Shown here piece by piece: positions 1-64,000 of a stretch of 64,000 nucleotides of DNA. Under the pieces are notes generated by a model that had not been told where the DNA came from, searched no databases, and saw only the letters and a list, made by a program, of their open reading frames with translations. The position numbers were made by a program, and so were the translations under genes. Every line of letters starts with the position of its first letter. Position 1 is the stretch's first letter. The stretch comes from Pseudomonas capeferrum (GTDB taxonomy: Bacteria; Pseudomonadota; Gammaproteobacteria; Pseudomonadales; Pseudomonadaceae), in assembly GCF_000731675.1 (NCBI RefSeq), contig NZ_JMIT01000001.1, forward strand, positions 374,712-438,711, written 5' to 3'.

Positions 1-650
1 TCCATGCGTGCGCCGGCCTCGGCGTTCATCATCAGGCTGCCAAGGCCTGCCCCCGAGGACAGGAACAGCTCGCTGCCCACCGAGGTCACCCAGGCGAACG
101 CCAGCGCCTGCAAGACGCCGGCGGCGATGCCCGGCAAGGCGGCGGGCAACAGGATCAGGCGCAACTGCTGTGCGCGGCTGAGCATCAGCACCCGGGCCGC
201 TTCGCGGTGCTGGCCCTCGACCTGGCGCAGGCTTTCGAAGGTGTTGAGCACCATCGGGTACAACGCCGCCAGGCTGACGATGAGCAGCTTGGCACTTTCG
301 CCGTTGCCAAAGCACAAGGCGATCAACGGGATCCAGCCCAGCATCGGTACCTGGCGCAGGGCGTGGAACAGCGGCGCGATCAGGCGGTTGGCCGGTGCCG
401 ACAGGGCCATCAGCGCCCCCAAGCCGATGCCACCGACAATGCCCAGCGCCAGGCCTGTGCAGGTGCGCAGCAGGCTCGCCCACAGGTTGACCAGCAGCTC
501 GCCGCTGCCCAGCACCTCGACCCAGGCCGCACCCACCTGGGCCAGCGGCACAAAGGCATAGGCGCCAGCGGCGTCCTGGCGCGAGGCATACTCCCACGCA
601 CCGAGCAGCAGCAATGGCAGCACCAGGCCACGAAGACTCTTCAGGTTCAT
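1..650 (-). CDS. SsuC-like ABC transporter permease (3' part cut by window edge)
   Basis: Read from an ATG at 650-648, the protein begins MNLKSLRGLVLPLLLLG and runs off the left edge after about 216 residues. It contains several hydrophobic segments and the permease EAA-type loop region (residues near LRQVEGQHREAARVL), as expected for the BPD_transp_1 family used by sulfonate, nitrate and taurine importers. A good Shine-Dalgarno (AAGGAG) lies 7 bases upstream, and the gene starts 11 bases after the stop of a second permease, so the two are in one operon. It probably forms the inner-membrane channel of a sulfonate-type importer; the ATPase gene would lie beyond the edge. No substrate-binding protein with a signal peptide is seen near it. 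The family call is secure; the substrate is inferred from the neighbours. Confidence 0.85.
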   Translation of the reverse strand, partial: MNLKSLRGLVLPLLLLGAWEYASRQDAAGAYAFVPLAQVGAAWVEVLGSGELLVNLWASLLRTCTGLALGIVGGIGLGALMALSAPANRLIAPLFHALRQVPMLGWIPLIALCFGNGESAKLLIVSLAALYPMVLNTFESLRQVEGQHREAARVLMLSRAQQLRLILLPAALPGIAAGVLQALAFAWVTSVGSELFLSSGAGLGSLMMNAEAGARM

Positions 651-660
651 CAGCAACTCC

Positions 661-1413
661 TTAGCGGCTCTGCCAGCGGGTAAACCGTCGCTCGACGCGA
701 CGCAGGCCGAAGTCCAGGGTAAAACCAATCACCCCGGTGATCACCACCCCGACCATCACCACATCGATACGCAGCATCTGCCGGCCCATTTCGATCATCT
801 GCCCCATCCCACTGTCTGCAGCCAGCAGCTCGCACGCCACCAGCACCACCCAGGCGCGGGTCAGGGCCACGCGCACGCCGGTGACGATCGCGGGCACGGC
901 AGCGGGCAGGGCGATAAGGCCGACCAGCGTGGTCCAGCGCAGGCGGTACACCGCTGCGACTTCAAAGTGGCTGCGCGGGATGGCGCGCACCCCTTCACAG
1001 GTGGCCAGGGCCACGGGGAAGAACGCGGTCTTGGCGACGATGACGATCTTGAAGGTTTCATCGACGCCGAACAGCAGCACGAACATCGGGATCAGGGCGA
1101 TGCTGGGGATTTGCCGGAGGGTGTGAAACAGCGGCGCGCAGTAGGCCTCCACGGTTTTTGACAAGGCCAGGGCGGTGCCGAATGCCAGGCCCGCCAGCGC
1201 ACCGACGACAAAGCCCAAGGCCAGGCGCGAGAGGCTGCCAGTGAGGTGCTCCTGCAGTTCGCCGGTGGCCAGCAGGTCGGTGAAGCTGTGCCAGACCTCC
1301 AGCGGCGGGATAAGCAGGTTGGCAGGGAACAGCCCGGCGTTGGCCAGCAGGGCCCAGAGGGCGAGCAGGGCCACGGGGGAAATCAACCAGGAGAGGAGCG
1401 AGAGCAAGCGCAT
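661..1413 (-). CDS. SsuC-like ABC transporter permease
   Basis: This 250-residue integral membrane protein starts MRLLSLLSWLISPVALLALW. I chose the ATG at 1413 over the longer reading frame to 1590 because the extension is Pro/Arg-rich and would run through a sigma-54 promoter and its upstream palindromes. It has about six hydrophobic segments and the cytoplasmic loop HTLRQIPSIALIPMFVLLFG typical of SsuC/TauC permeases. It is similar to, but distinct from, the downstream permease (1-650), which suggests a heterodimeric channel. It is the first gene after the sigma-54 promoter at 1452-1467. The substrate is presumably an organosulfur compound, inferred only from the surrounding desulfurization genes. 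Confidence 0.88.
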   Translation of the reverse strand: MRLLSLLSWLISPVALLALWALLANAGLFPANLLIPPLEVWHSFTDLLATGELQEHLTGSLSRLALGFVVGALAGLAFGTALALSKTVEAYCAPLFHTLRQIPSIALIPMFVLLFGVDETFKIVIVAKTAFFPVALATCEGVRAIPRSHFEVAAVYRLRWTTLVGLIALPAAVPAIVTGVRVALTRAWVVLVACELLAADSGMGQMIEMGRQMLRIDVVMVGVVITGVIGFTLDFGLRRVERRFTRWQSR

Positions 1414-1451
1414 GGCAGGCCTTGGGGGGAGCAGACGATGGAAAGGGCTAT

Positions 1452-1467
1452 CGCAAGAGCTGTGCCA
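1452..1467 (-). promoter_or_regulatory. Sigma-54 (-24/-12) promoter of the permease operon
   Basis: The minus strand reads TGGCACAGCTCTTGCG, matching the TGGCACG-N4-TTGCW consensus at all the key GG and GC positions with correct spacing. The predicted start site is near 1441, about 28 bases before the ATG at 1413. Two palindromes of the kind bound by enhancer-binding proteins lie upstream (1510-1541). Confidence 0.8.
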
Positions 1468-1509
1468 GGCGGCCGGGGCCCGGAAATACGGCGGCTGAGG
1501 AAGGGGTGA

Positions 1510-1541
1510 TGCTGGAGCAGCACAGGGCTGCTGCTCCAGCA
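1510..1541. promoter_or_regulatory. Putative activator sites: paired TGCTG-N3-CAGCA palindromes
   Basis: TGCTG-GAG-CAGCA (1510-1522) and TGCTG-CTC-CAGCA (1529-1541) have centres 19 bp apart and lie about 75 and 94 bp upstream of the predicted start of the sigma-54 promoter at 1452-1467. The same palindrome recurs upstream of the other sigma-54 promoters in this window. The likely binder is a bacterial enhancer-binding protein, for example of the SfnR type, but no such gene is in the window. Confidence 0.6.
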
Positions 1542-1562
1542 GCAGGCTGCCAGCAACATGGG

Positions 1563-1592
1563 GTCTTCGCGGGTGAACCCGCGCCCACAAGG
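1563..1592. repeat. REP-like palindrome
   Basis: The sequence CTTCGCGGGTGAACCCGCG followed by CCCACAAGG is a short Pseudomonas REP-type hairpin (GCGGGT/ACCCGC stem). It sits between the end of the TonB receptor gene and the activator sites of the permease promoter, and could also act as a 3' stabiliser or terminator of the receptor transcript. Confidence 0.6.
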
Positions 1593-1593
1593 A

Positions 1594-4041
1594 TCAGAAG
1601 TCGTAACTGACGCTTGTGTAGTAGAACGCCCCCTGCGCGCCCTCGGGGCTGGTGATGGAATACTTCGGCACCCCATACAGCTGCGCGCCTTCCAGCTTGT
1701 CCGGGTGGCTGTCGAACAGGTTGATCGCGCCCGCCGACAAGGTCAGGCCCAGGTCAAAGCGGTACGACACATCCAGGTCGGTCACCCATTGCGCGCCGAA
1801 GGTCTGGTCCAGCGTCGGGTTGGCGGCGTTGCGGCTCTGCCACTCGCCATAGCGTCGCTGCGCCACGGTGACGCTCCAGCCGTCGTACAGCCAGTTGGCG
1901 CTCAAGGTCAGCTTGTCTTTGGGCGTACCGTCCTCGATCAGGCCCTGGGTGTTGCGGCCGATGATCTGGTTGCCGGGGATGCTGCCAACATCGTCCAGCC
2001 CGGTGATGCGGGTATTGTTGCGTGCATAGCCGCCATTGAAGTCCAGGCGCCCCCAGCGGCCCACGTCCAGTTGGTAGTGGCCGGCCAGTTCGAACCCGTC
2101 GGTGCGGGTGTCGGCGATGTTGCTGTAGAACGCTGCGCTCTGGATGTTGGCGTAGGGCGTACCCGCGAAGATCGGGCCGACCACCGAGGCCGGCAACTGG
2201 TCGGACAGGGTGATGCGGTTGTCGATGTCGATGCGGTAGGCATCGAGCGTGACCGAGGCATTCGGCAGCGGGCGCCAGACCAAGCCTACGGAGAAGTTGG
2301 TCGACTCCTCGGGCTTGAGCGACTTGCCGCCCAGCAGCGCTGCCTCCGGGCTGTCGGCGCGCAGGGTGCGTTGTTGCACCTCGACCCAGTTGCCACTGCC
2401 CGGCGGCTGCTCGACCACCTGCACACTGAACGACGACAGCCCGCTCTGCACCAGCGACGGTGCGCGGTAGCCGGTGCTGGCGCTGGCCCGTGCGGCGATT
2501 TGCGGGGTGAAATCGTAGCGCAGCGACAGCTTGCCGTTGGTGGTGTCGCCAAAGTCCGAATAATGCTCGCTGCGCACCGCGACGCCAGCCTGGAATTTCT
2601 CGGTCAGCTGGGCTTCGACATCGAAGTAGGCACCGATCACCCGGCGGTCGAGCGACACGGCATCGACCTGGGTGATGCCTGAGTAATAGCCCGGAATCCG
2701 TCGGCCAGAGACTGGGTCCAGGGTGTTGAACAGCGGCCCGTTGGACCAGCCGGCTGCATCACCTGCCGTCAGGTCGTAGTTTTCCTGGCGCCAGGCCAGC
2801 CCTGCCGAAACGGTCAGCGGCTTGAACAGCCAGTCGTTGGCGAAGTCGCGGGTCCAGTCCAGGGTCAGGTTGGTCTGGTCGGCCTCGCGGCGGCCGGTGT
2901 AGATCGTCGATGGGCTGGCGTTGCCCCAGCTGGGGTTGATCGCGTCGCGGTCGGTAGAGTCGACGCGGTTATTGCCGTAGTTCAGCGCCAGGTCGAAGTG
3001 GCCCAGGGTTTCGTCTTCGAAGCGCAGGCCGCCGGTGACGGCGTAGTCTTCCAGGCCATAACGGGTCACCGGCAGACGGCCGTCGGGGTAGCGCGTCAGG
3101 GCCACGCTGCCATAGTTGTTGCGCAGGGTGGTGGGCGGGTCGAAGAAGTTCTCGGCATCGGTGTTCTTGTGCGCGTAGGTGGCGAAGCCGTAGGCGCTGA
3201 GGCCCTCGGTGAGGCCCATCTCGGCGTTGGCGGTGAAGTTGTACTGGTCGGAAACGTTGCCCGAGCCCCAGCGCCAGTTGCGGTAGCGGTTGTTCTGCTC
3301 GCGCGGGGTGTCGATGCTGGTCGAGCCGGGGTAGAACAAGCGGTTGTCGTCACGGGTATCGCTGGCCGGGTCCTGGCTGCCGGCGTCGAAGGCCAGGGTC
3401 AGGAAGCCGTCGTTGGGCAGGGCAAAGCCTTTCCAGCCGCTGAGCTTGTGCTGCAGGCCGTCGCCCTTGTTGTAGCCGCCGAAGCGGTAGCCGGCGTTGC
3501 CGCCTTCATCGCGCGCCTTGAGCACGATGTTGATCACCCCGGCGATGGCGTCCGAACCATACTGGGCAGCAGCGCCATCGCGCAGGATCTCCACCCGTTC
3601 GATGGCTGACAGCGGGATCAGGCTGAGGTCCACCGCTGCGGCACCGCGGGCGTTGACCAGGCCCTGACGGGTGACGTTGGCGCTGGTGTGGCGGCGTTTG
3701 CCGTTGACCAGTACCAGCACCTGGTCGGAGGCCAGGCCGCGCAACGAGGCGCCCTGGGCGATGGAACCGGCGAATGCGCCCTGTGGCGACTGCGGGAAGC
3801 TGAACGACGGTGATAAGGCGGTGAGCGCGGCAGACAGGTCGCTGGCGCCGGTTTCCTGCAGTTTCTCGCCGCTGAGGACGTCGACCGGCGCGGCGCTCTG
3901 CAGGGCAGTGACGTCGCTGCGGTGGGTGCCGACCACGACCACGGTGTCGAGGTTGGCGGCGGGTTCGGCGGCGAATGCGGGCACGGCAAGGCTGCCGATG
4001 GCCAGGGCGATGGCGCTGGCCAAGGGGGTGTAGTGGGGCAT
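1594..4041 (-). CDS. TonB-dependent outer-membrane receptor
   Basis: This 815-residue protein has a signal peptide (MPHYTPLASAIALAIGSLAV, cleavage expected after AFA). A TonB-box-like DTVVVVG follows, then a plug domain (roughly residues 45-170, with VLVLVNGKRRH and IERVEILRDGAAAQYG) and a 22-strand barrel. The C-terminus, SVSYDF, ends in the aromatic residue needed for barrel assembly. It would import a large or scarce substrate using TonB energy. An AAGGAT ribosome-binding site precedes the ATG at 4041. It lies 72 bp downstream of a second receptor gene and is probably co-transcribed with it from the sigma-54 promoter at 6400-6415. The position in a desulfurization cluster suggests an organosulfur ligand rather than a siderophore; this is inference. 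Confidence 0.92.
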   Translation of the reverse strand: MPHYTPLASAIALAIGSLAVPAFAAEPAANLDTVVVVGTHRSDVTALQSAAPVDVLSGEKLQETGASDLSAALTALSPSFSFPQSPQGAFAGSIAQGASLRGLASDQVLVLVNGKRRHTSANVTRQGLVNARGAAAVDLSLIPLSAIERVEILRDGAAAQYGSDAIAGVINIVLKARDEGGNAGYRFGGYNKGDGLQHKLSGWKGFALPNDGFLTLAFDAGSQDPASDTRDDNRLFYPGSTSIDTPREQNNRYRNWRWGSGNVSDQYNFTANAEMGLTEGLSAYGFATYAHKNTDAENFFDPPTTLRNNYGSVALTRYPDGRLPVTRYGLEDYAVTGGLRFEDETLGHFDLALNYGNNRVDSTDRDAINPSWGNASPSTIYTGRREADQTNLTLDWTRDFANDWLFKPLTVSAGLAWRQENYDLTAGDAAGWSNGPLFNTLDPVSGRRIPGYYSGITQVDAVSLDRRVIGAYFDVEAQLTEKFQAGVAVRSEHYSDFGDTTNGKLSLRYDFTPQIAARASASTGYRAPSLVQSGLSSFSVQVVEQPPGSGNWVEVQQRTLRADSPEAALLGGKSLKPEESTNFSVGLVWRPLPNASVTLDAYRIDIDNRITLSDQLPASVVGPIFAGTPYANIQSAAFYSNIADTRTDGFELAGHYQLDVGRWGRLDFNGGYARNNTRITGLDDVGSIPGNQIIGRNTQGLIEDGTPKDKLTLSANWLYDGWSVTVAQRRYGEWQSRNAANPTLDQTFGAQWVTDLDVSYRFDLGLTLSAGAINLFDSHPDKLEGAQLYGVPKYSITSPEGAQGAFYYTSVSYDF

Positions 4042-4068
4042 GGGGATAATCCTTAGTAGGCGTTGTTG

Positions 4069-4105
4069 CCTTGCGTCGCGATGGGCCGCGCAGCGGCCCC
4101 TTTGT
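4069..4105. repeat. REP-like hairpin between the two TonB receptor genes
   Basis: The stem GGGCCGC (4083-4089) pairs with GCGGCCC (4093-4099) around a GCA loop, preceded by the REP-like TTGCGTCGCGATG. There is no T-tract for a clean terminator on the minus strand. It may be a partial attenuator or an mRNA-stability element between the two receptors. Confidence 0.5.
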
Positions 4106-4113
4106 GAGAAAAA

Positions 4114-6357
4114 TCAGAACCGGCTGGTGACACTCAGCCCGACCGTGCGCGGGTCGCCGTAGGTGATCACGTACTGCCCGGCAGTGCCGTTGGGCCGGCC
4201 ATGCACCTGGTAGCGGCGGTCGGTGAGGTTGTTGACGAAGCCGCTCACGCTCAACTTGTCATCAGGGCTGAACCAGGTCAGGCGGGCGTTGGCCAGGGTG
4301 TAGTGCGGCTGGCTGAGGGTCTCGTCGGCACTGCTCTGGCGGTCGGCGAGGAAGTATTCCTTGTCGCGGAAACTCACGTCGCCGCCGGCCACCAGCTTGC
4401 CGCCGACCTGAAGCGGTATGGTGTAGTCGGCACCCAGCGACACCACGTTGCGTGGCGAGCGCACGAAACTGTTGCCGCTGTAGTCACCGGTCACCGCGCC
4501 CGTGGTGGGGTTGGTGTTCTTGAAGTCGGTGTACTCGGTGTCGAGGAACGACACCGCCGCGCGCAGGTGCAGGCGGTCGGTCGGTTGGCCTTCGATCTCA
4601 AGCTCGGCACCTTTGACCGTACCTTTGGCACCGTTGGTCAAGGCGGTGGTGAGTACACCATTGTTGACCGTCAGCAGGTTCACCTGGATGTCCGAGTAGT
4701 CGTAGTAGAAGACGTTGGCGTTGACCGTCAGGCGGCGGTCGAACCACTCGGACTTCAGGCCAAGCTCGTAGGCATCCAGTTCTTCCGGGTCGACCGTGGT
4801 CAACTGCGCAAGGCTGGTCGACAGCCCGGTGTTGAAGCCGCCGGAGCGGAAGCCATGGGCGTAGCGGAAGAACACCCGCAGGTTGTCGTTGATGCGGTAC
4901 TCGGGGGTCAGGTCGTAGGTCCAGGCTTCCCAGGTCTTGTCTTCCTGGCGGTTGCCGTTGCTGCCCACGCCGCCCAGCGGGATCAGCGGGCCGTTGGCCG
5001 TGGCGCGGGTCAGTTGCACCAGGTCCAGGTCGATGTCCTTCTTCTCCTGGGTCCAGCGCAGGCCGCCGGTGACGCTGAAATCATCGGTGAAGTCGTAGGT
5101 CAGGTTGCCGAACAGCGCGTAGCTGTCGGTGCGGTGGTCATAGCCCAGGTCGCGCAACGCAGTGGTGCCAACCTGGTTCGAGCCGGTGCCGTTGGGCGTC
5201 GGGCCTGGGGTGACGATGCGCTGGGCCGAGCTGTCCAGGTCTTCATGGAAGTAGTGGGCGCCCGCCAGCCAGTGCAGCGGGCGGTCTTCCGGCGATGCCA
5301 GGCGCAGCTCCTGGGACCACTGGCGGTAGCTGTTGTCGGTGATTGCCGCGCCGTTGACTTCATAGGGGGTGTAGTCGGCGTCGCTGGTGGAGCGGTTGCG
5401 GATGTAGTCGTAGGCACTGATCGAGGTCAGGGTGTAATCGCCCAGGTACCAGTTGAAGGTCAACGACGCGCCGTCGTGGTCGAGGCGGTAGTCCTCGTTG
5501 ACGTTGAGCGCGATATCGCGGCCATTGGGGCGCTCGTAGCCGACGTTGTAATAACGGCCCACCGGCAGCGAGCCGTTGCTGCCGTCGCCCTTGAACTGGC
5601 GGCTGTGCAGCTTGAGCAGGGCGTCCAGGTTGGGGTTGAGCTGGGCCAGGAACTGCAGGCGGATCGCCTTTTTGTTCACGTCGCCATAGGTGTTGCCGTC
5701 GAAATCGTTGTTCTGGAAGCCATCGCGTTCTTCGGAATACAGCGATACCCGCCCGGCCAGCTTTTCGTCCACCAGCGCGCCACCGATGGCACCGGTGACG
5801 ATGCGCTCGTTCTTGCTGCCGAAGCCGACGGTACCGTAGCCGTCGGTGTCGAAGGCCGGCTTTTTCGAGATGACATTGACCGCACCGGCGGTGGTGTTCT
5901 TGCCATACAAGGTGCCCTGCGGCCCGCGCAGGATCTCGATGCGTTCAAGGTCGAACAGGGGGCCGCCCCCGGCGATCGGTGCATTGAGGTAGACGTCGTC
6001 GGCGTAGATGCCCACCGGGAAGACCGTCGCCGCACCGGTATCACCGGTGCCCAGGCCGCGGATGTACCAGCGCGGGCGGCCATCGCCGTCGGGGTTCTTG
6101 GCCGAGGCGTTGGGCACGAAGGTGGTGATGTCGCCCATCGAGCGCACGCCATCGGCGGTGATGCTGGTGCCCTTGATCGCCGACACGGCGACGGGCACTT
6201 CCTGCAGGGTCTGCTCGCGATGCTGGGCGGTGACGGTGACGGTTTCCAGGGCTGGCTCGGCCTTGGTGTCTTCGCCGGCGGCGACGGCTTGGCCGCCGGT
6301 GCTGGCCAGCAGCAGTGCAAGGCTGATCTGGCGGGCTAGTGGATGGCGCTGGTGCAT
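4114..6357 (-). CDS. TonB-dependent outer-membrane receptor
   Basis: This 747-residue protein begins MHQRHPLARQISLALLLAST, a signal peptide with the cut expected near AVAAG. I preferred the ATG at 6357, with a GGGGAG site 8 bases upstream, over a longer frame that would cross the sigma-54 promoter. A TonB box (LETVTVTAQ), a plug domain (QEVPVAVSAI, then WYIRGLG and IEILRGPQGTLYGKNTTAG) and a barrel ending in VTSRF follow. The plug motif with GKNTTAGAVNVISKKP is typical of the large family that includes many non-siderophore receptors. It is the first gene after the sigma-54 promoter at 6400-6415 and lies directly downstream of the desulfinase-like pair. Confidence 0.92.
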   Translation of the reverse strand: MHQRHPLARQISLALLLASTGGQAVAAGEDTKAEPALETVTVTAQHREQTLQEVPVAVSAIKGTSITADGVRSMGDITTFVPNASAKNPDGDGRPRWYIRGLGTGDTGAATVFPVGIYADDVYLNAPIAGGGPLFDLERIEILRGPQGTLYGKNTTAGAVNVISKKPAFDTDGYGTVGFGSKNERIVTGAIGGALVDEKLAGRVSLYSEERDGFQNNDFDGNTYGDVNKKAIRLQFLAQLNPNLDALLKLHSRQFKGDGSNGSLPVGRYYNVGYERPNGRDIALNVNEDYRLDHDGASLTFNWYLGDYTLTSISAYDYIRNRSTSDADYTPYEVNGAAITDNSYRQWSQELRLASPEDRPLHWLAGAHYFHEDLDSSAQRIVTPGPTPNGTGSNQVGTTALRDLGYDHRTDSYALFGNLTYDFTDDFSVTGGLRWTQEKKDIDLDLVQLTRATANGPLIPLGGVGSNGNRQEDKTWEAWTYDLTPEYRINDNLRVFFRYAHGFRSGGFNTGLSTSLAQLTTVDPEELDAYELGLKSEWFDRRLTVNANVFYYDYSDIQVNLLTVNNGVLTTALTNGAKGTVKGAELEIEGQPTDRLHLRAAVSFLDTEYTDFKNTNPTTGAVTGDYSGNSFVRSPRNVVSLGADYTIPLQVGGKLVAGGDVSFRDKEYFLADRQSSADETLSQPHYTLANARLTWFSPDDKLSVSGFVNNLTDRRYQVHGRPNGTAGQYVITYGDPRTVGLSVTSRF

Positions 6358-6399
6358 GGTGAATCTCCCCGTATGTAAAGCGTTGTTGGGGAGAGCTAG

Positions 6400-6415
6400 A
6401 GCAGGGACTGTGCCA
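6400..6415 (-). promoter_or_regulatory. Sigma-54 (-24/-12) promoter of the TonB receptor genes
   Basis: The minus strand reads TGGCACAGTCCCTGCT, differing from the TGGCACG-N4-TTGCW consensus only at minor positions. Transcription would begin near 6390, leaving a leader of about 33 bases to the ATG at 6357. The TGCTG-N3-CAGCA palindromes at 6504-6544 lie 115-150 bp upstream of the start. Confidence 0.78.
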
Positions 6416-6503
6416 GGTTGATAAATTATTGATTTATATAGGTTATTTGATTTGATTTGTAGGTTGTTGCCGATCTGGCAGCAGTGGGGTGCTTGGCGGG
6501 TGC

Positions 6504-6544
6504 TGCTGGGGCAGCAGCTGCTCATCAGGAATGCTGGGGCAGCC
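6504..6544. promoter_or_regulatory. Putative activator sites: TGCTG-N3-CAGCA palindromes
   Basis: A perfect site, CTGCTG-GGG-CAGCAG (core 6504-6516), and a one-mismatch site, TGCTG-GGG-CAGCC (6532-6544), have centres 28 bp apart. The spacing and location resemble enhancer-binding-protein sites for the sigma-54 promoter at 6400-6415. An AT-rich stretch (6420-6470) between sites and promoter could help DNA bending. Confidence 0.6.
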
Positions 6545-6561
6545 AAGCGGCCCCCCTGCAA

Positions 6562-7620
6562 TCACACCGCCAACCGCGAAGTCGAGCCGATCACACTCTC
6601 CAATACCCTGAAGTCGATCCATTCGCGCACGTCGAACCGGCGCGGTATGAACCCCCACCTGAACAAGAACTCGGTAAAGTCCTGCAACGCGTCGATCGAA
6701 CGCCCATCCAGCGTCGTGCGCAAGCGCCGGTGGGCATCATCACCGTAAGCTGCCGCTACCCAGTACTCGCTGGTGTTCAGTTCGCGCGCCAGAAAACGCC
6801 GGGTCTCCTCCGGGTTGGCCCAGGCCCACTGCTCGGTGCGCAGCACGGTGTCGACCAGTGTGCGGCTGGCATCGAAGTGCTCTTCCAGCAGGTGCCTGTC
6901 CACGGTCAAGGTGCGCGGCGTACCGTTGTTGCTGCGGATCAACGGGTCGGGGTGGCTGCCGGTGTCGACCACCACCCGCAGGCCGAACTCGTGGGCCAGG
7001 TGTACCGCGTGGGCGCCCTTGAGGAAGATCGCGTCGATGTCGCCGCGCAGCAGGCCGATCAGCTCATTGTTGCGCCGGCTGAAGCGGCTGGTGTCCAGGC
7101 TCACTTCGGCGCCGTACAGGTGCTGCTTGGCATCGTCGCTGTAGGTGCCGCCGTAGGGGTAGTCGACCCGTTCGACATCAGCCACGCTCAGGCCTTCGAG
7201 CTTGAGCGCGTTCTCCAGCCCGCGCAGGGCCTGCGCGCGGGTGAAGTCGATCTGCACGTTGGCCCACTTGGGCAGGCCGAAGCGGCGGTTTTTCAGGTCG
7301 CGGATACTGCGCACACCGCTTTCTTCGGTGGTCAGAATCAGCTGCACCTCGTCGCTCCACGACAGCCCCAGCACCCGGGTTTCGACCCCGCTGGCATAGG
7401 CCCAGATCGCCGGGATGTTGCCACCGTGGCGCACGGAGTTCTGCAGGTGATGGTCGTAGTGGGCTTCGCGCACCTCCCGTTCGCTGGACTCGCGTAACGA
7501 CTGGATGTTGGTGCCGAACGGCGCAAAAGCTTCGGCCAGGCGCCCGGATTGCACGGCAATGCCGAGCCCGGTGGGCACAGGGCTGTGGGTGTACCAGAGA
7601 GTTTCCAGTGGCTTGGTCAT
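6562..7620 (-). CDS. DszB-like desulfinase homologue with Ser in place of the catalytic Cys
   Basis: This 352-residue protein has the periplasmic-binding-protein fold of the SsuA/ThiY/DszB group but no signal peptide (it begins MTKPLETLWYTHSPVP), so it should be cytoplasmic. In DszB (2'-hydroxybiphenyl-2-sulfinate desulfinase) the active residues are Cys27, His60, Arg70 and Gly73. Here His54, Arg64 and the R-x-G-G motif (VRHGGNIP) are kept, but the Cys position is Ser13 (codon AGC at 7584-7582). The neighbouring paralogue has Cys at the same place. The ATG overlaps the stop of that paralogue (ATGA at 7620-7617), so the pair is translationally coupled. It may be a catalytically dead partner, a binding protein, or an enzyme using other chemistry. 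Automatic annotation would probably call it an ABC substrate-binding protein. Confidence 0.8.
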   Translation of the reverse strand: MTKPLETLWYTHSPVPTGLGIAVQSGRLAEAFAPFGTNIQSLRESSEREVREAHYDHHLQNSVRHGGNIPAIWAYASGVETRVLGLSWSDEVQLILTTEESGVRSIRDLKNRRFGLPKWANVQIDFTRAQALRGLENALKLEGLSVADVERVDYPYGGTYSDDAKQHLYGAEVSLDTSRFSRRNNELIGLLRGDIDAIFLKGAHAVHLAHEFGLRVVVDTGSHPDPLIRSNNGTPRTLTVDRHLLEEHFDASRTLVDTVLRTEQWAWANPEETRRFLARELNTSEYWVAAAYGDDAHRRLRTTLDGRSIDALQDFTEFLFRWGFIPRRFDVREWIDFRVLESVIGSTSRLAV

Positions 7621-8681
7621 GGGGTAATGGGCTTCCTGTCCAGGGGGGTGGGTGCCAGCAAGTGGTCCAGCGGTTGGCGGTCGATCCAGTCGCGTACCTC
7701 GAAACGGTTCGGGATGAAGCGCCAGCGTTTGAGAAATTCGACAAAATCTTGCAGGGCGTCGATGGCCTGCTCCTCCAGCCGGGTGCTCAGGCGCAAGTGG
7801 GCATCGGCGCCGTAAGCGACCGTGACCCAGTATTCGCTGCTGTTGGTTTCCCGGGCCAGGTAGCGGCGGGTTTCGTCGGGGTGCTGATGGGCCCAGCGCT
7901 CGGCGCGCAGTACTGACGACAGCAAGGTGCGCACCACCTGCGGGTGCTGCGCCAGCAGGTGGCTGTCCACCGCCAAGGTACGCGGCGTGCCGTTGTTGCT
8001 GCGGATCAGCGGGTCGGGGTGGCTGCCGGTGTCGATCACCGTGTGCAAGGCAAAGGCATGGGCCAGTTGCACGGCGCTGGCGCCCTTGAGGAAGATGGCA
8101 TCGACCTCGCCGCGCAGCAGCCCGGCCAGCTCCAGGTTGCGGCCTTCGCTTTGGCTGCTGGATACCGGTGTACCGGCCACATTGCGCACCGGGCGGTCGC
8201 TGAAGGTGCCGTCGTAGTGGTAGTTGACCAACGCCACGTCGCCCACTTGCAGGCCTTCGAGCTTCAGGGCGTTTTCCAGCCCACGCAAGGCCTGGGCGCG
8301 GGTGAAGTCGATCTGCGCCGAGGCCCAGTCGGGCAGGCCGAAGCGGCGCCCCTTGAGGTCTTTGACCGTGTGGATGCCACTGTCTGGGCGGGTCAGGATC
8401 AACTGCGCCTCATCGGCCCAGGACAGCCCGATCACGCGTGTGTCCCGCCCTTGGGCACGGGCCCAGATCGCCGGAATGCTGCCACCGTGGCGCACCGAGT
8501 TGCGCAGGCTGTGGTCGAAGTGCGATTCGCGCACCGCCTGCTGGTCGGCCTCGCGCAGCGACTGCACCTGGGTGCCGAGGCTGGCCAGGTCGTCCTGCAG
8601 CCAGCCTTGCTGCACGGCGATGCCCAGGCCGGTGGGTACTGGGCAGCGGGTATACCACAGGGTGTCGAGGGGGTTGCTCAT
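7617..8681 (-). CDS. DszB-like sulfinate desulfinase (Cys/His/Arg triad intact)
   Basis: This 354-residue protein (start MSNPLDTLWYTRCPVPTGLG) lacks a signal peptide. It carries Cys13 in the TRCPVPT motif, His54 in SHFDH and Arg64 in VRHGGSIP. These match DszB Cys27/His60/Arg70, and the ten-residue His-to-Arg spacing is identical. DszB hydrolyses an aromatic sulfinate to sulfite and the phenol or hydrocarbon. The predicted role here is therefore release of sulfite from an alkyl or aryl sulfinate made by the upstream SsuD-like monooxygenase. The gene starts 19 bp after that monooxygenase and overlaps the Ser-variant paralogue by four bases. An alternative, a cytoplasmic or Sec-independent binding protein, is less likely given the intact triad. 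Confidence 0.8.
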   Translation of the reverse strand: MSNPLDTLWYTRCPVPTGLGIAVQQGWLQDDLASLGTQVQSLREADQQAVRESHFDHSLRNSVRHGGSIPAIWARAQGRDTRVIGLSWADEAQLILTRPDSGIHTVKDLKGRRFGLPDWASAQIDFTRAQALRGLENALKLEGLQVGDVALVNYHYDGTFSDRPVRNVAGTPVSSSQSEGRNLELAGLLRGEVDAIFLKGASAVQLAHAFALHTVIDTGSHPDPLIRSNNGTPRTLAVDSHLLAQHPQVVRTLLSSVLRAERWAHQHPDETRRYLARETNSSEYWVTVAYGADAHLRLSTRLEEQAIDALQDFVEFLKRWRFIPNRFEVRDWIDRQPLDHLLAPTPLDRKPITP

Positions 8682-8700
8682 GTGCTTGCTCCGGTCGGCT

Positions 8701-9852
8701 TCAGGCGTTGGCCTTCAAGGGGGTGGTGGCCGCAGCCTGCTGTACCAGCGGCAGCACTTCCTGGCCAATGCGCAAGGCCTCTTCCAGGTGCGGGTTGGCG
8801 GCCAGGATGAAGGTGCTGAAACCGGCATCACGGTATTCGGCCAGGCGCTCGGCGATGTGCTGGTGGCTACCCACCAGGCCCACGGTCGGGCCGGGTTTGG
8901 CCTTGGCGAAACCGGCCCACAGGTTGCGTGCCAGGACCAACTCGTCGAACCCTTGCAGGTGTTGGTGGTAGGCCGCCTGGCGCGCGCCGCCGACCGAGTC
9001 GGAGCCGCTGACGAAGCCCTTGGCAGAGGCGCTGGCCTTGCCTTCCAGGCGCTCGAACTGCTGGCGCAGTTCACGCCAGGCCTGCTCTTCGGTCTCGCGG
9101 GCGAACAGGTCGACGCGCAGGCCGAAGCGCACCGTGCGCCCTTGTTTGTCGGCCAGCTCGCTGACCCGCTCGATATGGGGTTTGAGCTTGTCGATCGGCT
9201 CGGCCCAGTTCAGGTACACATCGGCGTGGCGTGCAGCCACCTCCAGCGCGGCATCGGAAAACCCGGAGAAGTACACACCCGGCTTGCGTTCGTGTTGCAG
9301 GCCCGCTGGCAGGCTGCCGTGTTCCAGGCGATAGATGTCGCCTTCGTAGGAGAACGTGTCCTGCTGCCACAGGCCCTGGATCACATCGAGGAATTCGCCG
9401 GTGCGCTTGTAGCGCAGGTCGTGTTCGAGGAAGTCGCCGTTGGCCCGCTGGCTGGCCGGGTTGCCGCCGGTGATGATGTTCCAGTCCAGCCTGCCGCCGC
9501 TCAGGTTCTGCAGGATGGCGGCCTGTTGCGCGGCATAGGCGGGGAGGGTCCAGGTGGCCTGGAACGCGATCAGAAAGCGTATGCGGCGGGTTTCGCGGGC
9601 CAGCGCGGCGGCGGCGATCCACGGCTCGGGGCCGGTGGGCAGCAAGGCCCCCTCGAAGCCCGCCAGTTCAGCGGCCTTGGCCACCTGGGCGATGTAGTCG
9701 ATGTAGGTGAAACCATCGCTGTCGCCATTGGGCAGGCGACCGGGGGCGATGTTGCCGGGGCGGTGGTGGGGGTTGCCGCGGTTATGGCGGTCGGTGGACA
9801 ACTGCGGGCCATCGGTGCCCAAGGGCAGGCGCCAGAAGAATTCGGTGGTCAT
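8701..9852 (-). CDS. SsuD/DszA-like FMNH2-dependent monooxygenase
   Basis: This 383-residue luciferase-like (LLM class) protein begins MTTEFFWRLPLGTDGPQL, close to the SsuD start pattern (FWFLPTHGDG). Other SsuD-family landmarks are RIRFLIAFQ, the NLSGGRLDWNIITGGNP segment and GFSTFILAANPHLEEALRIG near the end. Such enzymes use reduced FMN and O2 to cleave C-S bonds of sulfonates (SsuD) or sulfones (DszA). The flavin reductase partner is not in the window. The ATG at 9852 has CAGGAG upstream; a longer frame to 10068 was rejected because it crosses the sigma-54 promoter. It is the first gene of the operon with the two DszB-like genes, which suggests that its product is a sulfinate. Confidence 0.9.
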   Translation of the reverse strand: MTTEFFWRLPLGTDGPQLSTDRHNRGNPHHRPGNIAPGRLPNGDSDGFTYIDYIAQVAKAAELAGFEGALLPTGPEPWIAAAALARETRRIRFLIAFQATWTLPAYAAQQAAILQNLSGGRLDWNIITGGNPASQRANGDFLEHDLRYKRTGEFLDVIQGLWQQDTFSYEGDIYRLEHGSLPAGLQHERKPGVYFSGFSDAALEVAARHADVYLNWAEPIDKLKPHIERVSELADKQGRTVRFGLRVDLFARETEEQAWRELRQQFERLEGKASASAKGFVSGSDSVGGARQAAYHQHLQGFDELVLARNLWAGFAKAKPGPTVGLVGSHQHIAERLAEYRDAGFSTFILAANPHLEEALRIGQEVLPLVQQAAATTPLKANA

Positions 9853-9894
9853 GGGGGCTCCTGAAGGGGGCGGTTGTGCGGATGGATAGGCAGG

Positions 9895-9910
9895 TGCAAC
9901 CGCTGTGCCA
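9895..9910 (-). promoter_or_regulatory. Sigma-54 (-24/-12) promoter of the SsuD-like/DszB-like operon
   Basis: The minus strand reads TGGCACAGCGGTTGCA, an almost perfect sigma-54 promoter (TGGCACR-N4-TTGCA). The predicted start is near 9885, 33 bases before the ATG at 9852. This leader length equals that of the TonB receptor promoter at 6400-6415. Confidence 0.85.
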
Positions 9911-9967
9911 TGCACGGCGGCAGCCTTATGGGGCAGGGGTTTGCGCAGAGGGCAGAGGGCCGGGTGC

Positions 9968-10009
9968 TGCTGTGGCAGCAATCGGTAAGCAGTGGATGCT
10001 GGGGGAGCA
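9968..10009. promoter_or_regulatory. Putative activator sites: TGCTG-N3-CAGCA palindromes
   Basis: CTGCTG-TGG-CAGCA (core 9968-9980) and TGCTG-GGG-GAGCA (9997-10009, one mismatch) have centres 29 bp apart, about 90 and 118 bp upstream of the predicted start. The arrangement closely resembles that at 6504-6544. Confidence 0.6.
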
Positions 10010-10083
10010 GCATGAGAGAGCCTGCGAAGTGCAGGGGCATTTGAGGTCATGGGGAAGCCAGGTCGCATGGCTTTGGATTTTTA

Positions 10084-10324
10084 GCGCCTGGGAGATCGAG
10101 CGCCGCCCGCGCGGCGCTTCGCGGCGCAAGGCCGCTCCCACATTTGTTTCGGGCCAGTGAGTCCTGTTATATAGGCGCGCGCCCCCTTGTCTGTACGACG
10201 CTATATCGAGGCGGGCGCCAAGGGGCCGCGCGCCAATGCTTCAGGCATAACTGGCCTGAAACAAATGTGGGAGCGGCCTTGCGCCGCGAAGCGCCGCGCG
10301 GGCGGCGCTCGATCTCACAGGCGC
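10084..10324. repeat. Palindromic ~240-bp repeat (paired REP arms), copy A
   Basis: Two inverted arms (left 10084-10150, right about 10258-10324) contain the REP-like GGGAGCGGCCTTGCGCCGCG and its complement. They flank a central segment of about 105 bp (GGGCCAGTGAGTCCTG ... CAGGCATAACTGGCC). The central segment recurs almost unchanged, in the opposite orientation, at 23998-24231, and in diverged form at 31555-31706. It is a BIME-like paired REP element, probably of the REP/RAYT type. It lies just downstream of the exporter gene at 10355 and could act as a terminator for it. Confidence 0.85.
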
Positions 10325-10354
10325 TACGAAATTCAAGGCATGCCAGCCGCTACA

Positions 10355-12202
10355 TCACACCAGCGCCCCTGCAACAACCTCCCCGGCACTGCGCAAATAC
10401 GCCTCATACAGCGCCGCATAAGCCCCCCCACGCTCCATCAGCTCAGCATGCACGCCGTGCTCCACCACCTGCCCATGCCGGACCACGGCAATACGGTCGG
10501 CATCGCGGATGGTCGCCAACCGATGGGCAATGATGATCGCTGTGCGGCCCTGGCACAGCCGGCGCAGGGCTTGCTGGATGCGCCGTTCGGTATGCACATC
10601 CACCGCTGAAGTGGCTTCGTCCAGCACCAGCACCGCCGGGTCGGCCAGGTAGGCGCGCACCAGGCACACCAGCTGGCGCTGGCCGTGGCTGAGGTGCGCG
10701 CCCAGCGGGCCGACTTCGGTGTGGTAACCCTGGGGCAGCCGTTCGAGCACCTCGTCGGCCCCCAGCTCGCGGGCTGCCGCTACCAGCCGTGCAGCGTCGG
10801 CACCGGGGGCGGCAAGGCGCAGGTTGTCGAGGATGCTGCCGCTGAACAGCACGTTGTCCTGCAATACCACACCGACGTTGCGACGCAGGTCATGCTGGGC
10901 CAGTTCGCGCAAGTCGATGCCGTCCAGTTTCACGGCGCCGCTTTGCACCTCGTAGAACCGCGTCAGCAACTGCACCAGGGTGCTCTTGCCATGCCCGGAC
11001 GGGCCGACGATGGCCAGGACTTCGCCGGCGCGGATATGCAGGTCGAGCCCGTCGATCACCGGGCGCGGGCTGTTCGGCGCATAGGCAAAACCCACGTGTT
11101 CGAAGTCCACCTGGCCGCGTGCCCTGGCCAGCGGGCGGGGCGAGGGTGGGTCAAGGACCTGTGGCCGGGTGTCCAGCAGCAGGAAGATCCGCTGCGCCGA
11201 GGCACTGCCGGTGGCATAGCGTTCGAACAGGTCCGACAGCTCTTGCAGCGGCCCCAGGAACAGGAACACATAGAACAGGCTCTCGGCCACCTGGCCGACG
11301 CTGACCTTGCCTTCGGCCAGGCCATGGCCGCCGACCAGCAGCAACACCGCCATGCCGGCCGTGCTCAGCAGTGCGGTGAACGGCGCAAACCAGCCGGCGC
11401 GCAGGCTGCCGTGTATCAGTGCCTGGTTGAAGTCCTCCAGCAGGCGCCGGTAGCGCGCCTGGTTGGTCTGTTCCTGGCCGCACTGCTGAATCAACCGCAC
11501 CCCGCTCACGCTCTCGACCAAGTGGGCGGTGAAACGGCTGCGCTGTTCGGCGACCTTGGCCCAGTTGCGTTGCGAAACCCGTTTGAAACGCCAGGTAGCC
11601 AGGGCCAGCAGCGGCACCGTGGCGGCCAGGCTGTAGAAGAAGCTTGGCTCGATACGCCACAGCATCACCGCTGCCAGGCCGCAGCGCAGCAGGGCACCGA
11701 GCAGCTCCGGCGGGCCTTGCACCAGCAGCGGCTCCAGAGCATCCACATCACGATCGGCGCGCGAGATGATGCGCCCGGCGCGCGTCTGGTCGAAGTAGCT
11801 CACCGACAGCGCCTGCACATGGGCGAATACCTTCACCCGCAGGTCGTTGAGCACGCGGATCGCCGCCCGCCCGGCAATGAACTGCGACACCCCCGCCAGC
11901 AGGAAGCGCCCCAGCCAGCTGGCCGCCAGACCCAAGCCCAGCCACAGCACCAGGCGTTCGTCCAGCAACCAGTGATCGGCGCTGGGTACCAGGCCCTTGT
12001 CGAGCAGCTCGCGCACGAACCAGGGCCGCAGAAACACCGTGAACACCAGCAGCAGTTCGATGCCGATCACTACCAGGATCTGCCGGCGAATCGGCCGCAG
12101 CAGTGGTAGCAGGCGGTGCAACATGCCACGGTCCAAGGCCTGGCGCGCCAGATGTTGTTCGATCTCGATGTCGCTGGGGGGCTTGTTGCGCGTATCAGTC
12201 AT
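10355..12202 (-). CDS. ABC exporter half-transporter (membrane domain + ATPase), second subunit
   Basis: This 615-residue type IV exporter half has an N-terminal six-helix membrane domain (residues about 40-330) and a C-terminal nucleotide-binding domain. The latter has Walker A VGPSGHGKST, a degenerate signature LSHGQ instead of LSGGQ, Walker B VLVLDEATS and the switch His (IIIAHRLAT). I chose the ATG at 12202 (MTDTRNKPPSD), which overlaps the end of the partner gene by 8 bases and is preceded by a GGGGAT site. Together with the upstream half it forms an asymmetric heterodimer (see the findings). The substrate is unknown; possible cargo is a desulfurized carbon skeleton or a lipid/peptide. 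Confidence 0.9.
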   Translation of the reverse strand: MTDTRNKPPSDIEIEQHLARQALDRGMLHRLLPLLRPIRRQILVVIGIELLLVFTVFLRPWFVRELLDKGLVPSADHWLLDERLVLWLGLGLAASWLGRFLLAGVSQFIAGRAAIRVLNDLRVKVFAHVQALSVSYFDQTRAGRIISRADRDVDALEPLLVQGPPELLGALLRCGLAAVMLWRIEPSFFYSLAATVPLLALATWRFKRVSQRNWAKVAEQRSRFTAHLVESVSGVRLIQQCGQEQTNQARYRRLLEDFNQALIHGSLRAGWFAPFTALLSTAGMAVLLLVGGHGLAEGKVSVGQVAESLFYVFLFLGPLQELSDLFERYATGSASAQRIFLLLDTRPQVLDPPSPRPLARARGQVDFEHVGFAYAPNSPRPVIDGLDLHIRAGEVLAIVGPSGHGKSTLVQLLTRFYEVQSGAVKLDGIDLRELAQHDLRRNVGVVLQDNVLFSGSILDNLRLAAPGADAARLVAAARELGADEVLERLPQGYHTEVGPLGAHLSHGQRQLVCLVRAYLADPAVLVLDEATSAVDVHTERRIQQALRRLCQGRTAIIIAHRLATIRDADRIAVVRHGQVVEHGVHAELMERGGAYAALYEAYLRSAGEVVAGALV

Positions 12203-13970
12203 GGTCGATCCCCAGCAGGTCGCGGTAGTGGGCATTGTTCGCGCTCAGCTCGGCATGGCTGCCACTGGCGCTGATGTGGCCGTTTTCCAGCATCAGCACG
12301 CGGTCGGCCAACAGCAGGGTCGAAAGGCGGCTAGTGATCAGCAGCAAGGTCGGCCCCTGGCCTGTGCTGCCGCGCAGGCGGCGGATGTTGTGCAGCACCT
12401 GGCGCTCGCCCAGGGCGTCCAGCGCGCTGGTGGCGTCGTCCAGGCAGAGGATGTCGGGCGCGCCGAGCAGTGCCCGGGCCAGGCACAGGCGCTGGCGCTG
12501 GCCGCCGGAGAGGGTCACGCCGCGGTCGCCCAGCGGGGTGTCGAGGCCGTGGGGCAGGCGTTCGAGTACGTCCTCTGCCGCCGCCAGGCGCAGCCCTTCG
12601 CGCAGTTGTACAGGGCTGGCTTGCGGGGCCGCCAGGCGCAGGTTGGCGGCCAGGCTGTCGGAGAACAGAAAGCTTTCTTGAGGCAGTACCTGCACGCGCC
12701 GCCGCAAGGCGGCCAGGTCGAGCTCACGCACATCGTGCCAACCTGCAGCGTCACTGCCGACCAGCACAGCGCCGCCCTGCACGTCGGCCAGGCGCGGCAG
12801 CAGGCTGGCCAGCAGGCTCTTGCCGGTGCCCGTGGCGCCGACCAGTGCCACCACCTCGCCGGGCTGCAGGGTCAGCGAACAGTCATGCAGGATGTCGCGC
12901 TCACCCGCTGGCGCACCGACCCGTACCTGGGCCAGTTTCAGCCCCAGCGGCCCCGGGGGCAGGGTGGCTTGGCCGCCGACGATCGCCGGGCGCTCGTCCA
13001 GCAACTGCCAGATACGTTCGGCACTGGCACGGGCGTCGGCGAAGGTCTGCATGACCCGGCCGATGCCTTCGATACGGAACACCAGCGTGGTGGCCACCAG
13101 CAGCGAGGTGACCAGCTCGCCGATGCCCAGCGTACCCGCTGCCACACAATGGGCGCCGTACACCAGGATCCACACATGCCCCAGTGCCACCACCGCCTGT
13201 GGCAGCGGAATGCGCGAGCTGGCGTAGGCCAGGGCTGCCCGTGCGTGGCCGGTGAACACGTTCACTTGGCTGGCGAAACGCTCGATGCGCTGGCCCTCCA
13301 GACCGAATGCCTTGATCACCCGTACACCACCGATGCCTTCGGCCAGGTCCTGGCTGACCTGGTCGTAGGCGGCGCCTACCGCTCGGTCAAGGCTGACCAG
13401 GCGATCGGTCTGCACGACGAACAGCCACAGCCCGGCCCCGGTCAGCAACAGTGGCACCAGGCCGAGCAGCGGGTCGTACCCACTCAGCAGCCCCACGGCC
13501 GCCATCACCACCAGGGGTGTTTCGATGATCTGCCGCCAGAAGGTGATCAGCGCATCACGCACCTTGTCGGCGTCGCGGGTGGTGCGGGTTACCAACTCAC
13601 CCATGCCGTGGCGCCAGTGGTAGCCCAGGTGCAGGCGCTGCACCTGGGTCAGGATACGTTCACGCAGGCGCGTCAGCAGGGCCTGGCTGAGCACCAGCGA
13701 CAGCACCGCTGCCGCGTACTGCAGCAGGCCACGGCCCAGCGCGATGGCCAGCAGCAGCCACAGCCAGTGCCAGGCCACGGCGGCGTCCAGGCCGCCATCA
13801 GCCAGGCGCACCACGGCACGGCCGGCGCTGACATCGTCCACGGCGTGGCCGATCAGCCATTGCTGCCAGACCAGGCCAAGGTTGCCAGCGATGTACAACG
13901 TGGTGACAAGCGCAAAGCGCCAGGGCATTTCACGATAAATGGCCAAGGCACGAAGAAGCGGATGGTTCAT
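12195..13970 (-). CDS. ABC exporter half-transporter (membrane domain + ATPase), first subunit
   Basis: This 591-residue type IV ABC exporter begins MNHPLLRALAIYREMPWRFA. Six hydrophobic helices span about residues 20-310. The ATPase domain has Walker A VGATGTGKSL, a canonical LSGGQRQR signature, and Walker B ILCLDDATS. The usual catalytic Glu after Walker B is Asp, and the switch position is LITSRLS with Ser instead of His. These changes mark the degenerate ATP site of heterodimeric exporters such as TM287/288. The downstream half supplies the complementary degenerate signature. It is encoded on the same strand as the DszC/SfnB-like gene (14060-15292), separated from it by a REP-like hairpin. 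Confidence 0.9.
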   Translation of the reverse strand: MNHPLLRALAIYREMPWRFALVTTLYIAGNLGLVWQQWLIGHAVDDVSAGRAVVRLADGGLDAAVAWHWLWLLLAIALGRGLLQYAAAVLSLVLSQALLTRLRERILTQVQRLHLGYHWRHGMGELVTRTTRDADKVRDALITFWRQIIETPLVVMAAVGLLSGYDPLLGLVPLLLTGAGLWLFVVQTDRLVSLDRAVGAAYDQVSQDLAEGIGGVRVIKAFGLEGQRIERFASQVNVFTGHARAALAYASSRIPLPQAVVALGHVWILVYGAHCVAAGTLGIGELVTSLLVATTLVFRIEGIGRVMQTFADARASAERIWQLLDERPAIVGGQATLPPGPLGLKLAQVRVGAPAGERDILHDCSLTLQPGEVVALVGATGTGKSLLASLLPRLADVQGGAVLVGSDAAGWHDVRELDLAALRRRVQVLPQESFLFSDSLAANLRLAAPQASPVQLREGLRLAAAEDVLERLPHGLDTPLGDRGVTLSGGQRQRLCLARALLGAPDILCLDDATSALDALGERQVLHNIRRLRGSTGQGPTLLLITSRLSTLLLADRVLMLENGHISASGSHAELSANNAHYRDLLGIDHD

Positions 13971-14002
13971 GAAAAGGCTCGATCAAAAGCGACACGGCCC
14001 CT

Positions 14003-14046
14003 GTAGGAGCGGCCTTGCGTCGCGATGGGGGCGCAAAGCGCCCCCC
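14003..14046. repeat. REP-like palindrome / possible terminator
   Basis: CTGTAGGAGCGGCCTTGCG is followed by a hairpin GGGGGCGC-AAA-GCGCCCCC (about 14026-14045). It lies between the DszC/SfnB-like gene and the exporter genes on the same strand and may separate or attenuate their expression. Confidence 0.65.
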
Positions 14047-14059
14047 CGGGTTCAAAAGC

Positions 14060-15292
14060 TCAACGGCGCGTCGCGCCCTGCGCTTCCTTGGCATTGAGCA
14101 CAGCGGTGTACTCCCCCGGATCGGCACCATTGAGGTAATAGTTACCCACGTTATGCAGCCGCCAGCGAATCGGGTCATGGGTGGTATGCACCCGCGCGTT
14201 TCGCCAGAATCGGTCAAGGTTCCACTTGCTCAACGAAGCACTGGCCCCCAGCAGCGAAAACAGGTCGCTGGCGATCTTCAGCGACGCGCCATCGGAATGC
14301 GCACGGGCAGTCGCCACCGAGAGAATCAGCTCGTCCTGCAGGGCCTTGTCCTCCGGGTCACGCTCATGCGCGTCGAACACCCGCGCAGCATCACGCAGCA
14401 CTGACTCGGCCCCGCGCAGGGCCACCGCGTACTCGCCTATCTGGCGAATGACATGCGGCTCGTCGCTGGCGCGCTCGACGCCACTTTCCACCCAGGCCCG
14501 CGCATGCTCGCGCAGGTAGTCGACGCCCGCCTGCAGCGCGCCGGCCGCGATGCCGGTGTCGATGGCCGCGTGGAGAATCTGCGGGAAGGTCAGGCCGGTG
14601 CGCTTCATCGGGCCGCTGCGCCGCGACAGGTAGCGCTCGTCGAGCACGATTTCGTCGAAGTTCACCGTGCCGCTCACCGAGTTCTGCTGGCCGAAGGCCT
14701 GCCAGTCGTCGACCAGGGTCAGCCCGGGAGTGTCGCGGTGCAGCAGGACACCAACGCCGCCGTCCTCGCTGGCGGCGGTCAGCGAAATCCAGTCGGCGAG
14801 GTAAGAACCGGTGGAGTAGAACTTGCTGCCATTGAGCACCAGCTTGCCATCGGCGCGGCGCTCGACGCGGGTCTTGAGGGCGAACTTGTTCTTGCCGCCG
14901 ACCTCGGCCAGGGCATTGCCAAAGCGCTTGCCGGCCACCACGTCGGCGATCAGGCGGTCACGTACTTCGCTGGCGTAGCCGGTGAAAATACCGCGCAGCA
15001 TCACGTTGTGAATCTGCAGCAACTGGCCGACGCCGCCATCGGCAATGGAGATCAGGCGCACGGTTTCGACGAGGGTTTGCACCGAGGCACCCAGGCCGCC
15101 GAACTCGGCCGGTACGCCAATGGCGGTGAGGCCGCTGCTGGACAGCAGTTCGGCCTGGCGGCGCGGCAGTTGGCCGTTGTTGGCCGGGTCGGCGGCGAGT
15201 ACCGCGATCTGTGCGGCGACCTCGCGGGCAGCAGCGATGGCTTCGGCCTCGCTGGTCAAGCGGTGGGTGGGGCTGGGTTCTATGGCGCTCAT
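14060..15292 (-). CDS. DszC/SfnB-like flavin-dependent monooxygenase (acyl-CoA dehydrogenase fold)
   Basis: This 410-residue protein begins MSAIEPSPTHRLTSEAEAIA. It has the three-part acyl-CoA dehydrogenase fold: an N-terminal helical domain, a middle beta domain (LNGSKFYSTGSYLADWISLTA, shown here by its first and last residues only: LNGSK...ISLTA) and a C-terminal helical bundle (VHTTHDPIRWRLHNVGNYYL ending). Within this fold, SfnB and DszC use reduced flavin and O2 rather than CoA thioesters. DszC oxidises a thioether to the sulfone, and SfnB is linked to dimethyl sulfone/methanesulfonate use in Pseudomonas. I preferred the start at 15292 because the longer frame enters a hairpin in the leader. 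It has its own sigma-54 promoter at 15421-15436. The exact substrate is unknown. Confidence 0.85.
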   Translation of the reverse strand: MSAIEPSPTHRLTSEAEAIAAAREVAAQIAVLAADPANNGQLPRRQAELLSSSGLTAIGVPAEFGGLGASVQTLVETVRLISIADGGVGQLLQIHNVMLRGIFTGYASEVRDRLIADVVAGKRFGNALAEVGGKNKFALKTRVERRADGKLVLNGSKFYSTGSYLADWISLTAASEDGGVGVLLHRDTPGLTLVDDWQAFGQQNSVSGTVNFDEIVLDERYLSRRSGPMKRTGLTFPQILHAAIDTGIAAGALQAGVDYLREHARAWVESGVERASDEPHVIRQIGEYAVALRGAESVLRDAARVFDAHERDPEDKALQDELILSVATARAHSDGASLKIASDLFSLLGASASLSKWNLDRFWRNARVHTTHDPIRWRLHNVGNYYLNGADPGEYTAVLNAKEAQGATRR

Positions 15293-15337
15293 GGAAAGGT
15301 CTCGGTTTGCTTGAGGGGCCAGTGCGCCTGCTGCGCG

Positions 15338-15387
15338 GGTAAACCGCCCCCACAGGGCGTGCACGGCCTCTGTGAAGGCGGTTTACC
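15338..15387. repeat. Long inverted repeat in the leader of the DszC/SfnB-like gene
   Basis: GGTAAACCGCC (15338-15348) pairs with GGCGGTTTACC (15377-15387), with further pairing inside (CCACAGG / CCTCTGTG). It resembles a REP element. It lies between the sigma-54 promoter (predicted start about 15410) and the ATG at 15292, so it would be part of the transcript leader. Confidence 0.65.
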
Positions 15388-15420
15388 TGCGGATGGCGAC
15401 ACCGCGGTCAAATGCCCTTG

Positions 15421-15436
15421 AGCAATATCTTTGCCA
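15421..15436 (-). promoter_or_regulatory. Sigma-54 (-24/-12) promoter of the DszC/SfnB-like gene
   Basis: The minus strand reads TGGCAAAGATATTGCT, with GG and GC at the correct 12-base spacing and a perfect TTGCT -12 element. The predicted start is near 15410, giving a leader of about 118 bases that contains the inverted repeat at 15338-15387. Confidence 0.72.
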
Positions 15437-15477
15437 CCCCTCGCCAGGCCCCATTCCACGTGGCCCTCGCCAGCTTT

Positions 15478-15548
15478 TGCTGCCCCAGCAGCAGTGCCCC
15501 TGCTGGTCTGGCAGCAGCCCGCCCGCAATCCTGCTCCGTGCCCAGCAG
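15478..15548. promoter_or_regulatory. Shared activator region between divergent sigma-54 promoters
   Basis: A perfect TGCTG-CCC-CAGCA palindrome (15478-15490) is followed by two half-site pairs with wider spacers: TGCTG-N6-CAGCA at 15501-15516 and TGCTC-N6/7-CAGCA near 15532-15548. The first is about 73 bp upstream of the minus-strand start (15410) and 143 bp upstream of the plus-strand start (15627). One set of sites could therefore serve both sigma-54 promoters. Confidence 0.6.
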
Positions 15549-15600
15549 CCAGGGCCTGCGAGCGACTACGAGTTCCGCGTAAATCAAGGCCTCCAGCGGT

Positions 15601-15616
15601 TGGCACGCACGCTGCA
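15601..15616 (+). promoter_or_regulatory. Sigma-54 (-24/-12) promoter of the 15650-23976 operon
   Basis: TGGCACGCACGCTGCA matches the TGGCACG-N4-TTGCW consensus with one change. The predicted start is near 15627, 23 bases before the ATG at 15650. No other strong promoter is evident before the seven co-directional genes that follow. Confidence 0.82.
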
Positions 15617-15649
15617 ATGGGGCTTTCACGACGCCCAAGGAGCCACCCC

Positions 15650-16705
15650 ATGACACGTGCTACTGCCGCAACGCAAACCGACGACCCTACCGCCCTGGAC
15701 CGCATCTGGTTCACCCGCTGCCCTGTGCCCACCGCCTCGGGCATTGCCTACAAGCTTGGCTGGCTGGACGAAGAGTTCGCCCGTGACGGTTTGCCGGTCT
15801 CGACCCTGCAAGAGGCCCGTCAGCTCGGCCACCACCATTACGATCACCAGCTGCCAGGGCTGTTTCGCGAAGGCGGTAACGTGCCGGCACTGGCCGCCCG
15901 TGCCGCCGGTTCGCCAAGCCGGCTGATCGGCCTGACCTGGATCGAAGAATGGCAGACCATCCTGGTGCGCCCCGACGCAGGCATCCGCAGCGCCGCCGAC
16001 CTGCGCGGCAAGCGCCTGGCCCTGCCAGCCTGGGGCGACAGCCGCCCCGGCAGCATTGCCCGCGCCATGAGCCTGCAGGGCTACAAAGGCGCCCTGGCCT
16101 CGGCCGGCCTGCAGCTGGATGACGTGCAACTGGTGGAGGTGGCGCTGCTCGACCAGGCGAGCGCCGCTACCCCGCAACTGGGCCTGCAGCGCCTGTGGTC
16201 TGGCCTTGATTACCTGGTGCGCGGCGAAGTCGACGCCGTCTACGTGAAGGGCGCGGCAGCTGCCGATGCGGCGCGGCGCCTGGGCCTGGTGGTGGGCGTC
16301 GACCTCGACCTGCTGCCCGACCCGCGCCACCGCATCAACAACGGTACGCCCAGGCCGATCACCGTGCACCAGAGCCTGCTCGACAACCATTTCGACCTGG
16401 TCGCGCGCTTCCTCGCCCAGACCTTGCGCGCTGCCGAGTGGGCCGGGGGCAACCGCGAGGCACTGAACCGCTTCCTCGAAGACGAAACCCGCGCCGGTAG
16501 CCAGGGTGTGGCCGACGCCTACCGCGGGGCCTTCCACACCACCTTGGCGCCGGACCTGTCCGAGCAACGCCTGGCCTTCCTCGGCAGGCAAAAAGACTTT
16601 CTGTACCTGCATGGCTTCCTGGAAGCCGATTTCAGCCTCGCCGACTGGGTCGACCCACGGCCCCTGCAAGCTGCCCATGAACTGCTGGCCCAGCGCCGCG
16701 CCTGA
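15650..16705 (+). CDS. DszB-like sulfinate desulfinase (third homologue, triad intact)
   Basis: This 351-residue protein starts MTRATAATQTDDPTALDRIW, has no signal peptide, and carries Cys24 in FTRCPVPT, His63 in HYDHQ and Arg73 in LFREGGNVP. These correspond to DszB Cys27/His60/Arg70, with the same ten-residue His-Arg spacing and the R-x-G-G motif. The start at 15650 follows an AAGGAG site and the sigma-54 promoter; the upstream extension of the frame is rejected. It is more divergent from the pair at 6562-8681 than those are from each other, so it probably acts on a different sulfinate. It heads an operon with a class II aldolase, an SsuD-like monooxygenase and a Dpp-type importer. Confidence 0.8.
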   Translation: MTRATAATQTDDPTALDRIWFTRCPVPTASGIAYKLGWLDEEFARDGLPVSTLQEARQLGHHHYDHQLPGLFREGGNVPALAARAAGSPSRLIGLTWIEEWQTILVRPDAGIRSAADLRGKRLALPAWGDSRPGSIARAMSLQGYKGALASAGLQLDDVQLVEVALLDQASAATPQLGLQRLWSGLDYLVRGEVDAVYVKGAAAADAARRLGLVVGVDLDLLPDPRHRINNGTPRPITVHQSLLDNHFDLVARFLAQTLRAAEWAGGNREALNRFLEDETRAGSQGVADAYRGAFHTTLAPDLSEQRLAFLGRQKDFLYLHGFLEADFSLADWVDPRPLQAAHELLAQRRA

Positions 16706-16732
16706 CCTTGCACTAGCACCCGGAGATTGAAC

Positions 16733-17464
16733 ATGACCGTACTGATCAACGAACGCCCCGTCACTGCCGAACTGCAAGCCTTCATCGACCAGGTGGTGGC
16801 TGAAGCCGAAGCTGCGTTTACCGTGTTCCGCGAGACCAACACCATCACCGCCAATGGCACGGTCGGTTTCATCGAGCGCGTGCCCGGTGAAGAGCTGCTG
16901 GTGTCGGTGAACTACGGCGGCCCCTGGAACCACCGCAAGCCGCTGCAGGCCACCGTGACCGACTTCTCTGGCAACGTCATCGTCGGCAAGGGCAAAGGCG
17001 GCCTGGGCCGCTACACCAAACTGTTCCACACGCACCCTGACATCACCACGGTCTCGCATGTGCACAGCCCTTACCTCGGCGCCTGGGCCCAGACCCACCG
17101 CACCTTGCCGTTCCACTATGTGCCGGTGCAGCGCTATCAGCTGGCCAGGGAGTTGCCGGTGTACATCGACCGGCGTCAGGCCGAGGTGGACTTCATCCTC
17201 GACAAGATTGCCGAAAACCCGTTCAACCTGGCCATTCTGGAAGCCAACGGCGGCTCCACCGTGTGGGGCAAGCAGGGGCTGCGGGCAACGGCCGAGTTCA
17301 TCTTGTTGCTGGAGGAGGGCGCGCAGATTCAGTTGCTGGCTGATGCACTGGGCGGCTCGCGGCCCTATGGCCCTGGGGTGCTGACCCAGCAGTGGAAGAT
17401 GAGTGGGTTGTATGAGCGCGCAACCGAACTGGGGCTGGTGCCAGGCATCGATCGGCGTAGCTGA
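16733..17464 (+). CDS. Class II aldolase/adducin-family protein
   Basis: This 243-residue protein (MTVLINERPVTAELQAF) has the class II aldolase fold. The metal-binding region is visible as FHTHPDITTVSHVHSPYLGA (His residues near 103-113), and an acidic catalytic residue is expected in the N-terminal half. The ATG at 16733 has GGAGA at the right distance. It is placed between a desulfinase-like and a monooxygenase-like gene in the same operon. Members of this family cleave or decarboxylate phosphorylated or hydroxylated carbon skeletons using Zn or Mn. Its presence suggests processing of the carbon part of the organosulfur substrate, but the reaction is unknown. Confidence 0.85.
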   Translation: MTVLINERPVTAELQAFIDQVVAEAEAAFTVFRETNTITANGTVGFIERVPGEELLVSVNYGGPWNHRKPLQATVTDFSGNVIVGKGKGGLGRYTKLFHTHPDITTVSHVHSPYLGAWAQTHRTLPFHYVPVQRYQLARELPVYIDRRQAEVDFILDKIAENPFNLAILEANGGSTVWGKQGLRATAEFILLLEEGAQIQLLADALGGSRPYGPGVLTQQWKMSGLYERATELGLVPGIDRRS

Positions 17465-17474
17465 TGCGATAGCT

Positions 17475-17493
17475 GGGGCTGCATAGCAGCCCC
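17475..17493. terminator. GC-rich hairpin in the aldolase-monooxygenase gap
   Basis: GGGGCTGC-ATA-GCAGCCCC forms a perfect 8-bp stem with a 3-base loop, 11 bases after the aldolase stop and without a T-tract. It could attenuate transcription or stabilise the upstream mRNA in the operon rather than end it. Confidence 0.5.
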
Positions 17494-17527
17494 CCAAGGC
17501 CTACTCACCCGCTCAAGGAACAGCCCC

Positions 17528-18715
17528 ATGGCAGTAAAAATTCTCTGGTACCTCACCACCCCCGACGGCCCCTATCCCTGGGAGCCAGAAGGCCGCTGGA
17601 ACACCGATTTCGAGCACCTCAAGCAACTGGCCATCGCGGCTGATCGCCTGGGCTTCTACGGCTCGCTGCTCGGCTCCAGCCCCAACGAAAGCCTCGCGGT
17701 GTCGGCCGCCCTGATCGATGCCACATCGCGGCTGCGCTTCCTGGTCGCCCAGCACCCAGGCGAACTGTCACCTGCGGTACTGGCCAAGTGGGCACTCACT
17801 TTCGACCAGTTCTCCAACGGCCGCCTGCTGTTCAATGTGGTCAATGGCAACGACGCAGGCCTGGCCACACTGGGCGTACATTACCCGCACGATGAACGCT
17901 ACGACTTCAGCCTGGAATACTGGCGCGCGTTCCAGGGCTTCTACGCCGGTGAAACCGCGGGCTACCACGGGCGCTACGTCAAGCTCTCGCCACGTGCGCC
18001 AGCGGCGGCCAGCCACCCGCTGGGCGGCTGGCACCCCCCTAGGCAGAAACCCGGCATCCCGCTGTGGGGCGCAGGCACTTCAGCGCCGGGCGTAGCCCAT
18101 TCGGTGCAGTTGCTCGACGTCTACCTGAGCTTCGCCGATACCCCGCAAAAACTCGGCGACAAGTTCCGCCGGGTGGCGGCAGAAGCCGCAAAAATCGGCC
18201 GCGAGCTGACCTATGGCACGCGCCTGCAAATCATCGTGCGCGAGACCGAAGAAGAAGCCTGGGCCCATGCCGAGCGGCTGCTGCAGCGCACCTCGCTGGC
18301 CACCGCCCGGGCGGCCATCGAGCGCCAGCTGCCGGCGGGGCAGACCCTGGACAGCTATGTCAGCGACGACCCGCGCATCCAGCGCAACCTTGACAGCATT
18401 CGCGCCGGGCGCCTGCCCACCGCCCGTGAGCTGGAAATCCACCCCAACGTCTGGCTGGGCCCCAGCCTGTTCGGTTTCAACCTGCTGGGCCCGGCTGCCG
18501 GCACCTACCTGGTTGGCAGCGCCGAACAGGTGGCCGCGCGGATCCGCGAATACGAAGCCCAGGGCACCTCGGCGTTCATCCTGTCGGGCTTCCCGCTGAT
18601 CGACGAAGCCCACCGGGTGGCAGACCTGCTGTTCCCGCTGCTCGACCTGGACCATGGTTTCGAAGTGCCGCGCCTCGGCGCCCAGGCCAAACCGACTGTG
18701 GCGCAACCGGCGTAA
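17528..18715 (+). CDS. SsuD-like FMNH2-dependent sulfonate monooxygenase
   Basis: This 395-residue luciferase-like monooxygenase begins MAVKILWYLTTPDGPYPWEP. It shows SsuD-family features: SRLRFLVAQHPGELSP, then QFSNGRLLFNVVNGND, a WGAGTSAPG segment, and the C-terminal GTSAFILSGFPLIDEAHRVA, which parallels SsuD. It should cleave the C-S bond of a sulfonate or sulfone with reduced FMN from a reductase encoded elsewhere. An AAGGAAC site precedes the ATG. It differs clearly from the SsuD-like protein at 8701-9852, so the island has two monooxygenases of this class with probably different substrates. Confidence 0.9.
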   Translation: MAVKILWYLTTPDGPYPWEPEGRWNTDFEHLKQLAIAADRLGFYGSLLGSSPNESLAVSAALIDATSRLRFLVAQHPGELSPAVLAKWALTFDQFSNGRLLFNVVNGNDAGLATLGVHYPHDERYDFSLEYWRAFQGFYAGETAGYHGRYVKLSPRAPAAASHPLGGWHPPRQKPGIPLWGAGTSAPGVAHSVQLLDVYLSFADTPQKLGDKFRRVAAEAAKIGRELTYGTRLQIIVRETEEEAWAHAERLLQRTSLATARAAIERQLPAGQTLDSYVSDDPRIQRNLDSIRAGRLPTARELEIHPNVWLGPSLFGFNLLGPAAGTYLVGSAEQVAARIREYEAQGTSAFILSGFPLIDEAHRVADLLFPLLDLDHGFEVPRLGAQAKPTVAQPA

Positions 18716-18725
18716 GGAGAGGGTG

Positions 18726-20303
18726 ATGAGTGAGCTGTTTTCGCGCCGGGTGTTTCTCGGCAACAGCCTGGCCGTGGGGGGAGGCTTGCTGCTCGGTGGC
18801 GGGCTGCTCAGCGGCTGCGACGGCGGCGCGCCTGCGGCAACGGCTGGCGCCGCCGCATTGGCGGCCACGCCGGTGCACGGTGGGCGTTTGCGCGTGGGCA
18901 TCATCGACGGTGACCAGGCCGGCAACCTCGATGCTCACAAACCGGTGGGCGGCGGGATCATCCGCGGCTGGGCGCTGTACGCCAAGTTCTGGGAATGGAA
19001 CCCGGATGTCAGCACGCGCCTGGCCCTGGCCGAATTCGCCGAACCGAATGCCGATGCCAGCGCCTGGATAATCCGCATCAAGCCGGGGCTGGAGTTTCAC
19101 CATGGCAAGAGCATCACGGCCGACGACATGCTGTTCTCGATCCTGCGCCTGACCGACCCGCAGTTGGCGTCGCCGTTTGCCGGGCTGGTCGGTGCCATCG
19201 ACCGTCAGGCGCTGCGCAAAGTCGACCCCCGCACCCTCGAGATCCGCTTCAAACACGGGCAGAGTTTCTACCCGCTGGATGAAACGCTGATCAGCTTCGG
19301 CGGCATCGTGCCCACCGACTACCACCCAGTGACCAACCCGGTCGGGGCGGGGCCTTACAAGCTGAAAAGCTTCATCCCCGGGCAGCGCTCGCTCTACACC
19401 CGCTTCGAAAACTACTACAAGCCCAACCGCCCCTATGCCGATGAGCTGGAAATCATCGAATTCAAGGACCAGGTCTCGCGGGCCGCCGCCTTGCGTGCCG
19501 GGCAATTGGACGTGGCCAGCGGGGTGCAGGCCGAGCACAGCGCCTTGCTCAAGGCCGACCCGCGCCTGCGCCTGTACGCCTCGCCCAGCACGTCGTTCAC
19601 CGGCTTCAACCTGAACCTGGCCAAGGCACCCTTCCAGGATGTGCGCGTGCGCCAGGCGTTCCGCCTGCTCGCCGACCGCCAGGAACTGGTAGCGCGCGGG
19701 CTCAATGGCTTCGGCCGCATCGCCAACGACCTGTATTCGCCCCACGACCCGACCTACAACCATGCGCTCGCCCAGCGCCCCTACGACCTCGATCAGGCCC
19801 GTTCGCTGCTGCGCCAGGCCGGGCAGGACGACTTGCGCGTCGAGCTGACCACCACGCCAGGCCCCGGCGTGAATGCCGCCCTGGTGTTTGCCCAGCAAGT
19901 ACAGAAGGCGGGCGTTCAGGTCAAGGTCAACCAGGTCGATGGCTCGGTATTCAACGGCCCGCAGCGCGAGCAGTGGCAGCTGTCGCCGGGGTCGACGCCG
20001 GCCCGCGGCTTCCTCGCCTCGGCGTTGCACAACGATGCCCCGCAGGCCATCTACAACCGCAGCAACTTCCATGACCCTCGCTTTACCGAACTGTTCCACC
20101 AGGCCCTGGCCCAACCGGATCTTGAGCGGCGTAAAGCGCTGGTGCACGAGGCCCAGGTGATCCAGCACGAACGCGGCGGCCTGTTGATCTGGGGCTTTTC
20201 CGACGTGCTCGATGCGGCGTCCGCCAAGGTGGGTGGGCTTGCCCCGGAACAGACCACTTTCGCCTCCTGGCGCTTCGATGAACTCTGGTTGAACCATGCC
20301 TGA
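18726..20303 (+). CDS. Dpp/Opp-type solute-binding protein, Tat-like lipoprotein
   Basis: This 525-residue family 5 (SBP_bac_5) binding protein begins MSELFSRRVFLGNSLAVGGG. A twin-arginine motif (SRRVFLG) precedes a Gly/Leu-rich hydrophobic segment ending in the lipobox LLSGC, so it is probably a Tat-exported lipoprotein. The body carries the usual opening (GGRLRVGIIDGD) and LEIRFKHGQSFYP-type central sequence. The start is set by AAGGAGAGGGTG just upstream. It overlaps the first permease gene by 8 bases. It would capture the organosulfur compound, perhaps a large or conjugated one, for the permeases. Its ligand cannot be read from sequence. Confidence 0.88.
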   Translation: MSELFSRRVFLGNSLAVGGGLLLGGGLLSGCDGGAPAATAGAAALAATPVHGGRLRVGIIDGDQAGNLDAHKPVGGGIIRGWALYAKFWEWNPDVSTRLALAEFAEPNADASAWIIRIKPGLEFHHGKSITADDMLFSILRLTDPQLASPFAGLVGAIDRQALRKVDPRTLEIRFKHGQSFYPLDETLISFGGIVPTDYHPVTNPVGAGPYKLKSFIPGQRSLYTRFENYYKPNRPYADELEIIEFKDQVSRAAALRAGQLDVASGVQAEHSALLKADPRLRLYASPSTSFTGFNLNLAKAPFQDVRVRQAFRLLADRQELVARGLNGFGRIANDLYSPHDPTYNHALAQRPYDLDQARSLLRQAGQDDLRVELTTTPGPGVNAALVFAQQVQKAGVQVKVNQVDGSVFNGPQREQWQLSPGSTPARGFLASALHNDAPQAIYNRSNFHDPRFTELFHQALAQPDLERRKALVHEAQVIQHERGGLLIWGFSDVLDAASAKVGGLAPEQTTFASWRFDELWLNHA

Positions 20304-21375
20304 TCACGCTCACCGTTCCCCACGTACGCCGGCCTGGCTGGCCTGGTTCATAGGCCGTCTGGGCTACGGCCTGCTGACCGCGTGGGTCATCAGCCTGGTG
20401 GTGTTCATCGCCACCCAGGCGCTGCCCTCGGACCCGGCGCGGGTCATTCTTGGCCCCGATGCGCCGCTGCAAAGCATCCTGACCTTGCAGCAGCAACTGG
20501 GCCTCGATCAGCCGATCCTGGTCCAGTACCTGCGTTGGATGGGCGCGGCGCTGCGCGGTGACCTGGGTATTTCGCTGGACTCACAGGTGCCCGTGGCGCA
20601 GCTGCTGTTCGGTCGTCTTGGTCATACCTTGGCACTGCTGGCCGGCGTGCTGGCGCTGGTGGTGCCGCTGGCACTCACCCTCGGCGTGAGCCTGGCCTTG
20701 CGGCGTGATCGTCCGCTGGACCGCTGGGGCTTGTCGGCATTGATCCTGTTGAAGGCCACGCCGAGCTTTCTGCTGGCCGTCGGCCTGGTGCTGCTGTTTT
20801 CCATGCCTGGCATGGGTTGGCTACCGGCGGTGTCGATCCTTGACCCGCAACTGCCCCTGTGGCGGCAGCTGCCGTCGCTGGTGCTGCCGGTGGTTGCCCT
20901 GAGTTTGTCGGCGCTGCCGTACCTGACGCGGATGGTGCGTGCCTCGATGATCGAGGCGCTGGAGTCCGATTATGTGGTTGCCGCCCGCCTGCGCGGCATA
21001 CCGGAGCGGCTTATCGTCTGGCGCCATACCTTGCCCAACGCCCTGACCCCGGCGATCCAGGGCGTGGCGCTGACCCTGCGCACGCTGGTAGGCGGCGCGC
21101 TGCTGGCCGAGGTGATCTTCAGCTACCCCGGTATCGGCACCGCCCTCAATGCGGCGATCCAGATGCGCGACTTGCCGATGATCCAGGGCGTGGTGCTGGT
21201 CATCACCCTGGCCGTGGTGCTGATCAACCTGCTGGCGGATCTGCTCACCGTTCTGCTCACCCCCAAATTGCGCACCGCGCGCCGGGTCAAGATGATCCGC
21301 CGTAACCGGCGCGGCATCCGCCCCTGGTGGCGGCGCGCACGCAGCACACCTGCCCAGGAGGCTACTCATGACTGA
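20296..21375 (+). CDS. DppB/OppB-type ABC permease
   Basis: This 359-residue protein has about six membrane helices; the N-terminal TQALPSDPARVILGPDAP and the DLGISLDSQ motif are typical of DppB/OppB. The EAA-loop region is SDYVVAARLRGIPERLIVWRH (quoted here by its first residues SDYVV and last RLIVWRH). It overlaps both neighbours by 8 bases, indicating translational coupling. The C-terminus is an unusually basic tail (RRARSTPAQEATHD end). It forms half the channel of the importer fed by the binding protein at 18726-20303. Confidence 0.9.
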   Translation: MPDHAHRSPRTPAWLAWFIGRLGYGLLTAWVISLVVFIATQALPSDPARVILGPDAPLQSILTLQQQLGLDQPILVQYLRWMGAALRGDLGISLDSQVPVAQLLFGRLGHTLALLAGVLALVVPLALTLGVSLALRRDRPLDRWGLSALILLKATPSFLLAVGLVLLFSMPGMGWLPAVSILDPQLPLWRQLPSLVLPVVALSLSALPYLTRMVRASMIEALESDYVVAARLRGIPERLIVWRHTLPNALTPAIQGVALTLRTLVGGALLAEVIFSYPGIGTALNAAIQMRDLPMIQGVVLVITLAVVLINLLADLLTVLLTPKLRTARRVKMIRRNRRGIRPWWRRARSTPAQEATHD

Positions 21376-22195
21376 CGCACGCTGGCTGGCCGACCCGCAG
21401 GTGCGGCGCGGCGCCGTGATTACCTCGTGGGTGGTGCTGGTGGCTGTACTTGGCCCCTGGCTCGCGCCCCATGCCCCCACGGCCATGGTCGGGCCGGTGT
21501 ATGGCCCGCCGACTGCCGGTGCGCCGTTGGGGCATGATTTTCTTGGCCACGACTTGCTGTCACGCCTGCTCAGCGGCGGCGTGTCGGTGCTGTGGATGTC
21601 GGTGGCGGCGGCCACCCTGGCGTTGCTGGTCGGGGGTAGCCTTGGCCTGTTGGCCGGGTTCTCGCGCCGTCGGCTGGACCAGGCGATCAGCTGGGCGGCG
21701 GATGTCTCGTTGGCCTTCCCGGACCTGATCCTGGTGCTGCTGATCGTGTCGATGCTTGGCCGTGCACCGTGGCTGATTGTGCTGACCGTGGCCATCGCCT
21801 TCACCCCCGGGGTCATCCGCCTTGCGCGTGGCAGTGCGGTGGCGGTGGCAGGCCAGGAGTTTGTCGAGGCCGCGCAGATGATGGGCTACTCCCGCTGGCG
21901 CATCCTGTTCAACGAAATCCTGCCGAACATTCTTACGCCGCTGCTGGTGCACTTCGGCAACATGTTGACCTGGGCGGTGGGCATGCTCTCGGGCTTGAGC
22001 TTCCTGGGCTACGGCGTAGCGCCGCCTGCGGCCGATTGGGGCCTGATGATCAACGAGAACCAGGCCGGCCTGCTGGTCCAGCCCTTGGCGGTGCTGGCGC
22101 CGGCACTGCTGATTGCCGTGTTCGCCTATGGCACCAATATCCTGGCCGAGGGTATCGGCCGGGTCAGTGCACGTATCGGGGAGAAGCAGCCATGA
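21368..22195 (+). CDS. DppC/OppC-type ABC permease
   Basis: This 275-residue membrane protein has the OppC N-terminal pattern (GAPLGHDFLGHDLLSRLLSG) and the loop EFVEAAQMMGYSRWRILFNE expected for contact with the ATPase. It overlaps the preceding permease by 8 bases and shares an ATGA with the following ATPase. It completes the channel of the Dpp/Opp-type importer. Confidence 0.9.
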   Translation: MTDARWLADPQVRRGAVITSWVVLVAVLGPWLAPHAPTAMVGPVYGPPTAGAPLGHDFLGHDLLSRLLSGGVSVLWMSVAAATLALLVGGSLGLLAGFSRRRLDQAISWAADVSLAFPDLILVLLIVSMLGRAPWLIVLTVAIAFTPGVIRLARGSAVAVAGQEFVEAAQMMGYSRWRILFNEILPNILTPLLVHFGNMLTWAVGMLSGLSFLGYGVAPPAADWGLMINENQAGLLVQPLAVLAPALLIAVFAYGTNILAEGIGRVSARIGEKQP

Positions 22196-23976
22196 CGGCG
22201 GCGGTGAAGATTGCCAGCGACGTGTTGCAGGTCAGTGACCTGCGGGTGGAGCTGGCCGGGCAGGTGGATGTGCTGGCCGATGTCTCGTTCAGCCTGGCAG
22301 CGGGTGAAATCGTTGGGCTGGTGGGCGAGTCCGGTTCGGGCAAGACCACCCTGGCCACCGCCTTGTTGCGCCATGCGCGGCAGGGTGCGCGGATTACCGG
22401 TGGGCACATTGCGGTGGCCGGGCAGGCGGTGCTCGAACTCGAGGGCGAGGCCCTGCGCCTGGCGCGCGGCGGGTTGGTCGGCTACGTCGCCCAGGACCCG
22501 GCCACCGCGCTGAACCCGGCCCTGCGCATTGGCGCATTGCTGCGCGAAACCGTGCTGGCGCATTTGCCGAAATTGCCGGGCGATGCAGTGCAGCAGCGTA
22601 TCCAGGAGACCCTGGTCGATGTCGGCTTGCCGGATGATGCGGCCTTCCTGCGGCGTTTCCCCCACCAGTTGTCCGGTGGGCAGCAGCAGCGGGTGATGCT
22701 GGCACTGGCGTTTGTGCTGCGGCCGAGGCTGATCGTGCTCGACGAGCCCACCACGGCGCTGGACGTCAGCACCCAGGCGCATGTGCTGGACACCCTCAAG
22801 CGCCTGTGCCGAGGCCATGGTGTGGCGGCGCTGTACGTGACCCACGACCTGGCCGTGGTCCGTGACCTGGTCGACCGGGTGATGGTGATGTATGCCGGCC
22901 GGCTGGTTGAAGTGACGGGCCGCGAGAGGTTGTTCAGCGCCCCGGCGCACCCCTACACCCGCGCCTTGCTCGCGGCGATCCCTGACATTGCCCGGCGTCA
23001 GCCGCTGCAAGCCATCGCCGGGCACGCACCGGCACCGGGGCAGCGGCCTGCGGGCTGTGCCTTCGCCCCGCGCTGTGCCCGGCGGCGTGCCGAGTGTGCG
23101 GTGATAGAACCTTCGCTGTCGGCGCTCGACGCGGGTCATCAGGTCGCCTGCCTGGTGCCGCACCGTGAGGTATTGCCCCGTGGCGACGTCGCTGTCGAGT
23201 CGGTCACGGCGCCGGGTGAAGGTGTGTTGCTGGAGGTCCAGGGGCTGGATGTGGCGTACGACCGCCAGGTGCTGTTCGATGTGTCTTTGCAGGTGGCGCC
23301 AGGCGAGTGCCTGGCGCTGGTGGGCGAGTCCGGTTCGGGCAAGACCAGCCTGGCCAGGGCCATCGCCGGGTTGGGCGAGAACGTGCAGGGCCAACTACGC
23401 TATGGCGGCGAGCCGTTGGCGTTTTCGGCGCGTCAGCGTGATGCGCGGCTGCGTCACCAGATACAGTATGTGTTTCAGAACCCTTACCGGGCCTTGAACC
23501 CATGCCAGACGATCGCGCAAACCCTCAGCGCGCCGTTGGCGCATTTTTTTGGTGTACGCGGTGATGAGGCGCATCGCCGGGTCGAGGCGGTGCTGGCGCG
23601 GGTGTCGCTGCCGGCGCGTGTGGCAGGCCTGTACCCGCAGAGTTTGTCGGGTGGCGAGCGGCAGCGCGTGGCGATTGCCCGTGCGCTGATCTGCGAGCCG
23701 CGGTTGTTGGTTTGCGATGAGATCACCTCGGCGCTGGATGTGTCTGTGCAGGCATCGATTCTGGCGTTGCTGCGGGGGTTGCAGGGGGAGGGGCTGGCGG
23801 TGTTGTTTGTGACCCATGACCTTGGGGTGGTGCGGGCGATTGCTGATCGGGTGCTGGTGTTGCGGCGGGGGCGGGTGGTGGAGGAGGGGTCTGTGGAGCA
23901 GGTGCTTGGGTGGCCGGTTGATGATTACACCCGAACGTTGGTGGCGCATTCGCCTCGGTTGCATTTGGGGGGGTAG
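22192..23976 (+). CDS. Fused DppD-DppF-type ABC ATPase (two nucleotide-binding domains)
   Basis: This 594-residue protein has two complete ABC domains in one chain. The first has Walker A GESGSGKTT, signature LSGGQQQR and Walker B LIVLDEPTTALD. After a linker comes a DppD-type iron-sulfur/Cys region (GCAFAPRCARRRAEC). The second has Walker A GESGSGKTS, signature LSGGERQR and Walker B LLVCDEITSALD. I chose the ATG at 22192, which overlaps the stop of the permease by 4 bases; the much longer frame from 21769 lies on top of the permease. It powers the importer and is the last gene of the operon, followed by repeat copy B. Confidence 0.92.
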   Translation: MTAAVKIASDVLQVSDLRVELAGQVDVLADVSFSLAAGEIVGLVGESGSGKTTLATALLRHARQGARITGGHIAVAGQAVLELEGEALRLARGGLVGYVAQDPATALNPALRIGALLRETVLAHLPKLPGDAVQQRIQETLVDVGLPDDAAFLRRFPHQLSGGQQQRVMLALAFVLRPRLIVLDEPTTALDVSTQAHVLDTLKRLCRGHGVAALYVTHDLAVVRDLVDRVMVMYAGRLVEVTGRERLFSAPAHPYTRALLAAIPDIARRQPLQAIAGHAPAPGQRPAGCAFAPRCARRRAECAVIEPSLSALDAGHQVACLVPHREVLPRGDVAVESVTAPGEGVLLEVQGLDVAYDRQVLFDVSLQVAPGECLALVGESGSGKTSLARAIAGLGENVQGQLRYGGEPLAFSARQRDARLRHQIQYVFQNPYRALNPCQTIAQTLSAPLAHFFGVRGDEAHRRVEAVLARVSLPARVAGLYPQSLSGGERQRVAIARALICEPRLLVCDEITSALDVSVQASILALLRGLQGEGLAVLFVTHDLGVVRAIADRVLVLRRGRVVEEGSVEQVLGWPVDDYTRTLVAHSPRLHLGG

Positions 23977-23997
23977 GGGCATGGCTTGGTGCTTTTG

Positions 23998-24231
23998 GCG
24001 CCTGTGAGATCGAGCGCCGCCCGCGCGGCGCTTCGCGGCGCAAGGCCGCTCCCACATTTGTTTCGGGCCAGTTATGTCTGAAGCATTGGCGCGCGGCCCC
24101 TTGGCGCCCGCCTCGATATAGCGTCGTACAGACAAGGGGGCGCGCGCCTATATAACAGGACTCACTGGCCCGAAACAAATGTGGGAGCGGCCTTGCGCCG
24201 CGAAGCGCCGCGCGGGCGGCGCTCGATCTCA
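23998..24231. repeat. Palindromic ~240-bp repeat (paired REP arms), copy B, inverted relative to copy A
   Basis: The arms (GGGAGCGGCCTTGCGCCGCG and complement) are the same as in copy A. The unique central segment (GGGCCAGTTATGTCTGAAGC onward) is the reverse complement of that in copy A, with only about two differences by eye. It sits between the importer operon and vanR. The pair of copies is 13.7 kb apart in opposite orientation. Confidence 0.85.
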
Positions 24232-24345
24232 AAACCACCCAATGCATCAAGGCGAGCACCTCTGCGCCCTCAGCCACACCCCAGGCGGTCCACAAGCTTT
24301 CCCATTACGCTAAGATGGCCGCCCACGTCTCTGGAAACTGCCTGG

Positions 24346-25059
24346 ATGAGCAAGCCCGGTCAATTGGTGCTGGTTACGCTACGCAAGATGATCGCCTCCG
24401 GCGAGCTGGCCGCCGGCGAGCGTCTGATGGAAATCCCCACCGCCGAACGCTTCGGTGTTTCGCGCATGCCGGTGCGCATGGCATTCCGCACCCTTGAGCA
24501 GGAAGGTTTGCTGGTGCGCTTTGGCGGGCGTGGGTTTCAGGTGCGTTCGGTCAGCGCAGACGACATCGCCGGCGCAGTCGAGGTTCGCGGTGTGCTCGAA
24601 GGCCTGGCCGCCCGCCAGGCGGCAGAGCGTGGCCTGTCGCACGAAGCACAAGAGGCGCTGCAGCGCTGCCTGGTCGAAGGCGACCAGCTGTTCGGCAAAG
24701 GCTTCGTCACCGAAGAGGACCTGCAGGCCTACCATGACCTCAACATGCGCTTCCACCAGGTGATCGTCGAAGCCAGCCACAACCCGGCGATCGCCGATGC
24801 CCTGGCGCGCAATGACCACCTGCCGTTCGCCTCGGTCACCGCCCTGGCAGTGGACCGCCATGACCTGGCGCGTGAATACCGGCGCTTCAACTACGCCCAC
24901 ATGCAGCACCATTCGGTGTTCGATGCCCTGGTCAGCAGGCAGGGTGCCCGCGCCGAAGCCATCATGCGCGAGCACGCCAATGCCACCTTGCGTTATGCCG
25001 AGACCTTCGGCGCGGCAACGGCCGACGCGCGCATGAAGGTCATCCTGCCCTCGGCGTGA
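24346..25059 (+). CDS. vanR: GntR-family (FCD) repressor, VanR-like
   Basis: This 237-residue protein starts MSKPGQLVLVTLRKMIASGE. A GntR winged helix (residues about 5-70, with AERFGVSRMPVRMAFRTLEQ) is followed by an FCD ligand-binding domain with the metal-binding His residues typical of the family (FHQVI, HHSVF, EHAN). I chose the ATG at 24346; a longer frame from 24181 begins inside the repeat. It converges with vanB, the stops being only 6 bases apart. In Pseudomonas and related bacteria VanR represses vanAB until vanillate is present. The ATGGATCCAT palindromes at vanA and in front of the transporter at 63066 are its likely operators. Confidence 0.87.
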   Translation: MSKPGQLVLVTLRKMIASGELAAGERLMEIPTAERFGVSRMPVRMAFRTLEQEGLLVRFGGRGFQVRSVSADDIAGAVEVRGVLEGLAARQAAERGLSHEAQEALQRCLVEGDQLFGKGFVTEEDLQAYHDLNMRFHQVIVEASHNPAIADALARNDHLPFASVTALAVDRHDLAREYRRFNYAHMQHHSVFDALVSRQGARAEAIMREHANATLRYAETFGAATADARMKVILPSA

Positions 25060-25065
25060 GGCCCC

Positions 25066-26016
25066 TCAGAGGTCAAGCACCAGCAGCGGGGTTTTCGACC
25101 GCGAGCAGCAGGGCGTGAACTGATCGTTCAGGGCCTGCTCCTGCTCCGTGAGGAACAGGTCGCGATGCTCGGGCGTGCCGGACAGGACGCGTGTCAGGCA
25201 GGTGCCGCAGATGCCTTGCTCGCATGACATGGCGATGGCGATGCCGTGCTGTTCAAGCACGTGCACCACGCTCTGGTCGGCGGGCACCTCGAACACCTGG
25301 CCGGTGCTGTTCAGCTGGACCGAGAAGCTGCCATCGCCCTGGGTATCGACCGGCGCGGCGGCAAAGTATTCGCGGTGCAGGCACGCCTCCTGCCAGCCCT
25401 GCGCCTTGGCGCTTTCCAGCACGTGCTGCATGAACCCGCCCGGGCCGCACACATACAGGTGCACATCGGCTTGCGGGTTGGCCAACACCTGGGCGATGTC
25501 CAGCGCGGTCTCGGGTTGCTCGTCGAAATGCACGAACAGGCGATCGGCAAAGGCGGCGCCGCGCATACGCTCGATGAAGGCTGCGCGTTCGCTGGAGCGG
25601 GCGCAGTAATGCAGTTCGAAATCCGCGCCGCTGGCGGCCAGCTGCTCAGCCATGCACAGGATCGGGGTGATGCCGATACCGCCTGCGAACAACAGGCTGC
25701 GGCGGGCGCCCTGGGCCAGTGGGAACAGGTTGCGCGGTGCGCTGATACGCAGGCGGGCGCCGTTGTGGATCTGCTCGTGCAAGCTGCGCGAACCGCCGCG
25801 TGAGGCGGGGTCTTTGAGCACGCCGATCAGGTAGCGGTGGCGTTCTTCGGGGTGGTTGCACAGCGAGTACTGGCGAACCTGCCCTTCAGGCAGGTGCACA
25901 TCAATGTGTGCCCCGGCGCTGAAGGGCGGCAGCAGGCTGCCATCGACGGCGGCCAGTTCGAAGCTGCAGATGTCTTGTGCTTCGTCGTTACGGGAAACCA
26001 CTACGGCATCGATCAT
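25066..26016 (-). CDS. vanB: Vanillate O-demethylase reductase subunit
   Basis: This 316-residue protein is a class IA-type oxygenase reductase. It has an N-terminal flavin-binding barrel (VRQYSLCNHP), an NADH-binding domain (LLFAGGIGITPILC and CGPGGFM) and a C-terminal plant-type [2Fe-2S] ferredoxin domain with CEQGICGTC and a later Cys (FTPCCSRS). It passes electrons from NADH to VanA. The gene starts 12 bases after vanA ends, in the same operon. Confidence 0.93.
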   Translation of the reverse strand: MIDAVVVSRNDEAQDICSFELAAVDGSLLPPFSAGAHIDVHLPEGQVRQYSLCNHPEERHRYLIGVLKDPASRGGSRSLHEQIHNGARLRISAPRNLFPLAQGARRSLLFAGGIGITPILCMAEQLAASGADFELHYCARSSERAAFIERMRGAAFADRLFVHFDEQPETALDIAQVLANPQADVHLYVCGPGGFMQHVLESAKAQGWQEACLHREYFAAAPVDTQGDGSFSVQLNSTGQVFEVPADQSVVHVLEQHGIAIAMSCEQGICGTCLTRVLSGTPEHRDLFLTEQEQALNDQFTPCCSRSKTPLLVLDL

Positions 26017-26028
26017 GTCCGTTCCTCG

Positions 26029-27096
26029 TCAGGCTGGGCTTGCGCTGGTCGCGATCAGTTCGGCTTGGGGCATGCGCTCGTTGGCGATCAGGCGCTCGAG
26101 GATCTTGCGCGACTGCACGCCACCGGCATCGATGTTGAGCTTGAGCAGGTTGCGCTGGGGGTAGGCGAGCAGGTTCTGCTGCTGGCGTTCGAGCATTTCC
26201 AGGTCTTCACTGAAGATCTTGCCCTGGCCCTCGCGGATGTTTGCAGTCAGCGCTTGGTCCTGCGCAGCGAAGTTGCGGGCCATGCCCCAGAAGTACCAGA
26301 TCGAGGTGTCGGTTTCGGGGGTGATGAAGTCGACCACGATGCTGGATGCCTTGTGCTGCGCGTCGGCGTGATAGCCACCTTTGCCCGCGTGGGCCACGCC
26401 GACTTCGATCAGCACATGGCTGGGCGGGGTGAAGCGGCAGATCTGCCAGCGGTCCACCGGTACATCGTCGGCCAGCCCGTTGCCGCGCAGGGCCATGCGC
26501 CAGAACGGCGGTGCCATGATGTTTTCCATGTGCCGTGCAGTCACCACTTCATCGCCGGTGACGGTGGTCACGGGCGGTGCTTCATCGATTTCCTTCTGGC
26601 CGATGCTGGAGGCGTGCACGTAGGTTTCATGGGTCAGGTCCATGAGGTTGTCGATCATCAGGCGGTAGTCGCAGCCGATGTGGAACAACCCGCCGCCATA
26701 GGCCCAGTCATCGTTTACCGCCCATTCCAGATGGGGGATCAGGCTTGGGTCTGCCTGTGCCTGGTCGCCCGGCCAGACCCAGATGAAGCCATAGCGCTCG
26801 ACCACGGCGAAAGTCTTGTTGCAGGGGAAGCCCCTGACCCGTTGGCCTGGCATCTCGACAGTCTTGCCGTCGCAGCCCATTACCAAACCGTGGTAGCCAC
26901 ACACCAGGTTGCCGTTTTCGACATAGCCCAACGACAGTGGCGCGCCGCGGTGCGGGCAAAAATCTTCCACCGCCGCCACCCGGTTCTCGTGGCCTCTGTA
27001 GAACACGATCTTTTCCCCGCAGATTTGCCGGCCCAACGGCTTGTCGGCGATTTCGTCAGGGGTGCAGGCGACATACCAAGTGTTTCTCGGGTACAT
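26029..27096 (-). CDS. vanA: Vanillate O-demethylase oxygenase subunit (Rieske)
   Basis: This 355-residue protein begins MYPRNTWYVACTPDEIADKP, almost the textbook VanA start. The Rieske [2Fe-2S] ligands are in CPHRGAPLSLG and CGYHG; the mononuclear iron site is in NLMDLTHETYVHASSIG (His pair). It oxidatively demethylates vanillate to protocatechuate with release of formaldehyde. A GGAGAG site precedes the ATG. A VanR-like operator covers the predicted -10 region (27126-27143). Confidence 0.95.
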   Translation of the reverse strand: MYPRNTWYVACTPDEIADKPLGRQICGEKIVFYRGHENRVAAVEDFCPHRGAPLSLGYVENGNLVCGYHGLVMGCDGKTVEMPGQRVRGFPCNKTFAVVERYGFIWVWPGDQAQADPSLIPHLEWAVNDDWAYGGGLFHIGCDYRLMIDNLMDLTHETYVHASSIGQKEIDEAPPVTTVTGDEVVTARHMENIMAPPFWRMALRGNGLADDVPVDRWQICRFTPPSHVLIEVGVAHAGKGGYHADAQHKASSIVVDFITPETDTSIWYFWGMARNFAAQDQALTANIREGQGKIFSEDLEMLERQQQNLLAYPQRNLLKLNIDAGGVQSRKILERLIANERMPQAELIATSASPA

Positions 27097-27125
27097 GAGG
27101 CTCTCCGGAGTAGCGATTGTTTTTA

Positions 27126-27167
27126 TTTAATGGATCCATTAAACAGGGCGCCTGATGGTTTGGTCAA
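27126..27167 (-). promoter_or_regulatory. vanA promoter with overlapping VanR operator
   Basis: A perfect 18-bp palindrome TTTAATGGATCCATTAAA covers 27126-27143. On the minus strand a -35-like TTGACC (27167-27162) and a -10-like TTTAAT (27143-27138) are 18 bases apart, so the operator overlaps the -10 element, as expected for a repressor. Confidence 0.75.
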
Positions 27168-27234
27168 ATTAATAAGTCCGTAATTCGCCGTCTTTTGGGC
27201 GATTATCGAACCTTGATGGGCTTGGCTTGTTTTT

Positions 27235-27247
27235 TATGGATCCATTA
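27235..27247. promoter_or_regulatory. Second VanR-like operator (TATGGATCCATTA)
   Basis: The core ATGGATCCAT (27236-27245) is identical to that at 27130-27139, with centres 106 bp apart. It lies between vanA and the divergent ABC ATPase gene at 27342, so it might loop with the first site or affect the divergent genes. Confidence 0.65.
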
Positions 27248-27341
27248 GCTCGTTGCCTGGCTGTTGTAGTGCCTGGCTGTGCTATTCCTAAGGGGGCACT
27301 CAGCCACCGCTTGCGAGGTGGCGCCACGAGGAACACTCCCG

Positions 27342-28010
27342 ATGCTGGTGGTCGAGCAACTGCACAAGTCGTTCATCACGCCCCAAGGCCCGCTGCCGGT
27401 GCTGCAGGGCATCGACCTGTGCCTGGCGCGCGGCAGCAGCCTGGCGCTGATGGGGGAGTCCGGCAGTGGCAAGAGCACGTTGCTGCACCTGATTGCCGGG
27501 CTGGACCGTGCCGACAGTGGGCGCATCCTGATTGACGGTGAACCGCTCGATAGCCGCTCGGAATCGTCCCTGGCGCGCTGGCGACGCGAAGGCATCGGCC
27601 TGGTGTTTCAGCAGTACAACCTGATCAGCAGCCTGGATGTGGGGGCGAACCTTGCTTTTCAGGCACGGCTTGCCGGCCGGCATGATCGGCCTTGGCTGGG
27701 GTACCTGGCTGCGCGTCTGGGCCTGGCCGAGCTGTTGACGCGTTACCCCGAGCAGTTGTCCGGCGGCCAGCAGCAGCGGGTTGCCATCGGCCGCGCCCTG
27801 GCGGCTCGCCCCGCATGGGTGCTGGCCGACGAGCCCACCGGCAGCCTGGACGAAGCCAGCAGCGACGAGGTGCTGGGCCTGTTCCTGCAACTGGTGGCCG
27901 AGGCCGGCAGCAGTGTCTTGATGGTGACCCACAGCCAGCGCCTGGCAGCGCGGTTGGCGCATTGCTGCTACTTGCAAGCTGGCCGTGTGCGCGACGAGCA
28001 CGGCCCATGA
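27342..28010 (+). CDS. LolD/MacB/AttE-like ABC transporter ATPase
   Basis: This 222-residue ABC ATPase (MLVVEQLHKSFITPQGPLPV) has Walker A GESGSGKST, signature LSGGQQQR, Walker B WVLADEPTGSLDEAS and the switch His (MVTHSQRLA). The 'DEPTGSLD' form is typical of the type VII (LolCDE/MacB) group. An ACGAGGAACA site precedes the ATG at 27342. It overlaps the following FtsX-like permease by four bases (ATGA). Together with the following genes it resembles the AttE-F-G-H set described in Agrobacterium. Confidence 0.88.
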   Translation: MLVVEQLHKSFITPQGPLPVLQGIDLCLARGSSLALMGESGSGKSTLLHLIAGLDRADSGRILIDGEPLDSRSESSLARWRREGIGLVFQQYNLISSLDVGANLAFQARLAGRHDRPWLGYLAARLGLAELLTRYPEQLSGGQQQRVAIGRALAARPAWVLADEPTGSLDEASSDEVLGLFLQLVAEAGSSVLMVTHSQRLAARLAHCCYLQAGRVRDEHGP

Positions 28011-30469
28011 ACCCGCTGATGCTCACCTTGCGGGCGCTGTTGAGCCATTGGCAGCGTCATCGCGTGCAGTGCTTCAGCATTTTTACCGGCTTGTGGCTGG
28101 CCACTGCGCTATGGACCGGTGTCCAGGCGCTCAACACCCAGGCGCGCAGCGACTATGCGCGCGCCAGTGCGGTGTTGGCGGGGCCGCTGCAAGCGCAGTT
28201 GGTGCCGCGTGAGGGGGAGCGGTTCGATCAGGCGCTGTACCTGCAATTGCGCCAGTTGGGCTGGCCGGTTGCCCCGGTGCTGGAAGGGCGGTTGCGGTTT
28301 GCCGGGGAGCAGCCCGTGAGTGTTCGGCTGGTGGGCATCGAGCCGCTGAGCCTGCCATCGACCACCGCCGTTGCCGGTGTGCGGGCGGCAGACTTCGATC
28401 TGCAGGCCTTTATCGGTACGCCGGGGCAAGCCTGGGTAGGGCCGGATACCTTGCGCCAGTTGGGCAAGGCCGTTACCGACCAGGCCGTGAGCAGTGAGGG
28501 GCAGGTGCTGCCGCCTTTTGTGCTCAAGCCGGAGCTGGCGCCAGGCGTGATCGTGGTCGACATCGGCCATGCCCAAGCCTTGCTGCAGGCGCCTGGGCGG
28601 CTGTCGCGGCTGTTGCTGACGGGGCCTGTCGAGCCACTGCCTGCAGATATTGCCGCGCAGCTCGAACTGCAACCCCCCAGTGACGACGGTGGCTTGCAGC
28701 GGCTGACCGAAAGCTTTCACCTGAACCTGACGGCCCTCGGCCTGTTGGCGTTCGTGGTCGGGCTGTTTATCGCGCATGCCGCCATTGGCCTGGCACTGGA
28801 GCAACGCCGCAACCTGATCAGAAGCCTGCGTGCCTGTGGCGTCAGCTTGCACAGCCTGTTGTTTGGGTTGGCCTTGGAGCTGGGGCTGTTCGCCGTGTTG
28901 GGTGGTCTGGCCGGGGTGGCCAGCGGCTATGGGCTGGCGGCGCTGCTGCTGCCGGACTTCGCAGCCAGCTTGCGTGGCCTGTATGGCGCTCAAGTTGGCG
29001 CAGCGTTGCACCTGCCAGCGTGGTGGTGGTTGGCGGGGGTGCTGGTGAGTGTGCTGGGGGCGCTGCTGGCCGGGGTCGGCAGTGTGCTGCAGGCCGCCCG
29101 CCTGCCGTTGCTGGCGCTTGCGCAACCCCAGGCCTGGCGGCTGGCACAAGGCCGTTGGTTGAGGCGCCAGCGCTGGCTGGCGGTGTTTTTGCTGCTGGTG
29201 ATGCTGGGCGGTTGGCAACTGGGCCAGGGCCTGGTCAGTGCATTTGTCACGGTGGCGGCACTGCTGCTGGCTTCGGCACTGGTGTTGCCAGCCTTGCTAG
29301 ACGGTGTATTGGCCTGGGCCGCGCGCGGGCGCCGTCGGCCCCTGTCGCAGTGGTTCATCGCCGATAGCCGCCAACAGTTGCCCGCGTTGAGCCTGGCGTT
29401 GATGGCCTTGCTGCTTGCGCTGGCCGCCAGTGTTGGCGTGGGCAGCATGACCGAGGGCTTTCGCAAGACCTTTGTTGGCTGGCTTGACCTGCGCTTGGCC
29501 GCCGATCTCTACGTGACGCCCCGGGATACTGCGCAAGGTGAGCAGATGTACCAATGGCTCCAGCAGCAACCTGCGGCCAAGGTGGTACTGCCAGGCTGGC
29601 GTGTGGAAACGCGCCTGCAGGGTTGGCCGGTGCAGGTGCAGGGGGGTGTCGACCACCCGGCCTACCGCAGCCGCTGGCCCTTGCTGGAGCAGCACGCGCA
29701 GGCCTGGCAGCAATTGGCACAGGGCAAGGGAGTAATGCTCAGCGAGCAGTTGGCCCGCCGCCTCGGCCTGGGCGTGGGCGATACCCTGGCACTGGCAACC
29801 GATGGCGCGCCGCCCATGACGGTGGTGGGGGTGTATGCCGATTACGGCAACCCCAAGGGGCATGTGCTGGTCAATGCCGACTGGCTGCGCAAGCACTGGC
29901 CGCAGGCAACGCTGACCGGCCTGAGCCTGGATAGCGCCCCCGCGAACGTGCCGGCCCTCAAGGCCGCGCTGCAGCAGCGTTTTGCCCTGGACGACAGCCG
30001 CGTGGTCGAGCAGTCGCGCTTGAAGGGTTGGTCGACTGACGTGTTCAACCGCACCTTCGCCGCCACCGCTGCCCTCAACAGCCTCACGCTGGGTGTTGCT
30101 GGCGTGGCCATGTTCATCAACCTGCTGACCCTGGGCCAGAGCCGCTTGGGCCAGCTGGCGCCGCTTTGGGCGCTGGGGGTGCGCCGCAGGCAACTGGTCT
30201 GGCTGAGCTTGGGCCAGACGCTGATGCTGAGCAGCCTCACCGTGCTGCTGGCGATCCCGGTAGGGGTTTTGCTGGCGTGGTGCCTGGTGGCGGTGGTGAA
30301 CGTGCAGGCGTTCGGCTGGCGATTGCCGCTGTATGTCTTCCCTGCGCAACTGATGCAACTGGCCGTGCTGGGCATCCTGACCAGCCTGCTGGCCAGCGCC
30401 TGGCCGTTGTGGCAACTGGCGCGGCGCCAGCCAAGCGATTTGTTGAGGCAGTTTGCCGATGAAAAGTAG
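28007..30469 (+). CDS. FtsX-like ABC permease (AttF/G-like, large)
   Basis: This 820-residue membrane protein starts MNPLMLTLRALLSHWQRHRV. It has an N-terminal helix, a large periplasmic region (about 45-230), a first FtsX-type three-helix bundle (about 235-400), two hydrophobic helices around 400-460, a second extracytoplasmic domain, and a C-terminal FtsX bundle (LNSLTLGVAGVAMFINLLTL onward). This is a fused type VII transporter permease of the mechanotransmission kind, expected to work with the ATPase and the lipoprotein that follow, rather than carry substrate through the membrane. The stop lies inside the start of the next gene. Confidence 0.85.
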   Translation: MNPLMLTLRALLSHWQRHRVQCFSIFTGLWLATALWTGVQALNTQARSDYARASAVLAGPLQAQLVPREGERFDQALYLQLRQLGWPVAPVLEGRLRFAGEQPVSVRLVGIEPLSLPSTTAVAGVRAADFDLQAFIGTPGQAWVGPDTLRQLGKAVTDQAVSSEGQVLPPFVLKPELAPGVIVVDIGHAQALLQAPGRLSRLLLTGPVEPLPADIAAQLELQPPSDDGGLQRLTESFHLNLTALGLLAFVVGLFIAHAAIGLALEQRRNLIRSLRACGVSLHSLLFGLALELGLFAVLGGLAGVASGYGLAALLLPDFAASLRGLYGAQVGAALHLPAWWWLAGVLVSVLGALLAGVGSVLQAARLPLLALAQPQAWRLAQGRWLRRQRWLAVFLLLVMLGGWQLGQGLVSAFVTVAALLLASALVLPALLDGVLAWAARGRRRPLSQWFIADSRQQLPALSLALMALLLALAASVGVGSMTEGFRKTFVGWLDLRLAADLYVTPRDTAQGEQMYQWLQQQPAAKVVLPGWRVETRLQGWPVQVQGGVDHPAYRSRWPLLEQHAQAWQQLAQGKGVMLSEQLARRLGLGVGDTLALATDGAPPMTVVGVYADYGNPKGHVLVNADWLRKHWPQATLTGLSLDSAPANVPALKAALQQRFALDDSRVVEQSRLKGWSTDVFNRTFAATAALNSLTLGVAGVAMFINLLTLGQSRLGQLAPLWALGVRRRQLVWLSLGQTLMLSSLTVLLAIPVGVLLAWCLVAVVNVQAFGWRLPLYVFPAQLMQLAVLGILTSLLASAWPLWQLARRQPSDLLRQFADEK

Positions 30470-31514
30470 CGCGTCTGTGCTGTTGTGCCTGTTGCTGTGC
30501 GGGTGTGATGAGCCTGCGCCCGAGAGCTTTGCTGGGCTGGGGCAGCAGGTTAGCGGGTTCAGCCAGGTGACGCGTGATCACCCCTTGGTGTTCCCGCGTG
30601 ATCACGGGGCCCACGATGGTTTTCGCATCGAGTGGTGGTACGTCACCGCGAACCTCAAGGATAGCCAGGGCCGTGACTGGGGGGCGCAGTGGACGCTGTT
30701 CCGTTCGGCGCTGCGCCCAGGGGCCGAGACCCGCGACTGGAACAGCCCAAACCTGTGGATGGGGCACGCGGCCCTGACCGGGCCAGGTGGGCATCGTTCT
30801 GGCGAGACCTTGGCGCGCGGCGGTGTCGGCCAGGCAGGCGTGGTGGCCGAGCCGTTCCGGGCTTGGATCAATGACTGGTCATTGCAGGGGCACGAGGGTA
30901 TCGCGGGGTTGCAGATGAAGGCAGCTGGTGAAGGCTTTCGCTACGACCTGAGCCTGCGCAGTGACAGGCCGCTGGTGTTGCATGGCAGCCAGGGCTACAG
31001 CGAAAAGTCGGGCAAGGGGCAAGCTTCGTATTACTACAGTCAGCCGTTTTATCGGGTCAGTGGTGAGGTAGAGCGTGATGGCCAGTGCATTGCGGTGACC
31101 GGCCAGGCCTGGCTTGACCGGGAATGGAGCAGCCAGCCGCTGGCTGCCGGGCAGACGGGGTGGGACTGGTTTTCACTGCACCTGGACAGTGGTGCGAAGC
31201 TGATGCTGTTCCAGGTGCGCGACACCGGGGGATTGCCGTACCGGGCGGGGACGTGGGTCAGCCCGCAGGGGGAGGTGGTGGCGCTGCGGGGGGATCAGAT
31301 TCAGTTGGAGGCGTTGGCCTGGAATCGGCAGGAGGACGGGAGGGCGGTACCGACGCGTTGGCGGGTGCGGGTGGTGGAGTATGGGGTTGATGTGCGGGCT
31401 GATGCCGTGGAACCGCGTGCGTGGATGCGGACACGGTTTGCATATTGGGAAGGGCCGGTGCGCTTGCAGGGGCGTGTGGGGGGGCGGGGGTATCTGGAGA
31501 TGACGGGGTATTAG
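30459..31514 (+). CDS. AttH/CrtC-type lipoprotein (lipocalin-like hydrolase family)
   Basis: This 351-residue protein has a short lipoprotein signal peptide (MKSSASVLLCLLLCGC, lipobox LLCGC). The mature part contains FRIEWWYVTANLKD, the 'EWWY' signature of the AttH/CrtC (carotenoid 1,2-hydratase-like) two-lipocalin fold, and LDREWSSQPLAAGQTGWDWF, also typical. I chose the ATG at 30459, which overlaps the permease gene by 11 bases. It is expected to sit on the periplasmic face or outer membrane and work with the ABC transporter. The ligand is unknown. Confidence 0.87.
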   Translation: MKSSASVLLCLLLCGCDEPAPESFAGLGQQVSGFSQVTRDHPLVFPRDHGAHDGFRIEWWYVTANLKDSQGRDWGAQWTLFRSALRPGAETRDWNSPNLWMGHAALTGPGGHRSGETLARGGVGQAGVVAEPFRAWINDWSLQGHEGIAGLQMKAAGEGFRYDLSLRSDRPLVLHGSQGYSEKSGKGQASYYYSQPFYRVSGEVERDGQCIAVTGQAWLDREWSSQPLAAGQTGWDWFSLHLDSGAKLMLFQVRDTGGLPYRAGTWVSPQGEVVALRGDQIQLEALAWNRQEDGRAVPTRWRVRVVEYGVDVRADAVEPRAWMRTRFAYWEGPVRLQGRVGGRGYLEMTGY

Positions 31515-31554
31515 GGGGGATTTAGCGTGAGTTTGGGGGGGCTTGAGGGCTTTT

Positions 31555-31706
31555 GCGCCTGTGAAATCGAGCGCCGCCCGCGCGGCGCATCGCGAGCGAA
31601 GCTCGCTCCTACATTTGTTTCGTTCCTGGGGGGCATTGGCGCCCGCCTTAATATCGTGTCGTATAAACAAGGCGGTCGCGCGCAAATGCCACAGGCCTCA
31701 CTGGCC
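31555..31706. repeat. Diverged third copy of the ~240-bp repeat, truncated
   Basis: A left arm with REP-like sequence (TCGAGCGCCGCCCGCGCGGC, then AGCGAAGCTCGCTCCTACA) and a central part (GGCGCCCGCCTTAATATCGT ... CCTCACTGGCC) parallel copy B. The right arm is missing: the sequence changes abruptly at 31707 into an IS256-like end. The IS fragment therefore appears to have cut this repeat. Confidence 0.7.
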
Positions 31707-31911
31707 GGGGGTGTCAGAAATTTTGTGTTCGGGCATAAGATGAGGAAGAGGTGCAGGTATGCCAACCAAAAAGAAATCTGAGCGCCAACCGGCGCGTGAG
31801 CTGCCGAAGCTCCCGAAGGAACTGCTTGATCAATTACCCGACACGCTGATGACTGCAGAAGCCATCGAAGAGGCCTCTGCGGCGTTCAAGAAGGCGCTGA
31901 TCGAGCGAGCC
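31707..31911 (+). mobile_element. Left end fragment of an IS256-family insertion sequence
   Basis: The end begins GGGGGTGTCAGAAATTTTGTG, which looks like an IS256-type terminal repeat, directly at the break in the third repeat copy. About 50 bp inside lies the start of a transposase gene. Similarity to the family ends near 31911, and no right end is found. Confidence 0.65.
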
Positions 31912-32013
31912 CGGGCTTGGGGTAGAGGTACACTTTTTCGACTTTGGCGTCAGGTCGCATCATGTGGGCGAGCTCCAGAAAAAATCGGGAGCACAGCATC
32001 AGGGATCAAGTAG
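31759..32013 (+). pseudogene. Truncated IS256-family transposase
   Basis: The first 50 residues (MPTKKKSERQPARELPKLPK ... FKKALIERA) resemble the N-terminus of IS256-family (mutator) transposases, where 'ALIERALGAE' normally follows. From about residue 51 the reading frame continues into unrelated sequence and stops at 32013. The catalytic DDE domain is absent, so it cannot be active. The unrelated 130 bp between 31912 and the intron start at 32046 are not recognised. Confidence 0.7.
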
Positions 32014-32485
32014 GCGCTTTGAATGTGGGGTTCATGGAGCGCTTAGTGCGCCAGCCAAGCCGGCAGGTGATAAAGGGTGAAAGTCCCTACGAGAGAAGTT
32101 ATGGCGAAACACCTCGACCCCGAGCCATACGTTGTGCACCGTGAGGTATACGGCGAAGCGTTGGCAGGGGAAACCAGCAGGCCAGCCATTGATCCGCGAA
32201 ATCATGAGTCCATGGCGCCGACACTGTTATGCGAAGCGGAAGGCCACAGTGTGCATGACGATAATCGCAAGTCATGTTTCACGCCCTGCGCGGTCGTAGA
32301 CCCTGAGCATGCTGGGAAGTCAACTTCACGGAAGCTGGGAGATCTCGCTCGTGTCTGGTCGTGACAGTCCAGACGGGGCAGGAAAGGCCACAAGCCAAAA
32401 GCCTGCCGCCTACGCGAGCGAGAAGTCGGATAACTCCGTAGTACCTGAGAAGTTGCCGAACAACGGGCTTGTCCCGGCGGAGGTG

Positions 32486-33853
32486 ATGGAGGAAAGGGAG
32501 TTAGCCAAGGGGAACAGTGAACAGACTTCCGCATCTCGGACGCAGAGCCGGACAAGTGTGTTGTCAGGGTTGCTCGCTGTACGTCAAGCAGCTCGGCGGG
32601 ATTACCGAGTCAAGTTCACGAACCTGCTGCACCACGTAACGGTCGAGCTGTTGCGCGAGAGTTTTTATACTCTCAAGCGAGACTCGGCCTGTGGTGTAGA
32701 CGGAATATCGTGGCGAGATTACGAGCAAGATCTTCAGGAGAAGCTGAAAGCTTTGCATGACAACGTGCACAGTGGCCGCTATCGAGCCAAACCTGTTCGG
32801 CGGGTATTTATCCCAAAGGCAGATGGCAGCGAGCGTCCGCTGGGCGTAACGGTGTTGGAGGACAAGATCGTCCAAGCCGCCGTCGTACAAGTGCTCAACG
32901 CCATCTATGAGCAGAGCTTCCTTGGACTCTCGTATGGGTTTCGCCCTGGTCGTCGAGTTCAGTGGATATTGGACGTGGATATTCGTGCGTTCTTTGACAC
33001 CATTGATCACGAGTGGATGATGTGTTTCCTGCAACACCGAATTGCGGATAGACGAGAGTGAGCACTGATAGCACGATGGCTGCGCACAAGTGTTCTCGAA
33101 AACGGGAAGCGAATTTCTGCGAAGCAGGGCACACCACGAGGTGCGCCCATTTCACCGTTATTGGCCAATATCTACCTGCACTACGTGATGGACTTATGGG
33201 TCAGGCAATGGCGCGAGCGTACTGCAGGGGGGCAGATGATTGCCGTGCGGTATGCAGACGACAGTGTAATCGGGTTTGAAAAGCGTGAAGATGCATGGAG
33301 TTTTCGCCGTGCATTGGACGTTCGACTCGCTCAATTCAACTTGACGCTACATCCAGAGAAAACACGTTTGCTGCGGTTTGGCTGGTTCGCGGTGGAAGAT
33401 CGCAAGAGGCGTGGGGAAGGAAAACCAGAAACATTCGACTTCCTCGGGTTCACGCATTTCTGTAGTCAAGCCAAGAATGGGATGTTCGAGGTCGGGCGGG
33501 AGACCATCGCCAAGCGTATGAGAGCAACACTCAAAGAGATACGCAGACAACTGCATAAGCGTAGGCACGAACCGGTTCCCGTGATCGGAAAGTGGCTGAA
33601 TCGACTGTTCACGGGTTACTGCAATTACTACCATGTGCCCGGTAATACAAAACGGCTGGATGCTTTTCGCCGTGAAGTTATCGGAGCATGGAGGTAGGCC
33701 CTCAAATGAAGGAGTCAGCGACACCGACTGAATTGGGAGCGCATGACTGCGCTGGCAAGGCTGTTCATCCCGTATCCGCGTGAGCTAACAATGCATCTTT
33801 ATCCCATAACCCGCTTCGGCGTCAAAACCCAAGGCAGGAGCCGTATGCGGTAA
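32486..33853 (+). pseudogene. Group II intron reverse transcriptase/maturase, inactivated
   Basis: One reading frame runs from an ATG at 32486 (MEERELAKGN, with GGAGG upstream) to a TAA at 33851-33853. It is interrupted by in-frame TGA (33059), TAG (33695) and TGA (33707). Intact features are GVDGISW, the VRYADD catalytic motif, TFDFLGFTH and the maturase end (KTQGRSRMR). After YGFRPGR the sequence jumps to RVQWILDVDIRAFFDTIDHE; about 25-30 residues normally found here are missing, an in-frame deletion of an RT core block. No frameshift is needed to explain the split. Two of the three stops are explicable by single transitions (TGG to TAG, CGA to TGA). Confidence 0.85.
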
Positions 33854-33870
33854 TTCTGCACGTACGGATC
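33838..33870 (+). ncRNA. Group II intron domain V
   Basis: The 33-base element GAGCCGTATGCGG...CGTACGGATC forms the expected hairpin. The catalytic AGC triad is at 33839-33841 and GCCGTA/TACGG pairing forms the lower stem. It follows the pseudogene stop region as usual in bacterial introns. Confidence 0.75.
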
Positions 33871-33944
33871 TGTGCGGGGGGTGGCAGGTGACTGCCATTC
33901 CTACCGCGACCGACGTTGCTGGCTCAGGTCAGCGGCTGAAGGTA

Positions 33945-33982
33945 AAAAGCCGGAAGAATCGTAGAGATCGCTTCCGGCTTTT
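33945..33982 (-). terminator. Rho-independent terminator of the T6SS operon
   Basis: AAAAGCCGGAAG (33945-33956) pairs with CTTCCGGCTTTT (33971-33982) around a 14-base loop. It lies immediately after the stop of the putative immunity gene. Read on the minus strand it ends in a T-run, and it can act in both directions. Confidence 0.85.
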
Positions 33983-33983
33983 A

Positions 33984-34235
33984 TTATTGACTCTCGATTT
34001 CAGTTATCCAGTGGCGAAGATCATCATCCGTATATAAAAAATCTCGATCTGAAGAAGGTAAATCAACAGCTCCTAGCAATTTTAGATATTTTAAAACTAC
34101 GGGATCTTCCAGTCTTAATGAGTCATCATCAAATATATTAAATGCCCATTCGGAAACATCGTCTCTCTTTGCGTTACCTGCTAATATGTCTGATATTTTA
34201 TGAATTATATCAATACGTTGAAGTTGAGTGCTCAA
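33984..34235 (-). CDS. Putative immunity protein to the Rhs toxin
   Basis: This acidic protein of about 83 residues is read from a TTG at 34235 (MSTQLQRIDIIHKISDIL), 7 bases after a strong AAGGAAGGAG site. An ATG at 34295 or 34265 in the same frame would overlap the rhs end and lacks such a site. It contains WAFNIFDDDSLRLEDPVVLK and ends WITEIESQ. I do not recognise the family. Its position directly after an Rhs toxin tip, its small size, acidity and AT-rich DNA are what a cognate immunity gene looks like. It is the last gene before the terminator. Confidence 0.6.
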   Translation of the reverse strand: MSTQLQRIDIIHKISDILAGNAKRDDVSEWAFNIFDDDSLRLEDPVVLKYLKLLGAVDLPSSDRDFLYTDDDLRHWITEIESQ

Positions 34236-34239
34236 AGTG

Positions 34240-37200
34240 CTATCTCCTTCCTTTGTAACTACCATCAATATCAAATATATGATGGTTCTTTTCATGGGTA
34301 ACGGGCTTTGGAGCCACGCTTCTTATATTTCCAGTATGGTCTATTGTTTCATACCATGTACGTTTATTGCCGGTAGAAGGATCCCATTCTCTAACTAATC
34401 TGGCACCTTTCATTTCGCCTGGATTTCGAGACGGTTTAATTTCGTCATAAAAACGGTAACGGCCATTCTGTAATTCTCTTACGCCGCCAGAACCATATTT
34501 TTCATGCTGAGTATAATAATCTTTAAGCTTCTGGTAGTCCGCTGCGTTGTGAGCACTGTCATCGTTGTGAGCACTATCATCTTTCCCAGGCGAACATTTA
34601 GTAAGACCCAGCGGGTCGATCCAGTTCAGCGGATTCGGTGCGTACTGGTAAAGGTTTAATCCGCCGTTTAGCCCTATCGGATCAATTTGAATGAAACAAC
34701 CTATGTCAGGATCGTAATATCTAAATGTGTTGTAGTGTAGCTCCGTCTCTTGGTCGAGATACTGTCCTTGGTGCCGTAAGTTCTGCTCACGCTCTTGCCG
34801 TTGAGTACGCCACTCATCCCGTGTGGTGCCCCAGCCGTGATAATTGCTGCACCAGAGTGTATGACCGTGTTGATCCGTCAACTGTTCGGGCAGTCCGGCC
34901 AGATTGGTGTGGAAATACTGTATGTCTTCCTGACCCGGTTTCCCGTCTATCCGTGCCAGCGGATCATAGCTGTTCGGGCTCGTATAGACATACAGGCTGG
35001 GCAGCCCGCTCTGAACTTCCTGCAGCAAGCGCAATCCCTGCCAGTGAAACAGCGTCCGGTATATCGGCTCGGCTTCGCCTGGCTTGTAGATCGCCTTGCT
35101 GATCCGTCGTCCCAGCGGGTCGTAGCCGAACACAATGCGCTCTATCTCACCATACCGCTCCTGCTCTACGCACACCAGCCTCCGTTCGGCGTCATACTCG
35201 AAGCGCTGAACCCGATGGCTACCGATTCGCTTCTCGCACAAGCGGCCAAAGCGGTCGTAGCGGTAGCGCTTGTCCTGGTAAACCAGTACACGGTTGTGCT
35301 TGATGAATCCATTGAGCTTGGGCCCGTCAAACAGATTACCGGCCTTGTCGTACTTGAAATCCTCTACCTGTGAAGCCTGCCAATCGGGACGGTAGTGCTG
35401 GACGGTTTGAAGTTGTTCGTTGGGATCGTAGCCATATCGATTGCTGCCCGAATAGCTTCTGCCTGTGTGGGGCAGGCTGTGGAATCGGCCAATTATTTTT
35501 TCGAGGTCGGCATGTTCATCGTTTGCAGCGCTGGACATGCCTTTGCGCTGGGTCTGAGTCAGCACTTCGGCGATGAGGTTGTCGCCTGCGTCATATCGAT
35601 AGGTCTTGTCCAATAGTGGTAGGACTTCAGCGGCGGCATCTCGATAGTGGATTGCCTTGCCACTCAAGCGCCCGCTTTTGTCATAGCGTGTGCGTGTGAT
35701 CAGGTTGCCTTGGGTGCGCATGACTTCGTCATGCACGGCATCACGCTCAAAGTCGCTGATGACCCGGCCGTCCAGGTTGATCTGGTGCAGGTGCCCACTG
35801 CCGTAGTAGAGGTAATTGAGATTGCGTTGATCGGGGAGGGTGAGCGTCTGCAGGTTGCCCAACTCGTCGTAGCGGTACTGCAACAGCCCGGCGCTGTTAG
35901 TTTCGCTCAACAGTTGCCCTGCGGGGTCGTAGGTGTATTCAAGCTGCTGTTTTTCACCCTGATTATTGGTGAAGGTGATGGACAACAGATTGTCGGCGGT
36001 GTCGTAGCTGTAGTCGGTGATGCCATCCTCGGTGCGCTTGCTCAGCAGGCGGCCGACTGCATCGCGTTCGAAATCTTGGCGAATCGGCGTTGTCCGCGTT
36101 GCTGGGGCGTTCTCGGACAATGGTGCTTGTTCATGGGGAGAGGGTACGTGAGTAAGGCTGGTGACCCCATCCAACACGTCGTATTCATAAATGCGACCAC
36201 TGCCATCCAGGTCTTCCTGCGCAATCAGGCGGTCAAGCTTGTCCCAGCCAAAGCGATATGATTCGTCGTTTTCGTTGGTGAGGTGTAGCAGTCGGCCATA
36301 GGCGTCATAGCGAAATCTGACGCTATGACCCATGGCGTCCAGGCGCTCGACCATGCGCCCACTGAGGTCGTAGCGAAATTGCAGGTTTTTTTGCGCAGGG
36401 TCGATGTAGCGCGTCAACTGGCCAGCAGTATCGACTTCGTAGCGGTCAATACGACCATCGGGCCTTTCGCTTTCTATCAGGTAGCCACGAGCGTCATATC
36501 GGAAGCGGGTGTGCTCACCGCGCGCGTTAATGCTTTCGCTCAAGCGACCCTGCAAGTCGTAGTGGTAAAGCGTCTGGTTGTTGCTGCAGTCGCGATAGCT
36601 GAGCAACTGGCCACGGGTGTTCCAACTTAGGTGCTTGGCTTTTTCGAGGGCATCGGTGACGCGGGTAACGCGACCTTCCGGGTTGTATTGATAGTGGGTG
36701 CTGCGGCCCAGTGGATCCTGCTCCCATAGCAGATTGCCATGAGCATCGTATCCGTAGCGTCGGGTACGCCCGGCTCCGTCGGTGACCTGAACGGGTAGCG
36801 CCCAGTGGCGCAGATAGCTGATGCGTTCGCTTCGCCCAAGGGGATCGCGCGTTTCGATCAGACGGCCGATATCGTCATAGCTGTATTGCCACTCGCCGCC
36901 CTGTGGATCAGTTCGTTTGATCAACTGCCCAGCGATGATCTCTGCTTGCCAGCAGTTCCCCAGTGCGTCGACATGCTTGTAAACGTCGTACAGTGGGCCC
37001 CAGAGATAACGGTCCGTGCGTCCCAGTCCGTCTGTTACGAGGGTTTCGCCTTCTTCGAGGTTGTACTTGAACCTGTATTCCTCACCATCGCTACCCCAGT
37101 GGCGAACGACCCGCCATTCGTGGTCAGGTTGTGGCTCAAGCAAAGGTGGCAGGCGATAGGGTGTGCCATCTGCTCTTACAGGCAAAGGGCGTTTTTCAGG

Positions 37201-38823
37201 AATGGTGTAGCACTCCCACTCGTACTCGCGAACGGCGCCGCTAGCCAATTGGTGGCGCTTCAGATAGCCCTCTTCGGTATAGCTGAAGCGGCGCACCACC
37301 TGACCTGTCGCATCCTGGACTTCCTGCAGCTGCCCTCTGTCGGTATAGCTGTAGCTGACCAGTAGCTCGTTCCGCTCGATAGCGGGGGCACCGTTGTTCG
37401 ACAGGAAGATCCGCGAGACCTTGGATACACGATTTGTATGCGCAGCCTCATAGTGAAGCTGGACAACCGTTTGGCCGTACTTGTCATAGAGCGCTTGCAG
37501 GCGACCTTGTTTGTCGTAAAGCACATCAACGTAGTTGAGATTGCGGTCGCCCAGCCTGATGAGTCTTGAACGGCTGGGCTGGTGAGGGTCGATATCAAAG
37601 ACTTTGTAGCGCCCCTCGTAAATGTCCTCGACAACTGTTTGGCCATCCTCCAGCTGGAAGAAAGCCAAGCCATCCAGGACACTGACAAAGGCATCGCCGG
37701 CCTTCATGCGGCCTAGTTCCAGCCGATTACCTTCATCATCGATGTAGACCAACAGCTCGCCACCCTCAGGATGGGGGACTCGGACAAGTTCCACCTCATA
37801 AGGAACGCTCCAGCCCTTGCCAAACAAGCCGCCATTGCGAGTGTCCCTGCTATCGTAGCGGCGAGCCCATTCGATACTGAGCAGGCCAGGGAGGCTGAAG
37901 TCAGTGTCTTCGGGACCGCCCTGGAATTTGCTGCCCGTGGCTACAGCAACAGGGTTGCCAGCCTTGCAGCCTTTAATACGCCCAAATCGTCGTGAAATGA
38001 TTATGCCTGCGATGATCCCCGTAAACATCGCAATCTTGCTCTTGCCATTGCGAATATCCCGTACCGTTGCTGTGCCGCCACCAATGCGCACATTCGGTGA
38101 GACATTTGCGTTTACATCGATCTTGGCATCACAGGTGGTTTTGTCACCCGAGCGCGCTGCAGGTTGACTGTCGATGAAGACCTTGTCCGACCCTTGTGCA
38201 ATATAGGTTTCGGGCATGGGCGGGTGGCGACTGCAGGAGATCTGATCCTTGCTTCTGTCTTGCGCGCCAGCGTCCTTTCGGGTGGTGACGGGTGGATAGA
38301 AGATATCGCGGATCGCCATGCCTAAACCCACAAACGGGACTAGGTACGGCACCGCTGCCATGGCCATGGAACCCACGTTCTCCAGAATTGTGGGTTCGAC
38401 CTGCTCGGCATCGGCCGCTCCTCCGCCAGGTGGCCCAGTGATTCCAGCAGCCCGCGCAGCGGGCTTACTGTTGATCAATACCTTATCTGATCCGCTCTCG
38501 ATCTTTCCGAAGGGCGTGGGTCCTTGCACGCTGTTACCTAGATCGTCGCAAAAACTGGAGATGGCATCGCCGATAGATTGGTTGTCATCAACGGAGAGAG
38601 TGCTCAACGCACCGATCGCCGCCCCTGCGACGATACCGATGACGATGCCTCCTGTGCCGGCAGTGGCGACAGTGCCCAACACAGCCAGGCTTATTGCGGC
38701 AGCGGCTGCTGCGGTAGCGGCAGCATAGATGACCGCCTCGGCGACCGCACTGACCACTTCGGCAAGCAGGGAGGGATGAAGTATTTCGTCGCCCATGCGG
38801 GCGGCGTGAACGATCTGCGCCAT
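34240..38823 (-). CDS. rhs: Rhs-family T6SS effector with N-terminal PAAR/transmembrane region and C-terminal toxin
   Basis: This protein has 1527 residues. A hydrophobic region (about 28-72) is followed by PAAR-like segments (SDKVLINSKPAARA and SDKVFIDSQPAARSGDKTTC) and another hydrophobic stretch near 275. A long core of RHS/YD repeats (about 310-1390) ends in the autocleavage-type motif DPIGLNGGLNLYQYAPNP followed by WIDPLGL. Residues 1408-1527 are a variable tip (TKCSPGKDDSAHN ... DGSYKGRR) of unknown toxin family, encoded in AT-richer DNA. It should sit on the VgrG spike. The eagR-type chaperone upstream fits the transmembrane segments. Confidence 0.92.
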   Translation of the reverse strand: MAQIVHAARMGDEILHPSLLAEVVSAVAEAVIYAAATAAAAAAISLAVLGTVATAGTGGIVIGIVAGAAIGALSTLSVDDNQSIGDAISSFCDDLGNSVQGPTPFGKIESGSDKVLINSKPAARAAGITGPPGGGAADAEQVEPTILENVGSMAMAAVPYLVPFVGLGMAIRDIFYPPVTTRKDAGAQDRSKDQISCSRHPPMPETYIAQGSDKVFIDSQPAARSGDKTTCDAKIDVNANVSPNVRIGGGTATVRDIRNGKSKIAMFTGIIAGIIISRRFGRIKGCKAGNPVAVATGSKFQGGPEDTDFSLPGLLSIEWARRYDSRDTRNGGLFGKGWSVPYEVELVRVPHPEGGELLVYIDDEGNRLELGRMKAGDAFVSVLDGLAFFQLEDGQTVVEDIYEGRYKVFDIDPHQPSRSRLIRLGDRNLNYVDVLYDKQGRLQALYDKYGQTVVQLHYEAAHTNRVSKVSRIFLSNNGAPAIERNELLVSYSYTDRGQLQEVQDATGQVVRRFSYTEEGYLKRHQLASGAVREYEWECYTIPEKRPLPVRADGTPYRLPPLLEPQPDHEWRVVRHWGSDGEEYRFKYNLEEGETLVTDGLGRTDRYLWGPLYDVYKHVDALGNCWQAEIIAGQLIKRTDPQGGEWQYSYDDIGRLIETRDPLGRSERISYLRHWALPVQVTDGAGRTRRYGYDAHGNLLWEQDPLGRSTHYQYNPEGRVTRVTDALEKAKHLSWNTRGQLLSYRDCSNNQTLYHYDLQGRLSESINARGEHTRFRYDARGYLIESERPDGRIDRYEVDTAGQLTRYIDPAQKNLQFRYDLSGRMVERLDAMGHSVRFRYDAYGRLLHLTNENDESYRFGWDKLDRLIAQEDLDGSGRIYEYDVLDGVTSLTHVPSPHEQAPLSENAPATRTTPIRQDFERDAVGRLLSKRTEDGITDYSYDTADNLLSITFTNNQGEKQQLEYTYDPAGQLLSETNSAGLLQYRYDELGNLQTLTLPDQRNLNYLYYGSGHLHQINLDGRVISDFERDAVHDEVMRTQGNLITRTRYDKSGRLSGKAIHYRDAAAEVLPLLDKTYRYDAGDNLIAEVLTQTQRKGMSSAANDEHADLEKIIGRFHSLPHTGRSYSGSNRYGYDPNEQLQTVQHYRPDWQASQVEDFKYDKAGNLFDGPKLNGFIKHNRVLVYQDKRYRYDRFGRLCEKRIGSHRVQRFEYDAERRLVCVEQERYGEIERIVFGYDPLGRRISKAIYKPGEAEPIYRTLFHWQGLRLLQEVQSGLPSLYVYTSPNSYDPLARIDGKPGQEDIQYFHTNLAGLPEQLTDQHGHTLWCSNYHGWGTTRDEWRTQRQEREQNLRHQGQYLDQETELHYNTFRYYDPDIGCFIQIDPIGLNGGLNLYQYAPNPLNWIDPLGLTKCSPGKDDSAHNDDSAHNAADYQKLKDYYTQHEKYGSGGVRELQNGRYRFYDEIKPSRNPGEMKGARLVREWDPSTGNKRTWYETIDHTGNIRSVAPKPVTHEKNHHIFDIDGSYKGRR

Positions 38824-38875
38824 GGGGTGTTAGCTCCAAGCGATGGGTTAGATGTCGTTTGCGCAGGCGAGGGCC

Positions 38876-39307
38876 TTAGTTGAATCGAAGCTTTTGCTTT
38901 ATTGCGCGCCAGTGCTCAATGTCATCGGTGCTCAGTGGGCCTGGCTTGCTGTAATTCAGCACTAACAGGCGGTGCTGACCTGGGATCAGGCAGGCTACTT
39001 GGAGCTGGAACTGAGTCTTGTCACCCACCATTAATTCAATGGCCATCTCGCGAGCTTCAATCGGGTGTTCATCAGTACCCAAATGCGCGATCTTTGCAGG
39101 CGTGATGGCTATTGCCTTGGACTTTTCACGCAGTATTCGTAGCTGGTCGTCGATGGCCTCGTCCAACGTTTTGTCATTGGCGACAGGGCTGCGGGCCATC
39201 ACCAATGTGGTGTCTCGGGCACGAAAGCGCAGGATGTTGAGCGTCAGGTCTTCAGGTGCTTCCTCGCCTAGATTGAGGATCAGGTCGTGAGTCAGGTATT
39301 CCGTCAT
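38876..39307 (-). CDS. EagR/DUF1795-type chaperone for the Rhs effector
   Basis: This 143-residue protein (MTEYLTHDLILNLGEEAPED) resembles the DcrB/DUF1795 family, in which Eag proteins shield the transmembrane segments of PAAR-containing T6SS effectors and help load them onto VgrG. It is encoded between vgrG and rhs, exactly where eag genes are usually found. It has no signal peptide. The 48- and 52-base gaps on each side suggest co-transcription. Confidence 0.82.
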   Translation of the reverse strand: MTEYLTHDLILNLGEEAPEDLTLNILRFRARDTTLVMARSPVANDKTLDEAIDDQLRILREKSKAIAITPAKIAHLGTDEHPIEAREMAIELMVGDKTQFQLQVACLIPGQHRLLVLNYSKPGPLSTDDIEHWRAIKQKLRFN

Positions 39308-39355
39308 TGTGGGAGTCCTTTCAGGAGGTCTTTACGTACGGGCAAGTGCAAGCAG

Positions 39356-41341
39356 CTACTTGAAGTGCCCATCCACATCGGCTTTCAGTGCACTGCTATC
39401 GCGTCCATCCGCTGTGGCACCTGCCACTCCCCCGTCAGGGTTGAGGTCGAGCTTCGCTGCGGGCGTGTTGATCTGTCCGGTCTGTTGCCCGGTGAGGTTG
39501 AAGGTCTCGCAGGTGATATTGAGCGTGCCGTTGGCCTGCATCTCGATCAGTGTCTTGCCGCACTTGAGGCGCAGGGTGTTGCCTGCTTCGATCTCGTAGT
39601 CGCCGGCGATGAGGTCGTTTTTGCCGCCGCCGACTTTCAAGGTGTCATTGGCTTTCACCACGCGCAGGCGATTGCGGCCGATGGCAATGGACTCGTCCTG
39701 GCCAATGCTCTGGGTCCGATCAACACCGACGGTGAGAGACTGGTTGTTGTTGACCTGGGTGTTCTGGTCCTTCTGGGCGTGGACGAACACTTCTTCCTTG
39801 CCCAGCTCATCCTCGAAACGCAACTCGTTGAAGCCATCACCCTTGTGGGTCTGGCTCTTGATGGTCATCCGGGTCTTGTGGTCGGGCAGGTCGTAGGGCG
39901 GCAGTTGGTCACCGCAGTAGGTACGGCCGGTGATCATCGGCTGATCGGGGTCACCGCTGACGTACTGGATGATCACGTCCTGGCCGATCCGCGGGATCGC
40001 CATCGCGCCCCAGCTGCCGCCGGCCCAGGCTTGTGAAACCCTCACCCAGCAAGAGCTGAACTCGTTGTTCTGGCTTTCACGGTCCCAGGGAAAGCTGACC
40101 TTGACCCGGCCCCACTCATCGCAATAGATCTCTTCTCCCTTCGGACCGACCACGGTTGCCATGTGCGGGCCGTCAACGCGTGGTTTTGCCAATGGGGCAG
40201 GGCGCCATTCGGCCCGGCCGGGCACCAGCACGGCAGTCTGCTCGTAGCGCGTGCTTACATCTGCGCCGGCGGCTTCTTCCTGCAGGCTGGTGAACTGTTT
40301 GCCTTTGTGGGTAACCGTGTTCACCCGCCAATGCGCGTTGAGGTCATCACGTGGGTGGCCTGCCAGAGTGAAGCTCAGGCCTGGTTGCAGGCGAACATCG
40401 TCACCTTGGACCTCGGCAATACGGACATCATGGCGGAGCGCGGTGATACGGTTTTCGGTGAACGGCTTGCCGACCGCATCGCGTTTGTAACGGCCGGGAT
40501 AGTCGAAACGCTCGTACTCTTTGGACTGATGCTCCAGAAAGGGGCCGGCGGCTCTGTGCTCTTGGCGGTAGGCCGGGTTGGTAAAGGTGTAGTCGCGTTG
40601 AACCTGGCGAGCGGTACGCACCTGCTCGCTGTAGCGCAAGCGGCGAAGGCAGGGTTTGGCTTGATCGCCACCGCTGTTGGCTTGGTAGAGCACGCTATTT
40701 GGGTCTACAGGCTCGTCGCCATCAAAGAAGCCCTCGTCTTCCTCCTCGCCCTTGATGGTCCCATGGCTGATCAGCCCGAATGATTGCAGCCGATCGGTAA
40801 TGATCAGCTTGTGCAGCTTTTCACTGTGCGCAAAGCGGTAGACGAAGCCTTCTTCAGCAGCCAGGCGGGCGATGAACGCCAGGTCCGTCTCACCGGCCTG
40901 GACGCAGAACTCGCGGACCTGATGGTCCATGCTGGCGCGCAGTTCGTACTGGTTGATGCCTTGTCGCTTGAGCATCAGCTCAAGAATCTGCGGCACGGTC
41001 TTCTGCTGGAAGATGCGCCAGTTCGAGCGCAGGCCGGCACGGGCCAGCTGTGGCTCGACCAGCGCGTGGTAGTAGGTGCGGTAGAAGCCACTTTCCGCCT
41101 GGCTGAAACGACTGACCAGACCGTGCACGTAACGCACTGGGCGTTCGCCATCCCAGATGGTGAACAGCACGGGCTTGTCGAGCAGATGACCGAAGTCGAT
41201 ATCATTTTCGAAGCTGATCAGTGTCAGCTCCAATTCGAAGGGCATGCTGATCCCCTCACGGAGTTCGAATGACACCACTTCGAATTCAGCTTGGCCAACC
41301 AGGGGTTGGAAGCTGTAACGCAAGTCAGATTGGCTAGGCAT
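39356..41341 (-). CDS. vgrG: VgrG spike protein
   Basis: This 661-residue protein begins MPSQSDLRYSFQPLVGQAEF. I chose the ATG at 41341 (CAAGGAC upstream); the longer frame starts in a Cys-rich stretch of the leader. It has the gp27-like domain (YRTYYHALVEPQLARAGLRS), the gp5 OB-fold (VVGPKGEEIYCDEWGRVKVS) and a C-terminal beta-helix with repeated SIGQDESIAIGRNR-like turns. No extra C-terminal effector domain is evident, so it is a carrier for the Rhs PAAR tip. Confidence 0.93.
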   Translation of the reverse strand: MPSQSDLRYSFQPLVGQAEFEVVSFELREGISMPFELELTLISFENDIDFGHLLDKPVLFTIWDGERPVRYVHGLVSRFSQAESGFYRTYYHALVEPQLARAGLRSNWRIFQQKTVPQILELMLKRQGINQYELRASMDHQVREFCVQAGETDLAFIARLAAEEGFVYRFAHSEKLHKLIITDRLQSFGLISHGTIKGEEEDEGFFDGDEPVDPNSVLYQANSGGDQAKPCLRRLRYSEQVRTARQVQRDYTFTNPAYRQEHRAAGPFLEHQSKEYERFDYPGRYKRDAVGKPFTENRITALRHDVRIAEVQGDDVRLQPGLSFTLAGHPRDDLNAHWRVNTVTHKGKQFTSLQEEAAGADVSTRYEQTAVLVPGRAEWRPAPLAKPRVDGPHMATVVGPKGEEIYCDEWGRVKVSFPWDRESQNNEFSSCWVRVSQAWAGGSWGAMAIPRIGQDVIIQYVSGDPDQPMITGRTYCGDQLPPYDLPDHKTRMTIKSQTHKGDGFNELRFEDELGKEEVFVHAQKDQNTQVNNNQSLTVGVDRTQSIGQDESIAIGRNRLRVVKANDTLKVGGGKNDLIAGDYEIEAGNTLRLKCGKTLIEMQANGTLNITCETFNLTGQQTGQINTPAAKLDLNPDGGVAGATADGRDSSALKADVDGHFK

Positions 41342-41414
41342 GAGAAGTCCTTGTCCGCCGTCTGAGGTGACACAAAGTCCGGGCAGGTAAACCCGCCCGG
41401 AGCATTCGCAACTG

Positions 41415-41930
41415 TCAGGCGGCTGGTGCGCGCCAGTCATCCGAGCCAGCGGTACCGGCTACACCGTGTTCCCACATGATCTTCCTGTAGGCCAGTGCCA
41501 CCTCGATCAGCTGCGTATAGTTTTCGTTCTCCTTGTCTTGAGCGTGGGGCAGGACGGTATTGATGCTAACGATGGTTGCATCCTCAAGCTTTGTCGTGAA
41601 AAAGTGCTCTTGTTTGCCTTCCGTCGAGGTGCGGTACCAATTGACTTCGACGGTCGGCAGCATTTCGCCGTTGGCCAGCGCTTGATACATCAGTGGCGTG
41701 GCTTTGTTGAGCGAACTGGTGAACTTGAACGGCTTGTGTACGCGCTGACCGCTGGGTTGGCCGCTTTGTGGATCAGTAGGCGTAGTGACCTCATGATTGA
41801 TTTCCTGCACAAGGATTTCATCTTCATGGCCTTGTTGGTAAACATTACCAACGGAGTCCGCAGTGAATGCGCCTGCGGTAATGTTGCCTTGTTTCTCTCC
41901 AGTGATCTTGATGTAAGCGGGTGTTGGCAT
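41415..41930 (-). CDS. hcp: Hcp tube protein (TssD)
   Basis: This 171-residue protein (MPTPAYIKITGEKQGNITAG) is a standard Hcp of usual length, with the VQEINHEV and HKPFKFTSSLNKATPLMYQA segments. It would stack as hexameric rings inside the sheath. A 133-bp gap upstream (to tssL) may hold its own promoter, allowing high expression; no clear consensus was found there. Confidence 0.93.
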   Translation of the reverse strand: MPTPAYIKITGEKQGNITAGAFTADSVGNVYQQGHEDEILVQEINHEVTTPTDPQSGQPSGQRVHKPFKFTSSLNKATPLMYQALANGEMLPTVEVNWYRTSTEGKQEHFFTTKLEDATIVSINTVLPHAQDKENENYTQLIEVALAYRKIMWEHGVAGTAGSDDWRAPAA

Positions 41931-42063
41931 GGCAGTCTCTCCTGCGTCCATGTGGATAAATCACGCGCACTCGGAGTGGCGTGGCCATCGGGAACGATGG
42001 GCTTGTCAACGAAGCAAATGCCTCGTCAATTCGTTGAATTCAATTGCATCGGTTGCCGGCTGT

Positions 42064-42921
42064 TTACTGCTGCAAAATGCCGTTGAGCGACTCCAGCACC
42101 TCGGTGGTAATCAGGTGCAGGCGGTAGCTGTAGATGCCGTAGGCCACCGCCATGGCGAGGGCGGAAATCACCAGCGGGCTCCACCACGGCCATTGCCGGG
42201 TCATGCGGAAATTGCGCGGGGCCACGTTGGTGTAGGGATCGCCGACCGATTCCGGCACGGGGCCGCGCAGTTCGCGAATGATCCCGTGAAGCTGGTGAAT
42301 AAGCCCATTCAGTGACTCTTCGCCTTTCGGCGCGATGGCGTACTTGCCCTTCAAGCCCAGGCACAGCGCGAAGTACATGAACTCAAGCACGTCCGGGTAG
42401 CGTTCGGGCTCCTGCATCAGGCGCGAGAGCACGGTGAAGATCTTCTCCCCACCCCAGGTGTCGTCGTGGAAGATGCTGAGCAGCGGTTCCTGGCTCCAGC
42501 AGCTGGTCTGGCCCCAGGGTGTTTCCATGACCGCTTCATCGATGTACAGACACAAAGCGTATGAGTAGGCCAGCAGCTGCGTGTGCTCATAGCCGTGCTG
42601 ACGCATCTCTTCCCTGATGTTCTCAACCTGATTGCGCACCTGTCGGTGCACGTCCCGGATGTTGGGTAGTTCATCCAAAGTGCGCAGACGCATGACCAGG
42701 CCGAACAAGGGCGCGGCAGCGTCCAGCATCAGGTTTGCGAAGCCGCCTCGCAGTTGGAAGTCTGGGTCGGCTGCGTAACCTGCATACACAGGATCTGGTT
42801 TGGGTTTTTGTTCGGAACCTTCAGCTTCTGCGGGTGAGTCGCCGGACAATGACTCCTCCAGCATCGTCTGCAGTTTTTTACTTTCAATCTGTGCAGCATC
42901 AGTGGGGTTGTTGTCTGTCAC
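42064..42921 (-). CDS. tssL: TssL (DotU-like inner-membrane protein), short form
   Basis: The chosen GTG at 42921 (M-TDNNPTDAAQIESKK) lies one base after the tssK stop and 8 bases after AGGAG. The protein has 285 residues. It has the DotU domain (LMLDAAAPLFGLVMRLRTL, YALCLYIDEAVMETPWG, YFALCLGLKGKYA) and a single C-terminal membrane helix (PLVISALAMAVAYGIYS). No OmpA-like peptidoglycan-binding extension is present, so wall anchoring must come from elsewhere. Confidence 0.9.
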   Translation of the reverse strand: MTDNNPTDAAQIESKKLQTMLEESLSGDSPAEAEGSEQKPKPDPVYAGYAADPDFQLRGGFANLMLDAAAPLFGLVMRLRTLDELPNIRDVHRQVRNQVENIREEMRQHGYEHTQLLAYSYALCLYIDEAVMETPWGQTSCWSQEPLLSIFHDDTWGGEKIFTVLSRLMQEPERYPDVLEFMYFALCLGLKGKYAIAPKGEESLNGLIHQLHGIIRELRGPVPESVGDPYTNVAPRNFRMTRQWPWWSPLVISALAMAVAYGIYSYRLHLITTEVLESLNGILQQ

Positions 42922-42922
42922 G

Positions 42923-44260
42923 TCATTCACTCCTGATTGCCCAGAACTGCAGCTCAAGCCCAGGGAATTCACCCGCAACATGGATACCGAAGCCATTGGA
43001 GGTCTTCATGCCTGCCCAGGTCGGGTCGCGACGGTCCAGCTCGAAGTAGATGAAGCCTGCATGGAAAGGCAGGTCCCGTGGTGCCACGGGCAGCGGCACC
43101 AGTGGAATACCCGGCAGTTGCAGCGGCACGACCTCGTTCAACGATTCCAGCGAAACGACTTTGGCCTTCTGCACGAACATCTGGCGCAACGTTTTCGGTG
43201 GCAGATTGGCGCGCACGGCCAGGATGAAATCGGCTTGGTCGATCAGGCGACGGTCTTCCAGTGTGGTCGTCATCACCCCGTACTCCAGCGTCTCCAGTGG
43301 CAGCGAAACGGCGCGGGGTTGCAGGACCGTGCTCAGTGCCCGGCGCAGGGTGTCTTCCAACGGCTTGAACGACGTGCGCAACGCTGTGTGGTGATAGGCA
43401 GGGTATTCCTGCGGCAGCCGGCTTTCGTCGGTAAACGTCACGAACTCGCCACAGGCTTGACTCATGCACAGATAAAGCTGCTCGGGGTGCGTTTGCCCCT
43501 GCCTGGCCAGGTGCTGGAAGCACGGCCACCAGCGGTTCATGGCTTGCAGCAGGTTGAAGTCGCGGATGTCCGCGATGCCGGATTGCCCTGAGGCGCCGAT
43601 ACGGGCTGCTAGGTTGCGTGCCCGTTCGCGCAGGGAGTTGGTGATCTCCTCCAGGAGGCGTTGCAGCGCCGGCACGGCATGCACCGAAACACTGGTGGGA
43701 TAAAACCCTTCGTCCAGCTGCAAGCTGCCATCGGGGCGGCGCTCCAATATGCGTGCCATGGCCAGCCGTGTGTAAGCGCTGCTATCGTCAGCCTTGCGTT
43801 TGAGCTGCAGGTTGGCCACTGCCAAGTCAACCTGCACCAGGTCGCCGTCGGCGCTGTGAGTGTCCTTGATTTCCTCTGCGTGTGCGCGGTAACGGAAGTT
43901 GGCGGCATTGTCGGGCCAGCTCACCTCGCGGCCACCCTCGGTACGCAGCGGCAGGCACAGGAAAATCTCGCTGTCTTTGGCGCCGTCGTCCTCGATTTCC
44001 AGCGGTGGAGGGGGCGGCAGGTCAGCAGGAATATCAAACACCGTGCCGTCCGGCATGATGCCCCGCGCACGGGTGATGGCGATCTTGCCCAGGCTCAGGT
44101 ACTCGTCATTCAACTGCAGTTCGCTGAAACCGTAAAAGGCGGCATTCAGGCTACCGAGGCGTTGGTGCAGGGCCGCTTCGCTGGCTCTGGCTGCTTGTTG
44201 GAAATGCTGCGGTTTGACGAACAGGCCTTCAGGCCACAAAACGGGATTACGTGAACTCAT
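42923..44260 (-). CDS. tssK: TssK baseplate protein
   Basis: This 445-residue protein begins MSSRNPVLWPEGLFVKPQHF, the strongly conserved TssK start. It links the TssFG wedges of the baseplate to TssL/TssM. The gene lies between tssJ and tssL as in many clusters. Confidence 0.94.
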   Translation of the reverse strand: MSSRNPVLWPEGLFVKPQHFQQAARASEAALHQRLGSLNAAFYGFSELQLNDEYLSLGKIAITRARGIMPDGTVFDIPADLPPPPPLEIEDDGAKDSEIFLCLPLRTEGGREVSWPDNAANFRYRAHAEEIKDTHSADGDLVQVDLAVANLQLKRKADDSSAYTRLAMARILERRPDGSLQLDEGFYPTSVSVHAVPALQRLLEEITNSLRERARNLAARIGASGQSGIADIRDFNLLQAMNRWWPCFQHLARQGQTHPEQLYLCMSQACGEFVTFTDESRLPQEYPAYHHTALRTSFKPLEDTLRRALSTVLQPRAVSLPLETLEYGVMTTTLEDRRLIDQADFILAVRANLPPKTLRQMFVQKAKVVSLESLNEVVPLQLPGIPLVPLPVAPRDLPFHAGFIYFELDRRDPTWAGMKTSNGFGIHVAGEFPGLELQFWAIRSE

Positions 44261-44305
44261 GAGCGCTCCGTGTCAGCGTGAGTAAGTGAGAAGGACTGGG
44301 TGCCA

Positions 44306-45100
44306 TCAGTCTTCTTCCTTGAGCAGGACCTGCGTGTCGTTGAGCAACACCGACAGGATGATCTGGTGGCCGCGCGGCGGTATGCGCAGCACCTGGCTCC
44401 AGGTGGCGTTTTCCTGGTTGCGGTAGTCGGCGATCACCGCAACGAAGCGCGTTTCGGGCTCGATGGGCGCAAAGGGGATGAACTTGAACTGGCCAGGCCG
44501 CAGCAGGTAGTCGTCATCGCGGATGTAGGTGCTGCGCAGCGCCTTCGCCGGGTCCTTGTCCAGCAGTGCGTAGACGCTGTTGCGCAGCAGGGAGTCGTCG
44601 CGCAGCTGCAGGATCTTGATGGCCATGGGCGTAGCGACAGGCTCGCTGGCTACAGTGGTGGTATGGGGTAGGGTCAACACCACGGTCGGGTCTTCGTAGC
44701 GGCCGGGCGTACTTTCCTCTATGGGCGAACGCGCCAGCTCAGTGTCCTCGTCCACTGGCATTGCGACGGGCGACATTGCCGGGAACTGTTCCTGGAGGTA
44801 TTCGAGCAGCGTCCCGACTTTCTCGGTCAAAGCGTAAGGGTCGCCAGCGCTTAAGCTGACGGCGTAGGGACTGGGTTCCAGAACGCCAGGCTGCTCAACT
44901 GGCACTTCGACGCTGTGAGGGTTGCCGTTGAGCGTCGGGCTGGCGTTGATGCTGAACGCGACTTGGGTGGGATGCTCTTTGGTCGCCCCGACGGGCACCG
45001 AGGGATCCTTGATCACTTGGCCGATTTTGCTCAGAGCAGTGCAGCCCGAGAGTCCGATCAGTGCCGTCAGTAGAACGACCACGAATGAATGACGCATCAT
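44306..45100 (-). CDS. tssJ: TssJ outer-membrane lipoprotein, longer than usual
   Basis: This 264-residue protein has a lipoprotein signal (MMRHSFVVVLLTALIGLSGC, lipobox GLSGC). The N-terminal part (VAFSINASPTLNGNPHSVEV) and the C-terminal FVAVIADYRNQENATWSQVL are typical TssJ. Between them, about residues 95-150 form an acidic/Pro-rich insertion, so the protein is some 80-100 residues longer than common TssJ. It would contact the TssM periplasmic tip. The ATG at 45100 overlaps the preceding FHA gene by four bases. Confidence 0.88.
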   Translation of the reverse strand: MMRHSFVVVLLTALIGLSGCTALSKIGQVIKDPSVPVGATKEHPTQVAFSINASPTLNGNPHSVEVPVEQPGVLEPSPYAVSLSAGDPYALTEKVGTLLEYLQEQFPAMSPVAMPVDEDTELARSPIEESTPGRYEDPTVVLTLPHTTTVASEPVATPMAIKILQLRDDSLLRNSVYALLDKDPAKALRSTYIRDDDYLLRPGQFKFIPFAPIEPETRFVAVIADYRNQENATWSQVLRIPPRGHQIILSVLLNDTQVLLKEED

Positions 45101-45654
45101 GGGCGTTCTCCTGCAATCAGCTGTTCCAGCGGGTCTTCCTGGGCAGGTCCTGTCACTGTGTTCAGTGCCGCCAAGGGATCGTTGCCGATACCTGGCGCGA
45201 AGGCCGAGCAGATGTCTGCGACAACCTGCGTGGCGCTTGAAGTGGGTTGCCGGGCGTTGGCTGGAACCTCTACTAGCCAGTGATCAAGGGTTCGCTGTTC
45301 AGGACTGAACAGGTCCTCCAGAGAGCGTGCATCGGCCTGCGCAAGTTGAACCTGTAGTCGATAGGCGCCAACGCGCAGTTGGTCACCCTCCAGCAGTCGT
45401 CTGGGGGCGAGCGCTCCCAAGCTGTCGTGGCTGTCGTTCAGGTAGGTCCGCTGACAGCGGTCAATGACGCAGAAGCTGCCCTCGATCCAGCGAATCTCGC
45501 AGTGAATCGGTGCAACGGTCTGCTCCCGATCGTTGATCCGCCAAGTGGCGCTGGCGCTGCCGATGGTGCCGCCTGTGCAATCGAACTGGTGTCGCCCAGT
45601 GACGTTGTGTTGCAACTGATCAAGGTTGGTGATGCTCAAGGTCAATGTGCTCAT
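45097..45654 (-). CDS. FHA-domain T6SS accessory protein (TagH/Fha-like)
   Basis: This 185-residue protein begins MSTLTLSITNLDQLQHNVTG. An FHA fold (APIHCEIRWIEGSFCVIDRC, then NDS and LLEGDQLRVGAYRLQV) binds phosphothreonine in other systems. It is much shorter than Fha1 of P. aeruginosa, and no PpkA kinase or PppA phosphatase gene is in the cluster, so a phospho-switch may use outside partners or be absent. It overlaps tssG and tssJ by four bases each. Confidence 0.8.
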   Translation of the reverse strand: MSTLTLSITNLDQLQHNVTGRHQFDCTGGTIGSASATWRINDREQTVAPIHCEIRWIEGSFCVIDRCQRTYLNDSHDSLGALAPRRLLEGDQLRVGAYRLQVQLAQADARSLEDLFSPEQRTLDHWLVEVPANARQPTSSATQVVADICSAFAPGIGNDPLAALNTVTGPAQEDPLEQLIAGERP

Positions 45655-46667
45655 GAGCGCCCCCGGAATCGCACGACAGGGCTGATCTGGCCGTGGCGAT
45701 CATCGACAAAGCTGGTCCAGCCCAAGTAGGCGCCTTTGGTAGGGTGCAGGCAGAAGGGCGACAATGCGTTCTGCTTCAGGCGCAGTTCCAGGTCGTAGGC
45801 CAGACCATCACGCAATAGGAAGTCGATCAGAGCACGCAAGCGATTGAAGTTGATGCCGCTGGGCAACAGGTCACGCAACTGTTCCTGATCAAGCTCGCTG
45901 ATCACGATGGTGAACTTGCTGCTGCGGGTTCGCGTGCGGCTACCGACCATGAACGAGCTGCCCAGTTCGCCGTTGCTGCGGCCAAGGCTCACCCGTTGCG
46001 TGGCCATGGTAGGGACGGAGCGTGTTTCGAACTCGCGGATGTGCACCTGCTTCAAGTCGAAACAGTGGGCAATGATGCCGGCGACCGTGCCCGGTGCACG
46101 GCTGCGGCTGGCGATGACCCCGGCGAAACTGAGCAGCCGGCTCCAGGGTAGCGGGGTGTCGCCGCGCAGCTGTTTGTCGTTCAAGCCGAGCAGGGCAAAA
46201 ATGTACTGCGAGAAGCCATCGGTCGCGCCCGGCTGGAAGCGGATGTAATAGCGGTACTTGCGCCAGATGCGGTGCAACAGGCTCAGCAGGTAGTGGTTGA
46301 AGAAGTCGAAGAAGGCTGGCCGCACACCGATGCCGTGGGCATGCTCGTACGACACTTCTTCCAGGTAATAGGTTGGCAAGGGCGAGTCTGTGCCGTGCAG
46401 CCCCATGAACGTGGTGCACACGCGGTAGCGATCTTCTGCTCCAGGCATGCGTTCGGCCTTGTACACGTCGGACACGGGAAAGGTCAGCCGCGGGTCGCTG
46501 GCAAGCCGCACGCGCCGGCGTACGGTGGGGGCTGGCCAACGCGGTTCCAGGTCATCCCCGTGCAAGCCGTGCAGGCGTTCCAGCAACTGGAAGAAGTTGT
46601 ACTGGTGCGCCTCGGCGAGCAGCTTGTCGGCTAGATCAGCGGTTGTTTGCCGGTCTGGATGGGCCAT
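45651..46667 (-). CDS. tssG: TssG baseplate protein
   Basis: This 338-residue protein begins MAHPDRQTTADLADKLLAEA. Family features include the YNFFQLLERL segment and FFDFFNHYLLSLLHRIWRKY. It forms the baseplate wedge with TssF. It overlaps tssF by 37 bases and the FHA gene by 4. Confidence 0.93.
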   Translation of the reverse strand: MAHPDRQTTADLADKLLAEAHQYNFFQLLERLHGLHGDDLEPRWPAPTVRRRVRLASDPRLTFPVSDVYKAERMPGAEDRYRVCTTFMGLHGTDSPLPTYYLEEVSYEHAHGIGVRPAFFDFFNHYLLSLLHRIWRKYRYYIRFQPGATDGFSQYIFALLGLNDKQLRGDTPLPWSRLLSFAGVIASRSRAPGTVAGIIAHCFDLKQVHIREFETRSVPTMATQRVSLGRSNGELGSSFMVGSRTRTRSSKFTIVISELDQEQLRDLLPSGINFNRLRALIDFLLRDGLAYDLELRLKQNALSPFCLHPTKGAYLGWTSFVDDRHGQISPVVRFRGRS

Positions 46668-48397
46668 GTGTAGTGCTCGTTATTGGTGGTGTTGATCACT
46701 TCCAGTTGGTGGAAGGAGTTGATGCTGGCGTACAGGGCAAAAAAGTGTGCGAGCACGCAACCGAACAGGTACAGGTCGCCTTCGCAGAGGAATGCGCTTT
46801 GATCCAGCTTCAGCCGTGTGCGCAAGCCGCGAATGGGCTGGCCCTTGATCAGCCAATCCAGGGGTTCTGTTTGAACATCGCGGATGCCATCGAGGCGTTT
46901 GCGGGTGGTGCGGGTTTGCTGAATGTCATGCAGGGCAGCGAAGTCATAGGCGTTGATGACCGCTTTCAGCGGCTCGGCCGAGAGCAGCGACAGGTAGTTG
47001 AGCGACATGTTGGAAATCAGGGCCCACTGCAACTGGCCGTCCAGTACCGGCCGGTAGGGGCGGGTGGGAGGACAGAGGTTGGTGTAGGTGGCCAAGGGCG
47101 GCGTGACCTCGGAAGTCACATTGATGTCGTCGACGGTTAACGCCAGCGGCAGGTCGCGGTTAGTACAGGTCAGGTCGATGGACGCAGTTTCCAGCTCGCC
47201 GATGTAGGCATTGGCGTCGGCACGTACAAATGCGATGCGGTGCGTGACGCTATCGCCCCGCAATGAGTCTTCGATGCTGTAGCGGTAGTACAGCGCGGTG
47301 CGACCTTGCACATGCTCGATTTCATGGGCGAACGACTCGAACGGGCGGAAGGTTCGCAGGTGCTGGCCGGTGCTGCCGTCGGTCGTGGTGCGGGTGCTGA
47401 TGACCTGATCGACACTGAAGATTTCATAGGCGTGCGGCTGCTCGCCTCGGGGCATAAGCTCGACCTGGGCGTGCCGGCTGGACAGGTCGATAGGCTCTGC
47501 GCTGTGGCTGAACAGGTTTACCGCAGGGGTGCAGAACAGGCTGAAGTCGGTGCTGTCGACACGCAGTGAATCAGGTAACTGGCGGGTGAAGTGAAATTCG
47601 AGGACGACCTGCTGAGTCGCCTGGTCGGGCCAGACCTTCTCCAGCCCGGTTACGTTGAAGAAGTGGAAACGCTCGGGAAATATGAAGTACTCCTGCAGAA
47701 TTCGGTAGCCGTCGAAGACGTTCTGTGGGTAAGGCAGCAGCGCTTCGTCTGGATTGAAGCCGGGGAAGACGATGCTGTCGGCCGGCAGCCGGCGGACCTC
47801 GCCATTGACTGTCACTGCTACATGCTTGAGGTATTGAGCGATCCACAGGTACAGCGTGCGGGCAGTCTGGATATCACCGCTCAGATGAAACTCAAGGCTC
47901 GCGCAGCCCAGGGTGTTCAATGGGCGCTCGACCAAGGTTCGCAAGTCGAGCCGAACCACCGAACTGTCCAGTGTCTGGGTTGCACCCACCGCGTCGATCT
48001 CGAATGGATGGATGTCCACCGCCGTGCAGGTGCGAAACTCGCAGGGCACTCCGTCCACGGGTTTGGAAAAGAGCCGTGAACCCCGTGGGATACGATGCGA
48101 CTGGCTGAGCGACTGCTTGCGCGGCGTAAACTGAATGATCGTGGCGCTTGGCAGAGGCCGCAGGTAATTGGGCCAGAGTAGCTGCAGCATCGGGTGCGTC
48201 AGCTCCGGCAGATCGTCTTCCAGCTTGAGCCGCAGTTTGGCCGTGAGGAACGCAAAGGCTTCCATCAGGCGTTCGACATCCGGGTCGCTGCCACCCTTGC
48301 CGAGCAGCCGGGCAAGCTGTGGGTTGTCCTGCGCGAAGTCGTTCCCCAATTCATGCAGGTAACGCAACTCTTCGCTGAATCGATCCTTGAGTGACAT
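46631..48397 (-). CDS. tssF: TssF baseplate protein
   Basis: This 588-residue protein begins MSLKDRFSEELRYLHELGND, with the conserved GSDPDVERLMEAFAFLTAKL segment. It is the major wedge component with TssG and TssE. It starts 3 bases after the tssE stop region, in one operon. Confidence 0.94.
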   Translation of the reverse strand: MSLKDRFSEELRYLHELGNDFAQDNPQLARLLGKGGSDPDVERLMEAFAFLTAKLRLKLEDDLPELTHPMLQLLWPNYLRPLPSATIIQFTPRKQSLSQSHRIPRGSRLFSKPVDGVPCEFRTCTAVDIHPFEIDAVGATQTLDSSVVRLDLRTLVERPLNTLGCASLEFHLSGDIQTARTLYLWIAQYLKHVAVTVNGEVRRLPADSIVFPGFNPDEALLPYPQNVFDGYRILQEYFIFPERFHFFNVTGLEKVWPDQATQQVVLEFHFTRQLPDSLRVDSTDFSLFCTPAVNLFSHSAEPIDLSSRHAQVELMPRGEQPHAYEIFSVDQVISTRTTTDGSTGQHLRTFRPFESFAHEIEHVQGRTALYYRYSIEDSLRGDSVTHRIAFVRADANAYIGELETASIDLTCTNRDLPLALTVDDINVTSEVTPPLATYTNLCPPTRPYRPVLDGQLQWALISNMSLNYLSLLSAEPLKAVINAYDFAALHDIQQTRTTRKRLDGIRDVQTEPLDWLIKGQPIRGLRTRLKLDQSAFLCEGDLYLFGCVLAHFFALYASINSFHQLEVINTTNNEHYTWPIQTGKQPLI

Positions 48398-48400
48398 GGT

Positions 48401-48811
48401 TCACCTCACGCGGGTGTGGCGGGTGTGGCCGTTGACCAGCAGCTCCAGCTGCAGCTGCTCCGTGTGGTTGTTGACCTGCACGAGGCAGTCCAGCCTGAAA
48501 TGCAGTTCCAGCGGGGCATGACAATCGGGCATGGCCTTGAGCGTTCGCACGTGCACACGCGGCTCAAAGCGCTGAAGGGTGCGGCGGATGTCTGCGCCCA
48601 CTTGCTTCAGGAGGTCGCCACTGCTGACGTCGTGCCCGTTGAAGTCACGCAGGCCCAGCTCAGGGCTGCTTTGTGAGCAACCCTGGCGAGCGTTGAGCAA
48701 CGTTTCCAGGTGGCACTTGATGGCGGCGAACTTCTGGGAAGCGTTCTCCTGCAGGGAGGGTTCGCGGCTAACTGACTGATCCACCTTCAAACGGCTGAAA
48801 AGACCACTCAT
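48401..48811 (-). CDS. tssE: TssE (gp25-like) baseplate protein
   Basis: This 136-residue protein starts MSGLFSRLKVDQSVSREPSL. I used the ATG at 48811, which overlaps the tssC stop (ATGA), rather than the longer frame. A gp25-like core is visible (LGLRDFNGHDVSSGDLLKQV and IRRTLQRFEPRVHVRTLKAM). It primes sheath polymerisation at the baseplate. Confidence 0.9.
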   Translation of the reverse strand: MSGLFSRLKVDQSVSREPSLQENASQKFAAIKCHLETLLNARQGCSQSSPELGLRDFNGHDVSSGDLLKQVGADIRRTLQRFEPRVHVRTLKAMPDCHAPLELHFRLDCLVQVNNHTEQLQLELLVNGHTRHTRVR

Positions 48812-50298
48812 TGCGTGTCGAGCCGCCCGACCAGGGAGATCTCGAAGTTGGCACCCATGTATTTGAAGTGTGGGCGCACGGCGAGTGAAACCTGGTACCA
48901 ACCCGGGTCACCGGTAACGTCCGAGACTTCAACCCTGGCTGCACGCAGCGGGCGGCGGCTGCGAACATCGGCGGAAGGGTTTTCCTGGTCGGCGACGTAT
49001 TGCTTGATCCATTTGTTGAGCTCGGATTCAAGGTCCCGCCGTTCCTTCCAGCTGCCGATCTGTTCGCGCTGCAGCACCTTGATGTAGTGGGCAAGCCGGT
49101 TGACGATGAACAGGTAGGGCAACTGGGTGCCAAGCTTGTAGTTGGTCTGGGCCTGCAAGCCCTCAGCGGTTTTCGGGAAGTGCTTGGGTTTCTGCACCGA
49201 GTTGGCGGAGAAGAACGCCGCGTTATCGCTGTCTTTGCGCATGGTCAGGGCGATGAAGCCTTCTTCAGCCAGCTCGAATTCCTTGCGATCGGAGATCAGC
49301 ACTTCGGTCGGGATCTTGGCCTGCAACTGGCCCAAGGATTCGTACAAATGAACCGGCAGGTCTTCGACGGCGCCACCCGACTGTGGGCCGATGATATTCG
49401 GGCACCAGCGGTAGCGGGCAAAGCTGTCGTTGATGCAACTGGCCAGCAGGAACGCGGAACTGCCCCAGAGATAGTTATCATGCCGGCCGTCGATGTTCTC
49501 GTCGTAGTTGAAGCTGCTGATCGGCTGGTCCTGATGGTGGTAGACGGAGCGAAGCATGAACCGCGGCCCGGTCAGGGCCACGTGACGGGCGTCCTCGCTT
49601 TCACGGAAAGCCCGCCACTTGGCATGCCGAGGCCCTGCAAAAATGTCTTTGATTTCCTTGAGATTGGGCAGCTCTTCGAAACTGCTCAAGTTAAAGAATT
49701 CGGGGGACGGCGCTGCGAGAAAGGGCGCATGCGCCATGGCGCCCACCGAGGCCATGTAGCTCAGCAGTTTGATGTCCGGTGAGGACGGGCCGAAGTTATA
49801 GTCACTCACCATGGCCGCAACCGGTTCGCCACCGAATTGGCCGTAACCGGCGGTGTAAACGTGTTTGTACATGCCGCTGGATGTGATATCAGCCGCATGT
49901 TCGAAGTCATCGAGCAAATCGGCTTTGCTGACATGCAACACTTCGAGCTTGATGTTTTCGCGGAAGTCCGTGCGGTCGACCAGAAGTTTCAGGCCGCGCC
50001 ATGAAGACTCAAGCTGCTGGAACGCGGGCTGATGCACGATGGCGTCCATCTGCTTGCTGAGCACCCGGTCCAGTTCCGCAATCATCTGGTCGACGCGGTG
50101 CTTATTGATAAGTTGCTCTGGGTCATGGTTTTTGAGGATGTCGGCAATAAAGGCAGATACACCCTGCCGGGCGACCTGATAGCCCTCTTGCGCAGGCACC
50201 AGTTTGGTTTGCGCCATGATCTGGTCGAGCAGCGTGGTAGGGCTCAATGTTTCTGCAGGGGTATCAACGGCGACAGTAGTGCTGTTTTGCTTTGGCAT
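48808..50298 (-). CDS. tssC: TssC sheath large subunit
   Basis: This 496-residue protein (MPKQNSTTVAVDTPAETLSP) has typical TssC stretches (QLESSWRGLKLLVDRTDFRE, VYTAGYGQFGGEPVAAMVSD). With TssB it forms the contractile sheath. It starts 18 bases after tssB. Confidence 0.95.
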   Translation of the reverse strand: MPKQNSTTVAVDTPAETLSPTTLLDQIMAQTKLVPAQEGYQVARQGVSAFIADILKNHDPEQLINKHRVDQMIAELDRVLSKQMDAIVHQPAFQQLESSWRGLKLLVDRTDFRENIKLEVLHVSKADLLDDFEHAADITSSGMYKHVYTAGYGQFGGEPVAAMVSDYNFGPSSPDIKLLSYMASVGAMAHAPFLAAPSPEFFNLSSFEELPNLKEIKDIFAGPRHAKWRAFRESEDARHVALTGPRFMLRSVYHHQDQPISSFNYDENIDGRHDNYLWGSSAFLLASCINDSFARYRWCPNIIGPQSGGAVEDLPVHLYESLGQLQAKIPTEVLISDRKEFELAEEGFIALTMRKDSDNAAFFSANSVQKPKHFPKTAEGLQAQTNYKLGTQLPYLFIVNRLAHYIKVLQREQIGSWKERRDLESELNKWIKQYVADQENPSADVRSRRPLRAARVEVSDVTGDPGWYQVSLAVRPHFKYMGANFEISLVGRLDTQ

Positions 50299-50315
50299 GG
50301 GTTCGCTCCGTTGTC

Positions 50316-50819
50316 TCAGTCTTCTTTCGGCGCCTCAAGCACCAGGTCCAGTTCTTTGGCGAGCTGCTTGCGGGTCTGCTCATTGCTCAACAGGTGTTGC
50401 AGTTGCTTGCGGAATGTCGGCACGTTGCCCAGCGGGCCCTTCAGGGCGACCAGCGCCTCGCGCAGCTCCAACAGTTTGTTCAGTTCGGGTACCTGTCGAG
50501 CGATCTGGTCCGGCCCGAAGTCATGGATGGACTTGAACTGCAGGCTGACCGCCAGCTCGGCGTCGGGGGCGGTGCTGAGCAGGGAGGGCACTGACATGTC
50601 CAAGCGCACATCGGCGTCGCTCAGGACGTTGTTGAAGCTGTGTTTATCAATGCGCATGACCGCGCGGTCTTCTAGCGCCCGGCTGTCATCCAAGCCGAAA
50701 TCGCCCAGGACGAGCATCTTGTGGGGCAGCTCTACTTCGGCCTGTTCGTCACCGGTGGCAGGAACATACTTGATGTTTATGCGCTCTTTAGGCGCAACGG
50801 AACCTGTGTTTTTTGACAT
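50316..50819 (-). CDS. tssB: TssB sheath small subunit
   Basis: This 167-residue protein begins MSKNTGSVAPKERINIKYVP and contains the conserved VLGDFGLDDSRALEDRAV. It is the first gene of the minus-strand T6SS operon; its promoter must lie in the AT-rich gap 50820-51155. Confidence 0.95.
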   Translation of the reverse strand: MSKNTGSVAPKERINIKYVPATGDEQAEVELPHKMLVLGDFGLDDSRALEDRAVMRIDKHSFNNVLSDADVRLDMSVPSLLSTAPDAELAVSLQFKSIHDFGPDQIARQVPELNKLLELREALVALKGPLGNVPTFRKQLQHLLSNEQTRKQLAKELDLVLEAPKED

Positions 50820-51155
50820 CGAAACTCAACTCCTTGATTGTTTTTTTATGGGTCCATGCAAGGCAATGTTTATCATGTGTTTAATGTTATTAGTTGTTGT
50901 GTAGGAGGCTTCCTACATATTGTTATTTTTCGCGGCGGTTGATGCGCTCTTTATAAAAACATGCATGCAGGTGTGTCTTTTGGTCGAGTGAGAAAGTGTA
51001 AGAAAATATTTGTTTGTGTGCGGTTGGTACTGTGTACTAGGCTCGTGATCACTTCGATTTAGTTGGTGGTGTGCGTGTGTGCGCTTGCGAAGTTTTTACA
51101 TTTAACAAGTGGCCGTGGTCATAAGAATATTTGCAGAGAGTGGAGGGGAATGAAT
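50820..51155. promoter_or_regulatory. Divergent T6SS promoter region with a 16-bp palindrome
   Basis: This 336-bp gap is strikingly AT-rich for the window and separates tssB (minus) from tagO (plus). It includes a near-perfect palindrome GTAGGAGGCTTCCTAC (50901-50916) about 85 bp upstream of the tssB ATG, and T-rich runs. I see no good sigma-54 element. The exact promoters could not be fixed by eye. Confidence 0.55.
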
Positions 51156-51800
51156 ATGCGCTGTGCCTATGGCGCCGGTCTTTCGTTGGTGTTTTTCCTG
51201 CAGCCGGTGCTGGCAAGCCCTATTCAGGACTGCCCCGCGATCGTGTCTAACATCGAGCGGTTGGCCTGTTTCGACCAGGCGGCCGGCACACCTGCGCACA
51301 AGGCGAAAAAACAGTGGTCAGCACCGGAGCTGGAGGCAACCAGCGTGTTACGGGTGATGGCAAATGAGGCCACACGTACGGCAGATGACCTGACGTTTCG
51401 CATTGGCAGCCAAAGCGAGGGCAGTGAACGCGCACCTGAATGGGTCATTTCGGCCCCCGCCATTGCCTCAGGCGATGACCCTTCCTATCTGGCCATCAGT
51501 TGCATACAGAACATCTCCCGCCTGCAGTTGATTGCCAGGCAGCCCATCGGCGCCAGCTGGGTGACTGTGCGCCTGAAGGGGGAAGGCGGGTCTACGAATG
51601 CGACGCGCTGGCAGGTGATGGAGAACGGGCAAGTGCTCGACGCGGGGCGAGGTTTGCCGGCGATCGAGCAGATCAAGCAGCTGATAGGGGCGCAGCGCAT
51701 CGAAGTTGTGAGTGATCACAACGAAGTCGATGGGCTGATTTTTGATGCGCAAGGTCTGGACCCTTTGATCCGCCAGGTGCGAAGCACATGCCGGTGGTAG
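51156..51800 (+). CDS. TagO/VasI-type T6SS-associated periplasmic protein
   Basis: This 214-residue protein begins MRCAYGAGLSLVFFLQPVLA, a Sec signal peptide. I chose the ATG at 51156, 7 bases after GGAGGGG; an ATG at 51150 is also possible. The mature part starts with DCPAIVSNIERLACFDQAAG, a Cys-pair pattern shared by VasI/TagO proteins, and carries more Cys near positions expected for disulfides (ISCIQN, STCRW). It overlaps tssA by 13 bases. Confidence 0.82.
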   Translation: MRCAYGAGLSLVFFLQPVLASPIQDCPAIVSNIERLACFDQAAGTPAHKAKKQWSAPELEATSVLRVMANEATRTADDLTFRIGSQSEGSERAPEWVISAPAIASGDDPSYLAISCIQNISRLQLIARQPIGASWVTVRLKGEGGSTNATRWQVMENGQVLDAGRGLPAIEQIKQLIGAQRIEVVSDHNEVDGLIFDAQGLDPLIRQVRSTCRW

Positions 51801-53257
51801 CGCAAGTGCCTGCGCAGCACATCACTGGGTTGCTTGCACCGATTGATCCGGCGGTCCCTGCTGGGCTGTTCGATGTGGAGGACGAAACCTACCAGGCCAT
51901 TGACCAGGAGATGGTCAAGCTGGGCGGGCTGCAGGAAGCCTCGATCGACTGGGTTTACATTGAAGAGGCGTCCCGGCTTTACCTGAGCCAGCAATGCAAG
52001 CACCTGCGCATCGTCTCTCACCTCAGTGTTGCGTGGTTGCGCAGTGGCTGCTGGGAGCGCTGGGGCTACACGTTGGCGTTGTTGGCCGGCATGGTCGAAC
52101 ACTACTGGGAACCCGCTCATCCAAAGCCCGGCCCTAAAGGTTTCCTGGGCAAACGCAAGCTGGCGGCCTTGATGCTCAACCGCTTGATCGAAGCGTTGCC
52201 GCGCCTTGACCGCTTCACCTATACGCCGGCGCTTGCGGCGGCGGCGCAGCAAGCGTTGACGTGCCTGCAACAGCAGCAGGGCATCGCCCAACTGGACGCG
52301 GGCCTGCTGGGCGAACTGCAGCGCTTGCTTAGTAAACACACGGCGGTTGCCGACGGCGTCGGCGAGCCTGCTGCACCCAAGGCGCCTGCGGCAAGCATTG
52401 ATGTTGCGCCGCTGGCCGAGGTCATCGCCACACCCATGCCACGTGTATCAATGGGCAACGAGCGAGAGACACGGCGGTCCGTGTTGACCATGGCCGAGCT
52501 CATCAATCAACAGGACCCGTACGACCCGACCGGCTATCAGTTACGTCGTTTTGGCTTGTGGGCGCACCTCCAGGCAGCACCCCAAGCCAGGCAGGGCGGC
52601 AACCGTACGGAACTGATGGCGGTTCCGTTGGATATAGCAGGGGCCTACGAAGACGCTATCGCCGGCACGGTGATTGACCCGGGGTTGCTGCAGCGGATCG
52701 AAAAGAGTGTGGCGGCATGCCCCTTCTGGATTCGCGGCAGTTTTCTGGCCGCGACTACCGCTTCGCGGCTGGCGATGGGCGAGGTCGCTGAGGCGATCCG
52801 CGCGACTACGGCGCGGTTCGTACAGCGTATGCCCGCCCTGCAGCAGTTGGGCTTCAGCGACGGCAGGGTGTTTGTCGATGACCAATGCCTGGCTTGGCTC
52901 AAGGGCGGTCAGGGGCAGGGCGAGCAGGGTGCCCCCACTCATGAGTTCAGCGGCTTGCGCGAGGAGTTGGTCAGCCAACTGGAAAGCGGCGGCGTAGAGC
53001 CGGTTCTGCTCCGCTTGCAAGCGCTGCAGGCGGATTTTCGTGCCCCTCGTGATCGCTGCCATACCACCGTGATTGCTGCTGACTTGCTGGCGGCGCGGGG
53101 CGTGTCCTGGCTGGCCCAGGACCTGTGCGCCGGTGTGGCCCGCACGATGCAGCAAACCACCGCCGACGCCTGGGAGCCTGAGGTGTTCCAGCGGCTCCAG
53201 CAATACGCCACAGCCCCAGCGTTGGCCAACCAGAACAAGGACCAAGAGCCCTCATGA
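51788..53257 (+). CDS. tssA: TssA (ImpA-type cap/baseplate protein)
   Basis: This 489-residue protein begins MPVVAQVPAQHITGLLAPID. The ImpA N-terminal region (about 1-130, with LRIVSHLSVAWLRSGCWERW) is followed by a linker and a VasJ-like C-terminal part. It helps initiate and cap tail assembly. It overlaps tssM by four bases. Confidence 0.88.
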   Translation: MPVVAQVPAQHITGLLAPIDPAVPAGLFDVEDETYQAIDQEMVKLGGLQEASIDWVYIEEASRLYLSQQCKHLRIVSHLSVAWLRSGCWERWGYTLALLAGMVEHYWEPAHPKPGPKGFLGKRKLAALMLNRLIEALPRLDRFTYTPALAAAAQQALTCLQQQQGIAQLDAGLLGELQRLLSKHTAVADGVGEPAAPKAPAASIDVAPLAEVIATPMPRVSMGNERETRRSVLTMAELINQQDPYDPTGYQLRRFGLWAHLQAAPQARQGGNRTELMAVPLDIAGAYEDAIAGTVIDPGLLQRIEKSVAACPFWIRGSFLAATTASRLAMGEVAEAIRATTARFVQRMPALQQLGFSDGRVFVDDQCLAWLKGGQGQGEQGAPTHEFSGLREELVSQLESGGVEPVLLRLQALQADFRAPRDRCHTTVIAADLLAARGVSWLAQDLCAGVARTMQQTTADAWEPEVFQRLQQYATAPALANQNKDQEPS

Positions 53258-56200
53258 ATCAACTATGGAAGCAACTCAAACGCTGGGGCTTGCCGGTGGC
53301 TACGCGCATTGGCCTGGCACTGCCGCTGCTGTTGGCTATTGGCGCTGCGCTGATGTTGGTTGCCATCTGGTGGCTTGGCCCGCACTGGACATGGCGTGAA
53401 CAACAGCCACTGGCGAGCGTGGCCCATCGAAGTCTGGCGAGCCTGGTGCTCGTGCTGGTGCCCTTGGTGTGCTGGCTGGTCATACTGCGTGCGCGCTTTC
53501 GCCGCCTGCAAGCTGAGCAGGCTCTGGCAATGGCTGCCGAGTCGGACCCTGCGCTGCCCTTCGTCCACGCCCAAGAGAAGGCGTTGAACCAGGGCCTTGC
53601 GCGGTTTCTGGACAATGCAGGCGGTCGACGGGCTTTGTATCGGTTGCCGTGGTATCTGGTACTGGGTGATGAGCATGCCGGCAAGAGCAGCTTCATCGAT
53701 TGCACCGATCAGAGTTTTTCCCTGACGCGTATCGACAAGGCCCAGGCACGCGGCCGGCAGGCCGAAACGCTTGCTTACCCGGTGGGGTGGTGGATCAGCA
53801 ATGATGCAGTGATCATCGACCCACCCGGCGCCTTCATCAGTCAGGGCGCGCTGGCAAGCTCGCCGAACAGTGAGCCCGCGGTATCTGAAGGCACCCAGGG
53901 CAAGTTGTGGAGCCATCTGTTGGGCTGGTTGCTGCGCAATAGAAGCCAGAGAGCGCTCAATGGCTTGTTGCTGGTTGTCGACCTGCCCGGGCTGTTGCAT
54001 GGGTCACCTGAGCAACGCACGGCATTGGCCCATGTGTTGCGCACACGCTTGCACGAGGTAAGCAGTCAGCTGGGTTCGCGCTTGCCACTGTATGTGGTGC
54101 TCAGCAAATTCGATCTGCTCGATGGTTTTGATCCTTTCTACAGCAAGCTCTCAGCGGCCAGCCGCGCAAACATGCTGGGGTTCACGTTCAAGCTGGATGC
54201 GGTCGAAGCATTCGACGCCTGGCTGGACGAATACGCTGAACACTACGATCGCTTGATTTGCCAGCTGTTCGAGCAGGTCGTGGACCGTATCGATTCAGTG
54301 GGCAGTGCACCCCTGCGCGCACGGCTGTTTTCCTTGCATGCGCAGTTGATCGGGCTGCGGCCGATATTGCTAGGGTTTCTACGCGAGGCCTTGGCGAGTG
54401 ACCGTTTCACCACCCCGGCCTTGGTCCGTGGTGTGTATTGGTCATCCGTCACGCAGCAAGGCGAAATGCGTAATGCATTCATCCGAGAAGCGGCTCAGCC
54501 CTATAAAACGAAGCTTCCCTTGCGTGAAGGTAAGGCGCCAGGCAAGGCGCTGGTCTACTTCGTCCAACGGGCTTTTGCGCGGGTGATCTACCAGGAGGCC
54601 GGCCTTGCCGGGGACAATGTCAAGGTGGCTCGCAGCAAGCGCCAATTGCTGTGGGTGGGGTCTGGCGTAGGCCTGCTTGCGTTCTGCATCGCCATTGCCA
54701 GTTGGCAACGCTACTTCGATATCAATGGCACCAAGGCCGCCGGGGTGCTTGCCAAGAGCCGGGAGTACAGCCATCACGAAGTGGATCAGCGCCTGGACCC
54801 GACCGGCCGCAATTTGCTGGAGCCACTGGACCAGATCCGTGATGCGGTATCGGTGTTTGGCGATTACCGTGCTGCGTGGCCTGGTGTGGCGGATTTGGGC
54901 CTGTATCAGGGCCGCGCCATCGGGCCCCGGGTGGACGAAGCCTACCTGAGCTTGCTCTCCAAGCGCTTCTTGCCGGCCTTGGCCAGCGGAGTGATCGATG
55001 CCATGAACGCGGCGCCCCCCGGCAGTGAGCAGCAAATGGCGGCGCTCAGGGTTTACCGTATGCTCGAAGACCGCAAGAGCCGCCGGCCTGAATGGGTCGA
55101 GGAGTGGATGGCACGGCAGTGGCAACAGGCGTTTCCAGGCCAGGGGCAGCTGCAGCGCGACCTCATGCAGCACCTAGAATATGCCTTGGCGTATGCCGAT
55201 GCAGATCTGCCGCAGTTCCGCCAGCGGGTCAGTGAAGTGCAGCAGGCATTGCGCAAGGTGCCGTTGCCACAGCGGGTGTATGCAGGCCTCAAGCAACAGG
55301 CCCAGGAGCAGCTACACATCGGCTTGGACCTGCGTCACCAGGTGGGCCCGGCGTTCGATGTGGTTTACCAACCGTCTGCAGGGGCCGGACGGGAGGATAA
55401 CCTTCTGCTGGCCCCCATGCTGACCGCCAAAGGCTACACGGCGTATTTTGAACCGCGCAGCCAGCGGTTCGCCGAGATGGCGATGATCGACCAGTGGGCC
55501 CTCGGCGAACGCGCTCAACTTGACTATTCGGACGCCGACCGGGAGGCGCTGAGCGAACGCTTGCGCAATCTGTACAGCACCGACTACATCGATAGCTGGC
55601 GGCGTGCCCTGAATGCGTTTGCGGTGGCTGACTTTCGCGACCTGGATCATGCTGTCGTGATCCTGCAACAGCTGACGGGGCCTGCGGCGCCGCTGCAGCG
55701 GCTGCTGGATACCGTGCGCGAAAACACGTCGCTGTCCTCGGCAGCAGGCATTGAAGCGCCGAGTGAGGCTGCTGCGCTGCAGCCTGCAAGTCGCCCACCC
55801 GCGCAACAACAGACGTTAGCGATTCAGCGGGCATTCGCGGGCCTCAGTGCCATGTTGCAGGCAACAGGCGATAAACCGAGTTACTACGATGAAACGCTCG
55901 CCGCCATTGCCGCCGTCCACGACTATGCCAAGGCGGTGCAGGACAGCCCCGACCGAGGTAAGGCAGCCCTGCAAGCGGTGCATCAGCGCTTCTCGATGAC
56001 GGGGCACGACCCGATCGGTACCTTGCAGCGTGTTGCGACGGGGTTGCCGGAACCCCTCAACTTCCAGGTAAGAAAAGTCGCGGATCAAACCGCGCGGGTG
56101 TTGAACGTGGAAGCGTTGCGTGAACTGGAGCGACGCTGGGACGTTGAAGTGTACAGCTTCTTCCAGCAACGCCTGGCGGGGCGCTACCCCTTCGTGGTGA

Positions 56201-56853
56201 AAGCGCCCGATGCCTCTCTGGAAGACTTCGAGGCGTTCTTTGGGCCGAAGGGTCGCCTGCAACAGTTCAATGATCAGTACCTGAAGGTGTTCCTGAACGA
56301 CAACCTCGAAGCCCTGCAGTCAGGTCAGGGGCAGTCCTTGATCCGCAGCGACGTGATCGAACAGTTGGCGCTGGCAGACCGCATCCGCGAGACCTTCTTC
56401 GACCAGCGCGGCAACCTGAGTGTGCAATTCAGCATCGAGCCGTTGGGGCTCAGCGCCAATCAGCGTACCAGTCTGCTGGACCTGGATGGCCAGTTGATTG
56501 CTTACACCCATGGTCCAAGCCAGATCAGCGGGGTTGTCTGGCCCAATACCCTGGGGCGCAAAGTGCGCAGCAACCTTACGTTGCTCCGGCAGAACGGCAA
56601 TAGCAGCAGCCTGGAGTACCGCGGGCCTTGGTCGATGTTCCGCTTGCTTAGCCGCGGCTCGCTCAATGGGCGCACCGCAACCAGCGTGGACCTGAGCTTC
56701 AGGACCGGAGACGGCGTGATGCGCTATCGGCTGAATGCTGAAAAAGCCTTCAACCCGATTACCCAACAGCCTTTCAAAGGCTTCCGCTTGCCGCGTGGCT
56801 TGTTGCAGCTGCCACCCAAGGTTGCACTGGCCGGGCAAGCGGACGGTACGTAA
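53254..56853 (+). CDS. tssM: TssM (IcmF-like) inner-membrane complex protein
   Basis: This 1199-residue protein has two N-terminal helices (about 15-40 and 55-75), a cytoplasmic NTPase-like domain with Walker A GDEHAGKSS (near residue 138), a third helix near 465-485 (GSGVGLLAFCIAIASW) and a large periplasmic domain that contacts TssJ. The Walker A motif, missing in some TssM, is intact. It is the last gene of the plus-strand T6SS operon; 7 bases separate it from the convergent P5C-reductase-like gene. Confidence 0.94.
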   Translation: MNQLWKQLKRWGLPVATRIGLALPLLLAIGAALMLVAIWWLGPHWTWREQQPLASVAHRSLASLVLVLVPLVCWLVILRARFRRLQAEQALAMAAESDPALPFVHAQEKALNQGLARFLDNAGGRRALYRLPWYLVLGDEHAGKSSFIDCTDQSFSLTRIDKAQARGRQAETLAYPVGWWISNDAVIIDPPGAFISQGALASSPNSEPAVSEGTQGKLWSHLLGWLLRNRSQRALNGLLLVVDLPGLLHGSPEQRTALAHVLRTRLHEVSSQLGSRLPLYVVLSKFDLLDGFDPFYSKLSAASRANMLGFTFKLDAVEAFDAWLDEYAEHYDRLICQLFEQVVDRIDSVGSAPLRARLFSLHAQLIGLRPILLGFLREALASDRFTTPALVRGVYWSSVTQQGEMRNAFIREAAQPYKTKLPLREGKAPGKALVYFVQRAFARVIYQEAGLAGDNVKVARSKRQLLWVGSGVGLLAFCIAIASWQRYFDINGTKAAGVLAKSREYSHHEVDQRLDPTGRNLLEPLDQIRDAVSVFGDYRAAWPGVADLGLYQGRAIGPRVDEAYLSLLSKRFLPALASGVIDAMNAAPPGSEQQMAALRVYRMLEDRKSRRPEWVEEWMARQWQQAFPGQGQLQRDLMQHLEYALAYADADLPQFRQRVSEVQQALRKVPLPQRVYAGLKQQAQEQLHIGLDLRHQVGPAFDVVYQPSAGAGREDNLLLAPMLTAKGYTAYFEPRSQRFAEMAMIDQWALGERAQLDYSDADREALSERLRNLYSTDYIDSWRRALNAFAVADFRDLDHAVVILQQLTGPAAPLQRLLDTVRENTSLSSAAGIEAPSEAAALQPASRPPAQQQTLAIQRAFAGLSAMLQATGDKPSYYDETLAAIAAVHDYAKAVQDSPDRGKAALQAVHQRFSMTGHDPIGTLQRVATGLPEPLNFQVRKVADQTARVLNVEALRELERRWDVEVYSFFQQRLAGRYPFVVKAPDASLEDFEAFFGPKGRLQQFNDQYLKVFLNDNLEALQSGQGQSLIRSDVIEQLALADRIRETFFDQRGNLSVQFSIEPLGLSANQRTSLLDLDGQLIAYTHGPSQISGVVWPNTLGRKVRSNLTLLRQNGNSSSLEYRGPWSMFRLLSRGSLNGRTATSVDLSFRTGDGVMRYRLNAEKAFNPITQQPFKGFRLPRGLLQLPPKVALAGQADGT

Positions 56854-56860
56854 GAGGACG

Positions 56861-57631
56861 TTACCTGGACCGCGTCAACAGCCCATCCAGCACCACCTCG
56901 CAGGCCGCGCCCCAGCTGGCACTCACTGGCTGATGCATCAGTACCGCCAGCCCATCGGCGGTAAAGGTGCCTGGCGTGGCAATCGCCTGCCCCAACGCCT
57001 TCAGCGTGTGCTCGGGCTGACGCTGGGCACTGGTCACACAGTCGTGCAGGTTGCCCAGCACCAGAGCACGCGCTTCGGCAGCCGGCAGACCCTTGTCGGT
57101 CAGCCATTGCTGCAAATCGTGCAACAGGAAGTAGAACCAGCCGTTCATGCACGCGGCAACCGTGGCCAGCTCGAACGCGGCTTCATCCTGCAGCACCACC
57201 AGGTTGCCCAGCGCGCCCAGGCCCTGCTCGGTAGGCACGTCCGGCGGGCAGACCACCACGGTGGCCTGATTGTGTTGCGCCGCGTAAGACAGCATCACGC
57301 GCACGCAGTGGGCCGCAGGGAAGGCCGCTTGCAACTGTGCCAGGCCCACACCCGCCGCCAACGACAGCAAGCGTTGCCCGGGGCGCAGGCGCACCTCGCT
57401 GGCGAGTTGTGCCAGCGCTGCCGGGCGCACGCCCAGCATCACCAGCTCGGCCTGATCGACCACCGCCTGGTTGCTCGGCAGTACCTGGCAACCTTGCGTG
57501 TGGGCCAGCGCTTCGGCGCGCTGGGCGTTGCGTGGCGACAGCAGGATCGCGCCGTCGAAACCACTGCTGCGCAGGCCCATCACCACTTTTTCGGTCAGCT
57601 CGCCGACCCCGAGAATACCCAGACTATGCAT
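56861..57631 (-). CDS. Pyrroline-5-carboxylate reductase-like NADP-binding protein
   Basis: This 256-residue protein begins MHSLGILGVGELTEKVVMGL, a Rossmann G-x-G-x-L start like ProC. The family motif around AAGVGLAQLQAAFPAAHCVR follows. The C-terminal part is more diverged than in true ProC, so its substrate may differ. It is downstream of, and 12 bases from, a FAD-dependent amine/amino-acid oxidase-like gene, so it may reduce the imine made by that enzyme, or regulate it. Confidence 0.78.
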   Translation of the reverse strand: MHSLGILGVGELTEKVVMGLRSSGFDGAILLSPRNAQRAEALAHTQGCQVLPSNQAVVDQAELVMLGVRPAALAQLASEVRLRPGQRLLSLAAGVGLAQLQAAFPAAHCVRVMLSYAAQHNQATVVVCPPDVPTEQGLGALGNLVVLQDEAAFELATVAACMNGWFYFLLHDLQQWLTDKGLPAAEARALVLGNLHDCVTSAQRQPEHTLKALGQAIATPGTFTADGLAVLMHQPVSASWGAACEVVLDGLLTRSR

Positions 57632-57643
57632 GATGCCTCCTTG

Positions 57644-58963
57644 TCAGCTTTCCAGGCCGGCACGGCGCTGGCCCCAGTGCAGGTTCAGGTTCACGCCCAT
57701 GCTCAGCAGCGGCTCCGGTGGGTTGCGGTTAGGCCCCGCCGAGCTCAGCAGGAAGTCGATCAGTTCGTCGCGTTCACCGCTCAGCCAATCGGCCAGCAAG
57801 GTACCGGTAGCGGTGCCCCGGGTAATCCCCAGGCCGTTGCAGCACAGCGCGGCATGGACATTGGGTGCCAGTGTGCCGAAGTGCGACAGGTGGTTGCGCG
57901 ACAGGCACATCGCGCCGCCCCAGGTGAACTCGAACGGCGTACCCAAGAGCATCGGGAAGCGCCGTTCGAACGACGCCCGGTGCTGCCGAACGGCCCGCTG
58001 CAAGTGGCGCTGATTGGCACGGCCGTCGGCGTTGAAGCTGAAGCTGTTGCGCACCAGCAGGCGCTGGTCCGGGGTGCGCCGCAGGGTGCTGCCGAACGGG
58101 TCGGCGGGGATGATGCCCCAGCTTGCCTTGCCGCCCAGGCGTGCCTGTTCGTCTTCGCTCAGGGGGCGGGTCATGCTGGCGTAGGTGAAGATCGGCAGCA
58201 GCCGGCCCGGCAAAAAGCCGAAGTATGAGGCGAAGGCGTTGTTGGTCAGCAGCAATTGGTCGGCAACGATTTCGCCGTGGGCGTGCTTGAGGGTGATGCG
58301 CGAGCCCTGTTCAAGGCGGGTGATGGTGGTGTGTTCGTACAGCGTCACGTTGCCGGGCAGGCTTTGCGCCAGGCCTTTGGCCAGGGCGGCCGGCTGCAGC
58401 AACTGGGTGCCGGGCGTGTACAGCGCCTTGCGGTAGAACGACGTGCCGAGGTGTGCCGGCAGGTCATGGGCATCGATCATCTGGTAGGGCTGGCCGAGTT
58501 TTTCCAGGCCGCTGCGGTAGGCTTCCAGTACGGCCAAGCCCTTGTCTTCGACGGCGGCCTGGTACTTGCCGTCCGGGCGTAACTGGCAGTCGATGCCGTG
58601 TTGGCCGATCAGCTTGTGCAGTATCGACTGCGCGCGCAGGTTCAACTTGAGGTTCATTCGCGCAGTGGCCAGCTCACCGATGTAGTCAGGCGCACCGATG
58701 TCGTGGGGCAGGTCGATGGCAAAGCCCGAATTGCGCCCCGAGGCGCCGAAGCCGACTTCCTGGGCTTCCACCAGGATGATCTCGTCGTCGGGGTGATGCA
58801 GCGCCAGTTGCCGTGCTGCCGCAAGGCCGGTGAAGCCGGCACCGAGCACCACCCAGCGCGCTTCGCTCCGCCCCCGATGCGCGGCGCAGGGCTGGCGCCG
58901 GGGGCTGAGGTGGAACCAGCCGCAACCGTTGTCGTCCGCAGGGGTAGAGGTGTTTCTGTACAT
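57644..58963 (-). CDS. FAD-dependent oxidoreductase (DAO family, PuuB-like)
   Basis: This 439-residue protein begins MYRNTSTPADDNGCGWFHLS. The FAD dinucleotide-binding motif is VVLGAGFTGLAAARQL, followed by GFGASGRNSGFAIDLPHD, the pattern of gamma-glutamylputrescine oxidase (PuuB) and related DAO enzymes. The C-terminal ITRGTATGTLLADWLSG closes the FAD site. I used the ATG at 58963. It forms an operon with the P5C-reductase-like gene. The exact amine or amino-acid substrate is not known. Confidence 0.85.
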   Translation of the reverse strand: MYRNTSTPADDNGCGWFHLSPRRQPCAAHRGRSEARWVVLGAGFTGLAAARQLALHHPDDEIILVEAQEVGFGASGRNSGFAIDLPHDIGAPDYIGELATARMNLKLNLRAQSILHKLIGQHGIDCQLRPDGKYQAAVEDKGLAVLEAYRSGLEKLGQPYQMIDAHDLPAHLGTSFYRKALYTPGTQLLQPAALAKGLAQSLPGNVTLYEHTTITRLEQGSRITLKHAHGEIVADQLLLTNNAFASYFGFLPGRLLPIFTYASMTRPLSEDEQARLGGKASWGIIPADPFGSTLRRTPDQRLLVRNSFSFNADGRANQRHLQRAVRQHRASFERRFPMLLGTPFEFTWGGAMCLSRNHLSHFGTLAPNVHAALCCNGLGITRGTATGTLLADWLSGERDELIDFLLSSAGPNRNPPEPLLSMGVNLNLHWGQRRAGLES

Positions 58964-59154
58964 GGGGTTTATCCGTGTTGTTTTCCTCACTGTCGCACGA
59001 CGCACGCGGCGGGCATATAACGGGAGTGACGGGTCGTGGGAGGTTTTGAATTGACCTTTGCGAGTTGCTCGTGATTTGCTCGGTTGGCCGGTGATTGGCC
59101 CATGCAACGGCCCCCAGCAGCCAACGATCATTCAAAGGAAACTGAAGGTCTGCC

Positions 59155-59784
59155 ATGTCCGAATACAAACTTCACTGCTTCGCAGAATCCGGTAATGCCT
59201 ACAAAGTCGCCCTCATGCTTGAACTCACCGGCCAGGCCTGGCAGCCGGTGTTCGTCGACTTCTTCAACGGCCAGACCCGCGAGCAATCCTGGCGCGATGA
59301 CGTGAACGAGCAGGGCGAGGTGCCGGTGTTGGAGCACGCTGGCAAGTCGCTCACCCAATCCGCGCTGATCCTCGAATACCTGGCCGAACAGACCGGCCAG
59401 TTTGGCCCGCGCGATGAGGACGAGAAACGTGAAATCTGGCGCTGGATGCTGTTCGACAACCACAAGTTCACCAGCTACTACGCGGCGCTGCGGTTCATCT
59501 ACTGCCTGAAAAAGATGGGCGAAACGGAGGTGACCAAGTTCTTGCGTGACCGCGCCACGGCGGCCTATCGCATCGTCGATGCGCACTTGGCCAAAACCCC
59601 CTTCATGGTCGGCGGGCGGTTGACCATCGCCGACCTATCGCTGGCGGGGTATGTGTTCATGCCTGAAGACACCGGTATCGCGCTGGCCGAATTCACCCAT
59701 ATCGAGGCCTGGAAAGCGCGTATCAAGGGCACACCCGGTTGGAAGCACCCGTACGACCTGATGCCGCGCACAGCGACCGTTTAG
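59155..59784 (+). CDS. Glutathione S-transferase family protein
   Basis: This 209-residue protein (MSEYKLHCFAESGNAYKVAL) has an N-terminal thioredoxin-like domain with the Ser of FAESGNAYK as probable catalytic residue, the cis-Pro GEVPVLEH and ESA-like SLTQSALILEYL. The all-helical C-terminal half is followed by a conserved GGRLTIADLSLAGYVF. An AAAGGAAAC region precedes the ATG. It faces away from the FAD-oxidase gene; the 191-bp gap holds both promoters, but none is obvious by eye. Confidence 0.9.
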   Translation: MSEYKLHCFAESGNAYKVALMLELTGQAWQPVFVDFFNGQTREQSWRDDVNEQGEVPVLEHAGKSLTQSALILEYLAEQTGQFGPRDEDEKREIWRWMLFDNHKFTSYYAALRFIYCLKKMGETEVTKFLRDRATAAYRIVDAHLAKTPFMVGGRLTIADLSLAGYVFMPEDTGIALAEFTHIEAWKARIKGTPGWKHPYDLMPRTATV

Positions 59785-59997
59785 GCGCCATTCGGATGAC
59801 TGGTCGGCGACAAGCCGGGCGGCATGACTACGCTCAGGACGTAAGAAACATTTTGCAATAACTGGCCAGCTGGCCCTGAAGGACCTCGTTCACTCGCTGC
59901 AGATGGAAGGCCGCACTGGTTGCAGGTCGCCCCACGGGGTGCCGGAACTCATGGGGTGCCCTGTGCAACCCCGTGCTACTCCAAGCGGAGGCACATC

Positions 59998-60435
59998 ATG
60001 CTCAAGAAATACTTGTTGGCTTTGGCGATCGGCGCGGTTTTGTCAGCGTCGGCAGTTTTGGTGCCTGACTCCATGGGCGGTGCGTCCAGTGCGTATGCGA
60101 AGGATGGCGGCGGTGGAGGTGGCGGTCATGGTGGCGGTGGTGGTGGCCATGGCGGCGGAGGTGGAGGTGGAGGCCACGGCGGTGGCGGTGGTCACGGTGG
60201 TGGCGGCGGCAGTGGCGGCGGTGGCGGTGGCCATGGCGGCAGTGGCAGCGGACACAGTGGCGACGGCGGCGGACATGCCAGCTCAGGTCGGGGTGACAGC
60301 GGACGTAACGGGGCCGATGATGGTGCCAACCATGAGGCCAACCACAATGTGGGAGAGGCCCACGGTGTAGGGCACGGCGCGGACGACGGTCCCGATCATG
60401 ATGTCGGAGACGATCATGGAGGTGACCGCACGTAG
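59998..60435 (+). CDS. Small secreted Gly/His-repeat protein
   Basis: This 145-residue protein is read from the ATG at 59998 with GGAGG upstream. It has a signal peptide (MLKKYLLALAIGAVLSASAV, cleavage near AYA) and a mature part of Gly-rich repeats broken by His (GGGGHGGGGG units), ending in an acidic, His- and Asp-rich tail (NHEANHNVGEAHGVGHG). Codons are real GGN/CAN mixtures with a clean start and stop, so it is likely a gene. The His-rich composition suggests metal binding, but no family was recognised. Confidence 0.7.
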   Translation: MLKKYLLALAIGAVLSASAVLVPDSMGGASSAYAKDGGGGGGGHGGGGGGHGGGGGGGGHGGGGGHGGGGGSGGGGGGHGGSGSGHSGDGGGHASSGRGDSGRNGADDGANHEANHNVGEAHGVGHGADDGPDHDVGDDHGGDRT

Positions 60436-60442
60436 ATTTTGA

Positions 60443-60478
60443 GTTGCCAGTACTGGCCTCTTCGCGGGTACTGGCAAC
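60443..60478 (+). terminator. Hairpin after the Gly/His-repeat gene
   Basis: GTTGCCAGTAC (60443-60453) and GTACTGGCAAC (60468-60478) form a perfect 11-bp stem with a 14-base loop, 7 bases after the stop. There is no strong T-tract, so it is either a weak terminator or a stabilising hairpin. Confidence 0.65.
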
Positions 60479-60485
60479 GCACCTC

Positions 60486-60596
60486 TCAGATCGACAGCCG
60501 CACCACCCGGTTATCCAGCGCCTGCTGCGCCTGGTCACGCCGCTTGTTCACCATCAATTCCCCAATCGCAATCAGCCGGGTTCGTGTGATGTTGCG
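60486..60596 (-). pseudogene. Possible gene remnant: C-terminal fragment
   Basis: On the minus strand an open stretch without a proper start encodes about 36 residues that look protein-like (RNITRTRLIAIGELMVNKRR, then DQAQQALDN and VVRLSI before a stop at 60486). It is too short to name, and the N-terminal part is lost next to the mrdA stop. It could equally be chance. Confidence 0.3.
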
Positions 60597-60608
60597 CGAC
60601 AACCCCCT

Positions 60609-62501
60609 CTAACTATGTGGCACCGCCTTGCTCGCCACATTCCCCGCATACTCCGGTTTCAGATGCCCCTGCTCATCCAGCAGGTAGGCATCCATCACCT
60701 CACGCACCACAGGCCCCGCCACGCGCCCGCCCGCTTCACCATTCTCGATCATCACCGCCACCACCACACTCGGGTGATCAGCCGGTGCAAAGCCGACGAA
60801 CAGGGCGTTGTCGCGGTGCCGCTCCAGGGTCTTGTTGCGGTTGTAGCGCTCGCCCTGCTTGATCGCCACCACCTGCGCCGTGCCGCTCTTGCCGGCGATG
60901 CGGTACTGGGCGCCGGCTGCCGAAGCGCGGGCGATGCCGCGTGGGTCGTGCATGACCATCTGCATGCCCTGGCTGACCTGGTCCCAGGCGTGCTTGTCGT
61001 GCAGCACGATGTCGGGCATGGGGTTGGGGTCGACCGGCGTCTCGCCGCCCACGGTCATGGCCAGGTGCGGGCGGTGCCACACGCCCTTGCTCGCCAGCAG
61101 GCTGGTGGCCTGGGCCAACTGCAGCGGGGTGACCTGCATGTAGCCCTGGCCGATACCCAAAATCAACGTCTCGCCGGGGAACCAGGCCTGGCGCCGTGTG
61201 GCACGCTTCCACTCGGCGGACGGCATCAGCCCGGACGCTTCTTCGAACATGTCCAGCGACACCTTCTGCCCCAGGCCGAACTCGGCCATGTAATCGTGCA
61301 GGCGCTCGATCCCCAGCTTGTGCGCCAGGTCATAGAAGTAGGTGTCGTTGGACCGCATGATCGCGGTGTACATGTCCACCCAGCCGTCGCCGCTGCGGTT
61401 CCAGTTGCGGTACTTGTGCGCGTAGTTGGGCAGTTCGTAGTAGCCCGGGTCGAATACCCGGCTGCCAGGTGTGATCACGCCGCTGTCGAGGCCGGCGATG
61501 GCCACTTCCGGTTTTACCGTCGAACCCGGCGCATACAGGCCGCGCAATACGCGGTTGAACAGCGGGCGGTCGATCGAGTCGCGCAGGGCGGCGTACTGCT
61601 TGAAGCTGATGCCCTTGACGAACAGGTTGGGGTCGAAGCTTGGGTTGCTGACCATCGCCAGCACGTCGCCGTTGGCCGGGTCCAGTACCACTACCGAGCC
61701 GCGTCGATCGCCCAGGGCTTTTTCGGCGGCCAGTTGCAGGTGGGCATCCAGGCTCAGGGTGATGTCCTTGCCGGGGGTCGGTGCCTTGTGGTTGAGCACA
61801 CGCATGACCCGGCCCTGGGCGTTGGTCTCGACTTCTTCGTAGCCCACCTGGCCGTGCAGCTGGCTTTCGTAAAAGTGCTCGATGCCGGTCTTGCCGATCG
61901 ACTGGGTGCCCCGGTACTCGGTGCTGTCGAGGGTCTTGGCTTCTCTTTCGTTGATGCGCCCGACATACCCCACCGAATGGGCGAAATGCTCGGCCAGGGG
62001 GTATTCGCGGATGAACTGCGGCTCTACATCAAGGCCTGGCAGGCGGAACTGGTTGACCGCAATCAGGGCGATCTGTTCTTCGTTCAAGCCGACCAGCAGG
62101 GTGACCGGCTCGAACGGTTTGCGGCCGCGGCGCAGGTCCTTGTCAAACTGTTTACGGTCATCCTCGGTCAGGCTCAAGACCTGCGCCAGGGTATCGAGCA
62201 CTTTGGCCGAATCGCCTGCCCGTTCACGGGTCATGGTCAGGTCGAAACTGGGTTTGTTGTCTGCCAGCACCACGCCGTTGCGGTCGTAGATCAGGCCGCG
62301 CTCGGGGGCGATGGGCAGCACGTGCACGCGGTTGTTTTCCGACACGGCGCTTTGCTGGTCATGCTGCACGACCTGAAGCACATAGAGGCGGCCCACCAGG
62401 ACGGCGACCAGGCTGAAGACCAGGGCAGCGCAGGCCAGTAGCCGGCGATTGACCAGGTGCTTTTCCTTTTCGTGGTCCTTGAGGGGGATGGGTTGGGGCA
62501 T
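60609..62501 (-). CDS. mrdA: Penicillin-binding protein 2 (MrdA) transpeptidase
   Basis: This 630-residue class B PBP begins MPQPIPLKDHEKEKHLVNRR. A membrane anchor (about 20-45) is followed by the PBP dimer domain and the transpeptidase domain. Active-site motifs are STVK (Ser nucleophile, in YAPGSTVKP), SND (MRSNDTYF) and KSGTAQ. I used the ATG at 62501. It is monocistronic here, without the rodA neighbour that usually accompanies the main copy, so it is probably a second PBP2 of the genome. Confidence 0.92.
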   Translation of the reverse strand: MPQPIPLKDHEKEKHLVNRRLLACAALVFSLVAVLVGRLYVLQVVQHDQQSAVSENNRVHVLPIAPERGLIYDRNGVVLADNKPSFDLTMTRERAGDSAKVLDTLAQVLSLTEDDRKQFDKDLRRGRKPFEPVTLLVGLNEEQIALIAVNQFRLPGLDVEPQFIREYPLAEHFAHSVGYVGRINEREAKTLDSTEYRGTQSIGKTGIEHFYESQLHGQVGYEEVETNAQGRVMRVLNHKAPTPGKDITLSLDAHLQLAAEKALGDRRGSVVVLDPANGDVLAMVSNPSFDPNLFVKGISFKQYAALRDSIDRPLFNRVLRGLYAPGSTVKPEVAIAGLDSGVITPGSRVFDPGYYELPNYAHKYRNWNRSGDGWVDMYTAIMRSNDTYFYDLAHKLGIERLHDYMAEFGLGQKVSLDMFEEASGLMPSAEWKRATRRQAWFPGETLILGIGQGYMQVTPLQLAQATSLLASKGVWHRPHLAMTVGGETPVDPNPMPDIVLHDKHAWDQVSQGMQMVMHDPRGIARASAAGAQYRIAGKSGTAQVVAIKQGERYNRNKTLERHRDNALFVGFAPADHPSVVVAVMIENGEAGGRVAGPVVREVMDAYLLDEQGHLKPEYAGNVASKAVPHS

Positions 62502-62958
62502 GGGGAACTCTGAGGGGTAGCGGTGTGGCCGGGCAGCGGCCCCAGGGCCGGCGATGCTACGCAACGCGTCCTTTTCCCTCAAGGCAGGCAGGCGTTGGCG
62601 GGGGCTGGCGATCGGCCGTTGGCCCCCGTGATCAGGGTGCTTACGGGCAACATGAAGATTTGTTCATGGCTGCGCTCGTTGGCGTGATGAATGGCTCGCA
62701 GAAAGGTACTTTGTGGATCCATAAAAACAGGTGTGCGGTAAACGAACGGAAAAACTAAAAATTGCTAAATTCATAAGTAATTGAAAATACTGGTAAAAAT
62801 AATAGATATTTTTGGGTGACTGCCAATTTCTGTGCCGTGTGGTGGTTTAGCCAAAATTCACCATATTGTCTATGGATCCATTATCTGGTTGATTAGCGCC
62901 TGACGACGGCCAGAGCCCTCCGGCCGTGCGCGACAACAATTACAAGAAGGGTCCAGTC
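62502..62958. promoter_or_regulatory. Intergenic region with two VanR-like operators
   Basis: GTGGATCCATAA (62713-62724) and TATGGATCCATTA (62871-62883) share the ATGGATCCAT core with the vanA operators; their centres are 159 bp apart. The second overlaps a weak promoter (-35 TTCACC near 62857, -10 CATTAT at 62879-62884) reading toward the transporter. The stretch 62750-62870 is AT-rich. No gene is seen here. Confidence 0.7.
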
Positions 62959-63069
62959 ATGAATGGCTTATCACGGGCGTGGAACCGTCACGGTTTCTGC
63001 TGCTCGCCTTGCGTGTGCACGTCTTCTCTCTCGTCTGTGGTCAGCATCGGCCGGCAGGTGACCCCATGA
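62959..63069 (+). CDS. 36-residue Cys-rich upstream ORF, coupled to the transporter
   Basis: Starting at an ATG at 62959 with AAGAAGGG upstream, it encodes MNGLSRAWNRHGFCCSPCVC followed by TSSLSSVVSIGRQVTP. The stop TGA overlaps the ATG of the following transporter (ATGA at 63066-63069). The four clustered Cys codons (FCCSPCVC) are unusual and could allow regulation by Cys-tRNA supply. I do not recognise it as a named leader peptide. Confidence 0.55.
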   Translation: MNGLSRAWNRHGFCCSPCVCTSSLSSVVSIGRQVTP

Positions 63070-64000
63070 ACACCGACCTCAAGCAGCGTCTGGACAATGA
63101 CCCGATGGGCCGATTCCAGTGCCTGGCCATTGGTATCTGCATCGTGCTGAACATGATCGATGGCTTCGATGTGCTGGTGATGGCCTTCACGGCGGCTTCG
63201 GTTTCTGCAGAGTGGGGCCTGAGCGGGGCGCAGGTGGGCCTGTTGCTCAGCGCCGGCCTGTTCGGCATGGCGGCCGGGTCGCTGTTCATCGCGCCGTGGG
63301 CCGACCGTTTCGGCCGGCGCCCGCTGATACTGTTTTGCCTTGCGCTCTCCGGTATTGGCATGCTGCTCTCGGCCTTGAGCCAGAGCCCGTTGCAACTGGC
63401 GCTGCTGCGCGGCCTGACCGGGCTTGGCATTGGCGGCATTCTGGCGAGCAGCAATGTGATTGCCAGCGAATATGCCAGCAAACGCTGGCGCGGCCTGGCG
63501 GTGAGCCTGCAGTCCACCGGTTATGCCTTGGGCGCCACGCTTGGCGGCTTGCTGGCGGTATGGTTGCTGGGCCATTGGGGCTGGCGCTCGGTGTTTCTGT
63601 TCGGTGGCATCGTCACCGTGCTGGTGATCCCCCTGGTGCTGTTGTGGCTGCCGGAATCGCTGGACTTCTTGTTGGCGCGTCGCCCGCGTAATGCCCTGGC
63701 GCGGGTCAACCGCCTGGCGGCCAAACTGGGGCAGCCGGCACTGTCAGCATTGCCGGCGCCACAGCTCAAGGTGCCAGGCGCTGCCACCGGGTTCAGGCAG
63801 TTGCTGACACCCGACATGCGCCGCACCACCCTGGTGATCTGGTTGCTGTTCTTCCTGGTGATGTTCGGGTTCTATTTCGTCATGAGCTGGACGCCAAAAC
63901 TGCTGGTTGCCGCAGGCCTGTCGGCGCAGCAGGGCATCACCGGCGGGGTGCTGCTGAGCGTTGGCGGCATCCTCGGGGCGGCGCTGATTGGTGGCTTGTC
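63066..64000 (+). CDS. AAHS-family MFS transporter (VanK/PcaK-like), cut by window edge
   Basis: The visible 311 residues begin MNTDLKQRLDNDPMGRFQCL and include the AAHS signature DGFDVLVMAF in helix 1 and the MFS loop motif DRFGRRP. About eight hydrophobic segments are visible. Aromatic acid:H+ symporters of this family import vanillate, protocatechuate or 4-hydroxybenzoate. The two VanR-like operators upstream point to vanillate or a related compound. The 3' part is beyond the window. Confidence 0.88.
   Translation, partial: MNTDLKQRLDNDPMGRFQCLAIGICIVLNMIDGFDVLVMAFTAASVSAEWGLSGAQVGLLLSAGLFGMAAGSLFIAPWADRFGRRPLILFCLALSGIGMLLSALSQSPLQLALLRGLTGLGIGGILASSNVIASEYASKRWRGLAVSLQSTGYALGATLGGLLAVWLLGHWGWRSVFLFGGIVTVLVIPLVLLWLPESLDFLLARRPRNALARVNRLAAKLGQPALSALPAPQLKVPGAATGFRQLLTPDMRRTTLVIWLLFFLVMFGFYFVMSWTPKLLVAAGLSAQQGITGGVLLSVGGILGAALIGGL

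Follow-up and report, generated by a model that had tools for sequence, protein, structure and literature searches.

The five predicted sigma-54 promoters of this window (the whole 64,000-nucleotide stretch of Pseudomonas capeferrum DNA that was analyzed) very probably form a single regulon of the SfnR2 type that serves organosulfur uptake and desulfonation, under the predicted control of the activator L006. They share one signature, and an SfnR2-like gene lies nearby; therefore, we predict that scarcity of sulfate switches on the genes behind them jointly. The original prediction had proposed a single SfnR-like enhancer-binding protein. The SfnR family is indeed the best supported one, but the branch is that of SfnR2 and not of SfnR/SfnR1. 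The outcome is a likely regulator, a defined candidate operator and six predicted promoters, the sixth lying beside the regulator gene.

Promoters and Genes of the Cluster

All five -24/-12 elements were found at their predicted places, each containing GG and GC dinucleotides 10 bases apart. On the minus strand, TGGCACAGCTCTTGCG (1452-1467) precedes an SsuC-like ABC permease gene (661-1413, likely start 1413), followed on the same strand by an ABC ATPase gene past the window's left end; the same element stands before the homologous permease in a related genome (G077). TGGCACAGTCCCTGCT (6400-6415, minus) precedes TonB-dependent receptor 2 (4114-6357, minus), and TGGCACAGCGGTTGCA (9895-9910, minus) precedes a luciferase-like FMN monooxygenase of the SsuD/SfnG type (8701-9852, minus), beyond which lie the SsuA-like substrate-binding proteins 2 (7617-8681, minus) and 1 (6562-7620, minus). 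The remaining two elements are divergent: TGGCAAAGATATTGCT (15421-15436, minus) faces an SfnB-like oxidoreductase with acyl-CoA dehydrogenase domains (14060-15292, minus), and TGGCACGCACGCTGCA (15601-15616, plus) faces SsuA-like binding protein 3 (15650-16705, plus), with an aldolase-like gene and a second SsuD-like monooxygenase (17528-18715) downstream on the plus strand. No composite promoter was found before TonB-dependent receptor 1 (1594-4041, minus), even when TGG[CT]A was allowed in the search, and this gene likely follows TonB receptor 2.

The downstream genes resemble organosulfur genes of the SsuC, SsuA, SsuD/SfnG and SfnB types, with all NCBIfam product matches lying below the curated cut-offs. 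These four kinds of product are shared with the known ssu, tau and sfn sets. The present island differs from those sets in carrying several paralogous binding proteins and monooxygenases together with TonB receptors, and in its sub-threshold matches.

Upstream of every element stands at least one exact TGCTG-N3-CAGCA palindrome, as had been proposed: 1510 and 1529 for the permease, 6504 for TonB receptor 2, 9968 for the monooxygenase, and 15478, which is common to the divergent pair. Defining a composite as an exact TGCTG-N3-CAGCA followed, after a gap of 30-150 bp, by an exact TGGCA-N7-TGC, we searched both strands of the 5.94-Mb genome and obtained four composites at gaps of 30-90 bp and one at 91-150 bp, precisely the five promoters; reversed-pattern controls gave none in the same search. 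Allowing TGG[CT]A added no composite in the window or in two adjoining stretches.

Palindrome and -24/-12 element occur together far more often than chance would allow. By itself, the -24/-12 pattern shows no enrichment (40 matches in the window, 53.5 expected) and is therefore no evidence when taken alone; palindromes with at most one mismatch exceed expectation (20 found, 6.4 expected; 0 of 100 shuffles). The lack of enrichment of the -24/-12 pattern would suit a reading in which a sigma-70 regulator or a repressor uses the palindromes as operators and the -24/-12 matches are coincidental. Such a reading is extremely unlikely, given that the exact composites are confined to the five promoters in this genome and that, in an alignment of the monooxygenase promoters of seven genomes, the columns without variation include the -24/-12 letters. 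An rpoN gene was found in the genome.

Form of the Candidate Operator

Although the proposed palindromes are present at all five promoters, their spacing is better supported as N6. We therefore take TGCTG-N6-CAGCA, a 16-bp inverted repeat, as the predicted operator form; most N3 matches sit nested inside it. Six exact N6 sites occur in the window, all at the five promoters. One (1529-1544) lies 61 bp upstream of the permease -24 element, accompanied by a one-mismatch site (1507-1522) that overlaps the exact N3 palindrome at 1510. Another (6501-6516) belongs to TonB receptor 2, and between it and the promoter lies an IHF-like sequence, AATCAATAATTTA. The monooxygenase promoter has two, at 9965-9980 (54 bp upstream of the -24 element) and, 32 bp away, at 9997-10012 (TGCTGCTCCCCCAGCA), the latter not an exact N3 palindrome. 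The divergent pair has 15478-15493 and 15501-15516 in common, the second again not an exact N3 palindrome, together with a one-mismatch site at 15532-15547.

Conversely, the N3 palindrome could be the true operator and the N6 repeat a by-product of repeated CTG/CAG triplets. The N3 form is almost as frequent as N6 before promoters of the regulator loci (72 against 96 sites), and there are at least two promoter sites, 1510 in the window and one in G085, that match N3 exactly but not N6. We nevertheless consider this very unlikely. C/T-swapped variants are tolerated at N6 (23/96) and scarcely at N3 (1/72). At the sfnG promoters of related genomes, the TGTTG/CAACA form occurs 20 times at N6 and not once at any other spacing between 0 and 12. 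Furthermore, the three additional exact N3 palindromes of the window (7945, 17379 and 29682), none of which is an N6 site, are followed only by weak sigma-54-like sequences, scoring 16.0-18.4 of a maximum of 21.7 in our own scheme, whereas the five elements score 20.7-21.7. The N6 repeat, in contrast, tracks the promoters: among the 50 listed and inspected of its 67 sites, a sigma-54-like element lies 20-160 bp downstream of all seven in the cluster and of none of the 43 elsewhere. A search for TGYTG-N6-CARCA ahead of a -24/-12 element could help to map the sulfur-starvation regulons of other genomes.

The Likely Regulator Gene and the Sixth Predicted Promoter

The regulator gene had been said to be absent from the window, and it is: L006 lies 16.5 kb past the right edge, at 455244-456305 of contig C1. 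Its product matches PF00158 (Sigma54_activat) with 238.5 bits and carries Walker A (GETGTGKE, residue 49), GAFTGA (96) and Walker B (GGTLFLDE, 114). No Pfam family precedes the AAA+ domain and Walker A is already at residue 49, so that the protein has no N-terminal sensor domain and is therefore likely controlled by its own abundance. At the C-terminus, no Pfam helix-turn-helix family exceeds its cut-off (HTH_30 reaches 22.1 bits against 27), and the segment SRNIVRARLEKIGE is conserved in 74 of 80 regulator loci.

A PF00158 scan of the genome returned 26 matches, comprising 23 strong sigma-54 activator domains and three weak ones. Among the 23, L006 is the sole full SfnR-type protein, with a short N-terminus, Walker A, GAFTGA and Walker B. 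The only other short SfnR-like protein, the D paralogue L023, was rejected as a rival activator because GAFTGA and the C-terminal part are missing. With so many strong domains in the genome, and with binding by L006 a prediction from sequence, the sites might instead be read by a different activator, from among the 21 longer ones, while L006 controls something else. We judge this highly improbable: the scan placed no other activator gene within the cluster, the L006 gene has the site right at its edge, the N3 palindrome standing there in 12 of 16 regulator loci, and the presence of composites follows the regulator branch across genomes. The genes at the sites also resemble organosulfur genes, which by paper titles are the remit of SfnR and SfnR2; the P. 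putida SfnR papers of 2003, 2005 and 2007 reportedly concern sigma-54 activation of sulfur genes, and Lundgren 2019 is said to treat SfnR2 function in dimethyl-sulfide-related use.

The border site is an exact N6 repeat at 455109 with a -24/-12-like element, whose -12 is weak in this genome (TGGCATGTATTTCGCT). This sixth predicted promoter faces away from L006 and into another, divergent SsuA-like gene. A site beside the regulator had suggested autoregulation, an idea that we rejected: in the 80 named regulator loci, composites point toward the divergent gene in 51 and toward the regulator in two.

We propose the following sequence of events for control by L006. Upon sulfate limitation, L006 would bind between one and three of the 16-bp repeats, which lie 40-110 bp ahead of the -24 element; the spacing of neighboring sites is 18-23 or 29-34 bp and so amounts to roughly two or three turns of the helix. 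At the more distant sites, bending of the DNA, perhaps by IHF, may assist, and the GAFTGA loop and ATPase of L006 would then drive opening by the sigma-54 polymerase. The TonB receptors, SsuA-like proteins, ABC permease, SsuD/SfnG-like monooxygenases and SfnB-like enzyme would rise jointly, while the sixth promoter would fire away from L006 into its SsuA-like gene. The sulfur signal, the binding and the activation are all inferred here from the DNA and the encoded proteins.

Conservation in Related Genomes

Nine cluster stretches from relatives, together with fifteen regulator loci, yielded 36 composites, counting the sixth promoter of this genome, and 32 of them precede close homologues of this genome's genes. 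Composites stand at six homologues each of TonB receptor 2, the monooxygenase and binding protein 3, and at SfnB homologues in three relatives. The TonB-linked sulfonate island was seen in several related Pseudomonas genomes.

At the genome level, a composite occurs in 12 of 17 carriers of the regulator branch versus 18 of 102 other genomes of the same genus, and many of those in the 18 regulator-less genomes may be coding sequence. In 10 of the 12 composite-bearing carriers the matches lie at the cluster. The only composite of G032 is a sequence also present in several regulator-less genomes, and the two of G073 are on other contigs than its regulator. The five other carriers have no composite at a gap of 30-90 bp, and the reversed control matched in one genome (G002). 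Similarly, no N6 composite was found in the flanks of 17 of the 80 named regulator loci; a TGGTA -24 rescues four of these, four have one-mismatch sites only, and nine have nothing.

Family Placement and Possible Operator Specificity

L006 is 81% identical to its 361-residue counterpart in P. aeruginosa PA7, which we take from its position to be SfnR2 (PA2359/Sfa3), and about 62% identical to the SfnR/SfnR1 branch. In a tree rooted for drawing only, whose bootstrap and branching order inside the SfnR2 branch are not settled, the SfnR/SfnR1-type rows come out as one clade (98/100) and L006 lies outside it. Thus, L006 is placed by sequence in the branch of the PA7 counterpart, the separate branch being labeled SfnR/SfnR1 from its place beside msu-like genes. 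That branch, which would include SfnR of P. putida DS1 and SfnR1 (PA2354), belongs to the same family as L006, but it has a different C-terminal helix, SRNVTRTRLIKIG, and the sfnG and msuE-like promoters carry mostly TGTTG-N6-CAACA. No gene of the SfnR/SfnR1 branch was found in this genome.

The excerpted text of one paper names PA2359 as sfnR2 (PMC9602442), and that of another describes Sfa3 as a 361-residue activator at the H3-T6SS locus with a role called intriguing (PMC3804575); from position and length we infer that these are one gene. The P. aeruginosa protein, like L006, is a sensor-less activator with GAFTGA and SRNIVRARLEKIG near the C-terminus. The PA7 counterpart has as neighbors msu-like genes, upstream of which stand a sigma-54-like element and TGTTGCCCGGGCAACA, the T6SS and msu genes of that locus being recognized by eye. 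The settings differ: P. aeruginosa SfnR2 stands between T6SS and msu genes, its locus showing TGTTG, whereas L006 stands in a sulfonate-uptake and monooxygenase island with TonB receptors and sites that are mainly TGCTG. If correct, our assignment would add a TonB-linked sulfonate island to an SfnR2 regulon otherwise associated with dimethyl-sulfide-related use, and it fits a sulfur role for the activator annotated as Sfa3. The literature searched, which lay outside the primary SfnR and SfnR2 papers and was partly in excerpt, yielded no SfnR operator.

The differing C-terminal helices led initially to the idea that each paralogue has its own site, TGCTG for SfnR2 and TGTTG for SfnR. In its favor, the TGTTG/CAACA form is seen in 20 of the 22 N6 sites that lie at sfnG promoters and in all 7 of those near SfnR genes, versus 2 of 96 at SfnR2 loci. 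This division was rejected as it stands. A further 21 of the 96 SfnR2-locus sites are mixed, PA7 has the same SfnR2 helix next to a TGTTG site, and G059 and G090 have TGTTG sites with sigma-54-like elements at sfnG and msuE-like genes and, beyond these, at a binding-protein-like gene and at TonB receptor 2 near the SfnR2 gene. A broader reading, doubtful as a whole, would join such a split between paralogues to an SfnR-less Pseudomonas in which Sfa3/SfnR2 is the sole organosulfur master. Its remit would run from the outer-membrane TonB receptor to the desulfonating monooxygenase, the TGCTG-N6-CAGCA and TGTTG-N6-CAACA forms would be one symmetric base apart, and in cells with both proteins SfnR2 and SfnR would divide the sulfur genes.

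At sfnG loci of related genomes, the N6 palindrome lies upstream of a -24/-12 element in 20 of 30. The SfnR-like genes of the C group (L240-L246, 52-55% identity) have one composite in seven loci. SfnR loci have a composite in one of 13 with a TGGCA-type -24 and in seven of 13 with TGG[CT]A. Some msuE-like promoters carry TGGTA as their -24.

Promoters and Operator

The five sigma-54 promoters of the original prediction, together with a sixth beside the regulator gene, very likely form one SfnR2-type sigma-54 regulon, judging from sequence. This analysis adds a sharper predicted operator, the location of the regulator gene, and the sixth predicted promoter. All five −24/−12 elements were found by sequence match at the predicted positions: TGGCACAGCTCTTGCG at 1452, TGGCACAGTCCCTGCT at 6400, TGGCACAGCGGTTGCA at 9895, and TGGCAAAGATATTGCT at 15421 on the minus strand, and TGGCACGCACGCTGCA at 15601 on the plus strand. 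Such elements alone are no proof, because the two-mismatch −24/−12 pattern has 40 matches in the window, below the 53.5 expected. Palindromes with at most one mismatch are enriched in the window (20 versus 6.4 expected), and the exact TGCTG-N3-CAGCA occurs at 72 places in the whole genome versus 18 for the reversed pattern. The combination of palindrome and −24/−12 element is the decisive test. A search of the 5.94 Mb genome for TGCTG-N3-CAGCA, a gap of 30–90 or 91–150, and then TGGCA-N7-TGC returned four composites at the shorter gap and one at the longer. These are exactly the five predicted promoters, and the reversed controls gave none.

To define the operator spacing, TGYTG-Nk-CARCA (k = 0–12) was scanned ahead of sigma-54-like elements (159 real, 70 control) in 80 loci, whose relatedness means that the counts are not independent. 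Peaks appeared at k = 6 (96) and k = 3 (72), with 0–7 at every other k, and backward-read sequences of these loci gave no matches. Most N3 matches in the related-locus listing are nested inside the N6 frame. One or both half-sites have C or G swapped for T or A in 23 of the 96 sites at k = 6 but in only 1 of the 72 at k = 3; the N6 frame therefore varies like a functional inverted repeat. TGCTG-N6-CAGCA occurs at 67 places in this genome, versus 9 for the control. Seven lie in the 80-kb stretch between 1529 and the regulator, all with a sigma-54-like element 20–160 bp downstream; among the matches listed, 43 other N6 sites of the genome were examined and none had such an element downstream. 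The N3 palindromes at 7945, 17379, and 29682, away from the five promoters, are not N6 sites.

Neighboring sites at one promoter are spaced 18–23 bp apart (15478/15501 in the window; −89/−69 in relatives) or 29–34 bp apart (9965/9997 in the window; −101/−69 and −132/−98/−69 in relatives), or about two to three turns of the helix. The TonB receptor 2 promoter has an IHF-like sequence between its palindrome site and its −24/−12 element; the same pattern is absent from the other five promoters.

The Regulator and the Sixth Promoter

Sigma54_activat is matched 26 times in the genome, three times weakly. The SfnR2-type activator gene (C1:455244–456305) lies 16.5 kb to the right of the window and encodes 354 residues from its likely ATG, with Walker A, GAFTGA, and Walker B motifs and no sensor domain. 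Its relatives in the genus fall into groups. A first group (at least 84% identity in the genomes searched, 79–96% in the 80 named loci) carries SRNIVRARLEKIG near the C-terminus, and a second (60–64%) carries SRNVTRTRLIKIG. The first group includes a P. aeruginosa PA7 gene (81% identity) flanked by T6SS-like and msu-like genes, neighbors recognized by eye. From its position and length, we take it for PA2359, named sfnR2 in a table of PMC9602442, and for Sfa3, given as 361 residues in a passage of PMC3804575. A PA7 gene following an msuC-like gene belongs to the second group; by position it is taken as SfnR1 (PA2354 in a table of PMC8274868), and hence the second group as the SfnR type. Bootstrap support in the regulator tree is not settled, the order inside the SfnR2 branch is not fixed, and the degenerate row sits on a very long branch.

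The P. capeferrum genome itself holds only the first-group gene and this degenerate paralogue (contig C3, 581585–585061). The paralogue is 53% identical to the activator, has GAHSGT where GAFTGA is expected, and lacks the DNA-binding C-terminal part. It adjoins a MetQ-like lipoprotein gene (recognized by eye), and many genomes of the genus have similar matches that stop short of that part. Its product is possibly a non-activating partner or regulator.

The regulator gene and an SsuA-like binding-protein gene are divergent. Between them lie the palindrome site TGCTGCTCCAGCAGCA (C1:455109) and the −24/−12-like element TGGCATGTATTTCGCT, facing the binding-protein gene. Among the 80 named loci, the composite points toward the divergent gene in 51 and toward the regulator in 2. 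In the 300 bp ahead of the regulator gene, an N3 palindrome is present in 12 of 16 SfnR2-branch loci and in 0 of 6 SfnR-branch loci.

Conservation and Operator Forms

The 30–90 composite search of 194 genomes, including this one, gave at least one match in 33; the reversed control matched in one (G002). Within the genus (119 genomes), composites occur in 12 of 17 SfnR2-branch carriers, one of which (G076) is counted from a partial match only, versus 18 of 102 others. Ten of these 12 carriers have matches at the sulfur cluster. The single match in G032 (TGCTGGTGCAGCATCAT...) also occurs in several non-carriers and resembles coding sequence; both matches in G073 are on contigs other than the regulator's.

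Promoters were counted in nine cluster stretches (ten fetched, excluding G043, which has no SfnR2 branch) and fifteen regulator loci, excluding that of G032, whose match starts at residue 19. These held 36 composite promoters. For 32 of them the downstream gene has its best match in a gene of this genome (58–96% identity, 100% for its own), and 4 have no such match. The matched genes are the regulator-side binding protein (9, including the one in this genome), binding protein 3, the monooxygenase, and TonB receptor 2 (6 each), SfnB (3), the permease (1), and binding protein 2 (1). In aligned monooxygenase promoters of seven genomes, the −24/−12 letters are kept while the rest drifts; by eye, six retain the proximal site and four the distal one.

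Some results speak against the proposed regulon. The N6 composite is absent from 17 of the 80 named SfnR2-branch loci; 4 of these gain one with a TGGTA −24, 4 have one-mismatch sites, and 9 have none. A division into separate operators for SfnR2 and SfnR is not clean either. An exact N6 site stands in front of sfnG in 20 of 30 loci and is missing from 10, with 20 sites of TGTTG/CAACA form and 2 of TGCTG/CAGCA form. Composites, exclusively of the T form, occur in 7 of 13 SfnR-gene neighborhoods. But in G059 or G090 the SfnR2 neighborhood, too, has T-form composites, at a binding-protein-like gene and at TonB receptor 2, and SfnR2 loci have mixed forms at 21 of their 96 sites. No sigma-54-like element lies near the eight TGTTG-N6-CAACA sites of the P. 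capeferrum genome, which has no SfnR-branch gene. In PA7 (L226, 11690), TGTTGCCCGGGCAACA begins 99 bp upstream of TGGTACGGCCCTTGC, ahead of msu-like genes, and is likely an SfnR-family site.

Gene Content and Likely Function

Family models point to an SsuC-like permease, two TonB receptors, SsuA-like binding proteins, SsuD/SfnG-like monooxygenases, and an SfnB-like enzyme (387.9 bits, cutoff 430.9). Because every product falls below its NCBIfam cutoff, the substrates are left unnamed. The predicted program is likely uptake of organosulfur compounds followed by oxidative desulfurization. We tie it to sulfate limitation because of the SfnR literature and because SfnG, MsuCDE, and SfnR1 are raised in sulfur-starved P. 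aeruginosa, according to a passage of PMC12581299.

Between SfnB and the monooxygenase, and sharing their strand, are two MsbA-like ABC exporter genes (10355–13970, minus strand), which may therefore be co-transcribed from the 15421 promoter. Two similar sets of genes, for further monooxygenases, a TonB receptor, and binding proteins of the Opp/Nik type, lie at 17528–23976 (plus strand) and, between the window and the regulator, at L042 7318–13880 (minus strand); no composite promoter was found ahead of either set. Immediately to the left of the ABC transporter genes, a 2421-codon open frame (L043 42–7307; C1:366041–373306, plus strand) seems by eye to combine a peroxidase-type domain with glycine/aspartate-rich (RTX-like) repeats after it.
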